64,000 nt of DNA from Streptomyces sp. NBC_01451 (GTDB taxonomy: Bacteria; Actinomycetota; Actinomycetes; Streptomycetales; Streptomycetaceae). The number at the start of each line of letters is the position of its first letter. Position 1 is the first letter of the stretch. The translations under genes and the position numbers were made by a program. Shown in pieces: positions 1 to 64,000 of the stretch. The notes under the pieces were generated by a model that saw only the letters and a program-made list of their open reading frames with translations, ran no database searches and was not told where the DNA came from. The stretch is taken from NCBI RefSeq assembly GCF_036227485.1, contig NZ_CP109479.1, forward strand, positions 6,014,001-6,078,000, written 5' to 3'.

Positions 1-1
1 C

Positions 2-655
2 GGTTCCGGTGACGGTCCCGTCTTCGTCGACGAGACCGGCCGCCGCAGCCGCCGGTACCGCCGGATCGGAATCGTCGTCGGCATCTCCTGCGCGGTGTAC
101 GCCGTCGTCATCGTCGCCACCCTCCTCTCCGGCAACTCCGACGCGCCCTGGCTGCCGGTACCGGGCCAGCAGGACGAGCAGCCGGCGGGCAAGGTCGACA
201 CCTCGCCGCTGCCCGCCGAGTCGGTGCAGCCGTCGGACCCGGCCGGGGTCACCCAGGTCCCGGGCGCGTCGGTGAGCCCGGGGGCCACTCCGTCGAAGGG
301 GACCGCCGCCGTCACGCCGGGCGCCTCACCCAGTGCCACGAACCCGGGTCCGTCCGTCGCGCCCAGGGCCTCCGCCACCGTCGGCAAGCCCGACCCGGGA
401 ACCACCACACCCGGTCCGGATCCCGAGCCGTCCGTGTCGGTGTCCAGCGCGCCGGAGCCGAGCCCGTCGGAGAGCGCCGTCACCTCGCCCGACCCGTCGC
501 CGTCGCCCTCCCCGGCCACCGACGGCGGTACCGGCACGGTCGCCAATGGTCCGAGCGACCCGACCCCGATCGCCGAGAGCCCGGCCGAACCGGGTGGCCC
601 CGCCGCCTCCGGCGACCCGGGCACCTCGTCGGCACCGGCCGGCGCGACGGCGTAG
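2..655 (+). CDS. matA: MatA-like membrane protein, C-terminal part
   Basis: The reading frame is open from the window edge, so this is the 3' part of a gene that starts upstream. It encodes a short basic cytoplasmic stretch, one hydrophobic segment (roughly codons 21-42 of the visible part) and then about 170 residues rich in Pro, Ser, Thr, Ala and Gly. That fits a single-pass envelope protein with a disordered outer tail. It lies directly upstream of the deacetylase/glycosyltransferase MatB, the order known for S. coelicolor matA-matB (poly-beta-1,6-GlcNAc and pellet aggregation). The name rests on context; the visible part carries no diagnostic domain. Confidence 0.6.
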   Translation, partial: GSGDGPVFVDETGRRSRRYRRIGIVVGISCAVYAVVIVATLLSGNSDAPWLPVPGQQDEQPAGKVDTSPLPAESVQPSDPAGVTQVPGASVSPGATPSKGTAAVTPGASPSATNPGPSVAPRASATVGKPDPGTTTPGPDPEPSVSVSSAPEPSPSESAVTSPDPSPSPSPATDGGTGTVANGPSDPTPIAESPAEPGGPAASGDPGTSSAPAGATA

Positions 656-800
656 GAGTTCGTGATGGCACCACGCGGCGCCGGCATCCGGTCGGCCCGC
701 CCGTCCGCCGCCGACGGCGGCACGGGCACGGCCGCAGGCGGTCCGGCCGGACCGGGCGACCCGACCCCGCTCGCCGGGAGCCCGGCCGAACGGACGGCCC
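516..800. repeat. imperfect direct repeat of the matA 3' end
   Basis: About 80 bp near 519-600 (last part of the gene) reappear in diverged form near 711-795, after the stop codon. The shared stretch covers the GGCGACCCGACCCCG-type core and the AGCCCGGCCGAAC run. The 277-bp gap 656-932 therefore looks like decayed duplicated tail sequence; I see no convincing gene in it. Confidence 0.55.
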
Positions 801-932
801 CGCCCCCACCGGTGCCCCGCGTGCCCTGTTCACGCCGCTCACGCCGCTTGCCCCGCTCACTCCACCCAGCAGGACATCCGCTGTCTCTGCCGCCCCTGTT
901 CTGATCTCCTCGTCCCCGGAGAGCAACTTCTG

Positions 933-3134
933 ATGGCATCCCGCACCCGCCGCCACGGCGCCCGCAACGGCGCCGGGGGCGCCGCCGCCCGGCGCCGACG
1001 GCTGCCCATGCGCCTGCTGCTTCCCTCGCTCATCCTGGTCGCCCTGATGGCGATGCTGATGCTGCGCGGGTACGTGCACAGCGAAATCCTCGCCGACCAC
1101 CGCATCCAGACCGAGGCCTCCGCCGACCGGGTGCCGGAGAAGATCCTGGAGGGCGGCCCGGTCATCGACACCAGAAGCGGCCAGACCACCAGCCTGCGGA
1201 TGCCCGACCACCGGCTCGTCCTCACGTTCGACGACGGCCCGGACCCCAAGTGGACCCCCAAGGTCCTGGACGTCCTCAAGAAGCACCACGCGCACGCGGT
1301 CTTCTTCGTCACCGGCACCATGGCCTCGCGCTACCCGGAACTCGTACGGCGCATGGTGGCCGAGGGCCACGAGGTGGGGCTGCACACCTTCAACCACCCC
1401 GACCTCTCCTTCCAGTCGAAGGCCCGGATCGACTGGGAGCTGTCCCAGAACCAGCTGGCGCTCGCCGGTGCGGCGGGCATCCGCACCTCGCTGTTCCGGC
1501 CGCCGTACTCATCCTTCGCCGACGCCATGGACAACAAGTCGTGGCCGGTCACGGAGTACATCGGCAAGCGCGGCTACATCACCGTCGTCAACAACACGGA
1601 CAGCGAGGACTGGCGCAAGCCGGGCGTCGACGCGATCATCCGCGAGGCCACCCCCAAGGGCGGCAAGGGCGCGATCGTCCTCATGCACGACTCCGGCGGC
1701 GACCGCCACCAGACCGTCGAGGCCCTCGACCGCTTCCTGCCCGACATGAAGAAGAAGGGGTACCGGTTCCAGAACCTCACCGAGGCCCTGGACGCGCCCA
1801 GCGCGCACACACCGGTCGCCGGCGTCGAACTGGCGAAGGGCAGGGCGTGGACGTTCCTGGTCCAGGCCTCCGACAACATCACCGACGCACTGGTCGTCGG
1901 CCTCGCGGTCATCGGCGTCCTGGTGTTCGCCCGGTTCGGCCTGATGCTGCTGCTCTCCGTCCTCCACGCCCGCCGCACCCGGCGCCCCGACTTCAGCTGG
2001 GGCCCGCCGGTCACCGAACCGGTGTCGGTGCTCGTCCCGGCGTACAACGAGGCCAAGTGCATCGAGGCCACCGTGCGGTCACTGATGCGCAGCGAGCATC
2101 CCATCGAGGTGATCGTCATCGACGACGGGTCGAGCGACGGCACCGCCCGCATCGTCGAGGACATGGGCCTGCCGAACGTACGCGTCGTGCGCCAGCTCAA
2201 CGCGGGCAAGCCCGCCGCCCTCAACAGGGGTGTGGCGAACGCCCGTTACAACCTGATCGTGATGATGGACGGCGACACGGTGTTCGAGCCCGGCACCGTC
2301 CGCGAACTCGTCCAGCCCTTCGGCGACCCGCGCGTGGGCGCCGTCGCCGGCAACGCCAAGGTCGGCAACAAGGACTCCCTGATCGGCGCCTGGCAGCACA
2401 TCGAGTACGTGATGGGCTTCAACCTGGACCGCCGTATGTACGACGTCCTGGGCTGCATGCCGACGATCCCCGGCGCGGTGGGCGCGTTCCGCCGGTCGGC
2501 CCTGAAGCGGGTCGGTGGAATGAGCGACGACACGCTCGCCGAGGACACCGACATCACGATGGCCCTGCACCGCGACGGCTGGCGGGTCGTGTACGCGGAG
2601 AACGCGCGTGCCTGGACCGAGGCCCCGGAGTCCGTCCAGCAGCTGTGGTCCCAGCGCTACCGCTGGTCGTACGGCACCATGCAGGCCATCTGGAAGCACC
2701 GCCGCTCCGTCGTCGAACGGGGTCCGTCGGGCCGCTTCGGCCGCGTGGGCCTGCCCTTCGTCTCCCTGTTCATGGTGGTTGCGCCGCTCCTCGCGCCCCT
2801 GATCGACGTGTTCCTGCTCTACGGACTGGTCTTCGGCCCGACCGAGAAGACCGTCCTCGCCTGGCTGGGTGTCCTCGCCATCCAGCTGATCTGCGCGGCG
2901 TACGCGTTCCGCCTGGACCGCGAGAAGATGACCCACCTCATCTCGCTGCCGTTGCAGCAGATCCTCTACCGCCAGCTCATGTACGTCGTCCTGCTCCAGT
3001 CCTGGATCACCGCCCTCACCGGCGGCCGGCTGCGCTGGCAGAAACTGCGGCGCACCGGCGTCGTCGGGTCGGCGCCGGAACCCGTACCGGCCGCCCGGAC
3101 GAGCGGCAGCGCCGACAGGAGGCCCGTGGCATGA
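933..3134 (+). CDS. matB: MatB: polysaccharide deacetylase / GT2 glycan synthase fusion
   Basis: This 733-aa bifunctional membrane enzyme probably polymerises and de-N-acetylates a beta-1,6-GlcNAc-type surface polysaccharide. Order of parts: an N-terminal TM helix (about 28-46), a NodB deacetylase domain (about 90-290) with LTFDDGPDP and HTFNHPDLS metal motifs, a TM helix (about 305-340), then a processive GT2 domain with VPAYNE, IDDGSSDGT, MMDGDT, an EDTD acid motif and QRYRW. C-terminal TM helices follow. The GT2 part is PgaC-like and the deacetylase PgaB-like, but fused. Its stop overlaps the acyltransferase start (ATGA), so the two are translationally coupled. Confidence 0.9.
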   Translation: MASRTRRHGARNGAGGAAARRRRLPMRLLLPSLILVALMAMLMLRGYVHSEILADHRIQTEASADRVPEKILEGGPVIDTRSGQTTSLRMPDHRLVLTFDDGPDPKWTPKVLDVLKKHHAHAVFFVTGTMASRYPELVRRMVAEGHEVGLHTFNHPDLSFQSKARIDWELSQNQLALAGAAGIRTSLFRPPYSSFADAMDNKSWPVTEYIGKRGYITVVNNTDSEDWRKPGVDAIIREATPKGGKGAIVLMHDSGGDRHQTVEALDRFLPDMKKKGYRFQNLTEALDAPSAHTPVAGVELAKGRAWTFLVQASDNITDALVVGLAVIGVLVFARFGLMLLLSVLHARRTRRPDFSWGPPVTEPVSVLVPAYNEAKCIEATVRSLMRSEHPIEVIVIDDGSSDGTARIVEDMGLPNVRVVRQLNAGKPAALNRGVANARYNLIVMMDGDTVFEPGTVRELVQPFGDPRVGAVAGNAKVGNKDSLIGAWQHIEYVMGFNLDRRMYDVLGCMPTIPGAVGAFRRSALKRVGGMSDDTLAEDTDITMALHRDGWRVVYAENARAWTEAPESVQQLWSQRYRWSYGTMQAIWKHRRSVVERGPSGRFGRVGLPFVSLFMVVAPLLAPLIDVFLLYGLVFGPTEKTVLAWLGVLAIQLICAAYAFRLDREKMTHLISLPLQQILYRQLMYVVLLQSWITALTGGRLRWQKLRRTGVVGSAPEPVPAARTSGSADRRPVA

Positions 3135-4396
3135 CCGAACGACATACGGCGGCCACCACGCCGTACGACGAGACCACCACGCCCTCGTACGGCGTTCCGC
3201 GGCAGTCGGCGCCCGAGGAGACGACCGAGGCCGAGCCCCGTTCGCCCCGCGCGGCGAAGCCGGGCCGCGACCGCTATCTCGACCTGCTCCGCAGCATCGC
3301 CCTCGTCCGGGTCGTGGTGTACCACCTGTTCGGCTGGGCCTGGTTGACGGTCCTCTTCCCCTCCATGGGCGTGATGTTCGCGCTGGCGGGCTCCCTGATG
3401 GCCCGCTCCCTGAAGCGCCCGGCGCTCGGGGTGATCCGGGGCCGGATCCGGCGCCTGCTGCCCCCGCTGTGGGCGTTCAGCGTGGTGGCGCTGGCGCTGA
3501 TGTTCCTCGGCGGCTGGAACCCCACCAAGGATCCCGACCACGGCGGCACCTGGGGCCTGGTCGAACTGCTGAACTACATCATCCCGATCGGTGCCCCGCC
3601 CTACCCGTGGAGCGTCGGCTCCCAGTCCGGCATCCTGGAGAACACCTGGGCGGTCCAGGCCGCGGGCCCCCTCTGGTACCTGCGCGCCTACCTGTGGTTC
3701 GTGATCGCCTCACCACTGCTGCTGTGGGCGTTCCGCCGGTTCCCGTGGCCGACGCTGCTCGCCCCGCTGGCCCTGACGGCGGTCGTCGGGACGGGAGTTG
3801 TCTCCATCCCCGGCGAGACGGGCAACGCGGTGACCGACTTCGCGGTGTACGGCGGCTGCTGGGTGCTGGGCTTCGCCCATCACGAGGGCCTGCTGAAGAA
3901 GATCCCGCGCTATGTGTCCGTGTCCTGCGCTGCCCTGCTCATGGCCTTCGGCATCTGGTGGGCCTCGGGCCACAAGGGTCCCGACGGCTGGGACCTGAAC
4001 GACATCCCGCTGGCCCAGGCGATGTGGTCGTTCGGGTTCGTGGTGATCCTCCTCCAGTACTCCCCGTCGTGGCAGGAACTCCCGGGGCGCCTGGCGAAGT
4101 GGGACCGGCTGGTCACGCTCTCCAACAACCGGGCGGTCACGATCTACCTCTGGCACAACTTCCTCATCATGGCCACGGTCCCGTTGATCGACCGTCTGTA
4201 CGAACTCCCGTTCATGACCGACGGGCTGGTGTCCGCGCTGGACACGACGTACAACCTGTGGATGTTCGTCCTGGTCTGGCCCCTGATCGGCCTGACGATA
4301 CTGGCCCTGGGCTGGATCGAGGACGTCGCGGCCAAACGAAGCCCACGGCTGTGGCCGGACGGGGCGAAACGCGGGGGCGGGCGACGGCGGGGCTGA
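3131..4396 (+). CDS. acyltransferase family 3 membrane protein
   Basis: A 421-aa integral membrane acyltransferase of the OafA/AtmX type (Acyl_transf_3). A hydrophilic N-terminal 50 residues precede the typical start RDRYLDLLRSIALVRVVVYH, and about ten TM helices follow. The RDR...H region corresponds to the family's N-terminal catalytic motif. It overlaps matB by four bases and probably O-acylates the MatB glycan or a precursor; the substrate is inferred from context only. The start at 3131 is fixed by the ATGA coupling; the same frame stays open far upstream but there it is antisense-free shadow of matB. Confidence 0.85.
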   Translation: MTERHTAATTPYDETTTPSYGVPRQSAPEETTEAEPRSPRAAKPGRDRYLDLLRSIALVRVVVYHLFGWAWLTVLFPSMGVMFALAGSLMARSLKRPALGVIRGRIRRLLPPLWAFSVVALALMFLGGWNPTKDPDHGGTWGLVELLNYIIPIGAPPYPWSVGSQSGILENTWAVQAAGPLWYLRAYLWFVIASPLLLWAFRRFPWPTLLAPLALTAVVGTGVVSIPGETGNAVTDFAVYGGCWVLGFAHHEGLLKKIPRYVSVSCAALLMAFGIWWASGHKGPDGWDLNDIPLAQAMWSFGFVVILLQYSPSWQELPGRLAKWDRLVTLSNNRAVTIYLWHNFLIMATVPLIDRLYELPFMTDGLVSALDTTYNLWMFVLVWPLIGLTILALGWIEDVAAKRSPRLWPDGAKRGGGRRRG

Positions 4397-4617
4397 GTTT
4401 GAGAGTGGGAGAGCCCGGGAGCGGGACGATCCGGCACCTTGCCGGGTGCCGGGGCCGCTCTGCGCGCGGCCCCGGCCTCCCGGCCACCGGCCCCGAGTCA
4501 CCAGGCACCGGCCACCGGGCCCGATCGGCGATGGGCGATCGGGCCAGCGCAGGAGTAGCAGGACGGCCCGGGCGACGAGATCGAGTTCGTACGGACGGAG
4601 TCGTCCGCGCGGGCGGT
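4397..4617. other. intergenic, no gene seen
   Basis: The 220 bases after the acyltransferase contain only GC-rich inverted segments (CCGGGC and GGCCCG blocks around 4440-4510) that may form a terminator. No coding region was recognised. Confidence 0.4.
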
Positions 4618-4917
4618 ATGCGAAGCGATACCGGTATTACCGCTGTCGTGGCCGAGTACGCAGACGGAGGCAGCAGGGCGTCCGCCCGCCGGGGTTACGG
4701 GACGGAGCGGCTGCCGATGGCGCTGCGTGTGCACCGTATGGAACCCACGGCCCCCGAAGCCGACACAGGCGAGATCGTGGAGGGAGTGGCCCACTACGTC
4801 CTCCCGCGCAGGCACCCCACGGCACTGGAGTGCCGGCTGTTGTGGGCGTCCCTGGGGCTGGGCGAGGGGTGGGGCACGATGGCCGACGAACTGGCGAATT
4901 CACTCCGGCTGAGGTGA
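4618..4917 (+). CDS. hypothetical small protein (uncertain)
   Basis: A 99-codon frame starts with ATG after a weak purine-rich stretch. Third positions are mostly G/C and the C-terminal half (HYVLPRRHPTALECRLLW and following) reads like a folded protein, but the N-terminal half is low complexity. No family is recognised. It lies alone between the mat operon and narK. It may be a real lineage-specific gene or a chance frame in GC-rich DNA. Confidence 0.3.
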   Translation: MRSDTGITAVVAEYADGGSRASARRGYGTERLPMALRVHRMEPTAPEADTGEIVEGVAHYVLPRRHPTALECRLLWASLGLGEGWGTMADELANSLRLR

Positions 4918-5397
4918 CCCCGGGCGCCCGCGCGCCGTGATCCGTCTGCCGACCAGAACCCCGAGTCCGAGCTTCTCCCAGGGCAGCATCGCCGGCGGCA
5001 TCCAGCTGAACCCGACGGCGAGGACGCTGACGATGTTGACGGCTCCCTGGGGGAGGAACCTGTCGCGGAGAGAACCTTCCCGGTGAAGGAACGCTGAGCA
5101 GCCCGTGCCTTGGGCCCGTCGGACCTGTACCCGGCGGTCATGGACCCTCCCGTTCCCTGTGCGGGGTCCGCCGGAGGACAGCGGGGCCCCGTACCCCTCA
5201 AGAGGCACCGCCGTGCTCTGGCCGTGACCTCCGTCTGCGTAACCTCTCATCCCACCTCCTCGCGGGGTGAGAGCAAAGTTCCCTTCCGGTCACCCACAGC
5301 CACAGGGCGGAAACGCGCTCTACCTACCTTCGGGACTCATCACCGCTCAGCACCCCAAAAAAGAACCACCCGAGCCCCGGACCACCGTGGAGGCGTC
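4918..5397. promoter_or_regulatory. narK upstream region
   Basis: This 480-base gap has lower GC toward its right end (a run of six A near 5354-5359) and contains no supported gene. It must carry the narK promoter. I looked for GlnR boxes (gTnAc-n6-GaAAc) and saw only half-site-like GTCAC and GAAAC words near 5287-5312, not a convincing full site. Confidence 0.4.
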
Positions 5398-6780
5398 ATG
5401 ACAGCCCCTAGTTCAGCCCCCGCACCCGGCAAGGGAGGCCGCTGGATCGAGCACTGGGATCCCGAGGACGAGGCCTTCTGGAACGCGACCGGCGAAAAGG
5501 TCGCCCGCCGCAACCTGTTCTTCTCCGTGCTCTCCGAGCACATCGGCTTCTCCATCTGGACGCTGTGGTCCGTGATGGTGCTGTTCATGGGACCGGAGTA
5601 CGGGCTCACCCCGGCCGACAAGTTCTTCATCGTGTCGATGGCCACGGCCGTCGGCGCCGTCGTCCGCGTCCCCTACACCTTCGCCGTAGCCCTCTTCGGT
5701 GGCCGGAACTGGACGATCGTCTCCGCGTCGCTCCTGCTCATCCCGACGATCGCGGCGTTCGTCGTCATGGAGCCGGGGACGTCGTTCAACACGTTCCTCG
5801 CCTGCGCCATGCTCGCCGGCATCGGCGGCGGCAACTTCGCCTCCAGCATGACCAACATCAACGCCTTCTTCCCGCTCAGGAAGAAGGGGTGGGCTCTCGG
5901 GCTCAACGCCGGCGGCGGCAACATCGGTGTCCCGGTCGTGCAGCTCATCGGCCTCGCCGTCATCGGCGCGAGCGGCGGCCCCCGGGTGCTCCTGGGGATC
6001 TACATCCCGCTCATCGTCATCGCCGCCGTCCTCGCCGCGGTCAAGATGGACAACATCGCGCACCTGAAGAACGACACGGGCGCCGCCAAGGAAGCCGTCA
6101 AGGACGCGCACACCTGGATCATGTCGTTCCTCTACATCGGGACGTTCGGGTCGTTCATCGGCTACAGCTTCGCCTTCGGCCTGGTCCTCCAGACCCAGTT
6201 CGGCCGTACGCCGCTCCAGTCCGCGTACGTCACCTTCATCGGCCCGCTGCTCGGCTCGCTGATCCGGCCCATCGGCGGTGCCCTCGCGGACAAGTACGGC
6301 GGCGCGAAGATCACCCTGTGGAACTACGTCGCCATGGCCGGCGCCACCGGTGTCATTGTCTTCGCCTCCATCCAGAAGTCGCTGCCGCTGTTCACCGTCG
6401 CCTTCATCGCCCTGTTCGTCCTCACCGGCCTCGGCAACGGCTCCACCTTCAAGATGATCCCCGGCATCTTCCAGGCCAAGGCACTCGCCAAGGGGCTTGA
6501 GGGCGAGGAGGCCGCCGCGTACGGGCGCCGGCTCTCCGGTGCCACCATGGGCATCATCGGCGCGGTGGGCGCGCTCGGTGGCCTCGGTATCAACCTCGCC
6601 TTCCGCCAGTCGTTCCTGAGCGTCGGTTCCGGCACCGGAGCCTTCCTCGCCTTCCTCGCCTTCTACGGGGTCTGCTTCCTGGTCACCTGGGCCGTATACC
6701 TTCGCCGCCCGGCGGGTGTACAAGCCACGGAAACCACCCCCTCCGAAGCAAAGCCGCAGCTCAGCTACGCCGAGGTGTGA
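5398..6780 (+). CDS. narK: NarK nitrate/nitrite transporter (MFS)
   Basis: A 460-aa, 12-TM major facilitator of the nitrate/nitrite porter family. The nitrate signature is clear near residue 140 (GIGGGNFASSMTNINAFFP) and a second glycine-rich motif follows (GLNAGGGNIGVP). The start ATG follows GGAGGCGTC. It imports nitrate or exchanges nitrate and nitrite across the cytoplasmic membrane. The next gene is the nitrate-assimilation regulator NnaR in the same orientation, separated by a strong hairpin, so the two probably have separate transcripts. Confidence 0.9.
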   Translation: MTAPSSAPAPGKGGRWIEHWDPEDEAFWNATGEKVARRNLFFSVLSEHIGFSIWTLWSVMVLFMGPEYGLTPADKFFIVSMATAVGAVVRVPYTFAVALFGGRNWTIVSASLLLIPTIAAFVVMEPGTSFNTFLACAMLAGIGGGNFASSMTNINAFFPLRKKGWALGLNAGGGNIGVPVVQLIGLAVIGASGGPRVLLGIYIPLIVIAAVLAAVKMDNIAHLKNDTGAAKEAVKDAHTWIMSFLYIGTFGSFIGYSFAFGLVLQTQFGRTPLQSAYVTFIGPLLGSLIRPIGGALADKYGGAKITLWNYVAMAGATGVIVFASIQKSLPLFTVAFIALFVLTGLGNGSTFKMIPGIFQAKALAKGLEGEEAAAYGRRLSGATMGIIGAVGALGGLGINLAFRQSFLSVGSGTGAFLAFLAFYGVCFLVTWAVYLRRPAGVQATETTPSEAKPQLSYAEV

Positions 6781-6826
6781 TCCTCGCCGGAAGCGGCTTA
6801 AGTAACACCAGCGACATCAAGCCGAA

Positions 6827-6858
6827 CCGAGCCTGTCACGCGCCGTTGACAGGCTCGG
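6827..6858. terminator. narK terminator hairpin
   Basis: Perfect 12-bp arms CCGAGCCTGTCA and TGACAGGCTCGG enclose an 8-base loop, 47 bases after the narK stop. No T tract follows, as is common in Streptomyces. Confidence 0.75.
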
Positions 6859-6902
6859 TCGGCACGCTTGTGCAGATGTGACCCGACTGCGGGACGAGAG
6901 CC

Positions 6903-8078
6903 ATGTACGACGAACAGCAGCGACCGGAACGACCGGAGAACGGCCCGCCCGACCACGGCCCCCTCGCGGGGTTCACCGTGGGTGTCACCGCAGCGCGTCG
7001 GGCCGACGAACTCGGGACCCTGCTCCAGCGGCGGGGCGCCGCCGTCGTACACGCGCCCGCTCTGCGGATCGTGCAGCTCGCCGACGACAGCGAGCTGCTC
7101 GCGGCCACCAAGCAGCTCATCGCCCAGGCGCCGGACATCGTCATCGCCACCACCGCCATCGGCTTCCGCGGCTGGATCGAGGCCGCCGACGGCTGGGGTC
7201 TCGGCGACGACCTGCTCGCCTGTCTCGGCGGCGTGGAACTGCTGGCCCGCGGCCCCAAGGTCAAGGGGTCCGTCCGGGCCGCCGGGCTCACGGAGAACTG
7301 GTCGCCGTCCTCGGAGTCCATGGCCGAGGTGCTCGACCGGCTTCTGGAGGAGGGCGTGGAGGGGCGCCGTATCGCGATCCAGCTGCACGGCGAGCCCCTG
7401 CCCGGCTTCGTCGAGTCGCTGCGTGCCGCGGGCGCCGAGGTCGTCGGTGTGCCCGTCTACCGGTGGATGCCGCCGGAGGACATCGGCCCCGTCGACCGGC
7501 TCCTCGACGCGACCGTCTCGCGCGGCCTGGACGCGCTCACCTTCACCAGCGCCCCCGCCGCCGCGTCCCTGCTCTCCCGTGCCGAGGAACGGGGCCTGCT
7601 CCCGGAACTCCTCGCCGCCCTCCACCACGACGTCCTCCCCGCGTGCGTCGGCCCGGTCACCGCGCTGCCGCTCCAGGCCCACGGCGTCGACACGGTGTCT
7701 CCCGAACGCTTCCGGCTCGGCCCCCTCGTACAGCTCCTCTGCCAGGAACTCCCGACCCGCGCACGGGCGTTGCCCATCGCCGGACACCGGGTCGAGATCC
7801 GCGGGCACGCTGTCATCGTCGACGGCGCCCTGCGGCCCGTACCGCCCGCCGGGATGTCCCTGATGCGGTCGCTGTCCCGGCGGCCCGGGTGGGTCGTCGC
7901 CCGCGCCGAACTGCTGCGCGCGCTGCCCGGGGCCGGCCGCGACGAGCACGCCGTGGAGACGGCGATGGCCCGCCTGCGCACGGCCCTCGGCGCGCCCAAG
8001 CTGATCCAGACGGTCGTCAAACGCGGCTACCGGCTCGCCCTGGACCCGGCGGCCGACGCCAAGTACTCCGACGCGTAA
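6903..8078 (+). CDS. nnaR: NnaR: uroporphyrinogen-III synthase-like domain fused to winged helix
   Basis: A 391-aa protein with an N-terminal HemD-like two-lobe domain (about 20-270) and a C-terminal OmpR-type winged helix (about 290-380), ending in the typical IQTVVKRGYRL recognition-wing sequence. This architecture is that of NnaR, the nitrate/nitrite assimilation activator of Streptomyces and mycobacteria that acts with GlnR. The neighbouring narK supports this. The HemD lobe probably senses a metabolite rather than making heme precursor; whether it keeps enzyme activity cannot be judged from sequence. Confidence 0.88.
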   Translation: MYDEQQRPERPENGPPDHGPLAGFTVGVTAARRADELGTLLQRRGAAVVHAPALRIVQLADDSELLAATKQLIAQAPDIVIATTAIGFRGWIEAADGWGLGDDLLACLGGVELLARGPKVKGSVRAAGLTENWSPSSESMAEVLDRLLEEGVEGRRIAIQLHGEPLPGFVESLRAAGAEVVGVPVYRWMPPEDIGPVDRLLDATVSRGLDALTFTSAPAAASLLSRAEERGLLPELLAALHHDVLPACVGPVTALPLQAHGVDTVSPERFRLGPLVQLLCQELPTRARALPIAGHRVEIRGHAVIVDGALRPVPPAGMSLMRSLSRRPGWVVARAELLRALPGAGRDEHAVETAMARLRTALGAPKLIQTVVKRGYRLALDPAADAKYSDA

Positions 8079-8770
8079 CCCCTTCCCGCTCACGACCGGC
8101 GCGCGGGAAGGACGGGCGGGCGTCTCGTCGGCGGCACGGGCCGGGGGCGCACCGTTCTGGGCCGCCCCCCGGGCCCTCGAACCTCGCGCGTACGGCGGGG
8201 TGGTGGGCCGGCGATCCGCGCCCGGGCGTCGTCGAGCGGGACGCGCACAGCGAAGACGAGGAGCACGGCAGGGCGTACGCGAGCAGCGCGTCCCGGCCCA
8301 GCCCCCCGGCCCAGCAGCCCCCCCGGCCCCGCCCGCAAGGCGCGCGGGGCCGGCCGCAACGACGCGCGACTCCGCCGCGTGGGCGAGGCCGACCCCCACT
8401 GACTCCCGCCGGCCCCCACTGACTCCCGCCGACCCCGCACTGACCCCTACCGACCTCCATCGGCCCCCACCGTCCCGCACTGCCCCGTACCGACCCCCCA
8501 CCCCGCAGCAAACGAACCGCCCATCCGCAGGGCGCTCGGTGCCGCCACCACCCTTACCCCCGCCGACGGCGGCCTCCGCATCCGTGACGTGGGCCCGGCG
8601 TCCGGCCCCATGAGGGTGCGTCCGCCTCGGTACGAGGGGTTCCGGCCGCGAGGGCGGGCATGCACTGTAGAGGGAACGGTTCCCCGGATCCCCTCACCGG
8701 CATCCCACCGGCGACTCATCGGCATTCCCTCCGCCCCGTACGGTGGCGACTCCTAGGCGGTGACAGGCAC
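8079..8770. other. 690-bp gene-free, repeat-rich gap
   Basis: There is no convincing gene on either strand. The stretch 8393-8460 carries short tandem copies of CCCACTGACTCCCGCC with drift, and 8500-8600 is proline-codon-like low complexity. The right end (8640-8770) should contain the promoter of the CGNR gene. Confidence 0.5.
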
Positions 8771-9382
8771 ATGGCATCGGAGACGACCGTGGCCACAGCC
8801 TCGTACGAGCTGCGTTTCGACGCCGGGCGGATCTGCCTGGACCTGCTGGCGACCGCCGACCCCGACGAACGGCTCGGCGCCGTCGAGCCGCTCCGCGCCT
8901 GGATCGCCGCATCCGGACTCGTCCCCGCGGGCACGCCCCTGCACCACGCCGACGCCTCCTGGGTCCCGCACTTCCGCGAACTGCGGGAGCTGACCGGCCG
9001 GTTGACCGGTCAGCTGGTGCACAGCTCTCCGTCCGCCGACCCCCGCCTCCTCGACCAGGCACTCACCCGCCTCAACGAACTGGCCCGCCCGGCGCCGCCG
9101 GCCCCCCGCGCGGTCCGCGCCGAGGACGGCACGCTCGTACGGGAGTTGCACGGGCCGCCCGACTGCGCGGCCCTGCTCGGCGCGGTCGCCCGGGACGCCG
9201 TGGAACTGCTCACCGACCCGGTGGCACGCGCGTGCCTGCGCCAGTGCGAGGGGGACAGCTGCTCGATCGTCTATCTCGACACCTCCCGGGGCAGACGGCG
9301 CAGATGGTGCTCCAGTGAGATCTGCGGCAACCGGGAGCGGGTCGCGAGGCACCGGCGGCGGGCCGCCATGGCGCGCGCGTAG
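8771..9382 (+). CDS. CGNR zinc-finger regulator (ABATE domain)
   Basis: A 203-aa protein with an N-terminal ABATE-type domain (YELRFDAGRICLDLLAT...) and a C-terminal CGNR zinc finger: cysteines at CEGDSCS and WCSSEICGN, followed by the basic helix RERVARHRRR. Members of this family are putative stress-linked DNA-binding proteins; targets are unknown. It is monocistronic between two gene-poor gaps. ATG 8771 is the first good start, although no strong Shine-Dalgarno is visible. Confidence 0.8.
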   Translation: MASETTVATASYELRFDAGRICLDLLATADPDERLGAVEPLRAWIAASGLVPAGTPLHHADASWVPHFRELRELTGRLTGQLVHSSPSADPRLLDQALTRLNELARPAPPAPRAVRAEDGTLVRELHGPPDCAALLGAVARDAVELLTDPVARACLRQCEGDSCSIVYLDTSRGRRRRWCSSEICGNRERVARHRRRAAMARA

Positions 9383-9710
9383 ACCCTTCCGGCGCGCGCG
9401 TAGACCGCTCGCGGATTCCGGGCACAGATCGCCCACAGAGGGCCTTTCGGGCGGAATCGGGCTTGTCAACTCTCAAGGGTCGCAGTGACGTTGGTTACAC
9501 GTGAGTTTCCAGTCGGCGCGCCGCGGGCATCGCCCCGATCTTGCCAGTGTGGCGAAAATGTAAAGCACTTGCGGCAGGAATGTGCTCCCTTGTCCCTGAC
9601 GTCGCTTCCGGATAAAGAAAGTTGTCGTCACACGTTGAACATCCCGCATGCCACTTCCGTACTTCGGGGGGAGCGACCGACTGGGGGAACCCGGGACAGC
9701 GGAGGTGGGC
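9383..9710. promoter_or_regulatory. sigU upstream region
   Basis: A gap of 328 bases with distinctly lower GC between 9470 and 9650. It must contain the sigU promoter. No terminator with long arms or small gene was recognised. Confidence 0.4.
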
Positions 9711-10286
9711 GTGCGCAAGGATTCCGTCGTGGCCAATGAACGAGCACCGAGGGCCCGACATCGCATGTCCCAGCCCTCGGAACCCGACGAGGACCTGATG
9801 CGTGCGTTGTACCGAGAGCACGCAGGGCCCCTGCTGGCGTACGTCCTCAGGCTGGTCGCCGGAGACCGGCAACGAGCCGAGGACGTCGTGCAGGAGACAC
9901 TTATCCGTGCCTGGAAGAACGCCGGTCAGCTCAATCGGGCAACCGGTTCGGTACGCCCCTGGCTGGTGACGGTCGCCCGGCGCATCGTCATCGACGGCCA
10001 CCGCAGCCGGCAGGCCCGGCCGCAGGAGGTGGACCCGTCGCCGCTGGAGGTCATCCCCGCGGAGGACGAGATCGACAAGGCGTTGTGGCTGATGACGTTG
10101 TCGGACGCGCTGGACGACCTGACCCCTGCCCACCGGGAGGTACTGGTCGAGACCTATTTCAAGGGGCGTACCGTGAACGAAGCCGCCGAAACGCTGGGCA
10201 TACCCAGCGGAACGGTGCGCTCACGGGTCTTCTATGCCCTGCGTTCGATGAAGCTCGCACTGGAGGAGCGGGGGGTGACGGCATGA
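9711..10286 (+). CDS. sigU: ECF sigma factor SigU
   Basis: A 191-aa ECF sigma factor. Region 2 runs from about residue 26 (LMRALYREHAGPLLAYVLRL...AEDVVQETLIRAWKN) and region 4 from about 125 (LTPAHREVLVETYFKGRTVNEAAETLGIPSGTVRSRVFYALRSMK). It directs RNA polymerase to envelope-stress or development genes and is held by the anti-sigma encoded next. GTG 9711 was chosen because GGAGG lies five bases upstream; an in-frame ATG further upstream (9648) and one at 9765 are alternatives. Assignment to SigU rests on the pair plus remembered gene order. Confidence 0.85.
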   Translation: MRKDSVVANERAPRARHRMSQPSEPDEDLMRALYREHAGPLLAYVLRLVAGDRQRAEDVVQETLIRAWKNAGQLNRATGSVRPWLVTVARRIVIDGHRSRQARPQEVDPSPLEVIPAEDEIDKALWLMTLSDALDDLTPAHREVLVETYFKGRTVNEAAETLGIPSGTVRSRVFYALRSMKLALEERGVTA

Positions 10287-11116
10287 GCATTTACGGGGGG
10301 TTCGGAGCGGGTAGTCCTGGTTCCATGCGAGGAATGCAGGGTTCCCAAGGCCCGAACGAACACGAGACCGTAGGCGCCTACGCCCTCGGCATCCTCGACG
10401 ATGCGGAGGCCACGGCCTTCGAAGCACATCTCGCGGGCTGCGAGTGGTGCGCCCAGCAGCTCGACGAGCTGGCCGGGATGGAACCGATGCTGGCCGCCCT
10501 CGCGGACCTGCCCGGTGCCCAGGGATCCCCGGCCATCGGCGAGTCGCTGTCCGCCCGCCCGAGTCCACAGCTCGCGACACGGCTGGTCGACGAGGTCGCG
10601 GAACGGCGTGCGAGCAAGCGCCGGCGCAGCTTCTACATGGTGGCCGCCGCAGCGGCCCTCATCATCGGCGGCCCGACCGCCGTGTTCGCGACGACCAGCG
10701 GCGACACCACCAGCGTGGCCGCTCCCTCGCCGACGGTGACGCCGAAGAGCACCGGCTCCGCCAAGGAGGCCTTCGGTCTGATGACCGACCGGGTCTCGGC
10801 CACCGACCCCAACACCAAGGTCACCGCGACCGTGGCGATGGAGTCGAAGGCCTGGGGTGTCAGCGCGGTCCTGGAGCTGGGGGGCGTCAAGGGCCCGCTG
10901 AAGTGCTCCCTGATCGCCGTCGGCAAGGACGGCAAGCGCGAGACGATGTCCAACTGGTCTGTCCCGACGGCCGGTTACGGCATCAAGGACGCCACGACCG
11001 AGGCCGCCCGCAACCCGCTCTTCATCCACGGCGGAACGGCCTTCAGCACCGACGAGATCGACCACTACGAGGTCGTCGACTCCACGGGCAAGAAGCTCGT
11101 CGAGGTCGACGCCTGA
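10283..11116 (+). CDS. rsuA: RsuA anti-sigma factor (zf-HC2, membrane)
   Basis: A 277-aa membrane anti-sigma factor overlapping sigU by ATGA. The N-terminal zinc-binding anti-sigma domain has the H-x3-C-x2-C motif in EAHLAGCEWCAQQL (about 49-60). One TM helix follows near 115-137 (SFYMVAAAAALIIGG), then an extracytoplasmic sensor region of about 135 residues. It should sequester SigU at the membrane and release it on envelope stress. Coupled translation keeps the two partners near stoichiometry. Confidence 0.88.
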   Translation: MSIYGGFGAGSPGSMRGMQGSQGPNEHETVGAYALGILDDAEATAFEAHLAGCEWCAQQLDELAGMEPMLAALADLPGAQGSPAIGESLSARPSPQLATRLVDEVAERRASKRRRSFYMVAAAAALIIGGPTAVFATTSGDTTSVAAPSPTVTPKSTGSAKEAFGLMTDRVSATDPNTKVTATVAMESKAWGVSAVLELGGVKGPLKCSLIAVGKDGKRETMSNWSVPTAGYGIKDATTEAARNPLFIHGGTAFSTDEIDHYEVVDSTGKKLVEVDA

Positions 11117-11181
11117 CCTTCCGCAAACCGCTCCGAACCGTTCCACAAGCGCTCCACAACCGTTCCATCGCCGCTCCGTGA

Positions 11182-11229
11182 CCGCCCCAGGACGCCTCGT
11201 ACGAAGACTCGTACGGTGTCCTGGGGCGG
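11182..11229. terminator. terminator after sigU-rsuA
   Basis: Inverted arms CCGCCCCAGGAC (11182-11193) and GTCCTGGGGCGG (11218-11229), with inner CGTAC repeats, lie about 65 bases after the rsuA stop. Confidence 0.7.
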
Positions 11230-11297
11230 ACTCGTAGCATCAGGGCCTCTCTTTCGCGTACGGTTGACGGCTGCCCAGCACGTCAGAAGGGGGCCCG

Positions 11298-13643
11298 GTG
11301 GCCGCTCAGGCTCAGCAGGAAACGGCGCTCGTACCGGTCGAGGACTCCTCAGTACAGGACTCCGTCCGCGACCGCGAGATCAGCGTCGAACAGGAACACC
11401 TGGACCGGGTGTACCGGCGTCTTGAGGAGAAGATCAACGAGGCCGAGTTCCTCATGCACGACGCGGCCAAACGAGGGCAGGTCGGCACCCCCGGCGCGCT
11501 CGCCGAACGGGACGCCCAGGTGTTCCGCGCCGGCATCCACCTCAACAGGCTGAACAACGAGTTCGAGGACTTCCTCTTCGGCCGTATCGACCTGCTGCGG
11601 GGCATGGACGGCAAAAAGGGCCCGGACGGCGCCTACACGGCCGTGGAGGCCGCGGAGGGGGCCGTCAGCCCCGAGGGCACCGCCGACATCGCCGAGACCC
11701 TCCACATCGGCCGTATCGGCGTCCTCGACGAGGACTACTCGCCCCTCGTCATCGACTGGCGCGCCCCGGCCGCCGCACCCTTCTACCGCTCGACCCCGGT
11801 CGACCCGGGCCGGGTGGTCAGGCGCCGCGTCATCCGCTCCAAGGGCCGGCAGGTCCTCGGCGTCGAGGACGACCTGATGCGCCCCGAGCTGAAGGCGTCC
11901 CTGGACGGCCGTGAGCTCGCGGTGATCGGCGACGGCGCCCTGATGGCCGCCCTCGGCCAGGCCCGCAGCCACACCATGCGGGACATCGTGTCGTCCATCC
12001 AGGCCGAACAGGACCTGGTGATCCGGGCCCCAGCCGCCTCGGTGACGTACGTCGAGGGCGGCCCCGGCACCGGCAAGACGGCCGTCGCCCTGCACCGCGC
12101 CGCCTACCTCCTCTACCAGGACCGGCGCCGGTACGCGGGCGGCATCCTGATCGTCTCCCCGACGCCCCTCCTGGTGGCCTACACGGAGGGCGTCCTGCCC
12201 TCCCTCGGCGAGGAGGGCCAGGTCGCGATCCGCGCCATCGGCTCCCTCGTCGACGGCGCCGAGGCCACCCTGTACGACTCCCCGGCCGTGGCCCGCGCCA
12301 AGGGCTCGTACCGCATGCTCGCGGTGCTGCGGAAGGCCGCGCGGGGCGCCTTGGAGCAGTACGACTCGTCGACGGCGACCAGCCGGCTGCGGGTCGTCGC
12401 CTTCGGCCGCCGTATCGAACTGGAGGCCCCCGAACTGGCCCGCATCCGCGAGTCGGCGCTCAGCGGCACGGCCCCCGTCAACCTGCTGCGCCCCCGCGCC
12501 CGCAGGCTCCTCCTGGACGCCCTGTGGGCCCGCTCGGGCGCCCAGAGCCGCCACACGGACCGGGAACTGGCCGCCGAGCTGCGCTCCTCCTTCGACGAGG
12601 ACGTCACGAGCGAGGACGACTTCATCGCGTTCCTGGACGCCTGGTGGCCGGAACTGACCCCCGCGTCGGTCCTCGCCGCCATGTCCGACGAACGCCGCCT
12701 CGGCCGCTGGGCCCGCCGCATCCTCAACCCGGGTGAGGTCCGCCGGGTCGCCCGCGCCCTCAAGCGCGACGGCCTCTCGGTCCACGACGTGGCCATGCTG
12801 GACGAGCTGGGCGCGATCCTCGGCACCCCGGCCCGCCCCCGCAAGAGACGTGACCTGGACCCCATGGACCAGCTCAGCGGCCTCGAAGAGCTGATGCCGG
12901 TACGGGAGGAGACGCAGCGCGAACGGGCCGAGCGACTCGCCCAGGAACGCACCGAGTACGCCCACGTCATCGTCGACGAGGCCCAGGACCTCACCCCGAT
13001 GCAGTGGCGCATGATCGGCCGCCGCGGCCGGCACGCCACCTGGACGGTCGTCGGCGACCCGGCCCAGTCCTCCTGGTCCGACCCCGACGAGGCGGCCGAG
13101 GCCCGCGACGAGGCCCTGGGCAGCCGCCCGCGCCGCCGCTTCACCCTCACCGTCAACTACCGCAACCCGGCGGAGATCGCCGAACTGGCCGCCAAGGTCC
13201 TGGCCCTCGCGATGCCGGGCTCGGAGTCCCCGAGGGCGGTCCGCTCGACCGGCGTGGAGCCAAGGTTCGTGGGCGCGAACACCGGACACGGCGCCGACGC
13301 ACGGGACTCCCTGGCCCAAGCGGTCCGCGACGAGGCAGCCCGCCTCCTCGACCTTGTCGACGGCACGGTCGGCGTCGTCGTGGCCATGAACCGCCGCGAG
13401 GAGGCGGCCCGCTGGCTGGCGGGCCTGGGCGACCGCGTGGTGGCCCTGGGCAGCCTGGAGGCCAAGGGCCTGGAGTACGACGCCACAGTGGTCGTCTCCC
13501 CGGCGGAGATCGCCGACGAGAGCCCGGCCGGCCTGCGGGTTCTGTACGTCGCCCTGACCCGCGCCACCCAGCAGCTCACGGTCGTCTCGGCGGACCGCGA
13601 CGAGCCCGATGCGCAAGGGGTGCCCGACCTTCTCCGAGACTGA
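11298..13643 (+). CDS. helR: HelD/HelR RNA polymerase-recycling SF1 ATPase
   Basis: A 781-aa UvrD/Rep-like motor. An N-terminal coiled arm (about 30-110) precedes the split helicase core. Walker A is EGGPGTGKTA near residue 252 and Walker B is VIVDEAQDLTP near 555; motif III-like VVGDPAQS, motif IV VNYRNP and the C-terminal VALTRATQQL motif VI region are all present. The family binds RNA polymerase and releases stalled or rifamycin-trapped enzyme; HelR in Streptomyces gives rifampicin tolerance. I did not see the 19-bp rifamycin-associated element upstream, so regulation by rifamycin is not shown. The start is GTG 11298, after AAGGGGG. Confidence 0.85.
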   Translation: MAAQAQQETALVPVEDSSVQDSVRDREISVEQEHLDRVYRRLEEKINEAEFLMHDAAKRGQVGTPGALAERDAQVFRAGIHLNRLNNEFEDFLFGRIDLLRGMDGKKGPDGAYTAVEAAEGAVSPEGTADIAETLHIGRIGVLDEDYSPLVIDWRAPAAAPFYRSTPVDPGRVVRRRVIRSKGRQVLGVEDDLMRPELKASLDGRELAVIGDGALMAALGQARSHTMRDIVSSIQAEQDLVIRAPAASVTYVEGGPGTGKTAVALHRAAYLLYQDRRRYAGGILIVSPTPLLVAYTEGVLPSLGEEGQVAIRAIGSLVDGAEATLYDSPAVARAKGSYRMLAVLRKAARGALEQYDSSTATSRLRVVAFGRRIELEAPELARIRESALSGTAPVNLLRPRARRLLLDALWARSGAQSRHTDRELAAELRSSFDEDVTSEDDFIAFLDAWWPELTPASVLAAMSDERRLGRWARRILNPGEVRRVARALKRDGLSVHDVAMLDELGAILGTPARPRKRRDLDPMDQLSGLEELMPVREETQRERAERLAQERTEYAHVIVDEAQDLTPMQWRMIGRRGRHATWTVVGDPAQSSWSDPDEAAEARDEALGSRPRRRFTLTVNYRNPAEIAELAAKVLALAMPGSESPRAVRSTGVEPRFVGANTGHGADARDSLAQAVRDEAARLLDLVDGTVGVVVAMNRREEAARWLAGLGDRVVALGSLEAKGLEYDATVVVSPAEIADESPAGLRVLYVALTRATQQLTVVSADRDEPDAQGVPDLLRD

Positions 13644-13948
13644 AGCCAAGACAGTGCCCGATGGGAATTGCCTTACGGGGATCGTTTGTTACCGTTGACG
13701 ATGGCACCGGCTCGATCCAAGCCCCCGGGCCCAACCTTCGTCGCTACGAGCGACCACTTGCCGCGAGGCGAGCATGGCGGGTCGGTGCCACTGAACATGT
13801 AGAGGTCCACGCCACGAAAGTGGCGTGGACCTCTCTTCGTTGAGAACAAAACGTTCGCAATCGAGGCCCCGCTACCAGCTACTCCACGGTAGGTGCGACG
13901 ATCGGACGGCAAACCAAGCATCAGGGTGAAAGCAGAAGGAAGTCGGCC
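13644..13948. promoter_or_regulatory. gap before malic enzyme
   Basis: A gap of 305 bases containing the terminator listed separately and, downstream of it, the malic enzyme promoter and Shine-Dalgarno (AGAAGGAAG just before ATG 13949). No other gene was recognised. Confidence 0.45.
13801..13834 (+). terminator. strong rho-independent-like hairpin
   Basis: Perfect 15-bp arms (AGAGGTCCACGCCAC / GTGGCGTGGACCTCT) enclose a GAAA tetraloop and are followed by TCTTCGTT. It could end helR transcripts or a short transcript begun near 13690. Confidence 0.8.
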
Positions 13949-15358
13949 ATGGCAACGGCGCCCAGCGTCTCCTACTCGATCACGGTCCGGTTGGAGGTGC
14001 CCGCGAGCGGAACCGCGGTCTCCCAGATCACCACCGCCGTGGAGTCCTCCGGAGGCTCGGTGACCGGCCTCGACGTCACCGCCTCCGGTCACGAACTGCT
14101 CCGGATCGACGTCACCATCGCGGCGACCTCGACCGCGCACGCCGACGAGATCGTCAAGAAGCTCCGCGGCATCGAGGGCGTCACCCTCGGCAAGGTCTCG
14201 GACCGTACGTTCCTCATGCACCTCGGCGGCAAGATCGAGATGCAGTCCAAGCATCCGATCCGCAACCGTGACGACCTCTCCATGATCTACACCCCGGGCG
14301 TGGCCCGCGTGTGCATGGCGATCGCCGAGAACCCCGAGGACGCCCGCCGCCTCACCATCAAGCGCAACACCGTCGCAGTCGTGACGGACGGCTCCGCGGT
14401 CCTGGGCCTCGGCAACATCGGCCCGATGGCCGCCATGCCGGTCATGGAGGGCAAGGCGGCCCTCTTCAAGCGCTTCGCCGACATCGACGCCTGGCCGCTG
14501 TGCCTGGACACCCAGGACACCGACGAGATCGTCACGATCGTCAAGGCGATCGCCCCCGGCTTCGCCGGCATCAACCTGGAGGACATCTCGGCCCCGCGCT
14601 GCTTCGAGATCGAGGCCCGCCTCCGCGAGGCCCTCGACATCCCCGTCTTCCACGACGACCAGCACGGCACCGCGATCGTCGTCCTGGCCGCCCTCACCAA
14701 CGCCCTGCGCGTCACGGGCAAGGCGATCGGTGACATCCGCGTCGTCATGTCGGGCGCCGGCGCGGCCGGTACGGCCATCCTCAAGCTGCTGATCGCGGCC
14801 GGCGTCAAGACCGCGGTCGTCGCCGACATCCAGGGCGTCGTCCACGCGGACCGCGCGGACCTGGTCAACGCGGCCCCGGACTCCCCGCTGCGCTGGATCG
14901 CCGACAACACCAACCTGGAGGGCCTCACCGGCACCCTCAAGGAGGCCGTGCGCGGCGCCGACGTCTTCATCGGTGTCTCGGCCCCGAACGTCATCGACGG
15001 CGACGACGTGGCAGCGATGGCGGAGGGCGCGATTGTCTTCGCGCTCGCGAATCCCGACCCCGAGGTCGACCCGGCGATCGCCCGCCAGACGGCCGCGGTC
15101 GTGGCCACCGGCCGCTCGGACTTCCCGAACCAGATCAACAACGTGCTGGTCTTCCCGGGTGTCTTCCGCGGTCTCCTGGACGCGCAGTCCCGCACGGTCA
15201 ACACCGAGATGATGCTCGCTGCGGCGACCGCACTCGCGAACGTCGTCACCGAGGACGAGCTGAACCCGAACTACATCGTGCCGAGCGTCTTCAACGACAA
15301 GGTCGCGGGCGCGGTGGCGGGTGCGGTGCGGGAAGCCGCGAAGGCGGCGGCCGAGTAG
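13949..15358 (+). CDS. NAD-dependent malic enzyme with N-terminal ACT domain
   Basis: A 469-aa oxidative decarboxylase converting malate to pyruvate and CO2. Residues about 8-85 form an ACT-like regulatory domain. The malic domain follows (YTPGVARVCMAI, TDGSAVLGLGNIGP, INLEDISAPRCFEIE and FHDDQHGTAIVV, with the acidic metal ligands), then the Rossmann domain with GAGAAGTA. Its length and the ACT domain match the Streptomyces NAD-dependent enzyme. It links the TCA cycle to pyruvate and acetyl-CoA supply. Confidence 0.9.
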   Translation: MATAPSVSYSITVRLEVPASGTAVSQITTAVESSGGSVTGLDVTASGHELLRIDVTIAATSTAHADEIVKKLRGIEGVTLGKVSDRTFLMHLGGKIEMQSKHPIRNRDDLSMIYTPGVARVCMAIAENPEDARRLTIKRNTVAVVTDGSAVLGLGNIGPMAAMPVMEGKAALFKRFADIDAWPLCLDTQDTDEIVTIVKAIAPGFAGINLEDISAPRCFEIEARLREALDIPVFHDDQHGTAIVVLAALTNALRVTGKAIGDIRVVMSGAGAAGTAILKLLIAAGVKTAVVADIQGVVHADRADLVNAAPDSPLRWIADNTNLEGLTGTLKEAVRGADVFIGVSAPNVIDGDDVAAMAEGAIVFALANPDPEVDPAIARQTAAVVATGRSDFPNQINNVLVFPGVFRGLLDAQSRTVNTEMMLAAATALANVVTEDELNPNYIVPSVFNDKVAGAVAGAVREAAKAAAE

Positions 15359-15711
15359 TTCCCGGTTCCCGGTGCCGTATATGTGACGGTTACCACGGGC
15401 CCTCGTACCGGCGCGTCGGGGGCGCCCTGCCCCCGTGCGCCTCTAGGGTGGCGGCCAGGTTCAGCCTGTCGGCCCCGGCCGCCGGCGCTTTCCGTGTGAC
15501 TCCCAGGGGTGTTCGTGTGACTCCCAGGGGTGCCGGATTGGCTTTCCCGCCGCAGGTGGGGGCAGGATGCGTCTTCGGGCGTGAGGGTCCGACGGCGGAC
15601 CCGGGTCCGGGGACCCACCGAGGACCCTGGCAGCATCGGCTTCGCTGTGCCCCCCATGCGGCTCCGCCGCGGGGCACGCCTCAACAGCAAGAAGAACACG
15701 GGAGTAACGAC
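15359..15711. promoter_or_regulatory. hupA upstream region
   Basis: A gap of 353 bases carrying the hupA promoter, the 19-bp direct repeat listed below and the Shine-Dalgarno GGAG at 15701. No gene was recognised. Confidence 0.45.
15493..15532. repeat. 19-bp tandem direct repeat upstream of hupA
   Basis: Two exact copies of CGTGTGACTCCCAGGGGTG at 15493-15511 and 15514-15532, a period of 21 bases (two helical turns). This spacing suits cooperative binding of a regulator but could be simple slippage. Confidence 0.7.
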
Positions 15712-15993
15712 ATGAACCGCAGTGAGCTGGTGGCCGCCCTGGCCGACCGCGCCGAGGTCACCCGCAAGGACGCCGACGCCGTTCTGGCCGCGTTCGCCGA
15801 GACCGTCGGCGAGATCGTCGCCAAGGGCGACGAGAAGGTCACCATCCCCGGCTTCCTGACCTTCGAGCGCACGCACCGTGCCGCTCGGACCGCGCGCAAC
15901 CCGCAGACCGGCGACCCGATCGACATCCCCGCCGGCTACAGCGTCAAGGTCTCCGCGGGCTCCAAGCTCAAGGAAGCGGCCAAGGGCAAGTAA
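15712..15993 (+). CDS. hupA: nucleoid protein HU (HupA)
   Basis: A 93-aa histone-like HU protein. It starts MNRSELVAALADRAEVTRKDA, carries the beta-arm sequence with RTARNPQTGDPIDIPA and ends in an alanine/lysine tail. It is the short, 93-residue type without the long lysine-rich tail of the Streptomyces HupS paralogue. It binds and bends DNA as a dimer. ATG 15712 follows GGAGTAACGAC. Confidence 0.95.
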   Translation: MNRSELVAALADRAEVTRKDADAVLAAFAETVGEIVAKGDEKVTIPGFLTFERTHRAARTARNPQTGDPIDIPAGYSVKVSAGSKLKEAAKGK

Positions 15994-16080
15994 GGGCGCC
16001 TGTTCGCCGTCATGGCTGGCGCCGTGGGCGACTGCGGGGCCGTCGTGGCTGGTCGCGCAGTTCCCCGCGCCCCTTCAGGG
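15994..16080. repeat. Streptomyces dispersed repeat copy
   Basis: The run containing GTGGCTGGTCGCGCAGTTCC and CCGCGCCCCTTCAGGG is a very common intergenic repeat of Streptomyces genomes (known from memory). A diverged second copy lies at 20424-20505. Confidence 0.6.
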
Positions 16081-16091
16081 CGCAGCAGTTG

Positions 16092-16137
16092 ACGCCGATG
16101 GGCGGTCACCCGAATTCGGGTGACCGCCCATCGGCGT
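16092..16137. terminator. 46-bp perfect palindrome between hupA and murA
   Basis: A perfect palindrome centred at 16114/16115, whose inner half reads GGTCACCCGAA/TTCGGGTGACC. It lies between the convergent hupA and murA genes and probably serves as a bidirectional terminator. Confidence 0.85.
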
Positions 16138-16152
16138 TCGTACGACTGGCAG

Positions 16153-16213
16153 CTAGCCGAGGGCCTTGCCGGGCAGCTTCACCTTCGCGCCCAGCTCCAC
16201 GAGCTTCTCCATG
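16153..16213 (-). repeat. duplicated murA 3' end
   Basis: This 61-bp stretch repeats 16297-16357, the last codons and stop of murA, with one mismatch. The interval 16214-16296 between the copies is unrelated GC-rich sequence. It is the scar of a partial duplication and codes for nothing on its own. Confidence 0.9.
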
Positions 16214-16296
16214 CTGTGTCTTCCCGGGGGATGACCCCCGGACCCCCAGCCGAGACCCGGAACAGGCCTGGGCGGGAGTGGAGAGACGGCCGGTGG

Positions 16297-17643
16297 CTAG
16301 CCGAGGGCCTTGCCGGGCAGCTCCACCTTCGCGCCCAGCTCCACGAGCTTCTCCATGAAGTTCTCGTAGCCCCGGTTGATCAGGTCGATGCCGTGCACCC
16401 TGGACGTTCCCTGGGCGGCCAGGGCGGCGATGAGGTACGAGAAGCCGCCCCGGAGGTCCGGGATGACCAGGTCGGCGCCCTGGAGGCGGGTGGGGCCCGA
16501 CACGACCGCCGAGTGGAGGAAGTTGCGCTGGCCGAAGCGGCAGTGGGAGCCGCCGAGGCACTCGCGGTAGAGCTGGATGTGCGCGCCCATCTGGTTGAGC
16601 GCGGAGGTGAAGCCGAGGCGGGACTCGTACACCGTCTCGTGGACGATGGAGAGGCCGGTGGCCTGCGTCAGCGCGACGACCAGGGGCTGCTGCCAATCCG
16701 TCTGGAAACCGGGGTGTACGTCCGTCTCCAGGGCGATCGACTTCAGCTGGCCGCCGGGGTGCCAGAAGCGGATGCCCTCGTCGTCGATCTCGAAGGCACC
16801 GCCCACCTTCCGGTAGGTGTTCAGGAACGTCATCATCGACCGCTGCTGGGCGCCGCGGACATAGATGTTGCCCTCGGTCGCCAGCGCCGCCGACGCCCAC
16901 GACGCGGCCTCCAGCCGGTCCGGGAGGGCCGCGTGGTTGTAGCCGTCGAGCTTGTCGACGCCGGTGACACGGATGGTGCGGTCCGTGTCCATGGCGATGA
17001 TCGCGCCCATCTTCTGCAGTACGCAGATGAGGTCCTCGATCTCGGGCTCCACCGCCGCGTTGGACAGCTCGGTGACGCCCTCCGCCAGCACCGCCGTCAA
17101 CAGGACCTGCTCGGTCGCGCCCACGGACGGGTACGGCAGCGCGATCTTCGTGCCGCGCAGCCGCTGCGGAGCCTCCAGGTACTGCCCGTCCGCGCGCTTC
17201 TCGATCGTCGCGCCGAACTGCCGCAGTACCTCGAAGTGGAAGTCGATGGGCCGGCCGCCGATGTCGCAGCCGCCGAGACCCGGGATGAACGCGTGCCCGA
17301 GGCGGTGCAGCAGCGGACCGCAGAGGAGGATCGGGATACGGCTCGACCCCGCGTGCGCGTCGATGTCCGCGACGTTGGCGCTCTCCACGTGCGACGGGTC
17401 CATGATCAGCTCGCCGGGCTCCTCGCCCGGACGCACCGTCACCCCGTGCAGCTGGAGCAGCCCGCGCACGACACGGACGTCACGGATGTCGGGGACATTG
17501 CGCAGTCGACTTGGCGCACTGCCCAGCAGGGCGGCGACCATGGCCTTCGGTACGAGGTTCTTCGCACCGCGGACACGGATCTCGCCCTCCAGCGGGGTGC
17601 CGCCGTGGACAATCAGTACGTCGTCTGTGCCGTTGACCGTCAT
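16297..17643 (-). CDS. murA: MurA, UDP-GlcNAc 1-carboxyvinyltransferase
   Basis: A 448-aa EPSP-synthase-fold enzyme that transfers enolpyruvate from PEP to UDP-GlcNAc, the first committed step of peptidoglycan synthesis in the cytoplasm. The N-terminus has GGTPLEGEIRVRGAKN (the Lys of the KN motif), and the catalytic Cys lies in GLGGCDIGGRP, so the enzyme is predicted fosfomycin-sensitive. ATG 17643 gives MTVNGTDDVLIVHGG; an upstream in-frame start (17703) is unlikely. It is convergent with hupA. Confidence 0.95.
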   Translation of the reverse strand: MTVNGTDDVLIVHGGTPLEGEIRVRGAKNLVPKAMVAALLGSAPSRLRNVPDIRDVRVVRGLLQLHGVTVRPGEEPGELIMDPSHVESANVADIDAHAGSSRIPILLCGPLLHRLGHAFIPGLGGCDIGGRPIDFHFEVLRQFGATIEKRADGQYLEAPQRLRGTKIALPYPSVGATEQVLLTAVLAEGVTELSNAAVEPEIEDLICVLQKMGAIIAMDTDRTIRVTGVDKLDGYNHAALPDRLEAASWASAALATEGNIYVRGAQQRSMMTFLNTYRKVGGAFEIDDEGIRFWHPGGQLKSIALETDVHPGFQTDWQQPLVVALTQATGLSIVHETVYESRLGFTSALNQMGAHIQLYRECLGGSHCRFGQRNFLHSAVVSGPTRLQGADLVIPDLRGGFSYLIAALAAQGTSRVHGIDLINRGYENFMEKLVELGAKVELPGKALG

Positions 17644-17932
17644 GTATCTCGCGTTCCGATGAGTTGGGCGGGGGGTGTTGGCGGGCCCTCGTCGTGCAGG
17701 CACGCGCAGGAGCCGAAGAGCAAGGGTAGTCGCCGCACACCCCCCTTCTGTAAGCCCAAGCGCCGCCCAGCCGTGTCATAGGTTTGCCACAACACGAACC
17801 GTTCGCCGCCGGGCACATGCGGTCACCGGCGCAGGCGCGCGCCCGTCCCGCTCCGATGCGCCCTGGGCCGGCTTCACCCAGGTACCCCGATTGGCTCCCC
17901 CCACAGGGGGAAGATGCGAGATCATGTCTCGC
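17644..17932. promoter_or_regulatory. divergent promoter region murA / yqgE
   Basis: 289 bases between divergent genes. An inverted pair CCCCCC...GGGGG (17897-17910) sits just before the YqgE start. No gene was recognised. Confidence 0.4.
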
Positions 17933-18508
17933 ATGACCGAGGTGTCCTCGCTCACAGGGCGACTGCTCGTGGCAACGCCCGCCCTGGCGGACCCGAACTT
18001 CGACCGCGCGGTGGTGCTCCTTCTCGACCACGACGGGAAGGGTTCCCTCGGCGTCGTCCTCAACCGCCCGACTCCGGTGGACGTCGGGGACATCCTGGAG
18101 GGCTGGGCGGAACTCGCCGGTGAACCGGGGGTCGTCTTCCAGGGCGGCCCGGTCGCCCTCGACTCGGCGCTCGGTGTCGCGGTCATCCCCGGCGGCGGGG
18201 TGTCGGGCGAGCGCACCCCTCTCGGCTGGCGGCGCGTGCACGGCGCGATCGGTGTCGTCGACCTGGAGGCACCGCCGGAACTGCTCGCGAAGGCGCTCGG
18301 GTCGCTGCGCATCTTCGCCGGGTACGCGGGCTGGGGGCCGGGGCAGCTGGAGGCGGAGCTGGCGGACGGCGCCTGGTACGTCGTCGAGTCGGAGCCCGGA
18401 GACATCTCCTCCCCGTCTCCGGAACGCCTGTGGCGCGAGGTCCTCAGACGCCAGCGCAGCGAACTGGCGATGGTCGCGACGTATCCGGACGACCCTTCGC
18501 TGAACTGA
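17933..18508 (+). CDS. YqgE/AlgH family protein (UPF0301)
   Basis: A 191-aa protein of the UPF0301/AlgH family: GRLLVATPALADPNFDRAVV at the N-terminus, then GVVLNRPTPVD, FQGGPV and GYAGWGPGQLE, all family hallmarks. The function is not settled in any organism. ATG 17933 (MTEVSSL) matches the usual family start; ATG 17924 three codons upstream is an alternative. Confidence 0.9.
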   Translation: MTEVSSLTGRLLVATPALADPNFDRAVVLLLDHDGKGSLGVVLNRPTPVDVGDILEGWAELAGEPGVVFQGGPVALDSALGVAVIPGGGVSGERTPLGWRRVHGAIGVVDLEAPPELLAKALGSLRIFAGYAGWGPGQLEAELADGAWYVVESEPGDISSPSPERLWREVLRRQRSELAMVATYPDDPSLN

Positions 18509-18538
18509 CGGGTGTGACCTTCAGTACCCTTGGCGGTT

Positions 18539-18835
18539 ATGAGCACTCTTGAGCCTGAGACCCAGCCCCAGCGCGGGACTGGTACGGGGACCCTCGTCGA
18601 ACCGGCGCCGCAGACCTCGCACGGCGACGGCGACCACGAGCGCTTCGCCCACTACGTCCAGAAGGACAAGATCATGGCGAGCGCCCTCGACGGGACTCCC
18701 GTCGTGGCGCTGTGCGGCAAGGTCTGGGTACCGGGCCGCGACCCGAAGAAGTACCCGGTGTGTCCCATGTGCAAGGAGATCTACGAGTCCATGGGCTCCG
18801 GCGGCGACGAGGGCAAGGGCGACGGCAAGAAGTAG
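18539..18835 (+). CDS. DUF3039 zinc-ribbon protein
   Basis: A 98-aa actinobacterial DUF3039 protein. After a disordered 30 residues the core reads HYVQKDKIMASALDGTPVVA, then a zinc-ribbon-like pair, LCGKVW and CPMCKEIYE. The family is conserved next to YqgE in actinomycetes; its function is unknown. It lies 30 bases after yqgE and is probably co-transcribed. Confidence 0.85.
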   Translation: MSTLEPETQPQRGTGTGTLVEPAPQTSHGDGDHERFAHYVQKDKIMASALDGTPVVALCGKVWVPGRDPKKYPVCPMCKEIYESMGSGGDEGKGDGKK

Positions 18836-18866
18836 GCCGCGCCGGCCGTTGGTCCAGTGTCAGTAG

Positions 18867-18903
18867 AGGTCCCCGGGTGCGTTTTGTGCGCCCTGGGGAC
18901 CTT
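18867..18903 (+). terminator. terminator after DUF3039 gene
   Basis: Arms AGGTCCCCGGG and CCTGGGGACCT enclose TGCGTTTTGTGCGC, followed by TTGTG. Confidence 0.75.
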
Positions 18904-18956
18904 TGTGCTGTCCGCCGTTGCACGGGATGCGCCGGCCGGTCACAGAGTGGTGGAGA

Positions 18957-18972
18957 CGTGGTCAAGACCTCT
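18957..18972. promoter_or_regulatory. DasR-like operator (dre) upstream of sugar ABC operon
   Basis: CGTGGTCAAGACCTCT matches the DasR consensus A(C/G)TGGTCTAGACCA(C/G)T at 13 of 16 positions and is centred about 105 bases before the binding-protein start. The operon contains a beta-N-acetylhexosaminidase, which fits control by the GlcNAc regulator DasR. The binding is inferred. Confidence 0.5.
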
Positions 18973-19069
18973 TGTGGCCATGTCCGCGCAGTCCATAACC
19001 TCCGTGGTGTTGTGCAGAGCGAAACATCCATTGCGTATGTTGCAACGCCCTCACCGGAGGAAACGCCAG

Positions 19070-20386
19070 ATGAAGCTCCCTGTCCGATCTGCCCGACTGG
19101 CTGCCTCCGTGGCCGCCCTGGCGCTCGCCGGGCTCACCGCCACGGCATGTGCCCCCGAGACCTCCGACAACTCCTCCTCCGGCAAGGACGAGCAGACCGG
19201 CACCCTGCGCGTGTGGCTCTTCCAGGAGGTCGGCAACACCCCGAAGGAGAAGGTCGTCACGTCGGCCGTCGACGCCTTCGAGAAGGCCCACAAGGGCACC
19301 GACGTCAAGATCGAATACATCCCCGTCGAGACCCGCGCCCAGCGCATCAAGGCCGCCTTCAACGACCCGAAGAGCGCCCCCGACGTCATCGAGTACGGAA
19401 ACACGGACACCGCCGGATACGTCGCCGACGGCGGACTCCTCGACGTCAGCAGGGAGTTCGCGGCCTGGGGCGAGGCGACGGACACCGACCCGACCGCCCG
19501 GCAGTCCGTCACCGTCGACGGCAAGGTCTACGGTGCCCCCTTCTTCGTCGGCGTCCGCGCCCTGTACTACCGCACGGACATCTTCAAGGAACTCGGCCTC
19601 CAGGTCCCGAAGACCATGGCCGAGTTGACGGAAACCGCGCACCGGATCCGCGCGGCGAAGCCCGACCTGTACGGGCTCGCGGTCGGCGGCGCCTTCACCT
19701 ACGGCGCGATGCCCTTCATCTGGGCCAACGGCGGCGAACTCGCCACCGGCAGAGGCGGTTCGTACGCCTCCGCCATCGACAGCGCCGCCGCCCAGAAGGG
19801 CATCAAGGCCTACACCTCCCTCTTCGGTGACGACAACTGCCCCGCCGCGAAGTGCGCGGGCATGGGCGGCAACGACACCATCACCGCCTTCGCTGCGGGC
19901 AAGGCGGGCATGGCGATCGGCGGCGACTTCAACCACGCGGCCGTCGAGGCGGGGAAGGTCAAGGGCGATTACGCGGTCGTACCGCTGCCGGGCGTCACGG
20001 CCGGCTCGGTGGCACCGGCGTTCGCGGGCGGGAACAACCTGGGTGTGCTGAACAGCACTTCGCACCGCACGCTCGCCGTCGACCTCATGGAGCAGCTCGC
20101 CTCCAAGCGGACACAGACCGAACTCTTCGACGCCATGGGCTTCCTGCCGACCTTCGGCGACGTGCGCGAGACGGTCGCCAGGAAGCAGCCGTACGTCGCG
20201 CCCTTCGTGAAGACCCTCGCCGTGGGCACCAAGTTCGTGCCGGCGTCGCCCGCCTGGTCCCAGATCGACTCCTCGCTGGTCCTGCCGACGATGTTCCAGG
20301 AGATCGTCAGCGGCAAGAAGGATGTCGCGGCGGCTTCCGCGGAGGCTGCCAAGAAGATGGACGACGCGTTTGGTTCCGTGGGGTGA
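19070..20386 (+). CDS. sugar ABC transporter substrate-binding lipoprotein
   Basis: A 438-aa family 1 solute-binding protein. The signal peptide ends in a lipobox (LTATAC, Cys about 24), so the mature protein is lipid-anchored outside. The body is typical of oligosaccharide binders (RVWLFQEVGNT..., DVIEYGNTDTAGYVADGGL, YGAPFFVGVRALYYR). With the two permeases and GH20 enzyme downstream it probably captures GlcNAc oligosaccharides. GGAGG sits about ten bases before ATG 19070. There is no ATPase gene in the operon, so a shared MsiK-type ATPase is likely. Confidence 0.88.
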   Translation: MKLPVRSARLAASVAALALAGLTATACAPETSDNSSSGKDEQTGTLRVWLFQEVGNTPKEKVVTSAVDAFEKAHKGTDVKIEYIPVETRAQRIKAAFNDPKSAPDVIEYGNTDTAGYVADGGLLDVSREFAAWGEATDTDPTARQSVTVDGKVYGAPFFVGVRALYYRTDIFKELGLQVPKTMAELTETAHRIRAAKPDLYGLAVGGAFTYGAMPFIWANGGELATGRGGSYASAIDSAAAQKGIKAYTSLFGDDNCPAAKCAGMGGNDTITAFAAGKAGMAIGGDFNHAAVEAGKVKGDYAVVPLPGVTAGSVAPAFAGGNNLGVLNSTSHRTLAVDLMEQLASKRTQTELFDAMGFLPTFGDVRETVARKQPYVAPFVKTLAVGTKFVPASPAWSQIDSSLVLPTMFQEIVSGKKDVAAASAEAAKKMDDAFGSVG

Positions 20387-21369
20387 CGGCGCCTACTCGG
20401 GTGGGGGGTGCGGAGCGTCTGCGGGTGCCGGTCCGTCGTGGCTTGTCGCGCCCACGCGGCGGTAGCCGCAGATTCAGAACAGCCCCGCGCCCCTTGGGGA
20501 GGTCCAGTGTCCCTTGGCTGTATCTCGCCCCGGCTCTCGTCGTCCTCGGGGGCTTGCTTCTCTACCCCATCTACCAGCTCGGGCTGATCTCGTTCTTCCA
20601 CTACACCCAGGCGCAGGTCAGCGGTGGTGAACCGACCACCTTCGAGGGGTTCGCCAACTACCGGGAGATCTTCTCCGACTCCCGGTTCTGGCAGGTGCTG
20701 CTGGCCACGGTCGTCTTCGCGGCGGCCTGTGTGGTCTCCACGCTCTCCGTCGGCTGCGCCCTCGCCGTCCTGCTGACTCGTGTCCGTGCCCTGCCCCGCC
20801 TCGCGTTGATGCTGGCGGCGCTCGGCGCGTGGGCGACCCCGGCGGTCACCGGTTCCACGGTCTGGCTGCTGCTCTTCGACCCCGACTTCGGGCCGGTCAA
20901 CCGGATGCTGGGTCTCGGCGACCACTCGTGGACGTACGGCAGGTTCAGCGCCTTCTTCCTGGTGCTGCTCGAAGTGGTGTGGTGCTCCTTCCCGTTCGTG
21001 ATGGTCACGGTGTACGCGGGCATCCGTGCCGTACCGGCCGAGGTGCTGGAGGCGGCTGCCCTGGACGGCGCCTCACAACTGCGCGTCTGGCGCTCGGTGC
21101 TCGCGCCGATGCTCCGCCCGATCCTGATGGTCGTCACCATCCAGTCGGTCATCTGGGACTTCAAGGTCTTCACCCAGATCTACGTGATGACGAACGGAGG
21201 CGGCATCGCCGGCCAGAACCTCACCCTCAACGTCTACGCCTACCAACAGGCCTTCGCCTCCTCCCAGTACAGCCTCGGCTCGGCGATCGGGATCGTGATG
21301 CTGCTGATCCTGCTCGCCGCGACCCTCGTGTACCTGCGGCTGCTGCGCAGGCAGGGGGAGGAGCTGTGA
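20383..21369 (+). CDS. sugar ABC transporter permease (MalF type)
   Basis: A 328-aa inner-membrane permease with six TM helices and the EAA loop EVLEAAALDGASQLRVWRSVLAPMLRP. GTG 20383 overlaps the stop of the binding protein (GTGA). The first 40 codons are Arg/Gly/Pro-rich and are made from a dispersed Streptomyces repeat (20424-20505); the conserved part only begins near WLYLAPALVVLGG. An internal start is possible but no better Shine-Dalgarno is seen. Confidence 0.85.
   Translation: MTAPTRVGGAERLRVPVRRGLSRPRGGSRRFRTAPRPLGRSSVPWLYLAPALVVLGGLLLYPIYQLGLISFFHYTQAQVSGGEPTTFEGFANYREIFSDSRFWQVLLATVVFAAACVVSTLSVGCALAVLLTRVRALPRLALMLAALGAWATPAVTGSTVWLLLFDPDFGPVNRMLGLGDHSWTYGRFSAFFLVLLEVVWCSFPFVMVTVYAGIRAVPAEVLEAAALDGASQLRVWRSVLAPMLRPILMVVTIQSVIWDFKVFTQIYVMTNGGGIAGQNLTLNVYAYQQAFASSQYSLGSAIGIVMLLILLAATLVYLRLLRRQGEEL
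20424..20505. repeat. dispersed repeat inside permease 5' coding region
   Basis: The stretch with GGTCCGTCGTGGCTTGTCGC and CAGCCCCGCGCCCCTTGGGG is a diverged copy of the common Streptomyces intergenic repeat also seen after hupA. Here it is translated as a basic N-terminal extension. Confidence 0.6.
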
Positions 21370-22274
21370 TGTCCGGCAACGTTGTCCAACGAGCCCAACG
21401 AGCCCAACGAGTCCGCCCTGTTCGACGCGTGCGAGGTGTCCGCCGCTTCGTACGGCGGCCCTGGCGGCTGGCCGCCGAGGTGTCGGCGCTGCTGATCGCG
21501 GTCGTCGTCGCCTTCCCCCTCTACTGGATGGTGCTCAGCGCCTTCAAACCGGCCGGCGAGATCGAGTCGACGGAGCCGCGCCCCTGGACGCTCGCCCCTT
21601 CCCTGGACTCCTTCCGGCGTGTCTTCGGGCAGCAGGAATTCGGCCGGTTCTTTCTCAACAGCCTGGTGGTCGCCTGTTCCGTGGTCGTCGTCTCCGCGCT
21701 GATCGCGTTTCTCGCGGCGACCGCGGTGACCCGATTCCGGTTCCGTTTCCGGACGACCCTGCTGATCATGTTCCTGGTGGCCCAGATGGTGCCCGTGGAG
21801 GCACTCACGATCCCGCTGTTCTTCCTCATGCGGGACTTCGGGCAGCTGAACACACTGGGTTCGCTGATCCTGCCGCACATCGCCTTCTCACTGCCCTTCG
21901 CGATCTGGATGCTGCGGGGTTTTGTGAAGGCGGTTCCGGAGGCGCTGGAGGAGGCCGCGTACATCGACGGGGCGAGCCGGTCGCGATTCCTGTGGCAGAT
22001 CCTTTTCCCGCTGGTCTTCCCGGGGTTGGTGGCCACCAGCGTGTTCTCCTTCATCTCGGCCTGGAACGACTTCCTGTTCGCCAAGTCGTTCGTCATCAGT
22101 GACACCTCCCAGTCGACGCTGCCGATGGCCCTGCTGGTCTTCTACAAGCCCGACGACCCGGACTGGGGCGGCGTGATGGCAGCCTCCACGGTGATGACGA
22201 TTCCGGTGCTGGTGTTCTTCGTACTCGTGCAGCGCCGACTGGTGTCGGGGCTCGGTGGAGCGGTTAAGGACTGA
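21369..22274 (+). CDS. sugar ABC transporter permease (MalG type)
   Basis: A 301-aa partner permease with six TM helices and EAA motif EALEEAAYIDGASRSRFLWQILFPLVFPG. Start ATG 21369 overlaps the previous stop; an in-frame GTG lies directly before it. The N-terminus holds a 9-base tandem repeat (CAACGAGCC) giving QRAQRAQR. It forms the membrane channel with the preceding permease. Confidence 0.88.
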   Translation: MSGNVVQRAQRAQRVRPVRRVRGVRRFVRRPWRLAAEVSALLIAVVVAFPLYWMVLSAFKPAGEIESTEPRPWTLAPSLDSFRRVFGQQEFGRFFLNSLVVACSVVVVSALIAFLAATAVTRFRFRFRTTLLIMFLVAQMVPVEALTIPLFFLMRDFGQLNTLGSLILPHIAFSLPFAIWMLRGFVKAVPEALEEAAYIDGASRSRFLWQILFPLVFPGLVATSVFSFISAWNDFLFAKSFVISDTSQSTLPMALLVFYKPDDPDWGGVMAASTVMTIPVLVFFVLVQRRLVSGLGGAVKD

Positions 22275-22275
22275 C

Positions 22276-23928
22276 GTGACCCATGTGACTGACGTTAATG
22301 AACTGATTCCGGCGCCCGTTGTCGTGCGGGACGTCAGGTCCGCGGGCGGTTTCGTGTTCGACGAGAACACGGTGATCGACGCCGGGCCCGGCACCGGGGC
22401 GACGGCCCGCTGGCTGCGAGGCGTCCTCGGGGCGGCGACCGGGCTCGCGCTGCCACCCGGCGCGGGGGACGACGGCGAGACCGTCCGGCTGCGGGTCCAG
22501 CCCGAGGACGCCGGCCATCTCGGCCCGGAGGGCTACAAGCTGTACGTCAACGGGGACGACGTCACCATCCACGGCGGCGGGCCCGCCGGTGTCTTCTGGG
22601 GTGCGCAGACGCTCCGTCAGCTGCTCGGCCCCGACGCCTTCCGGCGCGCCCCTGTCACCCCCGGCCGGCGGTGGCTCGTCCCCGGCACCTTCGTCGAGGA
22701 CACGCCCCGTTTCCGCTGGCGCGGCCTCATGCTGGACGTCGCCCGGCACTTCATGCCCAAGGAAGGCGTCCTGCGCTACCTGGACCTGATGGCGGCGCAC
22801 AAACTCAACGTCTTCCACTTCCATCTGACGGACGACCAGGGCTGGCGCGTCGAGATCGAGCGGTACCCGAAGCTGACGGAGGTCGGCTCCTGGCGGTCCC
22901 GTACCAAATTCGGCCACGGGGCGTCACCGCTGTGGGAGGAGAAGCCGCACGGGGGCTTCTACACCCAGGACGACATCCGAGAGATCGTCGCCTACGCCGC
23001 CGAGCGGCATATCGAGGTGGTCCCGGAAATCGACGTACCGGGGCACTCGCAGTCCGCCATCGCCGCGTATCCGGAACTCGGCAACACCGACGTCATCGAC
23101 ACGGCCTCCCTCTCCGTCTGGGACAACTGGGGGATCAGCCACAACGTACTCGCTCCCACTGACAACACCCTGCGTTTCTACGAGGGCGTCTTCGAGGAAG
23201 TCCTCGACCTGTTCCCGGGGAAGTTCATTCACATCGGCGGCGACGAGTGCGCGAAGGAGCAGTGGCGGGAGTCGCCCACCGCGCAGGCCCGTATCGAGGA
23301 ACTCGGGGTCGGTGACGAGGACGGGCTCCAGTCCTGGTTCGTAGGGCACTTCGACAAGTGGCTCACCGCGCGCGGGCGTCGGCTCATCGGCTGGGACGAG
23401 ATCCTGGAGGGCGGCCTCGCGCCGGGCGCCGCCGTCTCCTCCTGGCGCGGTTACGCGGGCGGCATCACGGCGGCACGCGCGGGTCACGACGTCGTCATGT
23501 GCCCCCAGGAGCAGGTCTACCTGGACCACCGTCAGCACGGGGGCGCCGACGAACCCGTCCCCATCGGGTACGTCCGCACCCTTGAGGATGTCTTCCGCTT
23601 CGAGCCGGTTCCAGCGGAGTTGGGCCCCGAGGAGGCGCGGCACGTCCTCGGCACGCAGGCCAACCTGTGGACCGAGGTGATGGAGGACACCGGGCGCGTG
23701 GACTACCAGGCCTTCCCTCGGCTGGCCGCCTTCGCCGAGGTCGCCTGGAGTGCCCTGCCCGCGTCCGCCGAACGGGACTTCGCCGACTTCGAGCGCCGGA
23801 TGACCGCCCATTACGGGCGACTTGACGCCCTCGGCGTCGGCTATCGGCCGCCCGCGGGGCCGCATCCGTGGCAGCGGCGGCCAGGAGTCCTCGGACGTCC
23901 GATCGATGGGGCGCCCCCGAACGTGTGA
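22276..23928 (+). CDS. beta-N-acetylhexosaminidase, GH20
   Basis: A 550-aa GH20 enzyme. An N-terminal GH20b-like domain (about 10-145) is followed by the TIM barrel (from RFRWRGLMLDVARHFMPKE). The catalytic Asp-Glu pair is D323-E324 in HIGGDECAKEQW, and the HFHLTDDQGWR motif is intact. There is no signal peptide, so it probably acts in the cytoplasm on imported GlcNAc oligosaccharides. It starts just after the permease, completing the operon. GTG 22276 or GTG 22285 may be the true start. Confidence 0.9.
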   Translation: MTHVTDVNELIPAPVVVRDVRSAGGFVFDENTVIDAGPGTGATARWLRGVLGAATGLALPPGAGDDGETVRLRVQPEDAGHLGPEGYKLYVNGDDVTIHGGGPAGVFWGAQTLRQLLGPDAFRRAPVTPGRRWLVPGTFVEDTPRFRWRGLMLDVARHFMPKEGVLRYLDLMAAHKLNVFHFHLTDDQGWRVEIERYPKLTEVGSWRSRTKFGHGASPLWEEKPHGGFYTQDDIREIVAYAAERHIEVVPEIDVPGHSQSAIAAYPELGNTDVIDTASLSVWDNWGISHNVLAPTDNTLRFYEGVFEEVLDLFPGKFIHIGGDECAKEQWRESPTAQARIEELGVGDEDGLQSWFVGHFDKWLTARGRRLIGWDEILEGGLAPGAAVSSWRGYAGGITAARAGHDVVMCPQEQVYLDHRQHGGADEPVPIGYVRTLEDVFRFEPVPAELGPEEARHVLGTQANLWTEVMEDTGRVDYQAFPRLAAFAEVAWSALPASAERDFADFERRMTAHYGRLDALGVGYRPPAGPHPWQRRPGVLGRPIDGAPPNV

Positions 23929-23969
23929 GGCCCCACGGAGCCTTCGCGGATGAAAGCGCCCTCAACGCT

Positions 23970-24001
23970 CACCGATCAGTTCTAATCGGAACTGATCGGT
24001 G
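23970..24001. terminator. hairpin after GH20 gene
   Basis: Perfect 13-bp arms CACCGATCAGTTC and GAACTGATCGGTG enclose TAATCG. It is a likely terminator, though its position before the molybdenum hydroxylase operon also allows an operator role. Confidence 0.7.
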
Positions 24002-24173
24002 ATGCCGTGCGAAAACGGACCATCTCGCCGATGAGGTGGGTGAATGCCTCCTAGCGGACCCCTGCGTTCGGGTCTCGCGAGAATGTGCCAGAGTTGCCAC
24101 GTCCGCCCTGTCAGCACGTACCGTACGGCAACACAGGTGGGACCAGGTGGGGCAGCGGGAAGGGGCAACCGGT

Positions 24174-25067
24174 TTGACCACGCACGCACCGCAGGCGGCG
24201 CAGGCCGTGACGCTGCCCGCCTCGCTGGACGAGGCCGTCGCGGCACTCTCGGCCATGCCGGCAGCCGTCCCCGTGGCGGGCGGCACCGACCTCATGGCCA
24301 CCGTCAACTCCGGGCAGCTCAGGCCCGCCGCGCTCGTCGGCCTCGGCCGCATCAGCGAGATCCGCGGCTGGCAGTACCAGGACGGCCACGCCCTGCTCGG
24401 CGCCGGCCTCACCCACGCGCGGATGGGCCGCCCCGACTTCGCCGCCCTCATCCCGGCCCTGGCCGCCTCCGCGCGTGCCGCGGGACCGCCGCAGATCCGC
24501 AACGCGGGCACCCTGGGCGGCAACATCGCCACGGCCGCCCCCACGGGGGACGCGCTGCCCGTGCTGGCCGCCCTGGAGGCGACGCTGATCATCGCGGGCC
24601 CCGGTGGTGTCCGCCGTGAGATCCCCGTGTCGCACCTGCTGGCCGGGGTGGAGATGCTGCGGGCCGGGGAACTCATCGGCTTCGTGCGCGTGCCCCTGCT
24701 GCACGCGCCCCAGGTCTTCCTGAAGGCCACCGGACGGACCGGCCCCGGGCGCGCCCTCGCGTCCGTCGCGCTCGTCCTCGACCCCGCGCGGCGCGGGGTC
24801 AGGTGCGCCGTCGGCGCCATAGCGCCGATGCCGCTGCGCCCCCTGGACGCCGAGCAGTGGGTCGCCCGGCTCATCGACTGGGACAACAACCGCACGATCG
24901 TCCCGGAGGCACTGGGTGCCTTCGGCGAGTACGTCGCCGCGGCCTGCATCCCCGACCCGGCTCCGGCCGAGGACGGCTCCGTATCACCGCTTCCGCCCGC
25001 GGTACTGCACCTGCGGCGCACTGTCGCCGCGCTGGCCCGGCGAGCACTGGGGAGGGCACTGTCGTGA
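24174..25067 (+). CDS. molybdenum hydroxylase FAD subunit
   Basis: A 297-aa FAD-binding subunit of the xanthine dehydrogenase / CO dehydrogenase family (CoxM/XdhB type). FAD motifs are VAGGTDLMATV near the N-terminus and PPQIRNAGTLGGNIATAAPTGD. It passes electrons from the Fe-S subunit to an acceptor. TTG 24174 is chosen because AAGGGG lies about ten bases upstream; earlier starts would need unrelated sequence. It is coupled to the next gene by GTGA. Confidence 0.85.
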   Translation: MTTHAPQAAQAVTLPASLDEAVAALSAMPAAVPVAGGTDLMATVNSGQLRPAALVGLGRISEIRGWQYQDGHALLGAGLTHARMGRPDFAALIPALAASARAAGPPQIRNAGTLGGNIATAAPTGDALPVLAALEATLIIAGPGGVRREIPVSHLLAGVEMLRAGELIGFVRVPLLHAPQVFLKATGRTGPGRALASVALVLDPARRGVRCAVGAIAPMPLRPLDAEQWVARLIDWDNNRTIVPEALGAFGEYVAAACIPDPAPAEDGSVSPLPPAVLHLRRTVAALARRALGRALS

Positions 25068-26776
25068 CCGACGACCAGTACGGCGACGACCAGTACGGCG
25101 ACCCGCACGGGGACCAGCGCGCGGAGGGCACCCCCCGTGGCGGGGGCCGCTGGGACCCGCTGCCCCAGGGTGACTACGACGACGGCGCGACCGCCTTCGT
25201 GAAGCTCCCCGAAGGGGGCATCGACGCGTTCCTGGCCTCCGTGGACAGCCCGCTGGCCGCGCCCGGCCACGGATATGTGCCCCCGCAGATAGCGGCGGTG
25301 CCGGGCGCCGAGGACGGTTCGCCGGGCGCGCCGGGCGCGTGGGGGACACCGCCCGCGCCCCCCGGGGGCACCCAGTGGCCGGACCCGAACGCCGTGCCGC
25401 GGGAGGCGCAGCGGCACGACGGGTTCAGCTACGACCAGAGCTCCACGGGCCAGTGGGCCTTCGACCAGGGCGCCGGCGCGGCGGGCGCCGCCGCGCCCGG
25501 AACCGCGGGCCGCGAGGTGACCGGGGAATGGCGGATCCCCGTCGCCGGCGGTGATCTTCCGGACGAATCGGGCGAGTTCAGTACCTCGGCGCTGGTCGAG
25601 CAGTGGGGCGGCACGCCGCCCGCCACGCTCCCCGGCGGCGCGTCCGCGCCCTGGGCGACCGAGGCTCCGGCGCAGCCCTGGGCGTCCGGATCCGCTCCGG
25701 AGCCGGACTCCGGCCGGACGAACGGCACGGGGGCGACGTACGCGCCCGAAACGGCGCACGAGGCAGCGCACGAAACGGCGCACGAAACGGGCGGCGCCGG
25801 TCGCGCGGGCGACGGGACCGGTCACCAGGCCGACGCCACCGGTCACACCGCGACCGGAGCCGGTCGCACGGTCGCGGACGAGGATCAGGACCCGGCTGCG
25901 GACGCCCCCGGCCCCGAGGAGGGCCCTGGCGGCCCCGCAGAGGCCGCCACGGAGTCCGACACTGCTCCTGGGCCGGAAACCTCCCCGGAGGCCGCTGAGG
26001 AGCCCGTGGAGGGCGAGCTCGACGCGAACACCGAGGCATCCGGTGCCACAGCGACCGCTGAGGTGCCCGCCGCGGAGCCGGACGTGGCCGATCCGGCCGA
26101 CGACACCCCCGGACCGCCCGGCGAGGAACACCCCCTCGCCTCGTACGTGCTGCGGGTCAACGGCTCCGACCGACCCGTCCCCGACGCCTGGATCGGCGAG
26201 TCGCTGCTCTACGTACTGCGCGAGCGCCTCGGCCTCGCCGGCGCCAAGGACGGCTGCTCCCAGGGCGAGTGCGGGGCCTGCAACGTGCAGGTGGACGGCC
26301 GGCTCGTCGCCTCCTGCCTGGTGCCCGCGGTCACCGCCGCCGGCAGCGAGGTGCGCACCGTCGAGGGCCTCGCCACCGACGGGCAGCCCTCGGACGTCCA
26401 GCGGGCACTCGCCAAGTGCGGGGCCGTCCAGTGCGGTTTCTGCGTCCCCGGGATGGCGATGACCGTGCACGACCTCCTGGAGGGCAACCCCGCCCCGACC
26501 GACCTGGAGACGCGCCAGGCCCTGTGCGGCAACCTGTGCCGCTGCTCCGGCTACCGGGGCGTCCTGGAAGCGGTCCGCGAGGTCGTCGCCGAACGCGAGG
26601 CGCACGCCGCCGACGCCGAGGGCGAGGACGGCGAGCCACGCATCCCGCACCAGGCCGGACCGGGCGGGGGCGGGGTCAACCCGTCCGCGTTCGACGCCCC
26701 GGGCTTCGAGCCCGCCCGCAACCACGACTCGCACGCGTATGACCAGACTCACGGCCAGGACGGAGGCCAGACGTGA
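25064..26776 (+). CDS. molybdenum hydroxylase 2Fe-2S subunit with long disordered N-terminus
   Basis: A 570-aa protein. The family usually has 150-200 residues. Here residues 1 to about 355 are low complexity (Gly, Pro, Ala, Glu, Thr; repeats such as AHEAAHETAHET). The conserved part starts near 358 (SYVLRVNGSDRPVPDAW) and holds both clusters: CSQGECGACN with a later SCLVPA Cys, and QCGFCVPGM with CGNLCRCSGYR. A further charged tail of about 50 residues follows. The frame is continuous and G/C at third positions throughout. It overlaps both neighbours by four bases. Confidence 0.88.
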   Translation: MTDDQYGDDQYGDPHGDQRAEGTPRGGGRWDPLPQGDYDDGATAFVKLPEGGIDAFLASVDSPLAAPGHGYVPPQIAAVPGAEDGSPGAPGAWGTPPAPPGGTQWPDPNAVPREAQRHDGFSYDQSSTGQWAFDQGAGAAGAAAPGTAGREVTGEWRIPVAGGDLPDESGEFSTSALVEQWGGTPPATLPGGASAPWATEAPAQPWASGSAPEPDSGRTNGTGATYAPETAHEAAHETAHETGGAGRAGDGTGHQADATGHTATGAGRTVADEDQDPAADAPGPEEGPGGPAEAATESDTAPGPETSPEAAEEPVEGELDANTEASGATATAEVPAAEPDVADPADDTPGPPGEEHPLASYVLRVNGSDRPVPDAWIGESLLYVLRERLGLAGAKDGCSQGECGACNVQVDGRLVASCLVPAVTAAGSEVRTVEGLATDGQPSDVQRALAKCGAVQCGFCVPGMAMTVHDLLEGNPAPTDLETRQALCGNLCRCSGYRGVLEAVREVVAEREAHAADAEGEDGEPRIPHQAGPGGGGVNPSAFDAPGFEPARNHDSHAYDQTHGQDGGQT

Positions 26777-29085
26777 GCAACGAAGCCGTCACCGCGACCA
26801 CGGCCGCGGAGGCCGCCCCCGACGCGGAGCCGCTCCCGCACGGCCTCGGCGTGTCGCTGCCCGCCGCCGACGCGCGCGCGAAGACGGAGGGCACGTTCCC
26901 GTACGCGGCCGACCTGTGGGCCGAGGGCCTGCTGTGGGCCGCCGTACTGCGCTCACCGCACCCGCACGCCCGCATCGTCTCCATCGACACCACCCACGCG
27001 CGTGAGATGCCCGGCGTCCGGGCCGTCGTCACGCACGAGGACGTGCCCGGGGTCGAACTGCACGGCCGCGGCAGAGCCGACCGCCCGATGTTCGCCGCCG
27101 AGGTCGTACGCCACCACGGGGAGCCCATCGCCGCCGTCGCCGCCGACCACCCGGACACCGCGCGCATGGCGGCGGCGGCCGTCATCGTCGAGTACGAAGT
27201 ACTCGACCCGGTGACCGACCCAGAGCAGGCCTTCGAGGCCGAACCGCTGCACCCCGACGGCAACCTGATCCGGCACATCCCGCTGCGCCACGGCGACCCC
27301 GACGCCGTCGGCGAGATCGTCGTCGAGGGCCTCTACCGGATCGGCCGCCAGGACCCGGCCCCCATCGGCGCCGAGGCCGGCCTGGCCGTCCCGCGCCCCG
27401 ACGGCGGCGTGGAGCTGTACCTCGCCTCCACGGACCCCCACGCGGACCGTGACGCGGCTGCCGCCTGCTACGGACTGGAACCCGAGCGCGTGAAGGTGGT
27501 CGTCACGGGAGTCCCGGGCGCCACCGCCGACCGCGAGGACCAGGGCTTCCAGCTCCCGCTCGGCCTCCTCGCCCTGAAGACGGGCTGCCCGGTGAAACTG
27601 ACGGCGACCCGCGAAGAGTCCTTCCTGGGCCACGTCCACAGACACCCCACCCTCCTCCGCTACCGCCACCACGCGGACACCGACGGCAAGCTCGTGAAGG
27701 TCGAGGCACAGATCCTCCTCGACGCGGGCGCCTACGCGGACACCTCCGGGGAGGCCCTCGCGGCGGCCGTCTCCTTCGCCTGCGGCCCCTACGTCGTCCC
27801 CAACGCCTTCATCGAGGGCTGGGCGGTCCGCACCAACAACCCCCCCTCCGGCCATGTGCGCGGCGAGGGCGCGATGCAGGTCTGCGCGGCCTACGAGGCC
27901 CAGATGGACAAGCTGGCGAAGAAGCTGGGCGTCGACCCGGCCGAGCTGCGCCTGCGCAACGCGATGGCCACCGGAGACGTGCTCCCGACCGGCCAGTCCG
28001 TCACCTGCCCCGCCCCGGTCGCCGAACTCCTCCAGGCGGTACGGGACTTCCCGCTCCCGCCGCTCCCCAAGGACACCCCCGAGGACGAGTGGCTCCTCCC
28101 GGGCGGCCCCGAGGGCGCGGGCGAACCGGGCGCCGTCCGCCGCGGTGTCGGCTACGGCCTGGGCATGGTCCACATGCTCGGCGCCGAGGGCGCGGACGAG
28201 GTCTCGACGGCCACCGTCAAGGTCCACGACGGCATCGCCACGGTGCTGTGCGCGGCCGTGGAAACAGGCCAGGGCTTCACCACCCTGGCCCGCCAGATCG
28301 TCCAGGAGACCCTGGGCATCGACGAGGTCCACGTGGCCCCCGTCGACACCGACCAGCCCCCGGCCGGCCCGGGCGCCCGGGGCCGCCACACCTGGGTGTC
28401 GGGCGGCGCGGTGGAACGGGCGGCGAAAATGGTCCGCACCCAGCTCCTCCAGCCCCTGGCGCACAAGTTCGGCATGTCCACGGAACTGCTCCAGATCACC
28501 GACGGCAAGATCACCTCGTACGACGGTGTCCTGTCGACCACGGTGACGGAGGCCATGGACGGCAAGGAACTCTGGGCCACGGCCCAGTGCCGCCCCCACC
28601 CCACCGAACCCCTGGACGAGGCGGGCCAGGGCGACGCCTTCGTGGGCCTCGCCTTCTGCGCGATCCGCGCGGTGGTGGACGTCGACATCGAGCTGGGCTC
28701 GGTACGCGTGGTGGAACTGGCACTGGCCCAGGACGTGGGCAGGGTGTTGAACCCCGCCCAACTGGCGGCCCGTATCGAGGCGGGCGTCACCCAGGGCGTG
28801 GGCATCGCCCTCACGGAGAACCTGCGCACCGCGCGCGGGCTGATCCGCCACCCCGACCTCACGGGCTACGCCCTCCCGACCGCCCTCGACGCCCCGGACA
28901 TCCACATCGTCAAACTGGTCGAGGAACGGGACGTGGTCGCCCCCTTCGGCGCGAAGGCGGCGAGCGCGGTACCGGTGGTGACGTCCCCGGCGGCCATCGC
29001 CTCGGCGGTACGCGCGGCGACGGGCCGCCCCGTGAACCGCCTCCCGATCCGCCCCCAGGCGGCGGTGGTGACGGCGACATCATGA
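26773..29085 (+). CDS. molybdenum hydroxylase large subunit (molybdopterin-binding)
   Basis: A 770-aa XdhC/CoxL-type subunit. The N-terminal aldehyde oxidase/xanthine dehydrogenase a/b hammerhead domain (LPAADARAKTEGTFPYAADL...) is followed by the two Moco domains (RQDPAPIGAEAGLAVPRPDG, LTATREESFLGH, FACGPYVVPNAF, GHVRGEGAMQ, GQGFTTLARQIVQE). Near the C-terminus the family normally has GAKGxGE with the catalytic Glu. This protein has GAKAASAV, so residue 732 is Ala. Substrate and activity are therefore uncertain. Confidence 0.85.
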   Translation: MSNEAVTATTAAEAAPDAEPLPHGLGVSLPAADARAKTEGTFPYAADLWAEGLLWAAVLRSPHPHARIVSIDTTHAREMPGVRAVVTHEDVPGVELHGRGRADRPMFAAEVVRHHGEPIAAVAADHPDTARMAAAAVIVEYEVLDPVTDPEQAFEAEPLHPDGNLIRHIPLRHGDPDAVGEIVVEGLYRIGRQDPAPIGAEAGLAVPRPDGGVELYLASTDPHADRDAAAACYGLEPERVKVVVTGVPGATADREDQGFQLPLGLLALKTGCPVKLTATREESFLGHVHRHPTLLRYRHHADTDGKLVKVEAQILLDAGAYADTSGEALAAAVSFACGPYVVPNAFIEGWAVRTNNPPSGHVRGEGAMQVCAAYEAQMDKLAKKLGVDPAELRLRNAMATGDVLPTGQSVTCPAPVAELLQAVRDFPLPPLPKDTPEDEWLLPGGPEGAGEPGAVRRGVGYGLGMVHMLGAEGADEVSTATVKVHDGIATVLCAAVETGQGFTTLARQIVQETLGIDEVHVAPVDTDQPPAGPGARGRHTWVSGGAVERAAKMVRTQLLQPLAHKFGMSTELLQITDGKITSYDGVLSTTVTEAMDGKELWATAQCRPHPTEPLDEAGQGDAFVGLAFCAIRAVVDVDIELGSVRVVELALAQDVGRVLNPAQLAARIEAGVTQGVGIALTENLRTARGLIRHPDLTGYALPTALDAPDIHIVKLVEERDVVAPFGAKAASAVPVVTSPAAIASAVRAATGRPVNRLPIRPQAAVVTATS

Positions 29086-29237
29086 CGACTCCGAACCCGA
29101 ACCCCACTCCGAACCCGACTTCGGAGGAGCCGCAGCGCTACGAGCCCGGCCCGACGCCCGGCAAGGTGCTGGCGTGGGTGCTGCTGTTCCTGGTGGCGGC
29201 GGTCGTGGTCGTCGTGGGCGGCGTGTACTTCGGCTGA
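29082..29237 (+). CDS. small single-TM protein
   Basis: A 51-aa protein whose ATG overlaps the stop of the large subunit (ATGA). The N-terminal 26 residues are Pro/Asn/Thr-rich, then VLAWVLLFLVAAVVVVVGGV forms one TM helix. It is the last gene of the molybdenum hydroxylase operon and may anchor or regulate the complex at the membrane; no family is recognised. Confidence 0.7.
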   Translation: MTTPNPNPTPNPTSEEPQRYEPGPTPGKVLAWVLLFLVAAVVVVVGGVYFG

Positions 29238-29396
29238 GTGCTGGGCACCGACGGCTGACTTGGGTCTCCGTCGCAGGTCAGGGGCCGTTGTCAGTGGTGC
29301 CGCGTAGTGTTCTGGTCAGTGGGAGGGCCTGCCGGGCAGCGGACGTTCTCGACGTCACGCCCACAGGACCGTGAACAACCATGCGCGGGGGAAACC

Positions 29397-30302
29397 ATGA
29401 GTACGACAACCGCTCCGACCAGGAACGAGTACAAGCGCGAGCGCGAGTACGAGTTGCTGACGCGCGTGGGACTGCCGGCAGCCAGGAACCGGTCGAGGTT
29501 CGGCGCACTGCGTACCGGTGCCCTGCGGACGGTGGTGAACTCGACCTCGACGGGAGAGACGCCCTCGACGGGCTTCCCCCACCACCGCCCCGCCCCGATG
29601 GGCCCGCGCCCGCCGGCCACCCCTCTGGAGTCGCTCCTCCGGTTCGCGACGGCGACGGAGGAGATGACAGCCGCGCGACGCCAACTGGCTTTCTCCGCAG
29701 GCCGCTCCGGCCCACGGACGCTGGCCGAGACGTCCCGGCACCTGCTGACGGTGTTCGCGCTGGGCACCGGCGGTGCCGGTGACGTGCTGCCGTACTGGAA
29801 GATGGCGGCCTCGATCCGCCCACTGGCCCGGATCGCGGCCTCCGGAGCGGAGTCGGGCCTCGCCCTGGACCTGCCCGCCCGACTCCTTGAGCAGGCGTTC
29901 GGCCACGCCAGGGTGGCACGCTTCGAGGACGTCGACTTCCCGGCATCCCTCACCCACGAGCCGACCCGCCGCTTCCTGAGCGGCACGGGACTCCCGGAGG
30001 ACGGCTCCCTCCTCCACCTGGACACGGAGATACCGCTGCCGACACTCGCGGAGTACTGCGCGGACGAGGACACGGCAGCCCAACTCCCGCAGGGAGCGGG
30101 CGACTTGATCCGCCTGGGTCGTCTGACGGAGGGCAACAGCCTGGTACTGGACGGCAGAACGGGCACGGTCCTGGTCTGGAACGAGCCCGAGACCACCCTC
30201 CACCGCCTGAACACGGACGTCTCGACCCTCGCGTACACCCTGTGGCTGCTGCACCGAGCGAAGACGATCGACTTCGACGGTGAGGCGGGCAGGGTGCTCT
30301 GA
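29397..30302 (+). CDS. SUKH-4 family immunity-type protein
   Basis: A 301-aa protein. The first 130 residues are hydrophilic and unassigned. The C-terminal about 150 residues have the SUKH-4 pattern (TRRFLSGTGLPEDGSLLHLD, IRLGRLTEGNSLVLDG..., TLAYTLWLLHR). SUKH proteins often neutralise polymorphic or contact-dependent toxins, but no toxin gene adjoins here. Start ATG 29397 follows GGGGGAAACC. Confidence 0.75.
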   Translation: MSTTTAPTRNEYKREREYELLTRVGLPAARNRSRFGALRTGALRTVVNSTSTGETPSTGFPHHRPAPMGPRPPATPLESLLRFATATEEMTAARRQLAFSAGRSGPRTLAETSRHLLTVFALGTGGAGDVLPYWKMAASIRPLARIAASGAESGLALDLPARLLEQAFGHARVARFEDVDFPASLTHEPTRRFLSGTGLPEDGSLLHLDTEIPLPTLAEYCADEDTAAQLPQGAGDLIRLGRLTEGNSLVLDGRTGTVLVWNEPETTLHRLNTDVSTLAYTLWLLHRAKTIDFDGEAGRVL

Positions 30303-30332
30303 CCACGGGCCGGTCGGCCGTTCCTTCTAGGC

Positions 30333-30552
30333 ATGACGGGCCAGTCCGCACGCCGGTCGAAGGCCAGCGCGACGGTGTCACCGACGCGGATCTCACCATG
30401 CCCGACCAGGCCGTCCTCCGTCAGCACCCGGCCGAGTTCCTCGCCCTCGGAGGCTTGGGTGACGAAGTCGAGGAAGGCACCTGTGTCGTCGGTGACGACC
30501 CAGGGGCGACGGTGGTGTAACCCTCCGGGGTGTCGTTGATCTGCTTGGGCAT
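30333..30552 (-). pseudogene. truncated, frameshifted VOC/PhnB-like glyoxalase
   Basis: ATG 30552 begins MPKQINDTPEGYTTVAP. The continuation WVVTDDTGAFLDFVTQ, then EELGRVLTEDGLVGHGEIRVGDTV, lies in another frame, so one base was lost near 30503. After DWPVMP (30333) homology ends and the sequence runs into the convergent SUKH-4 gene. The pattern (WVVTDD, EELGRV..HGEIRVGD) is that of PhnB-type VOC proteins. Only about half of the usual gene is left. Confidence 0.75.
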
Positions 30553-30766
30553 GGGGGATCCTCTCGCCGATGTTGGTGGTGCCGGCAACGACGCCAGGTG
30601 GGTTATAGGTCTGTTTCCGTCCTGGACGCACCGAACTTGAATCGCGGCAGATCCCCCGTGTACCAACGGCGACCGCAGGTCTGTAGCCGGGCTCCACCAC
30701 GTCGTGCTCTTGCAACACGGGGATACGGCGATACGGCAACAAGCCCACGGTCCGCTCTCTGCCGAG

Positions 30767-32128
30767 TCACAAGCCGGCAGCGGTGAGGATTCGGTGCATC
30801 CTGGTCGGCCGCAGGGCGGAGTTGGCAGCGGCATCGTCGGCGACCTGGGGGTCCGGGTCCGACAGCAGTTGTTCCAGCAGTGCGTCCGTGATGTTGGGAT
30901 GACGGGCGACCCCACGGCGCAGGAAGGGCTCGGCGGCCGAGGCGAGTTGCTGAAGGGCTGTCACGGGTAGTTCCGGGTCCTGAAGGGCGAGGTAGCGCAC
31001 GTTCGGGCTTGGTTCGTCGACGAACGTGCGCAGAGTGTGCCGAGGGAAGTTGGGGTGGTCGACGAGTAGCGGCCGGATGTGGAGTACGTCGCCATCGCTG
31101 CGAACCAGGCGTTCCAGTACATCCGAGGGTGTGCCCGGCCGACGGGCGGCGGCACGGCGAACTGCGAGTTCCGGGTCGTTGTCCAACCGGTGCCATGCCT
31201 CGGCAGGTAGATCGTGGCAGGAGGCCAGTACACGTCGAAATATCGTGTACCGGCAGTCCAGGTAGGTCATCCGCTCGTTCAGAGGCGCTTCATACAGCCA
31301 TTCCGGCTCGGCGAAATTCCAGTTCAGCGCTACGTCGGCCTCGATGCTTCCGTCCGCTTGTTCGGCTTCTACGAGTGCGTACAGCCGGTCCCGGGTCTCG
31401 TCGTCCACATGGCGACTCTGCGCCACCGTGACCCGCACGAGGGGGTCTTCGACGTCCAGTAGCCGGGCGACCATCTCTGCCGACAGATACGGGTTCCCGG
31501 CGACCGCCTGAAAGACCTCTCTTTCCTGGCTCCGCATGAGCTGTGCGAACTGGTCCAGGGTGAGCGGGGTGTACCGCGCCACGTTGACGCGCACAGCAGG
31601 ATCGGCGAGGCAGCGGTCCCTCCATTCCGGAGGGACACCCGGCTTCTTCTGTTCGGTGGCGGCTGCGCGGACCTGTGGATCCGGGTCGGCGAGCAGTCCC
31701 ACCTGCACGGAGAGAGGCCGTCCGTACCAGGCCCGCGCGACCGCGGCGCGCAGCCTCGCATCCGGTGCGGCAGCGAGTTCGGTCCGGGGCCGACCGTAGG
31801 CTTCCTCCAGATCGTCGATGCCGATCGTCACCCCGCGGTCCACCATGTCGCGGACGAAGTCCCCGTACGCGTCGCGGATCGCCGGATCGGGATGCTCCGC
31901 AATCCTTCGGCGCATCGCCGGGGAGATCCGGTCACCGTGAAGGCGCACGGCGGTCATGTCGTCGCCGTGCGTCAGCAGCGCCTCGACAACCGCGTCCTCC
32001 AGCCGCCCGCGACGCAGCGACATACCGTGTCGGCCGGCCTTGTGCGCGGCCAGACGCACCAGGAGGTCCGGAGGAACTGCTGGGTTCCTTCCCAGCCCGG
32101 ACAGTTGCGGATGATCAAGGCTCGCCAT
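30767..32128 (-). CDS. HEAT/LRV-like repeat protein
   Basis: A 453-aa cytoplasmic protein without signal or TM. It is built of 20-30-residue alpha repeats with recurring DPDPQVRAAA-, DPAVRVNVA-, DPLVRVTVAQ- and DPELAVRRAAA-type segments, the style of leucine-rich-variant or HEAT repeats. Such proteins serve as scaffolds. No enzyme motif was found. It is the last chromosomal gene before the integrated element and may belong to an older accessory patch with the SUKH-4 gene. Confidence 0.7.
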   Translation of the reverse strand: MASLDHPQLSGLGRNPAVPPDLLVRLAAHKAGRHGMSLRRGRLEDAVVEALLTHGDDMTAVRLHGDRISPAMRRRIAEHPDPAIRDAYGDFVRDMVDRGVTIGIDDLEEAYGRPRTELAAAPDARLRAAVARAWYGRPLSVQVGLLADPDPQVRAAATEQKKPGVPPEWRDRCLADPAVRVNVARYTPLTLDQFAQLMRSQEREVFQAVAGNPYLSAEMVARLLDVEDPLVRVTVAQSRHVDDETRDRLYALVEAEQADGSIEADVALNWNFAEPEWLYEAPLNERMTYLDCRYTIFRRVLASCHDLPAEAWHRLDNDPELAVRRAAARRPGTPSDVLERLVRSDGDVLHIRPLLVDHPNFPRHTLRTFVDEPSPNVRYLALQDPELPVTALQQLASAAEPFLRRGVARHPNITDALLEQLLSDPDPQVADDAAANSALRPTRMHRILTAAGL

Positions 32129-32245
32129 GCGCCCAACCTAGCCGGGCTGCTGCGTGCCGGTCCTCCATCGGCCGGCCGGAGACGAACGACTGGGCGGCAC
32201 CCCGAGGGAGTGCCGCCCAATCGATGTGCCCTGTCCAGCTGCTGA

Positions 32246-32285
32246 GGCCGTGGCGGGAATCGAACCCACGTAACTCGCTTTGCAG
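32246..32285 (-). other. displaced 3' half of tRNA-Cys (attL side)
   Basis: Reading leftward, this gives the anticodon loop, 3' anticodon stem, a T-arm GTGGG-TTCGATT-CCCGC and acceptor strand CACGGCC with discriminator T. It lacks a matching 5' half next to it. Its acceptor pairs with the 5' half at 45175-45181, so it is the original chromosomal end displaced by the insertion. No CCA is encoded here. Confidence 0.85.
32269..32285. repeat. attachment core, left copy
   Basis: CGTAACTCGCTTTGCAG is identical to 45134-45150. It covers part of the anticodon stem-loop of tRNA-Cys. Sequence identity ends at 32286, marking the element boundary. Confidence 0.85.
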
Positions 32286-32566
32286 TCAGTGTGCTTGGCT
32301 CCGTGACTACACCTAGTCTGAGCTGGGGAAACGCGCAGGGTCAAGGCGATCATGGCTACACGATGACTTACCCAGCGGAGCGGCATGGATGGCACGGGTG
32401 CTCTGAACTGGCCAGCAGATCTGCACCCAGCATCGAGCGCTTTCCTGGTCCCGTGGCCGTCTGCTCAGCCTGTTCGGGGGGATCTGGCCTCACCCAGTCC
32501 CGCACACACGCGAGACGGCTAACCGGATCTATACCTGACCCCTGCACCACACCCAACCGAGCAGTG
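32286..32566. other. left-end element gap
   Basis: About 280 bases of attL arm sequence with no gene recognised. It contains the first GGGTGTGG-type octamer (CCACACCCAACC at 32547-32558). Confidence 0.4.
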
Positions 32567-33025
32567 CTACCGCGACAGCAGCCCCCGCTTGCCCATCTCC
32601 TCGCGGATGATTCGCGTCACTCGCGGAACCTCTTCCTCGGGAAACCCACTGGGGATCAACTCCCGATAGTTGCCCTCCGAGTCGATGAGCCAGCGGATCG
32701 TGCATCCCTCCCGCAGGCGGAGCACGTGAACCGACGCGATGACCTCACCTTCTCCCAGGCTTCCCCGCTTCTCACTCCAAGACGGCGAGCGGTGGAACTC
32801 CGCTATCTCCGAGTGGAGCGCGAGGTACGCCACGTCAGCCTCATGGGCCTGGTGCAGATCCTCGGCGAACGGACACCCGCTCTGGTGGCGCGAGGCTACC
32901 CCCGGTGTAATCGGTCCCGCGCAGTCCGGACAGACAACTACAGGCCCCAACGCCACCCCCTCATCGTTCGTTGCCTCGTTCGCCGTGCGCTGCCGCCTCT
33001 GCCTGTTCAGCTTCCTCCGGCCCAT
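32567..33025 (-). CDS. hypothetical zinc-ribbon protein of the element
   Basis: A 152-aa protein, unrecognised. It has a very basic start (MGRRKLNRQRRQRTANE), a zinc-ribbon-like cluster VCPDCAGPITPG...SGCPF (about 32-55), and a C-terminal alpha/beta half with IRWLIDSEGNYRELIPSGFP. The frame is open to a GTG at 33067, giving 166 aa, so the start is uncertain. It is the last gene before attL and lies next to the iteron cluster, so it could be an iteron-binding or partition protein; that is inference. Confidence 0.6.
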   Translation of the reverse strand: MGRRKLNRQRRQRTANEATNDEGVALGPVVVCPDCAGPITPGVASRHQSGCPFAEDLHQAHEADVAYLALHSEIAEFHRSPSWSEKRGSLGEGEVIASVHVLRLREGCTIRWLIDSEGNYRELIPSGFPEEEVPRVTRIIREEMGKRGLLSR

Positions 33026-33180
33026 GTTCCACACCAACCCTTCGTTCGTCGTGCTCTCTCCTCTCACTCTCTCGGCGAATCTGCGGCTTCCGACTCACTC
33101 AGCGCTCGGCCTTCCGCCTCAAGATCGGCACCACACCCACGCTCGCTCGCGTCGCTCTGCCCCGCCTCAAGATCACGAGA

Positions 33181-33353
33181 GCGTGAATCAGAGCGTGAAT
33201 CGCTCCCCAGGCTGGGAGCGTGAATCAGGTGTGAATTCACGTTCTGATTCACGCCCACGACCGTGAATTCACGGTGTGAACGTGAACGATTCACACTCAG
33301 CATTCACGGTCATTCCTGCACGTCAGAGGCGTGAATGCTGTGATTCACGCTCT
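33181..33353. repeat. iteron cluster, putative replication origin
   Basis: About ten copies of GCGTGAATCA(G) or GTGAATTCAC occur in both orientations: near 33181, 33193, 33218, 33231, 33244 (reverse), 33261 (perfect palindrome CCGTGAATTCACGG to 33274), 33279-33297, 33301 (reverse), 33330 and 33341 (reverse). Dense repeats of this kind near a replication ATPase gene are typical of iteron origins. A regulator-binding array is the alternative. Confidence 0.7.
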
Positions 33354-33745
33354 GTGCGAGCGCGTCTCTACAGAGACGCACGCTCAGGCGATCACGAGCG
33401 CTTGAAGATCAAGAGGAGTTCACGACGCGCACGCGCGTGCGGAATACGCGAGCACGCGCACGAGTAGGACAGCCGTCCCCTGTTGCGCGAGACGGAGCAC
33501 AACAGCCAGCGGCCAAGATCACCAAAAGCGCCGGCGAGCATCGAGAGCGCACGTCTCGTGTGTGAGCGCGTCTCTCACTCGCAGAGCACCGTTAGGAGCG
33601 TCTGAGCGCGTCTCAGGAGCGCCAGCACGTCTTGCCGACAGACACGCTCGCTCATCGCGTCACAGCGCCCGAGCGGAGCGCACAGAGCTTCAACCGCCAG
33701 AAAGCCCCGACCCTCAACGGATCGGAGCTCTCGACTCGTGGATGA
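33354..33745. repeat. GAGCGCGTCTC repeats in non-coding gap
   Basis: The interval between the iterons and the small gene at 33746 has no supported gene. It carries GAGCGCGTCTC at 33358-33368, 33564-33574 and 33604-33614, the first within an inverted repeat with GAGACGCACGCTC. It may be part of the origin. Confidence 0.5.
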
Positions 33746-33922
33746 TCAGGCGGCGCGTCGGCTGTAAGTCTGGAACTCCGGGACACGGAGACCCTTCGCC
33801 CTCAGCTTCGCCACGATGGGTGCCAGCGGGACCCCGAACTCCGCCAACTCGTCGTACAGCGGGTCCGGTCGAGGGCCGGAAAGAAGCCTCTGCCGCGCCG
33901 CCTGAATCTCTGCCATTGTCAT
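33746..33922 (-). CDS. small element protein, 58 aa
   Basis: ATG 33922 follows AAGGAG with a 5-base spacing. The product begins MTMAEIQAARQRLLSG and ends RVPEFQTYSRRAA. It is compact and charged, with no cysteines or TM; no family is recognised. It is the distal gene after the RepA-like ATPase and may be in the same transcript. Confidence 0.6.
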   Translation of the reverse strand: MTMAEIQAARQRLLSGPRPDPLYDELAEFGVPLAPIVAKLRAKGLRVPEFQTYSRRAA

Positions 33923-34000
33923 TGCCGCTCCTTGCTCCTCACTAGCCTTTACGACTGTGCGAGCACAGTAATTGCCTTTCTGCGGCTGCGCGCCATGTGG

Positions 34001-35410
34001 CTAATCCAGAGGCTTCACGGTCGGCACGTGCACCCAATCGTCGCCGTCCTGTTCGGCTACGCCCGCCCCATTGAGCTGTGAGATGGCCTTGCGCATCCGA
34101 CCGCCGAGAGTGGCTTTCTCAACCTTCGGGTGTGCGGCGGTCAGAGCCTCCATGATCTGCTCTCGCCAGTCCTTGTCAGAGACGCGGCTCTGTTCGCGAA
34201 GGATGCGCTCCGCGATGGCCTTGGCGCCGTTGGTCGTCTTGTTCTGCGCCACTTCGCCAGCAGGGGTGTGGGACGTTCCCGTTGGCTCGTCGGCGACGAC
34301 GCGGACGTCTAGCGTGCCGCTCTGACCCGAGCTGTCCATGAGGACGTATCCGGCGACGTTGCCCGTCCTGAGACCCGTCTTCCGCTTGTTGTCCTTGGCC
34401 AGGTACAGCGCGGAGTAACCCCAGTCGCCGTCCACACCCTCCCGCATCGCTGCGAGTCGGTACACCGCGCCCTGGAACTTGTCCATCTTGCTGTGGTGTC
34501 CACTGGCGCGGTGCTGCGCGTCCTTGCTCAGGCCGACGTGGTCAATGACGATCCCCGTCATGTCCGGGTTCTGAGAGCGGTACGGGTCGAAGTACGTGGT
34601 AACCAGCTTGGTAATGGCTCCCGGGTCGGTCATGGGATTGACGTCCAGGAACTCCATGCACGGGTTAGCCGAGTCAATGACCACGAGAGAGGCAACGCCT
34701 CGGATCTCGGGAGCCCGCTTCTCTGTCACGTGGAACGGCAGGAAGTAGCGGTACGCCAGACCCTCCGGCACGCCCTGGTGAACCATCATCTCCTGGAGCT
34801 CGGTCGGAGTGATCTCCTCGAAGATGAGCCACACCACAAACTGACGCCGCCTGACGAACTCGGCGGCCACGTGAAGGAGAAGGTTCGTCTTACCCGAGCC
34901 GCCCTTGCCGAACAGGTAGTTCAACTTGGACCGGTAGAAGAGGTGACGAGCGGAGTCCTCGACCCGTCCGACGTCCAGCCAGACGCCTGTCGACGTATCC
35001 CGCTTCTGCCCGTTGTAGACCTCGTTATAGCGGGAAAGGGCCTCCATGACCTCGGAGTGAGTAATGCCACCGCCGACCGGCGACACGTCGTATGTGCCGA
35101 GCTTCACCGGCCGTTCGTACTGAGGCACCTTGAGGAACTGCTTATCCATGAGTTCCGGCGTCGCCTCCTTGTCGAATTCGTCGCGCGGGTCGTTCTTCAC
35201 CTCCTCCACCCGAGCGGCCATGTCGTAGTGGTACTCCTCATCGGTTTCCCAGTACCACTCTTCCAGTTCCAGGGCCTCAGCGTGAGCGGCCTCGATGTCC
35301 TGGACCAAGTCAGCCTCAGAGCGGAAGTCAACAACGACCCCGTCTGGGCCGTCGAATTCGCCGTTTTCCGTGCCGTCATCGCGTGCGCTACGCTCGTCAT
35401 GCGTGTTCAT
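34001..35410 (-). CDS. RepA/KaiC-like AAA (AAA_25) ATPase, probable replicative helicase
   Basis: A 469-aa RecA-fold ATPase. An acidic N-terminal 100 residues is followed by the ATPase core. Walker A is GKGGSGKT (168-175) and a Walker B-like strand is SLVVIDSANP; a third strand GIVIDHVGLSKD matches the family's sensor region. This is the pattern of plasmid RepA hexameric helicases and phage AAA_25 proteins. The C-terminal 70 residues resemble a winged helix (VEKATLGGRMRKAISQLNGAGV). ATG 35410 has AAGGAAGG upstream. It probably opens or unwinds the nearby iteron origin. Confidence 0.75.
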   Translation of the reverse strand: MNTHDERSARDDGTENGEFDGPDGVVVDFRSEADLVQDIEAAHAEALELEEWYWETDEEYHYDMAARVEEVKNDPRDEFDKEATPELMDKQFLKVPQYERPVKLGTYDVSPVGGGITHSEVMEALSRYNEVYNGQKRDTSTGVWLDVGRVEDSARHLFYRSKLNYLFGKGGSGKTNLLLHVAAEFVRRRQFVVWLIFEEITPTELQEMMVHQGVPEGLAYRYFLPFHVTEKRAPEIRGVASLVVIDSANPCMEFLDVNPMTDPGAITKLVTTYFDPYRSQNPDMTGIVIDHVGLSKDAQHRASGHHSKMDKFQGAVYRLAAMREGVDGDWGYSALYLAKDNKRKTGLRTGNVAGYVLMDSSGQSGTLDVRVVADEPTGTSHTPAGEVAQNKTTNGAKAIAERILREQSRVSDKDWREQIMEALTAAHPKVEKATLGGRMRKAISQLNGAGVAEQDGDDWVHVPTVKPLD

Positions 35411-35447
35411 GGTTAACCCTTCCTTCTGCTGTGTTGGGTGTGGTGAG

Positions 35448-35474
35448 TAGGGCGGAGTTCCTGGCTCCGCCCTA
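35448..35474 (-). terminator. hairpin between 75-aa gene and ATPase gene
   Basis: Perfect 10-bp arms TAGGGCGGAG and CTCCGCCCTA overlap the TAG stop of the upstream 75-aa gene. A GGGTGTGG octamer (35436-35443) lies between it and the ATPase Shine-Dalgarno. Confidence 0.65.
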
Positions 35475-35699
35475 TCCCTTTTCCTGCGCACGCTTGCACT
35501 CTCGGATCTCACCGGGGGTCATGCCGTGCTGGCACCGGACATGGTAGGCGCGGTACTCGTCGCAGAGCTGGCCCGCACGTGCGGTGATGGGGTGGTCACA
35601 CTCCGCGTGCCGATGGCTCAACCGGCACAGCAGGCGGGCGTAACTGTCGTTTGCATGGACGCAGTCGGCGTGATTGAGGGTCTGCTTAATGACGGCCAT
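35472..35699 (-). CDS. small Cys/His-rich element protein
   Basis: A 75-aa protein with a strong Shine-Dalgarno (GGAGGAA, 7 bases before ATG 35699). It contains four Cys and many His (HADCVHAN, LLCRLSHRHAECDH, VRCQHGMTPGEIRECK), suggesting zinc binding. The ending GMTPGEIRECKRAQEKG is reminiscent of small phage/plasmid proteins. Function unknown. It is upstream of the replication ATPase on the same strand. Confidence 0.65.
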   Translation of the reverse strand: MAVIKQTLNHADCVHANDSYARLLCRLSHRHAECDHPITARAGQLCDEYRAYHVRCQHGMTPGEIRECKRAQEKG

Positions 35700-36112
35700 C
35701 TCTATTCCTCCCAGTGCTATTCAGCGGTTACCGAACAATTTACGCGTTCGGTTTCCGACGACCCGAAATGCGCATGGGTTCCACTGAATGTGATCTGCGA
35801 CACATTAAGTTACCGGCCGGAAGATTAAAGCCGAGAGAGGTATGGAATAGCTCAGCGCGATGCGCGAGACGTATGCAGTGCAGACACATGATTAGGACGC
35901 TCAGAAGCGCCTGTACGGCGCTGAGCAGTGTGCACCGACACAGAGAGATGCGCGAGACGTGAAAGCGCCCGAGAAGCGCACAGAGCGATTCCACCAGAGA
36001 GCCCCGAGACCAGTGGTCGTCATGGTCTTGGGGCTCCGTGGTATCGGCAGTGCGGCCAACAGAGAGATTGTCTCAGACGGCAAAGCCGCGCTCCAAAGGA
36101 ATCAGGCGTGGT
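35700..36112. promoter_or_regulatory. 413-bp gene-free gap in the element
   Basis: The left part (35700-35830) is AT-rich for this genome and probably holds the promoter of the leftward 75-aa/ATPase genes. GATGCGCGAGACGT occurs twice, at 35859-35872 and 35947-35960. A long hairpin lies at 35999-36036. No gene was recognised; a rightward 100-codon frame overlapping 35526-35828 was rejected. Confidence 0.5.
35999..36036 (-). terminator. hairpin downstream of 246-aa gene
   Basis: Arms GAGCCCCGAGACCA and TGGTCTTGGGGCTC (one mismatch) with a 10-base loop, about 77 bases beyond the stop at 36113. Confidence 0.65.
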
Positions 36113-36853
36113 CTACCAACAGGATGGCGCCGTCTCTGCCATCTCGATCATCCGGATGGCGTTCCGCTGCCATGCCTTCATGCTGTTCCACTCCGCGTCA
36201 GTGAAGCCGAACCTATTGAGCGGGCCAGTCGGCGTCTGGGGCACGTCGTTGTCTTCTGCTCTCCGCCCCGAGTTGGGCAGGGCCCAGTAGGCGTGATGCC
36301 ACGACCAGACGCTGACATCCTCGTCTTTCACCTGGATGATCTCGCCCACCTTCATCAGTCGGTGAAGGTGCTTCAAGGCACGACGGCATGAGTCGGCATT
36401 GCCGCCGCCCTGTACGCACGCCTTGGCCACGTCGTGAGTGCTGGGCAGGCGGTCGCGGTTACCGGCCGCGCCTTCGTTGAACTCAGCCGTGACGTAGTCA
36501 AGGATGCGCCGCGTTAGCTCGGTGTGGGCCTTGGCCTTCCTGGTCCGAGTCGATGACTTGACTGGCTTCGGGACCTCGGCGGGAATCCAGCGATATTGGC
36601 CGTAGCTCAGAACACGTCGCGCCTGCCCGAGCCACTCCAGATCACACAGGAAGCGCAGGGCCTGGCGGTTGTCCCCGTCGAGGAACTCGGTTGCCACCTG
36701 ATCCTGGGTCGGACCCAGGTTAATCCCGTATTCCTCCGTGTCCTCGAACGTCTCGCGGATGAACCGGCGAACCTTGGGGAGCACGTACCGGGATTCGAAG
36801 TCGCCTTTGGACCCCGCGCCTTGGGCCCTGGGCTTAATGTCAACGTCGGCCAT
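36113..36853 (-). CDS. element protein with winged-helix-like domains, 246 aa
   Basis: Unrecognised protein with two helix-rich halves that look like winged helices: residues about 15-80 (RRFIRETFEDTEEYGINLGPTQDQVATEFL... RRVLSYGQYRWIPAE) and 105-190 (ELTRRILDYVTAEF... LPSTHDVAKACVQGGGNADSCRRALKHLHRLMKVGEIIQV). This suggests DNA binding, perhaps in replication initiation with the downstream ATPase. ATG 36853 and ATG 36868 are both possible starts. It overlaps the 49-aa gene. Confidence 0.6.
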   Translation of the reverse strand: MADVDIKPRAQGAGSKGDFESRYVLPKVRRFIRETFEDTEEYGINLGPTQDQVATEFLDGDNRQALRFLCDLEWLGQARRVLSYGQYRWIPAEVPKPVKSSTRTRKAKAHTELTRRILDYVTAEFNEGAAGNRDRLPSTHDVAKACVQGGGNADSCRRALKHLHRLMKVGEIIQVKDEDVSVWSWHHAYWALPNSGRRAEDNDVPQTPTGPLNRFGFTDAEWNSMKAWQRNAIRMIEMAETAPSCW

Positions 36854-36989
36854 CTCGTACCAGCGCATTCATCAGGGCGTGCCACATCGCGTCAGCGGCG
36901 GCGTACGGCTGCTGTTCTCCAGTCCACTTCTCGGTGGGCTTCCTCGTGGCCTTGAGCCGCTTGAATGCCTTGTTTTTCTTCCTGACCAT
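36840..36989 (-). CDS. 49-aa basic element peptide
   Basis: ATG 36989 comes three bases after the stop of the 141-aa gene, and the frame ends inside the start of the 246-aa gene. The product begins MVRKKNKAFKRLKATRKPTE and ends ALMNALVRDGRR; it is strongly basic at the N-terminus. The tight stop-start packing in one leftward operon is the main support. No family is known. Confidence 0.5.
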   Translation of the reverse strand: MVRKKNKAFKRLKATRKPTEKWTGEQQPYAAADAMWHALMNALVRDGRR

Positions 36990-36992
36990 GGC

Positions 36993-37418
36993 TCACCGCC
37001 GCTTCTCGCAGGCAAGCCGATCTGTACGAGTGATCAGGTGATCGCACTGGGCATGAGAGATGCGGCTCTTGGGCTTACGGGTCCGTTCCCGCTTCTCCCG
37101 AATCCGTGCCCATCTCTCTTGCATCCTTACCCTGGCTGCGTCGCTCAATGCCGCTTGACGTTCGGCTACTTCCTCTGGGGTAATCGCGGGAATCCAAGAC
37201 ATCGGGTAGTCGTTACCGATGACTGGGAGCAGTAGCCGCTCCGCCGTGAGTCGGTCCAGGTAGAGATACGGGGTGCCCATCTCGCCCGGAAAGAACTCCT
37301 GCCGTACATCCTCAGCAGTGACCCGCTCACGCTCGCTCACGAACTCCAGTACCCGGCAACTGAGTTCGTAGTTCAGCCTCAACGCTGCACGGTTGTCGAT
37401 GAGGTCAACGGTGGCCAT
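36993..37418 (-). CDS. 141-aa element protein, winged-helix-like
   Basis: ATG 37418 has GGGAGG eight bases upstream. The N-terminal 80 residues (LNYELSCRVLEFVSERERVTAEDVRQEFF... YLYLDRLTAERLLLPV) read like a winged helix. The C-terminal half is basic, with HAQCDHLITRTDRLACEKRR resembling the Cys/His tail of the 75-aa protein. It is the first gene of the three-gene set 37418-36113. Function unknown; DNA binding is likely. Confidence 0.6.
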   Translation of the reverse strand: MATVDLIDNRAALRLNYELSCRVLEFVSERERVTAEDVRQEFFPGEMGTPYLYLDRLTAERLLLPVIGNDYPMSWIPAITPEEVAERQAALSDAARVRMQERWARIREKRERTRKPKSRISHAQCDHLITRTDRLACEKRR

Positions 37419-37462
37419 TGGTCAACACCTCCCGCGGATTACCGTTCGGATCGGATACGTGG

Positions 37463-37509
37463 AGAGGCTGGGCATGGCAGCCATCCAGGGAACTGCCACA
37501 CCCAGCCTC
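37463..37509. terminator. hairpin with GAGGCTGGG arms
   Basis: GAGGCTGGG (near 37464) and CCCAGCCTC (37501-37509) are complementary, with about 28 bases between. The right arm abuts a CCACACCC octamer at 37496-37503. Confidence 0.45.
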
Positions 37510-37582
37510 GTGACTCGGACACCCTTACGAACCGAGTCGTCTCCCGGCTGGCCGACGACAATCAGGGACCGGGAGTTGAGAG

Positions 37583-37654
37583 GGTTGGGTGTGGGACACC
37601 ACTAGCGGGCACCATAAGAGCCCTGGCCTTACGGCCGACGTCCCACACCCAACC
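37583..37654. terminator. inverted repeat carrying the GGGTGTGG octamer
   Basis: Perfect 15-bp arms GGTTGGGTGTGGGAC (37583-37597) and GTCCCACACCCAACC (37640-37654), 42 bases apart, lie ten bases after the stop of the leftward 78-aa gene. Probably a terminator, possibly also a protein-binding site. Confidence 0.65.
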
Positions 37655-37663
37655 GGTCTTGTG

Positions 37664-37900
37664 TCAGGCCCGCGCTCGGTACAGACGGTGAGAATCCACG
37701 GGCTGACCCGGGAGGATCAGGCAGCCGTACACCCTGTCCACCCCGATCTCGCCACGGTCGAGCATCCGGCCCAGAAGGCGAGGCACGGCGGTGAGAGAGA
37801 GGCCGGGAAGCACCTCGAAGAAGCTCCCGTATTCCATCCCGTACGGGCTCCGCTCACGGAGTGCGCTGAGCACCCGCTCACGAGCCTCGCGGACCTTCAC
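37664..37900 (-). CDS. 78-aa element protein, winged-helix-like
   Basis: GTG 37900 overlaps the stop of the 76-aa gene (GTGA). The product (VKVREARERVLSALRERSPY..., LTAVPRLLGRMLDRGEIGV, YGCLILPG) reads like a small winged helix. The longer 165-codon frame from 38161 includes out-of-frame sequence of the neighbour and is not the gene. Last gene of the 39788-37664 operon. Confidence 0.6.
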   Translation of the reverse strand: MKVREARERVLSALRERSPYGMEYGSFFEVLPGLSLTAVPRLLGRMLDRGEIGVDRVYGCLILPGQPVDSHRLYRARA

Positions 37901-38127
37901 GACGCCGCCGCAATCGCGGACTTGACGCGGGTCACGACGGTGGGCTCCAGTGCGGTCGTGCCGGGCGTGGTCGGAGCGATGACGACGCTGTCCGGGCCGG
38001 ACGCGGTGGACGCTCCCGCCTTCGTGCGGCCGGTGTTGTAGAGGTCCAGGAACAGGGCGCCACGGCTGGAAGTGCCCAGCGCCATGAGCGCGTTGAAGTC
38101 CTGGAGATCCATCGTGATGTTGGCCAT
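37897..38127 (-). CDS. 76-aa element protein
   Basis: Starts MANITMDLQDFNALMALG and contains a Thr/Ser/Pro-rich second half. ATG 38127 follows AGGTAGG. No Cys, no TM, no recognised family. It is the fourth gene of a leftward operon that begins with the terminase-small-like gene, and is coupled to the next gene by GTGA. Confidence 0.6.
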   Translation of the reverse strand: MANITMDLQDFNALMALGTSSRGALFLDLYNTGRTKAGASTASGPDSVVIAPTTPGTTALEPTVVTRVKSAIAAAS

Positions 38128-38209
38128 TGCTGGGCCTACCTTTCGTTACGCGGTTGGACATCCACTCGGGAGAGCGGGATAGGTGTGTGGTGCAAACGGC
38201 CGGCTGCGG

Positions 38210-38611
38210 TCAGGCGGCCGAGCCCTTGATGCGCTGGCGGAGGGCGGTCGTGGAGTTGGCCTCCATCTCCGCCCGGTTGCTCTTGACCATCTGGTCGTAC
38301 GAGGCGCGGCGGCGGTCCCGCTCGTTGGTGACCCGCTGTTCCTCGCGGAGTTCCTTGAGAGCGCGGGCCTCGGCGAACGCGTAGGACAGGCCGTGCTGTC
38401 CCTGGAGCTCCCGAGCGCGCTTCTGGACGGCGGCTCGGAACTCGGCCTGCCCCTTGGAGTTGGCCTCGTGCACGTAGCTGTAGTCCGTCTCGCCGCGAGC
38501 CTGGCGCAGCAGTGCGAGCGTGGTCGGGTCGGTGGTGACCGGCTCGGGCTCCTCACGCTGGGCGGAGCCCCGCATCTTGGCCATGAGTCGCGTTGCCATG
38601 TCGTCGGCCAT
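38210..38611 (-). CDS. 133-aa charged helical element protein
   Basis: ATG 38611 follows GAGGAGTAACCACG, which overlaps the stop of the 235-aa gene. The product is highly charged and predicted mostly helical (RARELQGQHGLSYAFAEARALKEL, then REEQRVTNERDRRRASYDQMVKSN), coiled-coil in style, ending in RQRIKGSAA. No family is recognised. A scaffold or DNA-binding role is possible. Confidence 0.6.
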   Translation of the reverse strand: MADDMATRLMAKMRGSAQREEPEPVTTDPTTLALLRQARGETDYSYVHEANSKGQAEFRAAVQKRARELQGQHGLSYAFAEARALKELREEQRVTNERDRRRASYDQMVKSNRAEMEANSTTALRQRIKGSAA

Positions 38612-38616
38612 CGTGG

Positions 38617-39324
38617 TTACTCCTCTTCTTCGAAAGCGGGTGGTGTGGTGTATGCGTTCCGATGCGTCCGGTTCTCCCACGTGGCCAGGGCTTCACGCAT
38701 CTTGCACCCCAACTCCTCGTCAGCCTTGAGGCGAGCGACCCGGGCGGCGCGCTCTGCCTCACGCTCACGCCGAACCCGCTCCCGCAATTCCCAATACGTG
38801 AGCCCGTCTTGGCCATCGACTCCCTGACTGAGAGCCTTCCTCAGCTCCGCCAATTTCTCCGGGGTGAATTCCTCCCACGGGGGAGTGGGGTCGACATGAC
38901 CCTTTTTTAGGCGGGCCTCAAGAACCGCTTTCGCCCATTCCGAGCGCTGGCGGATCTCCTCATCTGAGAGCTTCCGCGTCTTGCACGATGGCTCTACATG
39001 CGGCTCATCCGAACGGAAGTGCTTGCCCAGGTTGTACCGCTCAAAGAACAGGCGGATCCGATCACTTCTGGGTGGGTCTTCTGCTCCCCGATTGAACTCC
39101 TCGGGTACCGCGTAACCGGCCTCCGCCAGTTCCTTCAACCGGATCAGCAGGTGGCCTGTCCAGGCCATCTCTGCAAAACCCTTACTCAACTCGCGGTCCC
39201 GCCTCTGCCTCTCCTGCACGGCAGGGTGGTCCGGGTACTTCTTGCAGCACGCGCCGTGGGTGAGGCAGATCTCCACACCCGCCGCTGCACGCTCGCGGAG
39301 AAGCCGCGATGAACGGAGAGGCAT
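38617..39324 (-). CDS. 235-aa element protein, unknown
   Basis: A charged, helical protein with a short Cys/His patch near the start (CLTHGACCKKYPDHP) and long Arg/Glu-rich helices in the second half (LRERVRREREAERAARVARLKADEEL). It starts three bases after the stop of the 153-aa gene's frame region and ends at the next Shine-Dalgarno, so operon membership is clear. Family unknown. Confidence 0.6.
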   Translation of the reverse strand: MPLRSSRLLRERAAAGVEICLTHGACCKKYPDHPAVQERQRRDRELSKGFAEMAWTGHLLIRLKELAEAGYAVPEEFNRGAEDPPRSDRIRLFFERYNLGKHFRSDEPHVEPSCKTRKLSDEEIRQRSEWAKAVLEARLKKGHVDPTPPWEEFTPEKLAELRKALSQGVDGQDGLTYWELRERVRREREAERAARVARLKADEELGCKMREALATWENRTHRNAYTTPPAFEEEE

Positions 39325-39326
39325 GG

Positions 39327-39788
39327 TCAGTCACCCCATACCGGATCGGGCTGGAGCTGGAGGAATTCGAGAGCCTTCTCCATTTCCAGCGTGACCTTGG
39401 CGGGCATCTCCAGACCGAGGAGCTTGGCCACCTTCATGTTGAGATCCGCGATGGTGCGGACACATGCGTTCCGCTCTGCCACGGTCTCAGCGGCAGCCAG
39501 GTTCTTGTGAGCCTCGCGGATCATGTCAGTGAGCGAGGACTCACGGTCGGCGCGCAGGTCATCCGCCGAGGCTGTACTCAGGTTCTTCCGAGCCCGAGCG
39601 ATGCGGCGTTCCACCACATCTTTGGACAGCCCCAGTGCACGACCGATGGCGATAGCGGAATTGCCACGCTTGTGGAGGGCGTAGACCTTCTCCGCCTGCG
39701 CGTCCAGCTCGGCCGGGTTCAGAGTGCCAGCACCCAAGGGAGCGTCCGGCTTGCGAGGCTTCGGCCTGCTCGGCTTTCTCTCGGTCAC
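39327..39788 (-). CDS. terminase-small-subunit-like HTH protein
   Basis: A 153-aa protein. The N-terminal half carries a helix-turn-helix (YALHKRGNSAIAIGRALGLS, then KDVVERRIARARKNL). The C-terminal half has a helical region ending NMKVAKLLGLEMPAKVTLEM. The ending resembles the AKLLGLDAP(T)K motif common in small terminase subunits and related phage HTH proteins. First gene of the operon, divergent from the HNH gene; HNH genes often adjoin terminase genes in phages. The assignment is by pattern only. Confidence 0.5.
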   Translation of the reverse strand: MTERKPSRPKPRKPDAPLGAGTLNPAELDAQAEKVYALHKRGNSAIAIGRALGLSKDVVERRIARARKNLSTASADDLRADRESSLTDMIREAHKNLAAAETVAERNACVRTIADLNMKVAKLLGLEMPAKVTLEMEKALEFLQLQPDPVWGD

Positions 39789-39860
39789 GTCTCACCCTCC
39801 CTTTAGCCAGGCGAATTCCTTACCAATTCCATCGATTGGCAATATCAGAATGACAGACGC

Positions 39861-39888
39861 TTGACAGAACGGCAAGGTGTTGTATATG
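39861..39888 (+). promoter_or_regulatory. promoter of HNH gene
   Basis: TTGACA at 39861-39866 and TATATG at 39883-39888 with a 16-base spacer form a good -35/-10 pair. The gene thus has its own promoter inside a region otherwise transcribed leftward. Confidence 0.55.
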
Positions 39889-39933
39889 GCGCGCGACATG
39901 GGGAAACCGCAATATCGCGGATATCGTGGATTC

Positions 39934-40290
39934 ATGAGCAATCGATACGTGAATGCCTATACCCGCTTCGTGGATAACGTCGATATCTCCCGTGGTCCTA
40001 ATGCGTGCTGGCCGTGGAAAGGTCACCGCACGGAGAAGGGTTACGGCGTCTTCCAGGTGGGCGGAAAGAAAGTCCGCTCTCATCGGTGGTTCGCGGAACG
40101 GATCATCGGCGAGGAGCTAGAGCCGGACCTCTTCGTGTGCCACACCTGCGACAACCCGCCGTGCCAGAACCCACGGCACTGGTTCATCGGTGACGCCCTC
40201 GACAACAACCGCGACAAGACAGCGAAGGGCAGACATCCGGGCGGCTGGCACGGCAACCAATACACGGGAAGTCTCGTGCGCGCTGCGTGA
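39934..40290 (+). CDS. HNH endonuclease
   Basis: A 118-aa HNH_3-type nuclease. The core has NACWPWKGHRTEKGYGVFQV, then VRSHRWFAERIIG, CHTCDNPPCQNPRHWFIGD and ALDNNRDKTAKGR: the HH..N..H pattern with two CxxC-like zinc pairs. ATG 39934 gives the usual family start just before the WPW motif; ATG 39898 or 39886 are possible. It lies opposite to its neighbours with its own promoter, as mobile homing-type HNH genes often do. It could also assist DNA packaging with a terminase. Confidence 0.8.
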   Translation: MSNRYVNAYTRFVDNVDISRGPNACWPWKGHRTEKGYGVFQVGGKKVRSHRWFAERIIGEELEPDLFVCHTCDNPPCQNPRHWFIGDALDNNRDKTAKGRHPGGWHGNQYTGSLVRAA

Positions 40291-40464
40291 GTTGCGAGCG
40301 AGCGTCACGCGCTCTCTTGCGCGTTAGGGCGACAGAATCGCGTCTCTCGGCTCCCAGCAGTGCGAGCGCGACAGAAGACACGCGCTCAGCAACCGATCTC
40401 GCCAGACGCGCGCACAGAGCTTTCCGCGCATTCTGGCTGGTCAGCGTATGCCGGCGTGCACGCC

Positions 40465-40502
40465 GAGAAGCCCCCGACTCGTGGGTGAGTCAGGGGCTTC
40501 TC
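40465..40502 (-). terminator. hairpin after 92-aa gene
   Basis: GAGAAGCCCC...GACTC pairs with GAGTC...GGGGCTTCTC (one bulge), 14 bases after the stop at 40516. The gap 40291-40515 otherwise contains only GCGC-rich repeats. Confidence 0.7.
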
Positions 40503-40515
40503 TGCTGGGGCTGGG

Positions 40516-40794
40516 TTACTTCGCGGCGTCGTCGGCCTTCGGCTCGACAGCCTTCGCGGGAGCGGGCGCCGTCTTCTTCGCGGGGGTCGCTCGCGTCGGC
40601 GACTTCTTCGCAGCCGGAGCGGCAGCGGGCTTGGCGGGCGCCTTCTTCGCGGGAGCCTTCGCGGTCCCTGCGGTCGGTGCCTTCGCTGCGCTCTCGCCCA
40701 GTGCATCGGCTCGCATCTGCTTACGGCAGGCAGCGCGCCCGGCCTTCGTGCTGGCGTGCTCGCAGTTGCTGTGGTCGAAGTGCTGGCGGGTCAT
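40516..40794 (-). CDS. small protein with histone H1-like tail
   Basis: ATG 40794 has GGGAGA upstream. The 92-aa product starts MTRQHFDHSNCEHASTKAGR with a small Cys/His region, followed by an Ala/Lys/Pro-rich tail with repeated AKAPAKKAPAK-like units, like histone H1 or the HupS tail. It probably binds DNA non-specifically. The upstream frame extension (to 40905) lacks a ribosome site. Confidence 0.65.
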   Translation of the reverse strand: MTRQHFDHSNCEHASTKAGRAACRKQMRADALGESAAKAPTAGTAKAPAKKAPAKPAAAPAAKKSPTRATPAKKTAPAPAKAVEPKADDAAK

Positions 40795-40930
40795 CTCGTC
40801 TCCCTGGTTCGTCGTGTCTTGCTGACACGGCGAAGCTAGGAAACTGACGAGTGCCGTCCGTAGGGTCTCGGACGGATTCCGTGGAGAACTGTGATCCGGG
40901 CTCATGGCTCCTCGCCTTGTCGATGACCCA

Positions 40931-40965
40931 GGCGGGTGTGGAACAGGAGACGTCCCACACCCGCC
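40931..40965. terminator. inverted repeat with GGGTGTGG octamer
   Basis: GGCGGGTGTGG (40931-40941) and CCCACACCCGCC (40954-40965) flank a 12-base loop, 17 bases after the stop of the DUF7848 gene. Confidence 0.65.
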
Positions 40966-40981
40966 CTGTCGTGCGGTGTTG

Positions 40982-41254
40982 CTAGGCCGTGCCGTCTGTC
41001 GTGGCGGCCGGGCGTTCGTGCTCTTCCTGGTCCGCTCGCGTCACCCTCGCGTGATCCGTGACGACGCGGCGGAAGAGGTTGTGGCCCGTCCGGCCCGTGT
41101 GCCGGAGCGCCCAGTCCTGGGCGTCGTTCTGCTCACCCTGCGGACCGGACTCCTCGCCGCACTCGTGGGTGACACAGAAGATCTCGAACGTGTACCCGCC
41201 CTCGGGTGCGTGGTTGATCGTGTGATCTACGAAGCGGTAGACGGCTCGGGTCAC
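40982..41254 (-). CDS. DUF7848-like protein
   Basis: A 90-aa protein starting with GTG 41254, which overlaps the previous stop (GTGA). It reads VTRAVYRFVDHTINHAPEGG..., FEIFCVTHECGEESGPQ, DWALRHTGRTGHNLFRR, a pattern I know from Streptomyces proteins now grouped as DUF7848. Conserved Cys and His suggest metal binding. Genes of this kind commonly accompany GntR/XRE regulators in Streptomyces; function unknown. Confidence 0.7.
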   Translation of the reverse strand: MTRAVYRFVDHTINHAPEGGYTFEIFCVTHECGEESGPQGEQNDAQDWALRHTGRTGHNLFRRVVTDHARVTRADQEEHERPAATTDGTA

Positions 41255-41478
41255 AGGACGGCTCCAGTGCTCTGTGCGTTGGCTCGCTTGACCTTGAGGG
41301 ACAGGACTTCTTCCGGGCTCAGTGGCTCCACGTAATCCGGAGACACCTCCCACTCACGGCCACCGCCGAGCGGGCGCAGCATCGCGTACGGGCCCGCCTT
41401 ACCCATGAACTCGCCGACGCGGTTCCTGGCTGTGTCTCGCACCAGAGCGCCCGCCTGAAGTAGTCCGACGTCGGTCAT
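41251..41478 (-). CDS. small conserved Streptomyces protein
   Basis: A 75-aa protein (MTDVGLLQAGALVRDTARN, VGEFMGKAGPYAMLRPLGGG, REWEVSPDYVEPL). The small beta-rich pattern is familiar from many Streptomyces genomes beside DUF7848 genes. ATGA and GTGA overlaps bind it to both neighbours in one operon. Function unknown. Confidence 0.7.
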   Translation of the reverse strand: MTDVGLLQAGALVRDTARNRVGEFMGKAGPYAMLRPLGGGREWEVSPDYVEPLSPEEVLSLKVKRANAQSTGAVL

Positions 41479-41816
41479 GCCGTCGCTCCGTGGAAGTCGA
41501 TGCCGAGGGTTGCGAGGGTGGCGGCGGTTCGCCGGTCACGCTGTCGTCGCCGTTCCTGCTCCCGCTCGTAAGCGAGGAGGTACGGCCGGATGAGTGGGGT
41601 GTCCTCGCCTCGCAGATACGCGGGCGGACGAGGGGAGCGCGGAGTCGAGACGGCGGGATGCGCCACACCCACCAAGCTCCGTGAGCTGGTGACCGTGCGG
41701 AGAGCGATGGTCGGAGAATCCGCGGGAGTGTGCGGTGTCGGCTCGGGTGAGGTAGCGCGGCGCTTGCCGGTCGATGGCATGAGCCACGAGAGAAGTACTG
41801 CCAGTAGGCTTCGCAC
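41475..41816 (-). CDS. 113-aa protein divergent from GntR
   Basis: GTG 41816 has AAGGAG eight bases upstream. A hydrophobic N-terminus (VRSLLAVLLSWLMPSTGKRR) is followed by a Pro/Thr-rich linker, then a basic helix LLAYEREQERRRQRDRRTAA and a short end FHGATA. The last part is typical of a widespread Streptomyces small protein found in this operon type. It is the first gene of a three-gene operon likely controlled by the divergent GntR. Confidence 0.65.
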   Translation of the reverse strand: MRSLLAVLLSWLMPSTGKRRATSPEPTPHTPADSPTIALRTVTSSRSLVGVAHPAVSTPRSPRPPAYLRGEDTPLIRPYLLAYEREQERRRQRDRRTAATLATLGIDFHGATA

Positions 41817-41937
41817 GTCGGTCACTCCTTGGGTGATCGGCCACGCCCCCGGACTGTTCGCGCAGTCGCGGGGGTCTTCCGTTGGGGCGGTGCTGGTCGT
41901 GCTGTCAAGCTCCTGCGCTTTCGAGCATACGCGCATT

Positions 41938-41964
41938 CGCGTATACGCGGTCGCGTGATCACGC
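41938..41964. promoter_or_regulatory. GntR-type operator palindromes
   Basis: CGCGTATACGCG (41938-41949) and GCGTGATCACGC (41953-41964) are perfect 12-bp palindromes between the divergent operon and the GntR gene, with related half-sites CATACGCGC and GATACGCGG either side. They are likely operators of the adjacent GntR. Confidence 0.6.
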
Positions 41965-41986
41965 AGATACGCGGACGCTTGAAGGT

Positions 41987-42214
41987 ATGGATCTTGACCG
42001 CAGCAAGCCCGTATGGCCCCAGGTCGCGGCGGAACTGCGCCGCCGTCTCGACGCTGGCCAGTACGAGAAAGGCTCTCGTTTCCCCGCCGTGAATGACCTG
42101 GCTGCCGAGATGGAGGTAGCGCCGTCCACGGTGCAGAAGGCCGTGGCCGCCCTCCGCGAGGAAGGACGGCTTTACACCGTGCTCGGGCAAGGCTCGTTCG
42201 TCTCGAAGGACTGA
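41987..42214 (+). CDS. GntR-family winged-helix regulator (DNA-binding domain only)
   Basis: A 75-aa protein made only of the GntR winged helix: PVWPQVAAELRRRLDAGQYE, FPAVNDLAAEMEVAPSTVQK, AVAALREEGRLYTVLGQGSF. There is no ligand domain, as in KorSA-like plasmid regulators. GAAGG lies just before ATG 41987. It probably represses its own promoter and the divergent operon. Confidence 0.85.
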   Translation: MDLDRSKPVWPQVAAELRRRLDAGQYEKGSRFPAVNDLAAEMEVAPSTVQKAVAALREEGRLYTVLGQGSFVSKD

Positions 42215-42236
42215 GGGCCTGCGCGGTCATCGTCAC

Positions 42237-42434
42237 TCAGTGCCCGTCCAGGTGCCTGGCCATGAGGACGTTGCAGTCGGACACCGTGGTGTAGTCGCCA
42301 CCCGCTCGTGCGCGGTCTCGCGTGCTGGCCAACTCGGCACAACCCGCGCACCCTTCAACCGGCGTGGGCTCCAGTTGCTCGCTACGGTCCGGCAGATCCA
42401 GCGGCGCACTGTGTGATCGCTTCGGCTCGCTCAT
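42237..42434 (-). CDS. 65-aa Cys-rich protein divergent from XRE regulator
   Basis: ATG 42434 begins MSEPKRSHSAPLDLPDRSEQ. The second half has EGCAGCAEL...SDCNVLMARHLDGH, with three Cys and a C-terminal His that could bind zinc. Small proteins of this type commonly stand opposite XRE-TPR regulators in Streptomyces. Function unknown. Confidence 0.6.
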   Translation of the reverse strand: MSEPKRSHSAPLDLPDRSEQLEPTPVEGCAGCAELASTRDRARAGGDYTTVSDCNVLMARHLDGH

Positions 42435-42512
42435 GGTCCGAGTCTGAAAGCTCGGAGCCTTCACTTCCGGTGACTGGGTGTTGACTGAGTGGTGACTGTC
42501 TACGCTGGCACC

Positions 42513-43733
42513 ATGAACGGGGAGTTCGGCCAGCGCGTGAGAGCCGCGCTACAGGCACGGCGGATGTCGATCCGCGCTGCGTCGCGGGCGATGAACTACG
42601 ACCACGCGTTCCTGTCGCGGGTCCTGGCGGGCAAGCAACTGCCGTCCATAGAACTGGCCGAGAGCCTGGACCGCTTACTCGATGCGGGCGGCGAAGTGGT
42701 GGCGCTGGCGGCTCGTCTGCTGGACGGAGAGACCCACACCCAACCGTCGGTGTCTGTGCCGACGCTGGACGACTTCCTGCCCGAGGGTGACCCGCTCAGT
42801 CTGCTCACGGTGCGCTCGCCTCGTCGGGTGGGTGTGGGAGAAGTGCTCGACCTACAGAAGCGCGTCCACGGGCTACGCCTTGCCGACGACGTTCTAGCGG
42901 GCGGCGACCTCATCGGGCCCGCGCTGCGAGAGCTGAGGAAGACCGTCCGTCTGTACCGCGAGAACACGCACACGGAAGAGGTCGGCCGCGCGCTCCTAGT
43001 TCAGATCGGAGAGCTGGCACAGATCGCCGGATGGATCGCGTCCGACGCCGGACGGCACGAGGAAGCCGAGCGGATCTACCGTCTCGGTCTGAGCGCGGCC
43101 AAGCAGGCTGAGGATCACACGCTGGCGGGCAACCTGGCTGGCTCGCTCGCCTACCAGATGAGCAACACGGGCCGGACAGACGAGGGTCTGACGCTCGCTC
43201 AGGCTGCGCTCCACGACGCGGGAGAAGACGCGCCGGGCAAGGCTCGCGCTCTCTACTGGGACCGCGTCGCGTGGGCACACACGCAAGCGGGCGGGACGGA
43301 GAACGCACGTGCCGCCATGCGCGCGCTCGGTGAGGCGGGCGAGGCGCTGGCCGACGGCAACGAGACGAGTGCCGACGAGCCGCCCGCGTATCTGTACTGG
43401 GTGGACGCGGGCGAACTACAGGTCATGGAGTCGCGGGTCTATACGGAGCTGCGTAGGCCCCTGCGAGCGGTGCCGCTGCTCCGTGACGTGCTCGGCAAGT
43501 ACGACGCCACGCACACGCGAGAGATGGCGCTGTACCTGTCCTGGCTCGCCATAGCGCTGGCTGACGCGAACGAGCCGGAGGAAGCCGCGGGAGTGGCTGA
43601 GCGCGTGATCCGCATAGCGGCAGACGTGGCCTCGGAGCGCACAGCCGAACGGGTCCGCGTCGTGCTCGCTCGGCTCCAGGAGTACGCCGACGTGCCAGAG
43701 GTCGCGGCACTGCTGGCCGACCACGCGGCTTGA
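42513..43733 (+). CDS. XRE-family regulator with TPR domain
   Basis: A 406-aa regulator. The N-terminal HTH (about 5-60: FGQRVRAALQARRMSIRAAS, MNYDHAFLSRVLAGKQLPS) is followed by TPR-type helices through the C-terminus (EEAERIYRLGLSAAKQAEDH, DEGLTLAQAALHDAGEDAPG). The layout is that of quorum/peptide-sensing-like or BldD-neighbour regulators common in Streptomyces. ATG 42513 is preferred over the upstream GTG. It probably sets the state of the element (maintenance or excision). Confidence 0.8.
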   Translation: MNGEFGQRVRAALQARRMSIRAASRAMNYDHAFLSRVLAGKQLPSIELAESLDRLLDAGGEVVALAARLLDGETHTQPSVSVPTLDDFLPEGDPLSLLTVRSPRRVGVGEVLDLQKRVHGLRLADDVLAGGDLIGPALRELRKTVRLYRENTHTEEVGRALLVQIGELAQIAGWIASDAGRHEEAERIYRLGLSAAKQAEDHTLAGNLAGSLAYQMSNTGRTDEGLTLAQAALHDAGEDAPGKARALYWDRVAWAHTQAGGTENARAAMRALGEAGEALADGNETSADEPPAYLYWVDAGELQVMESRVYTELRRPLRAVPLLRDVLGKYDATHTREMALYLSWLAIALADANEPEEAAGVAERVIRIAADVASERTAERVRVVLARLQEYADVPEVAALLADHAA

Positions 43734-43746
43734 GTCGGAGAGCTGC

Positions 43747-43787
43747 GGTGGGTGTGGTGCGTAGGTGATGGATGCACCACACCCACC
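43747..43787. terminator. bidirectional terminator, XRE gene and integrase
   Basis: Perfect 14-bp arms GGTGGGTGTGGTGC and GCACCACACCCACC with a 13-base loop lie between the convergent stops at 43733 and 43851. Both arms contain the element-wide octamer. Confidence 0.8.
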
Positions 43788-43850
43788 GTGTCGTCACTCA
43801 GCGCTCAGCCGGCCGTCTACCGTGCGTGACGGTTGGGCGGCGAGCGACGG

Positions 43851-44981
43851 TCAGGAGTAGCGGTCGCCCAGGTTGTGCATGGTGTTGACCGCCCGCTGAC
43901 TGGCCATGTCCGCGCCGTACCGCCTGAGCATCGCGGGTGACTTCCATCCCCGGATGGCCATGATGTGCTCGCCGGATACGCCCCTGGCTTTCAGGTCATC
44001 CGCCCACGAGTGGCACCAGCAGTGCGGCGACACCTCGGCCGAGTCGTATCCGGCTCGTTCTGCCACCCGCTTGGTCATGTTCCACAGACCCGAGTAACCG
44101 AGCCGTGGACGGTTGTTGAGGCCGAGCCAGAGCCACGGCTCAGTGTGCCGCTTGTGTGTGGTGCGGAGACGTAGGTACCGCTGGAGCGCCTTGACCGTGG
44201 ACGGCTGTAGCGGGATGACCCGCCCGTCCACAGAGTTGCGGTCCATCTTGAGCGGGACGACCACGAGAACCGCTCCTTGGAGATCCAGGTCTTGGACCCG
44301 GATGTTCAGGATCTCCTCTGCGCGCAAGCCCTCGGTCAGCACACGGAGAAGCGCGTGGTCTCGCGTGGTCTCGAAGTCCTTTCGCCCTGGTCCCCACGCG
44401 GTGATGTCCAGCGTGTCCTGGATGAACTCCTCGGACAGCGTCCGTGGCTTGCCGAGCTGCGGAGCCGCGTACTTGTGGAACTTCGGGTCGTCGTACGGGT
44501 TCGGGTGGTCGTACTCCTCGGAGAGGTAGACGAACAGCGCACGTAGGTTCCGCTGCGTGGTGTTGACCCCGCCCGTGTACCCGCCTTTCCCGTCCTGGCT
44601 TTTGGGTACGTCCTTGGTCTGGTACCACCATCGGAAGAACGCGTTGGCTGTCGAGACATCCACGTCGGTGAACGAGGTGACTTCCACACCCACCGCGTTG
44701 ACGTGCTGCGATGCGCCGATCCAGGCTGAGAGTGCCTTGCCCGCGTTGACGTAGGCATTGATCGTCTTCCGCTGGAACGGGCGACCGTGCTTGTTCGTCG
44801 TGGTCGACAGGTGCAAGTCAAGCTCAGCGATGAGCGCTGCCCTGACGTCCTCGGGCGACGTGAGCGCACGTACGGCGCTCTGTGTGTGCGCACGAGTGTC
44901 TGTGTCTGTCGCGCTCTCGGCGACTCGCCTAGGAGCGCGTAGCGCGCTCTTGCGCGCGCCCCTCTGTACTGCCTCAGCCAT
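43851..44981 (-). CDS. int: tyrosine integrase with HxxR Arg replaced by Cys
   Basis: A 376-aa phage-type integrase. The SAM-like core-binding domain is about 40-165 and the catalytic domain about 180-370. Catalytic residues: R220 (EGLRAEE), K245 (VPLKMD), H320 in SPHCWCHSWADDL, W346 (RGWKSP) and Y355 (LRRYGA). The Arg of the HxxR box would be residue 323, but the codon is TGC (44013-44015), Cys; one transition from CGC. This should impair recombination. It lies beside the rebuilt tRNA-Cys as expected. No excisionase gene is obvious. Confidence 0.9.
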   Translation of the reverse strand: MAEAVQRGARKSALRAPRRVAESATDTDTRAHTQSAVRALTSPEDVRAALIAELDLHLSTTTNKHGRPFQRKTINAYVNAGKALSAWIGASQHVNAVGVEVTSFTDVDVSTANAFFRWWYQTKDVPKSQDGKGGYTGGVNTTQRNLRALFVYLSEEYDHPNPYDDPKFHKYAAPQLGKPRTLSEEFIQDTLDITAWGPGRKDFETTRDHALLRVLTEGLRAEEILNIRVQDLDLQGAVLVVVPLKMDRNSVDGRVIPLQPSTVKALQRYLRLRTTHKRHTEPWLWLGLNNRPRLGYSGLWNMTKRVAERAGYDSAEVSPHCWCHSWADDLKARGVSGEHIMAIRGWKSPAMLRRYGADMASQRAVNTMHNLGDRYS

Positions 44982-44987
44982 GGTCTA

Positions 44988-45106
44988 TGGCTCCCTCGGT
45001 TCGAGGAGCCAGAGCGTCAAGCGACTTACCCGGCTCCATGACGACTAGGAGTCACAGAGCCGGGCGGCGCTGACTGTTCCGCGTTTGTGCAGATCAGACC
45101 TACTAC
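44988..45106. promoter_or_regulatory. integrase promoter / attP arm region
   Basis: Inverted repeats TGGCTCC...GGAGCCA (44988-45011) and CCCGGCTC...GAGCCGGG (45029-45036, 45057-45064) lie between int and the tRNA. They may be integrase arm sites or int regulation. Confidence 0.45.
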
Positions 45107-45181
45107 TGGAGGCCGTGACCGGAATCGAACCGGCGTAACTCGCTTTGCAGGCGAGTCCCTGAACCACTCGGGCACACGGCC
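45107..45181 (-). tRNA. tRNA-Cys (GCA), hybrid of chromosome and element
   Basis: A complete cloverleaf on the minus strand: acceptor GGCCGTG/CACGGCC, anticodon stem CTCGC/GCGAG with loop CTGCAAA (anticodon GCA), T-arm GCCGG-TTCGATT-CCGGT, discriminator T and encoded CCA (45107-45109). The 5' half is chromosomal, and the 3' half from the core onward comes from the element. Nothing blocks function. Confidence 0.93.
45134..45150. repeat. attachment core, right copy
   Basis: CGTAACTCGCTTTGCAG is identical to 32269-32285 and lies within the tRNA-Cys gene. Confidence 0.85.
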
Positions 45182-45438
45182 GGGTTTGGAGCGGAGGGTG
45201 GGGGCGGTCTTTGTGACCGTTCCGTCGTCCGTTCCGAACTTCGTGACTTGACCGTAGGGGCGGGGCAGGCGGAGGAACAAGGGAACGGGGCGCGCTGCAA
45301 TGGGACTGCCACACGCCGTTCATGAACCGGGGCCGGGAAGGGCGGGCTCGGCGGCCGGTGGTCGTACGACCATGGTCCCGGGCGGGGTCCTACCTCCGAC
45401 AGGGGCCAAGGTGGGGGACGACCCTTACGCTGGCCTGC

Positions 45439-46917
45439 ATGACCTCACTGGAACCGGGCGACACCGGCGTCGCCGACGACACCGCCGACAAGACCGTCGG
45501 CGCGGACAACCCTTCGGCCGCCGTACCCGGTGAGGGGGTGCTGGGGCGTTCCTATCGGGCGCTCAGTGTCGGGATCGTGTCCGTCGTGCTGCTCATCGCC
45601 TTTGAGGCGACCGCCGTGGGGACGGCCATGCCCGTTGCGGCGCGGGAGCTGGACGGGGTGTCGCTGTACGCGTTCGCGTTCTCCGGGTACTTCACGACCA
45701 GCCTCTTCGGGATGGTGCTCGCCGGGCAGTGGTCGGATCGGAAGGGGCCGCTTGGGCCGTTGACCACCGGGATCGCCGCCTTCGCCGCCGGGTTGCTCCT
45801 GTCGGGGACCGCCGGAGCCATGTGGCTGTTCATCGCCGGGCGGGCCGTGCAGGGGCTCGGGGGCGGGCTGGTGATCGTCTCCCTGTATGTCGTGGTCGGA
45901 CGGGCCTATCCGGAGCGGTTGCGGGCCTCGATCATGGCCGCGTTCGCCGCCAGTTGGGTCGTGCCGTCGGTCGTCGGGCCGCTTGCCGCGGGTGCCGTCA
46001 CCGAGCAGCTCGGCTGGCGGTGGGTCTTCGTCGGGATTCCGGTGCTCGTCGTCTTTCCGCTCGCCCTCGCGCTGCCTCAGATACGGCGGCTGGCCGGCGG
46101 GCCCGTGAAGGCGGGGGAGCGGGACGAGCAGGGGGGCCGGCGGCGTATTCGGCTTGCCCTCGGGATCTCGTTCGGCGCCGGGCTGCTTCAGTACGCGGCC
46201 CAGGATCTGCGATGGTTCTCGCTCCTTCCCGGGCTTCTGGGCGTCTCGCTGCTCGTGCCCGCCGTGCTCGGGCTGCTTCCCCGGGGGACCTATCGGGCCG
46301 CGCGCGGGCTGCCGTCCGTCGTCCTGTTGCGCGGGGTCGCCGCGGGGGCGTTCATCTCCGCCGAGTCCTTCATCCCGCTGATGCTCGTCACGCAGCGGGG
46401 GCTGTCGCCGACGATGGCCGGTTTCTCGCTGGCTGCGGGCGGCGTTACGTGGGCGCTGGGGTCGTCGGTGCAGGCGCGGGCGCGGATGGAGCCGTATCGG
46501 GAGCGGCTGATGACCGTCGGGATGGTCGTCGTCGCCGGCTCCATCGCCGGGGCGCCCGCCGTGCTGATCGACGCCGTGCCGGTGTGGACCCTCGCGGTGG
46601 TGTGGGCGTTCGGGTGCTTCGGGATGGGGCTGGTCATCGCCAGTACCAGCGTGCTGCTGCTTCAGCTCTCCGCTCCCGAGGAGGCCGGCACCAATTCCGC
46701 CTCCCTCCAGATCTCCGACGGGCTCTCCAATGTGGTGCTGCTGGCCGGCGGGGGTGCGGCCTTCGCCGCGCTGGGCGGGGGGACGGTGGCGCATGCCTCC
46801 GCCGCGTCGGGCGGCGGCTCCCATCCGGGTGCCTTCGCCGCCGTGTTTCTGCCGATGGCGGGGGTGGCGCTCGTGGGGGCTTGGGTGACTACGCGGGTGA
46901 GGGTCACTCGATCGTGA
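45439..46917 (+). CDS. MFS drug-exporter-type transporter
   Basis: A 492-aa major facilitator with about 14 TM helices after a 35-residue hydrophilic start. The motif A-like loop is GQWSDRKGPLGP and motif C-like glycine-rich helices follow. The pattern LLIAFEATAVGTAMPVAARELDG resembles EmrB/QacA-type exporters. The substrate is unknown. ATG 45439 is preferred over upstream in-frame starts. It is the first chromosomal gene right of the element. Confidence 0.85.
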   Translation: MTSLEPGDTGVADDTADKTVGADNPSAAVPGEGVLGRSYRALSVGIVSVVLLIAFEATAVGTAMPVAARELDGVSLYAFAFSGYFTTSLFGMVLAGQWSDRKGPLGPLTTGIAAFAAGLLLSGTAGAMWLFIAGRAVQGLGGGLVIVSLYVVVGRAYPERLRASIMAAFAASWVVPSVVGPLAAGAVTEQLGWRWVFVGIPVLVVFPLALALPQIRRLAGGPVKAGERDEQGGRRRIRLALGISFGAGLLQYAAQDLRWFSLLPGLLGVSLLVPAVLGLLPRGTYRAARGLPSVVLLRGVAAGAFISAESFIPLMLVTQRGLSPTMAGFSLAAGGVTWALGSSVQARARMEPYRERLMTVGMVVVAGSIAGAPAVLIDAVPVWTLAVVWAFGCFGMGLVIASTSVLLLQLSAPEEAGTNSASLQISDGLSNVVLLAGGGAAFAALGGGTVAHASAASGGGSHPGAFAAVFLPMAGVALVGAWVTTRVRVTRS

Positions 46918-46949
46918 GTGGTACCAGTCTGGCCCCACCGAGTGGTACC
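46916..46949. promoter_or_regulatory. operator repeats of the toxin-antitoxin pair
   Basis: GAGTGGTACC occurs at 46916-46925 and again at 46940-46949, 24 bases apart, just before the antitoxin ATG. GGTACC is itself palindromic. The array suits autoregulation by a ribbon-helix-helix antitoxin. Confidence 0.6.
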
Positions 46950-46957
46950 GTTTTGGT

Positions 46958-47158
46958 ATGGCCATGAACCTGCGTCTTCGCGACGACCAGACGGAAGCTC
47001 TGAAGCTGCGTGCCGAGGAGGAGGGGACGAGTATGCACGCCATATTGCTGAAGGCTGTGGACGACTACCTCTCCAGGACGGCTCACGAGGCGCTGGTCCG
47101 TAAGGCCGCCAAGGAGCAGACCGTCAAATGGGCCGAACTGCTGGAGCGGCTCAGGTGA
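46958..47158 (+). CDS. RHH-type antitoxin
   Basis: A 66-aa protein starting MAMNLRLRDDQTEALKLRAE, a ribbon-helix-helix (strand plus EEEGTSMHAILLKAVDDYL). The remaining helix (REALVRKAAKEQTVKWAELLERL region) would bind the toxin. It overlaps the Doc toxin start (GTGA). It probably represses the pair at the repeats just upstream. Confidence 0.8.
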   Translation: MAMNLRLRDDQTEALKLRAEEEGTSMHAILLKAVDDYLSRTAHEALVRKAAKEQTVKWAELLERLR

Positions 47159-47544
47159 CATACGTCTATCTGTCGGCCGAGGATGGTCTGGACATCGCCG
47201 GACTCGCTGTCGATGATCAGCAGGTCGTCGTCCGCGACGCCGGTCTGCTGGAGTCGGCCGTGCATCGGCCCTCGGCTTCGATGTTCGGGCAGGAGGCGTA
47301 CTCCGACCTGTTCGACAAGGCGGCGGCCCTCCTGCAGTCGCTCGCCATCAACCACCCCTTCGTCGACGGCAACAAGCGCACGGCGTGGACCTCCTGCGTC
47401 GTCTTCCTGGCGCTGAACGACGTCCAGCTGCGGCCGGACATCGACGTCGCCGAACGTCTGGTGATCGCGGTGGCCTCCGGCAGTGTGGACGAGGTCAAGG
47501 CCATCTCCGAGGTGCTGCGAGACCTGGCCGAGCCGTCCGTGTGA
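47155..47544 (+). CDS. doc: Doc-type Fic toxin
   Basis: A 129-aa Fic/Doc-family protein. The motif INHPFVDGNKRTAW (His67 onward) matches HPFxDGNKRT of Doc kinases, and the N-terminal YLSAEDGLDIAGL and LLESAVHRPSASMFG are standard for Doc. Doc phosphorylates EF-Tu to stop translation. GTG 47155 overlaps the antitoxin stop. The partner is RHH-like rather than Phd. Confidence 0.85.
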   Translation: MTYVYLSAEDGLDIAGLAVDDQQVVVRDAGLLESAVHRPSASMFGQEAYSDLFDKAAALLQSLAINHPFVDGNKRTAWTSCVVFLALNDVQLRPDIDVAERLVIAVASGSVDEVKAISEVLRDLAEPSV

Positions 47545-47754
47545 GCTGAGTCCCATCCCGGGGTCGTCCCGCGTCGTACGCACGTTGACAGCCCCGGGCC
47601 GCCGGTAGGGTGGCCCGGTTGTCATACGTAGCCGTAGCCCCAGTCGTCGCTGTGGTTACGGCCGTCGCCAGAGCTGCCCGCCCGTCTCCCACCACCGCCC
47701 CACCTGACGCGCTGCGCGCGGCCCCTTCCCATTCGACCAGCACCCCCGGAGACC

Positions 47755-49560
47755 GTGACTACCACCGCCGCCAGCGCTTCCCCCGGCACCGCCCATCACC
47801 TCTCGCCCGCCTTCCCCGGCCGCGCCCCCTGGGGCACCGCCAGCAAGCTGCGTGCCTGGCAGCAGAAGGCGATGGAGAGGTATCTCAAGGAGCAGCCGCG
47901 TGACTTTCTCGCCGTCGCCACCCCCGGCGCCGGCAAGACGACGTTCGCGCTGACGCTCGCCTCCTGGCTGCTGCACCACCATGTCGTGCAGCAGGTGACC
48001 GTGGTCGCGCCCACCGAGCATCTGAAGAAGCAGTGGGCCGAGGCGGCGGCGCGGATAGGGATCAAGCTCGATCCCGAGTACAGCGCCGGGCCGCTCAGCA
48101 AGGAGTACCACGGCGTCGCCGTGACGTACGCGGGTGTCGGTGTGCGGCCCATGCTGCATCGCAATCGCTCCGAGCAGCGCAAGACGCTCGTCATTCTCGA
48201 CGAGATCCACCACGCCGGTGACTCGAAGTCCTGGGGTGAGGCCTGTCTTGAGGCCTTCGAGCCCGCCACCCGGCGGCTCGCCCTCACCGGTACGCCGTTC
48301 CGCTCCGACACCAACCCCATTCCCTTCGTCACGTACGAGGAGGGGAACGACGGGATCCGGCGCTCCTCCGCCGACTACACCTACGGGTACGGGAACGCGC
48401 TGGCCGACCATGTCGTGCGGCCGGTCATCTTCCTCTCCTACAGCGGGCAGATGCGGTGGCGGACGAAGGCGGGGGACGAGATCGCCGCCCGGCTCGGCGA
48501 GCCGATGACCAAGGACGCCGTCTCGCAGGCCTGGCGTACGGCCCTCGATCCGCGCGGCGAGTGGATGCCGAGCGTGCTGCGTGCCGCCGACAAGCGGCTG
48601 ACCGAGGTGCGCAAGGGCATCCCGGACGCCGGGGCGCTCGTCATCGCCACCGACCAGGAGTCCGCCCGCGCCTACGCCAAGCTGATCCGCGACATCACGG
48701 GAACCAGGGCCACCGTCGTCCTCTCCGACGACACCGGCGCCTCCAACCGCATCGACGAGTTCGCCAACAACGACTCCCGCTGGATGGTCGCCGTCCGCAT
48801 GGTGTCCGAGGGTGTCGACGTGCCCCGGCTGGCGGTCGGGGTGTATGCCACGACCATTTCCACCCCCCTCTTCTTCGCCCAGGCCGTCGGGCGTTTCGTG
48901 CGCTCCCGGCGGCGCGGCGAGACCGCCTCCGTCTTCCTGCCGACCGTCCCCGACCTCCTCACCTTCGCCAACGAGATGGAGGTCGAGCGCGACCACGCCC
49001 TCGACAAGCCCAAGAAGGAGGGCGAGGAGGACCCGTACGCCGAATCCGAGAAGGAGATGGAGGAGGCGAACAAGGAGGAGGACGAGGACACCGGCGAGCA
49101 GGAGCAGTTCTCCTTCGAGGCGCTGGAGTCCGACGCCGTCTTCGACCGGGTGCTGTACGACGGTGCGGAGTTCGGCATGCAGGCGCACCCGGGGAGCGAG
49201 GAGGAGCAGGACTACCTCGGCATCCCGGGGCTGCTGGAGCCCGATCAGGTCCAGATGCTGCTGCAGAAGCGGCAGGCCCGGCAGATCGCGCACAGCCGCA
49301 AGAAGCCCGACGACGAGGCCGATCTCCTCGAACTGCCCGCCGAACGGCGGCCCGTGGTCTCCCACAAGGAGATGCTGGAGCTGCGGAAGCAGCTCAACAC
49401 CATGGTCGGCGCGTACGTCCACCAGACCGGCAAGCCGCACGGCGTGATCCACACCGAGCTGCGGCGGGCCTGCGGCGGGCCCCCGAGCGCCGAGGCGACC
49501 GCGGGGCAGTTGCGACAGCGCATCGCCAAGGTGCAGGAGTGGGCGACCCGGATGCGGTGA
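47755..49560 (+). CDS. SF2 DEAD/DEAH helicase-like protein
   Basis: A 601-aa XPB/RapA-type superfamily 2 ATPase. Walker A is TPGAGKTTFA (about 62-71), Walker B DEIHHAGD, motif III LTGTPFR, motif V SEGVDVPR and motif VI QAVGRFVRSRR. The C-terminal 200 residues contain a Glu-rich acidic stretch (EEDPYAESEKEMEEANKEED) and a helical domain. It acts on DNA or RNA; a role in repair or RNA metabolism is not decided. GTG 47755 starts the gene. Confidence 0.85.
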   Translation: MTTTAASASPGTAHHLSPAFPGRAPWGTASKLRAWQQKAMERYLKEQPRDFLAVATPGAGKTTFALTLASWLLHHHVVQQVTVVAPTEHLKKQWAEAAARIGIKLDPEYSAGPLSKEYHGVAVTYAGVGVRPMLHRNRSEQRKTLVILDEIHHAGDSKSWGEACLEAFEPATRRLALTGTPFRSDTNPIPFVTYEEGNDGIRRSSADYTYGYGNALADHVVRPVIFLSYSGQMRWRTKAGDEIAARLGEPMTKDAVSQAWRTALDPRGEWMPSVLRAADKRLTEVRKGIPDAGALVIATDQESARAYAKLIRDITGTRATVVLSDDTGASNRIDEFANNDSRWMVAVRMVSEGVDVPRLAVGVYATTISTPLFFAQAVGRFVRSRRRGETASVFLPTVPDLLTFANEMEVERDHALDKPKKEGEEDPYAESEKEMEEANKEEDEDTGEQEQFSFEALESDAVFDRVLYDGAEFGMQAHPGSEEEQDYLGIPGLLEPDQVQMLLQKRQARQIAHSRKKPDDEADLLELPAERRPVVSHKEMLELRKQLNTMVGAYVHQTGKPHGVIHTELRRACGGPPSAEATAGQLRQRIAKVQEWATRMR

Positions 49561-49889
49561 CGGCCTCACGGCTGTCCGGTGGCGCAGGTGAGGGGGCGTG
49601 TGTGGTCGTGCACACGCCGTGCATATCGGGAGGAAGCGCAGTAGTCCGTACCGCGGAGTGACCGGATTCTGGACGTAGCCTTCCGCTGAGCGAACCGGCT
49701 TCGCTACTGTCCCCGCAACGCACACGCCCCGTGGCAGCGCCGCCGCGGAGCGCAGTCGTGAAGCGACAGTGTCCGGGAGAGCCCTGGGCCGCCGCCGACC
49801 GGCCGCCTCTGACGCGCGTCGCCCACGGGACCGGCGACGCACCCGCCGCCAGGGAGCTGCCGACCTCACCACGTGAAGGAGTGGGCGTC
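49561..49889. promoter_or_regulatory. gap before IclR gene
   Basis: A gap of 329 bases. A hairpin with arms GGCGTGTG/CACACGCC at 49595-49618 probably ends the helicase transcript. The rest would carry the IclR promoter. No gene was recognised. Confidence 0.45.
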
Positions 49890-50531
49890 GTGACCGCGGA
49901 GACCTCCCAGACGCTCGACCGGGGACTGCGCGTCCTCAAGCTGCTCGCCGACACCGACCACGGTCTGACCGTCACCGAACTGTCGACCCGGCTCGGTGTG
50001 AACCGGACGGTCGTGTACCGCCTGCTGGCCACCCTGGAACAGCACGCGCTCGTACGCCGTGATCTGGGCGGCCGGGCGAGGGTGGGGCTGGGAGTGTTGC
50101 GGCTCGGCCGGCAGGTGCACCCCCTCGTACGGGAGGCCGCGCTGCCCGCGCTCAGATCGCTGGCCGAGGACATAGGCGCCACCGCCCACCTGACCCTGGT
50201 CGACGGGACGGAGGCGCTCGCCGTCGCCGTCGTAGAGCCGACCTGGACCGACTACCACGTGGCGTACCGGGCCGGTTTCCGGCACCCCCTGGAGCGCGGC
50301 GCGGCCGGCAAGGCCATCCTCTCCGCCCGGCAGCAGCCCCCCACCGACCCCGGATACACCCTCACGCACGGGGAGCTGGAGGCCGGCGCGAGCGGGGCCG
50401 CGGCTCCGCTGATCGGCGTGACGGGGGTCGAGGGGAGCGTGGGGGTTGTCATGCTCGCCGATGCGGTGCCCGAGCGGGTCGGTCCGCGGGTCATGGACGC
50501 GGCCCGGGAAGTGTCCGAGGCGCTGCGCTGA
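49890..50531 (+). CDS. IclR-family transcriptional regulator
   Basis: A 213-aa IclR-type regulator: N-terminal winged helix (QTLDRGLRVLKLLADTDHGL, VTELSTRLGVNRTVVYRLLA) and a shortened C-terminal GAF-like effector domain (GATAHLTLVDGTEALAV..., HPLERGAAGKAILSA). GTG 49890 has AAGGAG eight bases before it. The effector domain ends earlier than in typical 250-aa IclR proteins. Target unknown. Confidence 0.85.
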   Translation: MTAETSQTLDRGLRVLKLLADTDHGLTVTELSTRLGVNRTVVYRLLATLEQHALVRRDLGGRARVGLGVLRLGRQVHPLVREAALPALRSLAEDIGATAHLTLVDGTEALAVAVVEPTWTDYHVAYRAGFRHPLERGAAGKAILSARQQPPTDPGYTLTHGELEAGASGAAAPLIGVTGVEGSVGVVMLADAVPERVGPRVMDAAREVSEALR

Positions 50532-50596
50532 CCGGCGTACGGGAGGGCACGGCAGCCGCCCCCGGCCCGAAAGCGCCCCCACGTTAGATTGACCTC

Positions 50597-51388
50597 GTGC
50601 TCTCTCGCCTCACGCGCCCCCGGGCCGTCGCCGTCTGTGCCCTGCCCGTCGTGGCCCTGCTCGCCACGGCCGCGTTCGCGCCGCTGCCGTTCGCCGTGGC
50701 GCAGCCCGGTATGACGGCGAACGTGCTCGGCGACAACGACGGCGACGCGGTCATCACGATCACCGGTGCGACGGCCCGCGAGACGCGCGGCGAACTGCGG
50801 ATGACGACGATCGAGGCGACCGGCCCGGACACCCCTGTGCGCCTCGGTGACGTACTCGACGGCTGGTTCCGTACCGACCAGGCCGTGATGCCGCGCGACG
50901 CGGTCTACCCGAGCGGCAACAGCACCGACGAGATCGAGCGGCACAACGCGGCCGAGATGAAGGAGTCGCAGGACGCGGCGGCCGAAGCGGCCCTGAAGTA
51001 CCTGGACGAGGACTCCGGCAGGATCAAGGTCAGCCTGAAGCTGTCCGACGTCGGTGGTCCGAGCGCCGGGCTCCTCTTCTCCCTCGGTGTCGTCGACAAG
51101 CTCGACGGCGACGGCAAGGGCGGTGACCTGACCGGCGGTCGCACCATCGCCGGTACGGGGACGATCGACGCGGACGGCACGGTCGGTGCGGTGGGGGGCG
51201 TCGCGTTGAAGACGCAGGCCGCGCGTCGTGACGGGGCGACCGTCTTTCTGGTGCCCCGGGCGGAGTGCTCGGATGCGAAGTCGGAGCTGCCGGACGGGTT
51301 GCGGTTGATCCCGGTCACGTCGCTCAAGGGGGCGATCGAGGCGTTGGTGGCGTTGGAGACGGGGCGGGGGACTGTGCCCGGCTGTTAG
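50597..51388 (+). CDS. secreted S16-type (Lon-like) protease
   Basis: A 263-aa protein with an N-terminal signal/TM segment (about 10-35) and a C-terminal Lon proteolytic domain. The catalytic Ser lies in DVGGPSAGLLFSLGV and the Lys in GVALKTQAARRDG. It resembles YlbL but lacks the PDZ domain usually found there. It probably degrades or processes envelope proteins. GTG 50597 follows TTAGATTGACCTC; no strong ribosome site is seen. Confidence 0.8.
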   Translation: MLSRLTRPRAVAVCALPVVALLATAAFAPLPFAVAQPGMTANVLGDNDGDAVITITGATARETRGELRMTTIEATGPDTPVRLGDVLDGWFRTDQAVMPRDAVYPSGNSTDEIERHNAAEMKESQDAAAEAALKYLDEDSGRIKVSLKLSDVGGPSAGLLFSLGVVDKLDGDGKGGDLTGGRTIAGTGTIDADGTVGAVGGVALKTQAARRDGATVFLVPRAECSDAKSELPDGLRLIPVTSLKGAIEALVALETGRGTVPGC

Positions 51389-51437
51389 AGCTCCGCCCCC
51401 GCCCGTCTCACCTCACCTCACCTCATCTCGCTTCGCT

Positions 51438-53255
51438 TCACTTCACCAGTTTCCAGTCCTGCGAGCCGTCCGTCGCCGCGTTCTGCAAGGTCAGAGGCGC
51501 CCAGGCCGTCGCGCCCGTCAGGTACACGTTCGTGTTCTTGAGCGACTGGAGCTTGTAGAAGCCGTCGTCCGTCTTGATCAGGTTCCAGCTGCCCGTCGCG
51601 CTGTTGTCGACCCACTGGCCGATGCGCTGGCCGACCGTCGCGTTGCCGGTCCAGATGGCCGCCGAGCGACCGCCGGACCTGTTCAGCAGGGTCGTGCCGC
51701 CGTTCGGCTCGGTCACCACGTGCCAGGACTGGGTGTCGGGGTTCGCCGCCGCCCCGGCGTCCTCAAGGGCCACGTCGGGCGTGTCCCCGTTGCCGAGGTT
51801 GGCGTCGTTGGTCCTGTTGCCGGTGCCGATCACCTGTCCGGTCTTCCGGTTCAGCAGCCGGTAGTACGTGCCGGCGGAGTCGCCGAGGTCGACCTCCGCG
51901 TAGGCGATCGTGGAGGTGCCCTGGTTGTTGAGGATCGCGACGCGTCCGGTGCTGTCGACGTACTGCAGGTTGCGGCTGTATCCGGCGGGCGAGGTCGTCT
52001 GGTACTCCGTCCACACCCCGTCGCTGCGCCCGCTCTCGTTGACCCAGACGTCACCGCTGTTCGAGGCGTTGTACACCAGGCGCCCGTCGGGGATCCGGAT
52101 GAGGACCGGGCTGCCGCCGCCCGCGAGCGGCCGGGAACCGGCGACGACCGGCAGCGTGCCGACGGACATGCCGGTCCGGCTCCCGCGGAAGAACTTCAGT
52201 GGGCTGTCGGCGATCACATACCGGGTGTTGGCCCCGCCGCCCCAGTACTCGAACGTGAGCAGCCATCTGCCGTCCGTCGTGGGGACGACGTTGGTCATGC
52301 CCGGCCGGCCGCCGCCGATCTCCGTCTTGCCGCCGCCCATGTCCTGGTTGGACCCGGCGACGTCGACGACCGGGTCGCTCCACTTGGCGGCACTGCCGTC
52401 CCAGGTCCGGTGGGCGAGGATCTGGCCGTGCGAGTCGGTGGCCGTGTCGTTGGCCGGGTCGAGGGCCGGGACGCCGGTGACCGGGTCGAAGCCGGTGTAG
52501 TCGTTCTCGTCGGAGTAGTAGCAGACCAGCTTGCCGTCGTAGACCATCAGGTAGGGCTCCCAGAGGGGGTCCACCTGCCGGTACGTGTTCGCCGCCGCGA
52601 CGTTCTGGCCGACCGCGCCCGCACTCCCGCCCTGCCAGCCCGCGGTCGCGATGACGTTGACGACCTTCCAGCTCCTGCCGTCGTCGGTGCTCGAGTACAG
52701 GGCGATCGCCAGGTCCTTGCGGTCACCGTCGTTGTTCGGTGTCCAGTTGGGGTCGGCCGCCTTGTGCTCCTTGTAGTAGTAGTCGTCCCCCGACACCACA
52801 CTGGCCAGCAGCAGGGTGCCCTTCTTGAGCGCGCCGACCTTCTGCGGAAGGACGTAGAGATACGGGTTCGTCCAGTTGCTCGTGTACCGGGCGTACCTGG
52901 GGTCAGCGGAGAGGTACGCCGGAGCCTTGACCTCGGACAGCGGCTGCCAGCTCGTTCCGGCGTCGTCGCTCTTGTAGACCGGGAGGGTCTGCCCGTCGGC
53001 GCTTGCCGACTTCGTCACGACGGTGGACTTCTCGAACGACGCGACCAGGCGCCCGCCGGGCAGCTCCGCCGACTTCGGGTAGACCGCGCAGTTGCCCCGG
53101 CCCTTCAGGCACGGCTCGTTGCCGAGCTGGTAGAGGATCCCGCCGGTCGGGTCGTAGGCCTGCGCGGTGGCCATGGGCACCGCCAGCAGTGCGGCTGCCG
53201 CGACGAGACTCCCCAGCGCCTGCGTCAGCTTTCGTCTACTCTGCCTTCTCCGCAT
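51438..53255 (-). CDS. secreted sialidase-fold glycoside hydrolase with ricin-type lectin domain
   Basis: A 605-aa exported protein with a Sec signal (LGSLVAAAALLAVPMATAQA). Residues about 35-440 form a six-bladed-propeller-type domain with Asp-box motifs (YKSDDAGTSW, YSSTDDGRSW). The C-terminal 150 residues (TYYRLLNRKTGQVIGTGNRT..., WHVVTEPNGGTTLLNRSGGR) are a ricin-type trefoil. The layout resembles GH93 exo-arabinanases and related enzymes; the substrate is not certain. It is divergent from a LacI regulator, which may control it. Confidence 0.8.
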   Translation of the reverse strand: MRRRQSRRKLTQALGSLVAAAALLAVPMATAQAYDPTGGILYQLGNEPCLKGRGNCAVYPKSAELPGGRLVASFEKSTVVTKSASADGQTLPVYKSDDAGTSWQPLSEVKAPAYLSADPRYARYTSNWTNPYLYVLPQKVGALKKGTLLLASVVSGDDYYYKEHKAADPNWTPNNDGDRKDLAIALYSSTDDGRSWKVVNVIATAGWQGGSAGAVGQNVAAANTYRQVDPLWEPYLMVYDGKLVCYYSDENDYTGFDPVTGVPALDPANDTATDSHGQILAHRTWDGSAAKWSDPVVDVAGSNQDMGGGKTEIGGGRPGMTNVVPTTDGRWLLTFEYWGGGANTRYVIADSPLKFFRGSRTGMSVGTLPVVAGSRPLAGGGSPVLIRIPDGRLVYNASNSGDVWVNESGRSDGVWTEYQTTSPAGYSRNLQYVDSTGRVAILNNQGTSTIAYAEVDLGDSAGTYYRLLNRKTGQVIGTGNRTNDANLGNGDTPDVALEDAGAAANPDTQSWHVVTEPNGGTTLLNRSGGRSAAIWTGNATVGQRIGQWVDNSATGSWNLIKTDDGFYKLQSLKNTNVYLTGATAWAPLTLQNAATDGSQDWKLVK

Positions 53256-53468
53256 TACCCCTCCGGTCGCTCTGCACCGAGTCCGTTTATGACTGCGTAG
53301 TCAGGTCCGGAGTCTGTGGCCCTGATCGAGCCGACGTCAATACTTGTGTCACCGTTGTTTCCGGCTGTTTCCTGCGAATTACGGTGATCGTTGACGATTC
53401 CCGGGGTCGACCCGCACACTGATCCCAACGGTTTTCTGACAGCGCAGTCTGGTGAAGAAGGGACTTCG

Positions 53469-54530
53469 GTGGCCGGTACGGGTACCTCTGGTCGTGACGG
53501 CGTCTCGCGGCCACCGGCGACGAGCAGTGATGTCGCGCGGCTCGCCGGTGTCTCCCAGAAGACGGTCTCGCGGGTGATGAACAACGAGCCGTACGTCCGT
53601 GAAGAGCTCCGGACGCGGGTCCTGCGGGCGGCCCAGCAGCTCGGGTACCGCCCCAACGGCGCGGCGCGCAGCCTCACTTCGGGCCGGAGCCGGCGCCTCG
53701 GCGTGATCTCCCTCGGTACCCGCCTCTACGGACCCATGACCATGCTCGTCGCCATAGAGCGCTCGGCGCGCCGACTCGGCTACTCGGTCAGCGTCGCCCA
53801 CACCACCGAGGACGACGAGCACAGCACCGCCGAGGCCATCGACAGCCTCCTCGAACAGGGTGTCGACGGCATCGTGCTGTCGGAGGCGATCGACGAGGGA
53901 AGCCCCGTCAAGGTCTGGCTGGACGTCCCGATCCTCACCATCGGCCGCTTTCCCGGTCTGGTCGCGGCGCGGCGCATCCGGTCGGCGGAGAAGTCGGACC
54001 GCAGCGGGTATGTGGCGACGCGGCATCTCATCGACCTGGGGCACACCGAGATCCGGCATGTCTCGGGCCCCGGGCAGTGGTGGGCGTCCCGTGACCGAGC
54101 GGACGGCTGGCGGTCGGCCCTGACCGAGGCGGGCCTGCCGGTGGCCGAGCCCGTCGAGGGGGACTGGTCCTGCGCGAGCGGCTATGAGGCGGGCCTGCGG
54201 CTGGCGGCCGACGAGGCGATGACCGCGGTCTTCGTGGCCAACGACGACATGGCGATCGGCCTGGTCAGGGCTTTGCACGAGCGGGGCCGCCGGGTTCCGG
54301 ACGAGGTGAGCGTCGTGGGGATGGACGACATCCCGGCCGCCCGTTTCCAGCAGCCCGCGCTGACCACGGTGGCGCAGGACTTCGACGCGGTGGCCACCGA
54401 GGGCATCGGCCTGCTGGTCGACGAGATCACGAACCCCGGCTCGACGGAACGAGTCCTGCACGAGGTGGATCCGCCGTTGGTCGTACGGGAGTCCAGCGGG
54501 TGGCCCCGGCCGTTGCCGGACGGGTCCTAG
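53469..54530 (+). CDS. LacI-family regulator
   Basis: A 353-aa LacI/GalR regulator. The HTH (about 22-65) reads SSDVARLAGVSQKTVSRVMN; the periplasmic-binding-like effector domain follows (LGVISLGTRLYGPMTMLVAI..., VFVANDDMAIGLVRALHERG). GTG 53469 follows GAAGAAGGGAC. It is divergent from the secreted hydrolase; an inverted TCACCGT/ACGGTGA pair lies in the 213-bp gap between them. It probably represses sugar use. Confidence 0.87.
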   Translation: MAGTGTSGRDGVSRPPATSSDVARLAGVSQKTVSRVMNNEPYVREELRTRVLRAAQQLGYRPNGAARSLTSGRSRRLGVISLGTRLYGPMTMLVAIERSARRLGYSVSVAHTTEDDEHSTAEAIDSLLEQGVDGIVLSEAIDEGSPVKVWLDVPILTIGRFPGLVAARRIRSAEKSDRSGYVATRHLIDLGHTEIRHVSGPGQWWASRDRADGWRSALTEAGLPVAEPVEGDWSCASGYEAGLRLAADEAMTAVFVANDDMAIGLVRALHERGRRVPDEVSVVGMDDIPAARFQQPALTTVAQDFDAVATEGIGLLVDEITNPGSTERVLHEVDPPLVVRESSGWPRPLPDGS

Positions 54531-54718
54531 GCGATCCGGGGCCTCGGCGGTGCGGAGGCCAGCCGCAGGCCGACCTCGACGAGGGTCCAGCCGACGCGGG
54601 TGCGCAGGTCCCGTGTCGCGGGGCGCCTGGCGGCGAGGGCGAGCCGGTGGGCGTCGGCCTCGGCGCGGAGGTCGGCGGCGCGGAGGTGGTGGGGGGCGAG
54701 GTAGGGCTCGGGGTTCAT
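54527..54718 (-). CDS. 63-aa conserved Streptomyces protein
   Basis: Starts MNPEPYLAPHHLRAADLRAE and is rich in Arg, Ala and Leu. Proteins with this start occur widely in Streptomyces next to ArsR genes. It is 18 bases after the ArsR stop and overlaps the LacI stop tail to tail by four bases. Function unknown. Confidence 0.7.
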   Translation of the reverse strand: MNPEPYLAPHHLRAADLRAEADAHRLALAARRPATRDLRTRVGWTLVEVGLRLASAPPRPRIA

Positions 54719-54736
54719 CGGCGGCAGCCTCTCAGG

Positions 54737-55324
54737 TCAGCTCGTGCGGGTCGGGAAGACGTGGGTGTGGACACGTACCGTCTCGGCGTCCGGGGTGCCC
54801 TCGGCCGGGGCCTGGGAGCGGTAGCTGTCGACGAGTTCGTGCATCCGGTGGATCAGTTCCAGGGCGGTCTCGGGTGTCAGCCGTAGCGTCATGTCGCTCA
54901 GGTCCGAGGAGCGCTTCCACGCGTCGGACCAGTCGTTCGGATTGCCGAGCCAGGTCGAGATCTCTCGGGTGTGGATGTTCGCGACCTCATGGATGAACAG
55001 GTCGGCGGCGCCGCGGACGGCCGGGTCGGGGTCGCTGAGCAGGGCGTCGTCGAACTGCACGCCTTCGTGGGCCGCCTTCCACCAGCGCTCCCGCCCCTTG
55101 CCGTGCCCGGGAGCGTCCTCGACGAAGCCGTGCGCGGCGAGCTGGCGCAGGTGATAGCTGGTCGCGCCGCTCGACTCGCCCAGTTTCGCGGCCAGTTGGG
55201 AGGCGGTGGCGGGCCCGCCGCGGCGCAGGGAGGTCAGGAGCTGCATCCGCAGGGGATGGGCGAGACCGCGCAGTGAGCGGGCGTCGAGTACGTGGGGTGT
55301 GAGTTCTTCGGGCTGCTCCGGCAT
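54737..55324 (-). CDS. ArsR-family regulator
   Basis: A 195-aa protein with an N-terminal ArsR winged helix (DARSLRGLAHPLRMQLLTSL, ATASQLAAKLGESSGATSYH, LRQLAAHGFVED). The C-terminal part is a YdfF-like helical domain without metal-binding Cys. ATG 55324 lies 16 bases from a 36-bp perfect palindrome, the likely autoregulatory operator. Confidence 0.87.
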   Translation of the reverse strand: MPEQPEELTPHVLDARSLRGLAHPLRMQLLTSLRRGGPATASQLAAKLGESSGATSYHLRQLAAHGFVEDAPGHGKGRERWWKAAHEGVQFDDALLSDPDPAVRGAADLFIHEVANIHTREISTWLGNPNDWSDAWKRSSDLSDMTLRLTPETALELIHRMHELVDSYRSQAPAEGTPDAETVRVHTHVFPTRTS

Positions 55325-55339
55325 GAGTACAAAGATAGC

Positions 55340-55375
55340 GTTGCAAAGAAATCCTTGCAAGGATTTCTTTGCAAC
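55340..55375. promoter_or_regulatory. 36-bp perfect palindrome, ArsR operator
   Basis: Perfect dyad centred at 55357/55358; each half contains GCAAAGAAATCCTTG. It is AT-rich for this genome and lies directly upstream of the ArsR gene. Confidence 0.8.
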
Positions 55376-55423
55376 TACTTCTTTGGAAGTCGGGGAAGCC
55401 GCGAAGCCGTCGTCCGTCCCCGT

Positions 55424-57174
<1,751 letters not shown>

Positions 57175-57208
57175 GCAGCCAATAGGCCTACGGGCAGGGG
57201 GCGTTGGG

Positions 57209-58609
57209 TCACAGCGCCCCCAGTTCCCGCAGCGCCTCCTTCGCCGCCGGCACGCCCACCGGCGAGAAGTACGGGCTGATCCGCAGCGCCTCCTCCAGAT
57301 GCCGGCGCGCGGGACCCGTCAGGCCCAACTCCCGCTCGATCATGCCCCGGTGGTACACGTACAGGGCGCTGCGCACCTCGGCGCCGTGCTCCTTGTCGGT
57401 CGTCCGCTTCGCCCAGGCGAGCGCCTCCTCGCTCCTGCCCGCCCGGTGCATCGCCCAGCCCAGCGCGTCCGCGACATCGAGCCCCGGCTGCCGGGCCCAC
57501 TCCGCGCGCAGCCGCCGTACGGCCGAGCCCGCGTCCCCGTGGTCCGCCTCGAACCGACCGAGCAGCAACTCGCCGTCCACGCCACCGGCTTGCTCCTTCG
57601 CCACCAGCGCCCGCAGCGCCGCGTACTGGGCCCGCGCGTCCGCCGGCCGGCCCAGGGAGTCGTACAACTCGCCCAGCTCCAGGGCGTATTGAGGCGACGG
57701 CTGCTTGGCGAGAGCCGCCCGGTAGGCGTCCGGTGCCTCCCGTGTACGGCCCAGCGCGGCCAACGCCCGTCCCTGGCCCGCCCGCGCGGACGACAGCCCG
57801 GGGTCGAGGCGCAGGGCAGCCCCGAAGTGCCGCAGCGCCTCGGCCGGTTCGCCGCGCTCCCAGGCCAACTCGCCCGCCCGGTACTGCCATTCGGCCTCCT
57901 CGGCCGGGGTCGCGGCCCGCGCAGCCGCGTCCGCGAGCGCCGCCTGCGCGTCCTCGCGCCACCCCCGGTCCCGGTACACGCCCGCCGCCCGCGCCAGCAC
58001 CGCCGGCACCGCCGTCCCGGCGCGCAGCGCCTGTAGCCGCTCCAGCGTCCGCCGGACCGCCTTGTAGTCGCCGAGACCCGTGTACGCGTCGAGCAGCGGC
58101 GGATACGACGTCCAGCGCTTCGGCGCCTGGCGCAGCGCCGCCTCGCCCCACGTCCGGGCGGCCGGGAAGTCGCGCCGCGCGTTCGCCAGCGCGGCCATGC
58201 CCACCAGCCCCTCGGTGTTCCGGGCCCCGGCCGCCGGGCGCACCTTCAGCGACGTACGCAGTGCCCGCTCGGCCCTCGGGAAGTCGGCGGCGTCCGCCGT
58301 CCGCCGCCCGCGCTCCACATAGGCCGAGCCGAGCTGCGCCCAGGCCTGCCCGTCACGCGCATGGGTGCGTACGTACGCCTCACGGTCGCCGATGAGTGCC
58401 GTCAGGTCGGGCAGCGCGGCCGGCACCCCACCGGTCACCGCCAGCTCCGCCCGGGCCGCCGGACCCGGCGCCGGTGCGGGCGCCGGTCCGGTCCGGTCCG
58501 GGGGCAGCAGCATCAGCGCGCCGCCGAGTACCGCACACCCCGCGAGTGCGGCGATCAACGGGCGGGGGAGGGCACGAACGCGGACTCTCTCCATCTCCAT
58601 GGCGCTCAC
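57209..58609 (-). CDS. membrane-anchored TPR protein
   Basis: A 466-aa protein with an N-terminal TM helix (about 17-36, LIAALAGCAVLGGALMLLPP), a Pro/Ala linker and then about ten tetratricopeptide repeats (QAWAQLGSAYVERGR, AEWQYRAGELAWERGEPAEA, QYALELGELYDSLGRPADAR). The Cys in AGCAVLGG is not in a good lipobox. It is a protein-interaction scaffold outside or at the membrane; partner unknown. Confidence 0.8.
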   Translation of the reverse strand: MSAMEMERVRVRALPRPLIAALAGCAVLGGALMLLPPDRTGPAPAPAPGPAARAELAVTGGVPAALPDLTALIGDREAYVRTHARDGQAWAQLGSAYVERGRRTADAADFPRAERALRTSLKVRPAAGARNTEGLVGMAALANARRDFPAARTWGEAALRQAPKRWTSYPPLLDAYTGLGDYKAVRRTLERLQALRAGTAVPAVLARAAGVYRDRGWREDAQAALADAAARAATPAEEAEWQYRAGELAWERGEPAEALRHFGAALRLDPGLSSARAGQGRALAALGRTREAPDAYRAALAKQPSPQYALELGELYDSLGRPADARAQYAALRALVAKEQAGGVDGELLLGRFEADHGDAGSAVRRLRAEWARQPGLDVADALGWAMHRAGRSEEALAWAKRTTDKEHGAEVRSALYVYHRGMIERELGLTGPARRHLEEALRISPYFSPVGVPAAKEALRELGAL

Positions 58610-58698
58610 TGTGCGTCAGTACGACGACCGGATTCCCGTACCGAAAGCGCCTCGCGGCCGGGGTTCACACCGATGGCCCCGGATGCGACGCTGTGATC

Positions 58699-60099
58699 AT
58701 GAGCCGTATCCAAGCCGCACCCGACGAAGCTCAGGGCAACCTCACGGACCGGCTGCTCGCGGAGCTGCCGGCCGAGGCCGTGCTCACCGATCCGGACGTC
58801 ACGGCCGCCTACGCCAACGACATGGCGAGCTTCTGCGAGGCCGGGGCCCCGGCCGTGGTCGTACTGCCACGCACGGTCGAACAGGTCCAGCACGTCATGC
58901 GTGTCGCCACCGAGCTGCGCGTCCCGGTGGTCCCGCAGGGCGCCCGGACCGGGCTGTCGGGCGCGGCCAACGCGTCCGAGGGCTGCATCGTGCTGTCGCT
59001 GGTGAAGATGGACCGGATCCTGGAGATCAACCCGGTCGACCGCATCGCCGTCGTGGAGCCCGGCGTCATCAACGCCACGCTCTCCCGAGCGGTCAACGAA
59101 CACGGCCTGTACTACCCGCCGGACCCCTCCAGCTGGGAGATGTGCACGATCGGCGGCAACATCGGCACCGCGTCCGGCGGCCTGTGCTGCGTGAAGTACG
59201 GCGTCACGGCCGAGTACGTACTGGGCCTGGACGTCGTGCTGGCCGACGGGCGGCTCATGTCCACCGGGCGGCGGACCGCGAAGGGCGTCGCCGGATACGA
59301 CCTCACCCGGCTGTTCGTCGGCTCCGAGGGCTCCCTCGGCATCGTCGTACGGGCGGTGCTCGCGCTGAAGCCGCAGCCGCCCCAGCAGCTCGTGCTGGCT
59401 GCCGAGTTCGCTTCGGCCGCCGCCGCCTGCGACGCCGTGTGCCGGATCATGGAGGGCGGTCACGTGCCGTCCCTCCTCGAACTGATGGACCGTACGACCG
59501 TCAAGGCCGTCAACGACCTGGCGAACATGGGCCTCCCGGAGACCACCGAGGCACTCCTCCTCTGCGCCTTCGACACCCATGACCCCGCCGCCGACCTGGC
59601 CGTCGTCGGCGCGCTCTGCGAGGCGGCCGGGGCCACGCAGGTGGTTCCCGCCGACGATGCCGCCGAGTCCGAACTCCTCCTCCAGGCAAGGCGGTTGTGC
59701 CTCGTCGCGCTCGAAGCGGTCAAGGGCACGACGATGATCGACGACGTGTGCGTACCCCGGTCGCGGCTCGCCGAGCTGCTGGAGGGCGTCGAGCGCATCG
59801 CCGGGAAGTACCGGCTGACCATCGGGGTGTGCGCCCACGCGGGCGACGGCAACACCCACCCCACGGTCTGCTTCGACGCCCGGGACACCGACGAGTCCCG
59901 GCGGGCCCGCGAGTCCTTCGACGAGATCATGGCCCTCGGCCTGGAACTCGGCGGCACCATCACCGGGGAGCACGGCGTCGGCATCCTGAAGAAGGAGTGG
60001 CTGGCACGCGAGCTGGGCCCGGTGGGCCTGGAGATGCAGCGGGCGGTCAAGGCCGCCTTCGACCCGCTGGGCCTCCTGAACCCGGGCAAGTTGTTCTGA
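58699..60099 (+). CDS. GlcD-type FAD-linked oxidase
   Basis: A 466-aa FAD-binding PCMH-type oxidase of the glycolate oxidase / D-lactate dehydrogenase family. The FAD motifs are VPQGARTGLSGAAN, CTIGGNIGTASGGLCCVKYG and RLFVGSEGSLGIV. The C-terminal domain has GVCAHAGDGNTHPTVCF and GTITGEHGVGILKKEW. It oxidises a 2-hydroxy acid; which one cannot be told. ATG 58699 was chosen; the frame is open far upstream. Confidence 0.9.
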   Translation: MSRIQAAPDEAQGNLTDRLLAELPAEAVLTDPDVTAAYANDMASFCEAGAPAVVVLPRTVEQVQHVMRVATELRVPVVPQGARTGLSGAANASEGCIVLSLVKMDRILEINPVDRIAVVEPGVINATLSRAVNEHGLYYPPDPSSWEMCTIGGNIGTASGGLCCVKYGVTAEYVLGLDVVLADGRLMSTGRRTAKGVAGYDLTRLFVGSEGSLGIVVRAVLALKPQPPQQLVLAAEFASAAAACDAVCRIMEGGHVPSLLELMDRTTVKAVNDLANMGLPETTEALLLCAFDTHDPAADLAVVGALCEAAGATQVVPADDAAESELLLQARRLCLVALEAVKGTTMIDDVCVPRSRLAELLEGVERIAGKYRLTIGVCAHAGDGNTHPTVCFDARDTDESRRARESFDEIMALGLELGGTITGEHGVGILKKEWLARELGPVGLEMQRAVKAAFDPLGLLNPGKLF

Positions 60100-60140
60100 A
60101 CGACGGGCGGTACGGGCCGGACGGGGAGCGCGTGTCATGC

Positions 60141-60629
60141 CTATCCCTCCCCGTCCTGGGACTCGTCCGACGGCCACGGGTCCCGCAGCCACAGGTCATC
60201 GGCCACGGTGGGTGCGAGCAGCTCGGCGAGGCCGTCGTCGATGCCGAGCTGCTCGGCCTCAGAGCCCGGAGGGACCGCCCGCAGGGTGCGCTCCAGCCAC
60301 GCCGACACCTGGGCGGTGGGCGCCTCCAGCAGTGCGTCTCCGTCGGGTGAGCTCAGCGCCATCAGGATGACGCTGCGCCCGTCGACCTTCGTCGGCCACA
60401 CCCGGACGTCACCGTGCCCGCACGGCCGGAACACCCCCTCGACGAGGAGTTCGCGGGCGAACGTCCAGTTCACGGGGTTCTCGGAGCCGATGTGGAAGGC
60501 GATGTGGACGGCGAACGGATCGTTGGTGCGGTAGGTGAGGCGGGCGGGGACGGGAATGCTCCGCTCCGGCGACAGGATGAGTTTCAGCTCCAGTTCCCGT
60601 TCCACCACCGTGTTCATGGCGTGACTCAT
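60141..60629 (-). CDS. ssgG: SsgA-like protein, probable SsgG
   Basis: A 162-aa SsgA-like protein (VVERELELKLILSPERSIPV, LTYRTNDPFAVHIAFHIG, WTFARELLVEGVFRPCGHGD, WLERTLRAVPPGSEAEQL). The family occurs only in morphologically complex actinomycetes and controls septum placement in sporulation. GAGAGGAAG lies ahead of ATG 60629. The choice of SsgG rests on remembered synteny with SCO2924. Confidence 0.82.
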   Translation of the reverse strand: MSHAMNTVVERELELKLILSPERSIPVPARLTYRTNDPFAVHIAFHIGSENPVNWTFARELLVEGVFRPCGHGDVRVWPTKVDGRSVILMALSSPDGDALLEAPTAQVSAWLERTLRAVPPGSEAEQLGIDDGLAELLAPTVADDLWLRDPWPSDESQDGEG

Positions 60630-60906
60630 GGCGGGTACTTCCTCTCTCTCGGCGAGCGCGACGGGCGCTTCGCACGGGCCCACCGCGGGCCCGTACGAGG
60701 AGAGAGCGCGGGGAGGCGTCAGCATTACGCGGGTTCCGAGAGGTTTTTCGGAGAAGTTTTTTGCGAACGGTGTCGGAGCCGTCGCGACGGATGGCAGAAG
60801 CTGTCACGAAGGGAGTAGGTAGCGCGGGACGGGCATCGGCGCGTGCGCCGGTCTGATAGATGTGGGGCACCCCAAATGACCCCCGAGCAGATACGGGACG
60901 ACGGAC

Positions 60907-62388
60907 ATGAGCGCCCCAACCCCGGCACCCGGTGACGACAGGCCCCGCGAAGGGTTTTACCCGGACCCGTCCATTCCTGGATATGTCCGGTTCTGGAACG
61001 GCACCGCCTGGGTGCCGGGAACCAGCCGCCCGGCGCAGTCCGACGGTGCGCCCGCCGCGGCGCGGGTCGAGGAGACCGGGCCGCACTTCTTCGACGAGGA
61101 CCCGCAGTCGCAGGGCGCCGAGCCGCGCCGGGCGACCCCGGCCGAGGCCCAGCACGGCAGCCGGCCCGAACCGGCGTCAGCCTGGGGCGCCGACCGCTCC
61201 CATCAGTCCGGGTTCGGCGGCGACCGGGACCGCCAGGTCTCCTGGGGTTTCCCGGCACCACCGGCCGCCGACCCGAGGACGGCCGGCCCCGGGGCGGCGC
61301 GCGAGCCCGCGGTCCAGCCGGACGGGCGGTCGGCCCGTACGGACGGTTCGACGACGATCCCGCCGATGGAGCCGGACGCAGGTGACATCCCCGAGTCGGG
61401 CACGTTCGTGTTCCGCCGGCCCACTCCGGGACCGGCCGCGACCGGCGCCGAGGGAGGCGTCCCCGGCACCCGTGGCCCCGTGCCCTCCGCGGGCGCCGTG
61501 AACTTCCGTGCGCTCTCCCCGCGCACGGGGAGCGAAGGCGGGGCGGGCGGCGCGCAGCCGGGGAGCACGGGCTCGCCGGAGGGCGCGCAGGGCCCTGTCA
61601 CGGCACCCGCGCCCGCACCCGCACCCGGAAGCGGCCGTGGCTTCGGCGCCGGAAAGGCCGCGGCGGCCCGCGCGGCGGCGGCCCAGGGCGCGAACCCCGC
61701 CCTGCTGCCCGCACCCCCGGCCGTCCCCCAGCAGAACACCCCCGGCGCCGGTGCGGCGATGGCTCCCGGCGTCGGCGGCGGCCAGCCCTCCTGGGCCCAG
61801 CAGGTGCACCGCCTGGCCGGGCCGGAGGAGGGCGGAGAGCAGCGCCTCGCGCCCTGGAAGCCGCCGGTCGAGGACGTGTTCCAGGCCGCCGCCCGCAGAC
61901 AGGCGTCGGCCCGTCCGGCGGGCCTCGGCAAGCGGCTGTTCGCGCGGCTCGTGGACACCCTGGTCGTCGGCGCCCTCACCGCCGCGGCGGCCGTACCGCT
62001 GGGCACCATGGCCGTCGACCACGTCACGGAGAAGATCGACGCGGCCAAGCTCTCCGGCGAGACCGTGACCGTATGGCTGCTGGACGGCACGACCGGGCTG
62101 TACCTGGGCATCGTGCTGGCCGTGCTGCTGCTGGCCGGGATCCTGTGCGAGGCGTGGCCCACGGCCAAGTGGGGCCGCACCCTCGGCAAGAAGCTGGCCG
62201 GTCTTCAGGTCCGGGACATCGAGGGCCACGAGCCCCCGTCGTTCGGCGCGGCCCTGCGCCGCTGGCTCGTCTACGCGGTCCCCGGACTGCTCGGCATCGG
62301 CGTCGTGGGTGTCCTGTGGTGCCTGTTCGACCGTCCGTGGCGCCAGTGCTGGCACGACAAGGCGGCGCACACCTTCGTGGCGGGCTGA
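60907..62388 (+). CDS. RDD-family membrane protein with DUF2510-like N-terminus
   Basis: A 493-aa protein. Residues about 15-40 (GFYPDPSIPGYVRFWNGTAW) are a DUF2510-type motif; about 280 disordered Gly/Pro/Ala-rich residues follow. The C-terminal 150 residues form an RDD domain (KRLFARLVDTLVVGALTAAA, TLGKKLAGLQVRDIEG, QCWHDKAAHTFVAG) with three TM helices. Transport or envelope role unknown. A second RDD gene follows. Confidence 0.85.
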   Translation: MSAPTPAPGDDRPREGFYPDPSIPGYVRFWNGTAWVPGTSRPAQSDGAPAAARVEETGPHFFDEDPQSQGAEPRRATPAEAQHGSRPEPASAWGADRSHQSGFGGDRDRQVSWGFPAPPAADPRTAGPGAAREPAVQPDGRSARTDGSTTIPPMEPDAGDIPESGTFVFRRPTPGPAATGAEGGVPGTRGPVPSAGAVNFRALSPRTGSEGGAGGAQPGSTGSPEGAQGPVTAPAPAPAPGSGRGFGAGKAAAARAAAAQGANPALLPAPPAVPQQNTPGAGAAMAPGVGGGQPSWAQQVHRLAGPEEGGEQRLAPWKPPVEDVFQAAARRQASARPAGLGKRLFARLVDTLVVGALTAAAAVPLGTMAVDHVTEKIDAAKLSGETVTVWLLDGTTGLYLGIVLAVLLLAGILCEAWPTAKWGRTLGKKLAGLQVRDIEGHEPPSFGAALRRWLVYAVPGLLGIGVVGVLWCLFDRPWRQCWHDKAAHTFVAG

Positions 62389-62520
62389 GCTCGCACGGAC
62401 AGGCAGCGGCCGTACGTTCGACGAGGGGCGGCCGGATACGGCGTACGCGTCACCTGATTCGGTCCCCCGGACGGCCCCTCGCCGGATGCGGAGCCGGGCG
62501 GTTCGCGGTCCACTCGGGCC

Positions 62521-63192
62521 ATGAGCAGCGAACCGCCCCCCGGCTCCGGTCAGCAGCCACCGGACGACGACCCGTTCAGGAAGCAGCCACCGCCTCCGTC
62601 GTACGGCGCAGGCGATCCGTACGGCAGCTCAGGCCCCGCCGGCGGCGGCTCGCCGTACGGCGGTGGCGGCAGCCCCTACGGAGGCGGCGGCCCGCCCTAC
62701 GCCGGCGGTGATCCGTACGGCGGGGCCGGCGACCCCCTCTCGGGCATGCCCCCGCTCGCCGACGGCGGCCGGCGCGTGCTCGCGCGGCTCATCGACATGA
62801 TCCTCGTCGGTATTGTCGTCTGGCTGCTCACCTGGGGCTTCAACGTCAACGAGTACGACGTCGACAGCGACAGGATCGAGTACGGCCGCTCGATCGGCCA
62901 GTCGCTCATCGCCGCCGTGCTCTACATCGCCTACGACACGATCCTGATCTCCCGCACCGGACAGACCCTCGGCAAGAAGTGGCTGCGGCTCCGGGTGGCC
63001 AACCTCGACAACGGCGCCACGCCCTCCGTGCAGAGCGCGCTCGTCCGGTCGCTCGTGCTGTGGATCCCGTTCGCGTTCTGCTGCGCCTGCATCTGGACGG
63101 CGATCTCGGGTGGCTGGAGCTTCTTCGACAAGCCGTACCGGCAGGGCCTGCACGACAAGGCGGCCAAGACGGTGGTGGTCAGCACCGGTTGA
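62521..63192 (+). CDS. RDD-family membrane protein
   Basis: A 223-aa protein with a Gly/Pro/Tyr-rich N-terminal 75 residues and an RDD domain (RRVLARLIDMILVGIVVWLL, TLGKKWLRLRVANLDNG, QGLHDKAAKTVVVSTG). It is shorter than the preceding RDD protein and may act with it as a membrane pair. The N-terminal repeats are SPYGGGG-like. Confidence 0.85.
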   Translation: MSSEPPPGSGQQPPDDDPFRKQPPPPSYGAGDPYGSSGPAGGGSPYGGGGSPYGGGGPPYAGGDPYGGAGDPLSGMPPLADGGRRVLARLIDMILVGIVVWLLTWGFNVNEYDVDSDRIEYGRSIGQSLIAAVLYIAYDTILISRTGQTLGKKWLRLRVANLDNGATPSVQSALVRSLVLWIPFAFCCACIWTAISGGWSFFDKPYRQGLHDKAAKTVVVSTG

Positions 63193-63205
63193 TCAACTCC
63201 GCAGA

Positions 63206-63261
63206 CGGCAACGGCGGTTGGGCGGGCCTGCATGAGCAGGCCCGCCCAACCGCCGTTGCCG
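63206..63261. terminator. bidirectional terminator between convergent genes
   Basis: Perfect 26-bp arms around an ATGA loop (inner bases GGGCGGGCCTGC / GCAGGCCCGCCC), between the RDD gene stop (63192) and the convergent small gene stop (63272). Confidence 0.88.
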
Positions 63262-63271
63262 CAAGGGTGGT

Positions 63272-63565
63272 TCAGTCCCGGGCGGGGACGCGTTCCTTGG
63301 GAAGTTCGGTGAGTTCTGCCAGCTCGCGCGGCGCCGGGGCGGCCGACGAGGCGACGATCTGTGAGATCGCCCGGGCCGGCTTGGGCCGGGGCACGGTCAT
63401 GGCGACGAGCAGTCCCAGCACGAGTCCCACGAGGGCGATCAGTGCGACCCCCGGACCCGAATCCGTCTGAGACAGCAGCAGCATGGCGAGCGTCGAGAGA
63501 ATCACGGTGCACGACCCGTAGGTGAGCTGTGCGACGGTCGGACGAGGCGCGGTCTGACGAGGCAT
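63272..63565 (-). CDS. small two-TM membrane protein
   Basis: A 97-aa protein starting MPRQTAPRPTVAQLTYGSCT, with two hydrophobic helices (about 12-32 and 38-58, the second GVALIALVGLVLGLLVAMTV) and a basic then acidic cytoplasmic tail. The family appears in Streptomyces genomes but has no known role. ATG 63565 follows a weak site; the frame extends upstream to 63655. Confidence 0.75.
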   Translation of the reverse strand: MPRQTAPRPTVAQLTYGSCTVILSTLAMLLLSQTDSGPGVALIALVGLVLGLLVAMTVPRPKPARAISQIVASSAAPAPRELAELTELPKERVPARD

Positions 63566-64000
63566 GGCAATCGAGTCCTCGTTGGAATCGGGGGGTGAAC
63601 GGGGGTGAGGTGCGGGTCGGCCCGGCTTTCCACCGGGCACCCGGAGTTCCGCCAACCGACTCTAATCGCGTCCATGCCCGACTGGAACGCGCAGTAAGCG
63701 TGACCTAACACACGGCTCCGGAGCACAGGGGGCGCACGGAGTCATGGCGTCCACCAAGTGGACGCGCCCGCGCGCCGGTTGGGCGACACGTCGGACGTGC
63801 TCCCGATGTCCGTAAAGCGAAGCTGTGGCGGAGGTACGGCGCTTGCCAACCCCGCATAATGCACTTGACCTGTTCAAGTCAAGGTCTGTCTTTTCTTCTA
63901 AACCTCTAGTCAAATTGCGTCACTTGACTACACGCGTATACCGCCCGCGGAGAGCTTCCGAACCAGGAACCCCCCATCCGCGCGGACGGACGCGGGGGAG
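63566..64000. promoter_or_regulatory. right-edge region, AT-rich promoter-like stretch
   Basis: A 435-base stretch with no supported gene. 63850-63930 is AT-rich for this genome, with CTTGACCTGTTCAAGTCAAG (inverted arms CTTGAC / GTCAAG) near 63864-63883 and TTGACTAC near 63924. It probably drives a gene beyond the window edge. Confidence 0.45.

Follow-up and report, generated by a model that had tools for sequence, protein, structure and literature searches.

A 12.9-kb island in the chromosome of Streptomyces sp. NBC_01451, occupying the 3' end of a tRNA-Cys(gca) gene, is in our assessment probably an integrated PICI-like phage satellite that parasitises Zukovirus-like (Zuko/KimJongPhill) Streptomyces phages and redirects their packaging. 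The term PICI-like describes how the island would work and does not file it as a SaPI/PICI member, the SaPI/PICI proteins having been compared by description only. The initial annotation had offered a phage satellite or a mobilisable integrated plasmid. The satellite is now clearly the better reading, given a TerS-centred gene block, links to Zukovirus and the finding of no transfer genes.

Insertion site and gene content

The island lies in a window of 64 kb, the whole stretch of DNA analysed, and stands out by its lower GC content (0.60-0.69 per kb across 33-45 kb versus 0.66-0.80 outside). The core repeats initially noticed at its ends are a 42-nt pair, 32244-32285 and 45109-45150, with 90% identity. 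Within the 19 kb searched, the 3' 30-mer of the tRNA matches 24/30 positions at the distal copy and 19/30 at the next best place. We infer that the distal copy is the displaced 3' half of the host tRNA-Cys. Three relatives (G005, G010 and G014) have an empty site, in which a tRNA-Cys without insertion sits between the flanking MoCoBD and MFS genes. As a separate observation, the distal copy seems nearer to the host tRNA-Cys of the G247 island than the 3' half of the window's own tRNA is. The features of the island are as follows.

32244..32285, no strand: distal att copy, a 42-nt near-repeat of 45109-45150
32567..33034, minus: 155-aa protein with CxxC, close to the distal att (gene model only; no significant family match)
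33176..33355, no strand: iteron cluster (GTGAAT / ATTCACG), presumed origin (repeat counts)
33746..33922, minus: 58-aa ORF (gene model only)
34001..35410, minus: RepA/RecA-like P-loop ATPase, 469 aa (AAA_25, 0.006; 15 proteins in family search)
35472..35699, minus: small protein with the HxxCxH motif, upstream of the ATPase (motif and sibling comparison)
36113..36868, minus: conserved 251-aa protein (75% in G247; 54% over 134 aa in MD2014)
36840..36989, minus: 49-aa basic ORF (88% in G135)
36993..37418, minus: protein with C-terminal HxxCxH motif (motif and sibling comparison)
37664..37900, minus: 78-aa ORF (81% in G247)
37897..38127, minus: o37897, 76-aa conserved protein (aligned across 7 islands; 74% in G135)
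38210..38611, minus: o38210, charged, with an N-terminal scaffold-tail-like motif (41 proteins in family search; motif tests)
38617..39324, minus: o38617, CxxHGxxCxxYP protein (helper TerS C-tail motif in siblings, degenerate here)
39327..39788, minus: TerS-like protein, HTH and KLLGLExPxKV (phrog_645, 1.1e-9; 44 family proteins)
39886..40290, plus: HNH endonuclease (phrog_1872, 1.7e-25, scan started at 39877)
40516..40794, minus: small HxxCxH...C motif protein (motif)
40982..41254, minus: DUF7848 protein (PF25232, 1.5e-21)
41251..41478, minus: 75-aa ORF (phrog_15135, 1e-5; 83% in G247)
41475..41672, minus: short conserved ORF (blast matches to predicted ORFs in 4 siblings; tblastn match in G261)
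41987..42214, plus: GntR-type HTH regulator, 75 aa (PF00392, 5e-13; homologues in 4/6 siblings)
42489..43733, plus: NsdA-family HTH/TPR regulator (NF053720, 3e-63; phrog_10886, 2e-47)
43851..44981, minus: tyrosine integrase, 376 aa (PF00589, 7e-17)
45107..45181, minus: tRNA-Cys(gca), carrying the att copy 45109-45150

Profile matches recovered the integrase, the two regulators, the terminase-small-like HTH protein and the HNH endonuclease that had been named from the sequence, and the RepA-like protein is indeed a P-loop ATPase with a weak Pfam match. The reported lack of transfer and structural genes also stands: TraB/FtsK, Spd, capsid, portal, tail and TerL were unmatched in the window by Pfam and PHROGs, with some ORFs scanned by one library and ORF 36840-36989 by neither. 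An integrase island flanked by att repeats, in which the window scans detected no capsid, portal or TerL of its own, has the make-up of a satellite. A hit to a transfer or structural module was to count against the initial annotation. The window yielded none, and one sibling island carries tail genes, with no capsid, portal or TerL found in it. PADLOC gave 0 matches for the four window proteins tested and weak LeoBC matches in two siblings (0.042 and 4e-4). The dN/dS ratio was 0.11-0.55 in 14 of 15 genes, and that of o38210 was 0.84 in the comparison with G300.

The island family and its putative replication module

The island belongs to an apparently undescribed Streptomyces family, of which seven members including the window island were studied; the five with both ends located measure 12.6-15.2 kb. 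Common to the family are a presumed replication module that is swappable and a block encoding the TerS-like protein, o38617, o38210 and o37897, inverted in two islands. Beside or near 6/7 islands lies a gene for tRNA-Cys, -Arg or -Ser, att repeats are present in 5/7, and the window integrase is 98% identical to that of the G247 island, likewise in tRNA-Cys. Wherever the organism was named, the core proteins came from Streptomyces only. Two loci that match the TerS profile were left outside the family. G234, which has neither o38617 nor o38210, encodes a 266-aa protein (30%) next to one that is 30% like the G226 Rep, and the match in G456 is limited to a 54-residue HTH. Zuko-like tail-region genes occur in siblings (tape measure 41%, gp27 56-82%, gp28 57%, gp29 65% and gp32 43-63%). 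The tape measure of G261 is shortened, with 987 versus 1409 residues, and this island also has helper-like tail-fibre genes.

The ATPase at 34001..35410 is presumed to be a replication initiator or helicase. The iteron cluster noted at first inspection proved real: the 64 kb contain 18 copies of GTGAAT, both strands counted, and 12 of them fall within 220 nt. Similar heptamer arrays lie near Rep in 6/7 islands, that is, in the window and 5/6 siblings. From the Rep-like ATPase and the iterons, the island may replicate by itself. In profile searches against PDB the ATPase matched RecA alone, at 0.055, and tblastn against plasmids gave no match. The ATPase and TerS-like families were unmatched in viral contigs under a pattern-limited search. 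G030 and a second place in G000 matched the ATPase search and were excluded as a Zuko-like prophage and another element.

AICEs of the pSAM2 type combine tRNA integration, a tyrosine integrase and a replication module, and the island resembles them in all three. One rival reading is a stripped AICE or an integrated plasmid open to mobilisation, which would excise, replicate by Rep and iterons, and be moved by a co-resident conjugative element; by eye, the G261 and G300 islands adjoin what looks like a pSAM2-type int/xis/rep set. We consider this unlikely and rejected it, as Pfam scans covering ORFs of the window and a set of sibling proteins found neither TraB/FtsK, Spd nor a relaxase, whereas the conserved block is centred on TerS and its links point to phage genes.

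Proposed docking-tail motifs and the candidate helper

The TerS-like protein shares phrog_645 with candidate helpers. All 43 of the scanned family proteins (44 in the family search; the scan ran without the TerS of G247, G226 and G261) match this profile, as do Zuko gp6 (1.9e-17) and KimJongPhill gp7 (3e-14; annotated TerS), with the caveat that phrog_645 also has matches in 11/14 control genomes and misses the annotated TerS of Kromp. Profile comparison of island TerS (43/44 sequences aligned, P0031 excluded) with Zuko TerS was weak, at 12% probability. Against PDB, the profile matched an entry named CAP REPEAT (0.0007) over a short HTH-like stretch, and nothing else below 0.3.

The C-terminal tail of helper TerS is found on o38617 in 5 of the 6 islands having this protein and is degenerate in the window. 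A matrix built from six o38617 segments, one per island, ranked the TerS C-tail first among 104,790 windows in Zuko (33.4 bits; next 15.4) and first among 104,505 in KimJongPhill (30.7 bits; next 14.9), and the o38617 profile found the Zuko TerS at 0.026. In reverse, with phage tails aligned by eye (9 TerS, 12 scaffold), TerS tails placed o38617 first in 5/6 islands having it; the degenerate window copy ranked 4 of 17,910. The TerS tail was not top-ranked by the matrix in 4/7 prophage loci, nor was the motif seen before TerL in Gibson, Yara, Dryad, Wentworth or phiRKBJ001.

For o38210, the matrix ranked the scaffold C-tail 1 of 104,505 in KimJongPhill and 2 of 104,790 in Zuko, ahead of every other C-tail of either phage, and favoured an MCP segment in three related prophages. 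The reverse link is moderate, with o38210 at ranks 4, 3, 1, 9, 2, 28 and 4. The motif pattern is passed by 33 of 41 proteins (24 distinct; 8 omitted), and the window o38210 is without about 23 C-terminal residues present in relatives. These tests were not blind, because the o38617 segments were chosen visually while looking at the TerS tail of Zuko, the alignment of the phage tails was likewise visual, and the o38210 motif had first been spotted in a weak profile comparison.

Further links come from the HxxCxH motif, with 11 copies in Zuko and 10 in the early region of KimJongPhill; all 3 in the window lie inside the island. A profile of o36993 finds the HxxCxH ORFs of Zuko, and blastp of the window island proteins against Zuko gave matches limited to the HxxCxH stretches of the 40516-40794 protein, with no Zuko-like structural cassette found. 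Profiles of o37897, o36113, o38210 and TerS found nothing below 0.2 in Zuko, and tblastn of the ATPase, the TerS-like protein, o38617 and o38210 gave no match in phage records including Zuko. Taken from sequence comparison, the helpers are likely Zukovirus-like phages such as Zuko and KimJongPhill.

A Zuko-like MCP is encoded by 16 distinct phages or satellites (19 records), ten of which were looked at. Among these ten and seven prophage loci, the strongest TerS-tail matches were Zuko and KimJongPhill and the strongest scaffold-tail match was KimJongPhill, with Wentworth close to Zuko. These matches and the HxxCxH array speak against a satellite of some phage outside the Zuko group, whose Zuko links would be due to common ancestry or exchanged genes. 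In favour of such a helper one can cite the degenerate window TerS tail, the finding of no helper-like MCP in this genome, and scaffold tails whose apparent conservation extends over a broader capsid group, with Gibson, Dryad and OscarSo among its members; we give it a small chance. That the island is what decay has left of a Zuko-like prophage is more improbable still, and this reading was rejected. In its favour, island and Zukovirus share a TerS-like protein as well as the HxxCxH motif, and 6/392 genomes of the genus have Zuko-like MCP genes. Against it, the same block recurs in seven islands, which are spread over several tRNA genes and of which five have matching att repeats; most genes are under purifying selection, and tblastn with the four core proteins tested gave no match in any phage record, Zuko included.

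Proposed mechanism and relation to known systems

The gene content suggests how a satellite of Zukovirus-like phages might excise, replicate, become packaged and change the helper capsid. Helper infection would relieve repression of the island, which would excise and then replicate from its iterons. The island TerS would steer helper TerL onto island DNA, and o38617 would supply, or compete for, the TerL-docking tail of helper TerS. The o38210 protein may act as a rival scaffold like SaPI1 CpmB and alter helper capsid assembly. Island particles would be built from the capsid and tail of the helper, and on reaching a new host the island would insert itself into tRNA-Cys again.

SaPI-type PICIs are islands with an integrase and their own replication. 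Some SaPIs encode their own TerS, according to an excerpt of PMC10690885, and SaPI1 CpmB and the 80alpha scaffold have a RIIK motif in common (PMC5644958, in part), much as a motif of o38210 recurs in the Zuko and KimJongPhill scaffold. The scaffold motif is N-terminal here rather than C-terminal; the present family also differs in carrying the TerS tail on a separate protein and in its NsdA and GntR regulators. In Gram-negative PICIs, the small island protein Rpp binds helper TerS and redirects packaging (PMC6739421, in part). Compared by description only, those islands differ from ours, which have a TerS-like protein and a separate carrier of the TerS C-terminal tail. The records of the Streptomyces satellites MulchRoom and MiniFlayer (14.8 and 17.4 kb) encode TerL, portal, scaffold and capsid. 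An excerpt of PMC10690885 relates their TerL, portal and MCP to those of Zuko and KimJongPhill and describes them as without key replication genes. The present family is the reverse, with Rep and TerS, and TerL, portal and capsid none found.

According to a survey of actinobacterial prophages, phage satellites or PICIs could account for many of its smaller elements (<15 kb; PMC10023795, in part). With a defined family and a named, isolated group of candidate helpers, this idea becomes directly testable.

A more specific proposal, which we hold tentatively and at somewhat less than even odds, is that the family subverts its helper with docking tails in detached form: an adaptor with one or two copies of the helper TerS C-tail beside a tail-less satellite TerS, and a small charged protein with the C-terminal motif of the helper scaffold. 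If these tails work as they look, they would reveal the TerS-TerL and scaffold-capsid contact sites of Zuko-like phages and a capsid-redirection route parallel to that of SaPI1 CpmB. As part of the same proposal, at least one member, G261, may rebuild the helper tail as well as the head, because it has the shortened tape measure and helper-like tail-fibre genes; a satellite that brings a tape measure of its own would, if true, represent a tail-remodelling strategy.

Borders and gene content of the tRNA-Cys island

The genome is one contig of 10.27 Mb, of which the window covers 6,014,001-6,078,000. Repeat and tRNA searches delimited the element in window positions:

32244 (42-nt repeat) to 45107-45181 (tRNA-Cys(gca)): island

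The 42-nt end repeats are imperfect, with 90% identity. In three relatives (G005, G010 and G014) the MoCoBD and MFS genes found beside the island flank a tRNA-Cys without insertion, an empty site. The core repeats and tRNA-Cys location given in the initial annotation were borne out by these results. The distal repeat copy appears nearer to the tRNA-Cys of G247, the host of a sibling island, than the 3' half of the window's own tRNA does, which suggests that the island arrived with the tRNA 3' end of a previous host, displacing the one that was there.

Our codon-usage gene finder called 21 genes in the island. The recognized products are a tyrosine integrase, an NsdA-family regulator, a GntR HTH protein, a DUF7848 protein, an HNH endonuclease and a TerS-like HTH protein; the integrase, two regulators, small-terminase-like HTH protein and HNH gene first read from the sequence all have family matches. 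The proposed iteron cluster was found as an origin-like array of 12 GTGAAT copies within 220 nt, and the RepA-like assignment of the P-loop ATPase is represented by a weak AAA_25 match. Family-library searches of the window proteins scanned matched no transfer, capsid, portal, tail or large-terminase family, so that the reported absence of transfer and structural genes held.

Selection was gauged from dN/dS, calculated with our own Nei-Gojobori script on one pair per gene. Values of 0.11-0.55 in 14 of 15 genes (TerS 0.21; o38617, the ORF next to it, 0.28) argue that the island is not simply decayed. The o38210 comparison with the G300 island gave 0.84, at wide divergence. The genome that holds the window has a second element-like region, which encodes an 869-aa AAA_25-like protein (L016:8100-10709; G000:C1:6551100-6553709) and a 40% homologue (L016:15979-16206) of window ORF 41251-41478.

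A family of Streptomyces islands

The island belongs to a real, conserved family of Streptomyces islands, most likely satellites and apparently undescribed, with the Zuko-like phages as a named candidate helper group. No published description was found in the literature searched, in which the genus name Zukovirus did not occur; Zuko itself is mentioned in PMC10690885. Family searches returned 15 ATPase and 44 TerS proteins, and all those named by organism are from Streptomyces. Within the genus, the ATPase was matched in 4 of 392 genomes (the window's own, G135, G261 and G030, the last in a prophage) and the TerS-like protein in 4 of 391 (G135, G226, G247 and G300). The genus matches and one species-collection locus (CCM_MD2014) gave seven islands: window, G135, G247, G261, G300, G226 and MD2014.

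The recurrence of gene order that the initial annotation proposed to look for was found, as the inner order TerS, o38617, o38210, o37897 is kept in all seven islands, two of them at tRNA-Cys, with three caveats: the o38617 slot of G261 is occupied by a 51-aa ORF without detected similarity; o37897 was assigned from position and alignment in both G247 and G226; and the block faces the other way with respect to the integrase in G261 and G226. The other five share an identical order counted from the integrase, with the replication module last. All seven islands have a Rep gene and encode an integrase and a small HxxCxH protein; a GntR gene is found in five, as is an HNH gene. The integration targets are tRNA-Cys (2), tRNA-Ser (2) and tRNA-Arg (G135); the MD2014 locus, retrieved short of its integrase-side end, also contains a tRNA-Arg, and no tRNA was found at the G226 locus. 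The five islands with detected att repeats measure 12.6-15.2 kb. At tRNA-Ser, the satellites of G261 and G300 adjoin what by eye resembles a pSAM2-type int/xis/rep set, as tandem elements (L011:12975-18654 and L021:3500-6400, respectively). A G226 island ORF (L025:14490-15143) has a weak PADLOC LeoBC match (4e-4) and is possible defence cargo.

The RepA-like ATPase is carried by the window, G135, MD2014 and G261. The Rep proteins of G247 and G226 are AAA_25 proteins of 723 and 673 aa and that of G300 is a 913-aa D5-type primase-helicase; their N-terminal parts resemble the Zuko primase (41%, 28% and 31% for G247, G226 and G300, respectively). Heptamer arrays of 8-10 copies within 300 nt lie near the Rep gene in six islands, the maximum in G300 being 5. 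Window and G247 have integrases 98% and regulators 94% identical, a TerS at 37% and different Rep proteins. By these comparisons the replication module of the family is modular.

Links to Zuko-like phages

The initial annotation had offered a phage satellite or a mobilisable integrated plasmid; the TerS-centred block in seven islands and the links to Zuko and KimJongPhill favour the former, and no transfer gene was matched in the window. One G261 island protein, 101 aa long, has 82-84% identity to proteins of Zuko and KimJongPhill. The same island (L011:6503-9466 and 2397-4567) carries a shortened Zuko-like tape measure (blast, 41%, 987 versus 1409 residues, the largest gap facing Zuko 181-421; phrog_4197, 7e-85) and blast homologues of Zuko gp27, gp28, gp29 and gp32; capsid, portal and TerL genes were not detected there. 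Homologues of gp27 also occur in MD2014 and G226, and one of gp32 in G226.

The direct link between window and Zuko is the motif [HQ]xxCxH(4-9)RxxC. Its three matches in the 64 kb all fall inside the island, and there are 11 in Zuko and 11 in KimJongPhill (one outside the early region), none after one shuffle of the ORFs, and single chance-looking matches in 2 of 11 control stretches (mostly partial genomes). Tblastn with the small HxxCxH protein reached 17 of 50,697 records at E up to 1. Since these include some Gordonia and Mycobacterium phages, the HxxCxH motif is not exclusive. Eleven ORFs at Zuko 64.5-71.9 kb (L028:14499-21867) have a common short HxxCxHxxTKxARxxC zinc-like module.

The anatomy of the island is read directly from the sequence; that it excises, replicates, is packaged and alters a capsid or tail is predicted. 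It would work like a PICI; the likeness is one of working, not of compared SaPI or Gram-negative PICI genes, and we do not file it as a member. The described Streptomyces satellites MulchRoom and MiniFlayer carry TerL, portal and capsid and are without key replication genes (PMC10690885), nearly the mirror image of the island family.

Terminase and scaffold tails

The profile phrog_645, labelled RNase E, matches all 43 TerS-like family proteins scanned. Among six phage records it matches Zuko gp6 (1.9e-17) and KimJongPhill gp7 (3e-14), which directly precede TerL, gp7 being annotated as small terminase; for these two the RNase E label appears mistaken. Two of the remaining records gave weak matches to large ORFs, Picard and Kromp none, Kromp having an annotated TerS, and 11 of 14 control genomes were also matched. 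The helper TerS C-terminal stretch DMELAEMIRRGRA is missing from the island TerS. The gene that follows, o38617, contains such a stretch, in one copy in G247 and in two copies in G135, MD2014, G300 and G226. A matrix of six o38617 segments placed the TerS tail first, by a wide margin, among 104,790 windows of Zuko and 104,505 of KimJongPhill, and first in the prophages of G140, G206 and G335, not in four other prophage loci. The reverse matrix, from nine phage TerS tails, ranked o38617 first in five of six islands; only in the window, both of whose tail copies are degenerate, was it not first. Because TerS of phage lambda contacts TerL through its C-terminal part (PMC6739421), we infer that o38617 may dock to TerL or compete for it.

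Most of the 41 o38210 proteins have a motif like ADSTSELLMAKMRGE at their start. Built from 24 of these motifs, a matrix ranked the scaffold C-terminus of KimJongPhill (STSELILARMRGDE) first of 104,505 windows and that of Zuko second of 104,790; both came first when C-terminal tails alone were compared. The Zuko value was reached by one of 2000 column-shuffled matrices and the KimJongPhill value by none. Judged visually, conservation of the scaffold tail extends to the wider capsid group. The reverse test on the islands was only moderate. In SaPI1, CpmB binds the capsid protein by a C-terminal motif that the helper scaffold also has (PMC5644958); o38210 might act on the helper capsid protein in this manner, a model we adopt at lower confidence. 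In three Zuko-like prophages (L058, L059 and L060) an MCP segment, DDSVAxxIxAKMxG, outscores their own scaffold tails with the o38210 N-terminal matrix. A frameshifted o38210 copy (P0097), located in another assembly on a contig of 17,659 bp, does not differ from that of the window over its first 80 residues or so.
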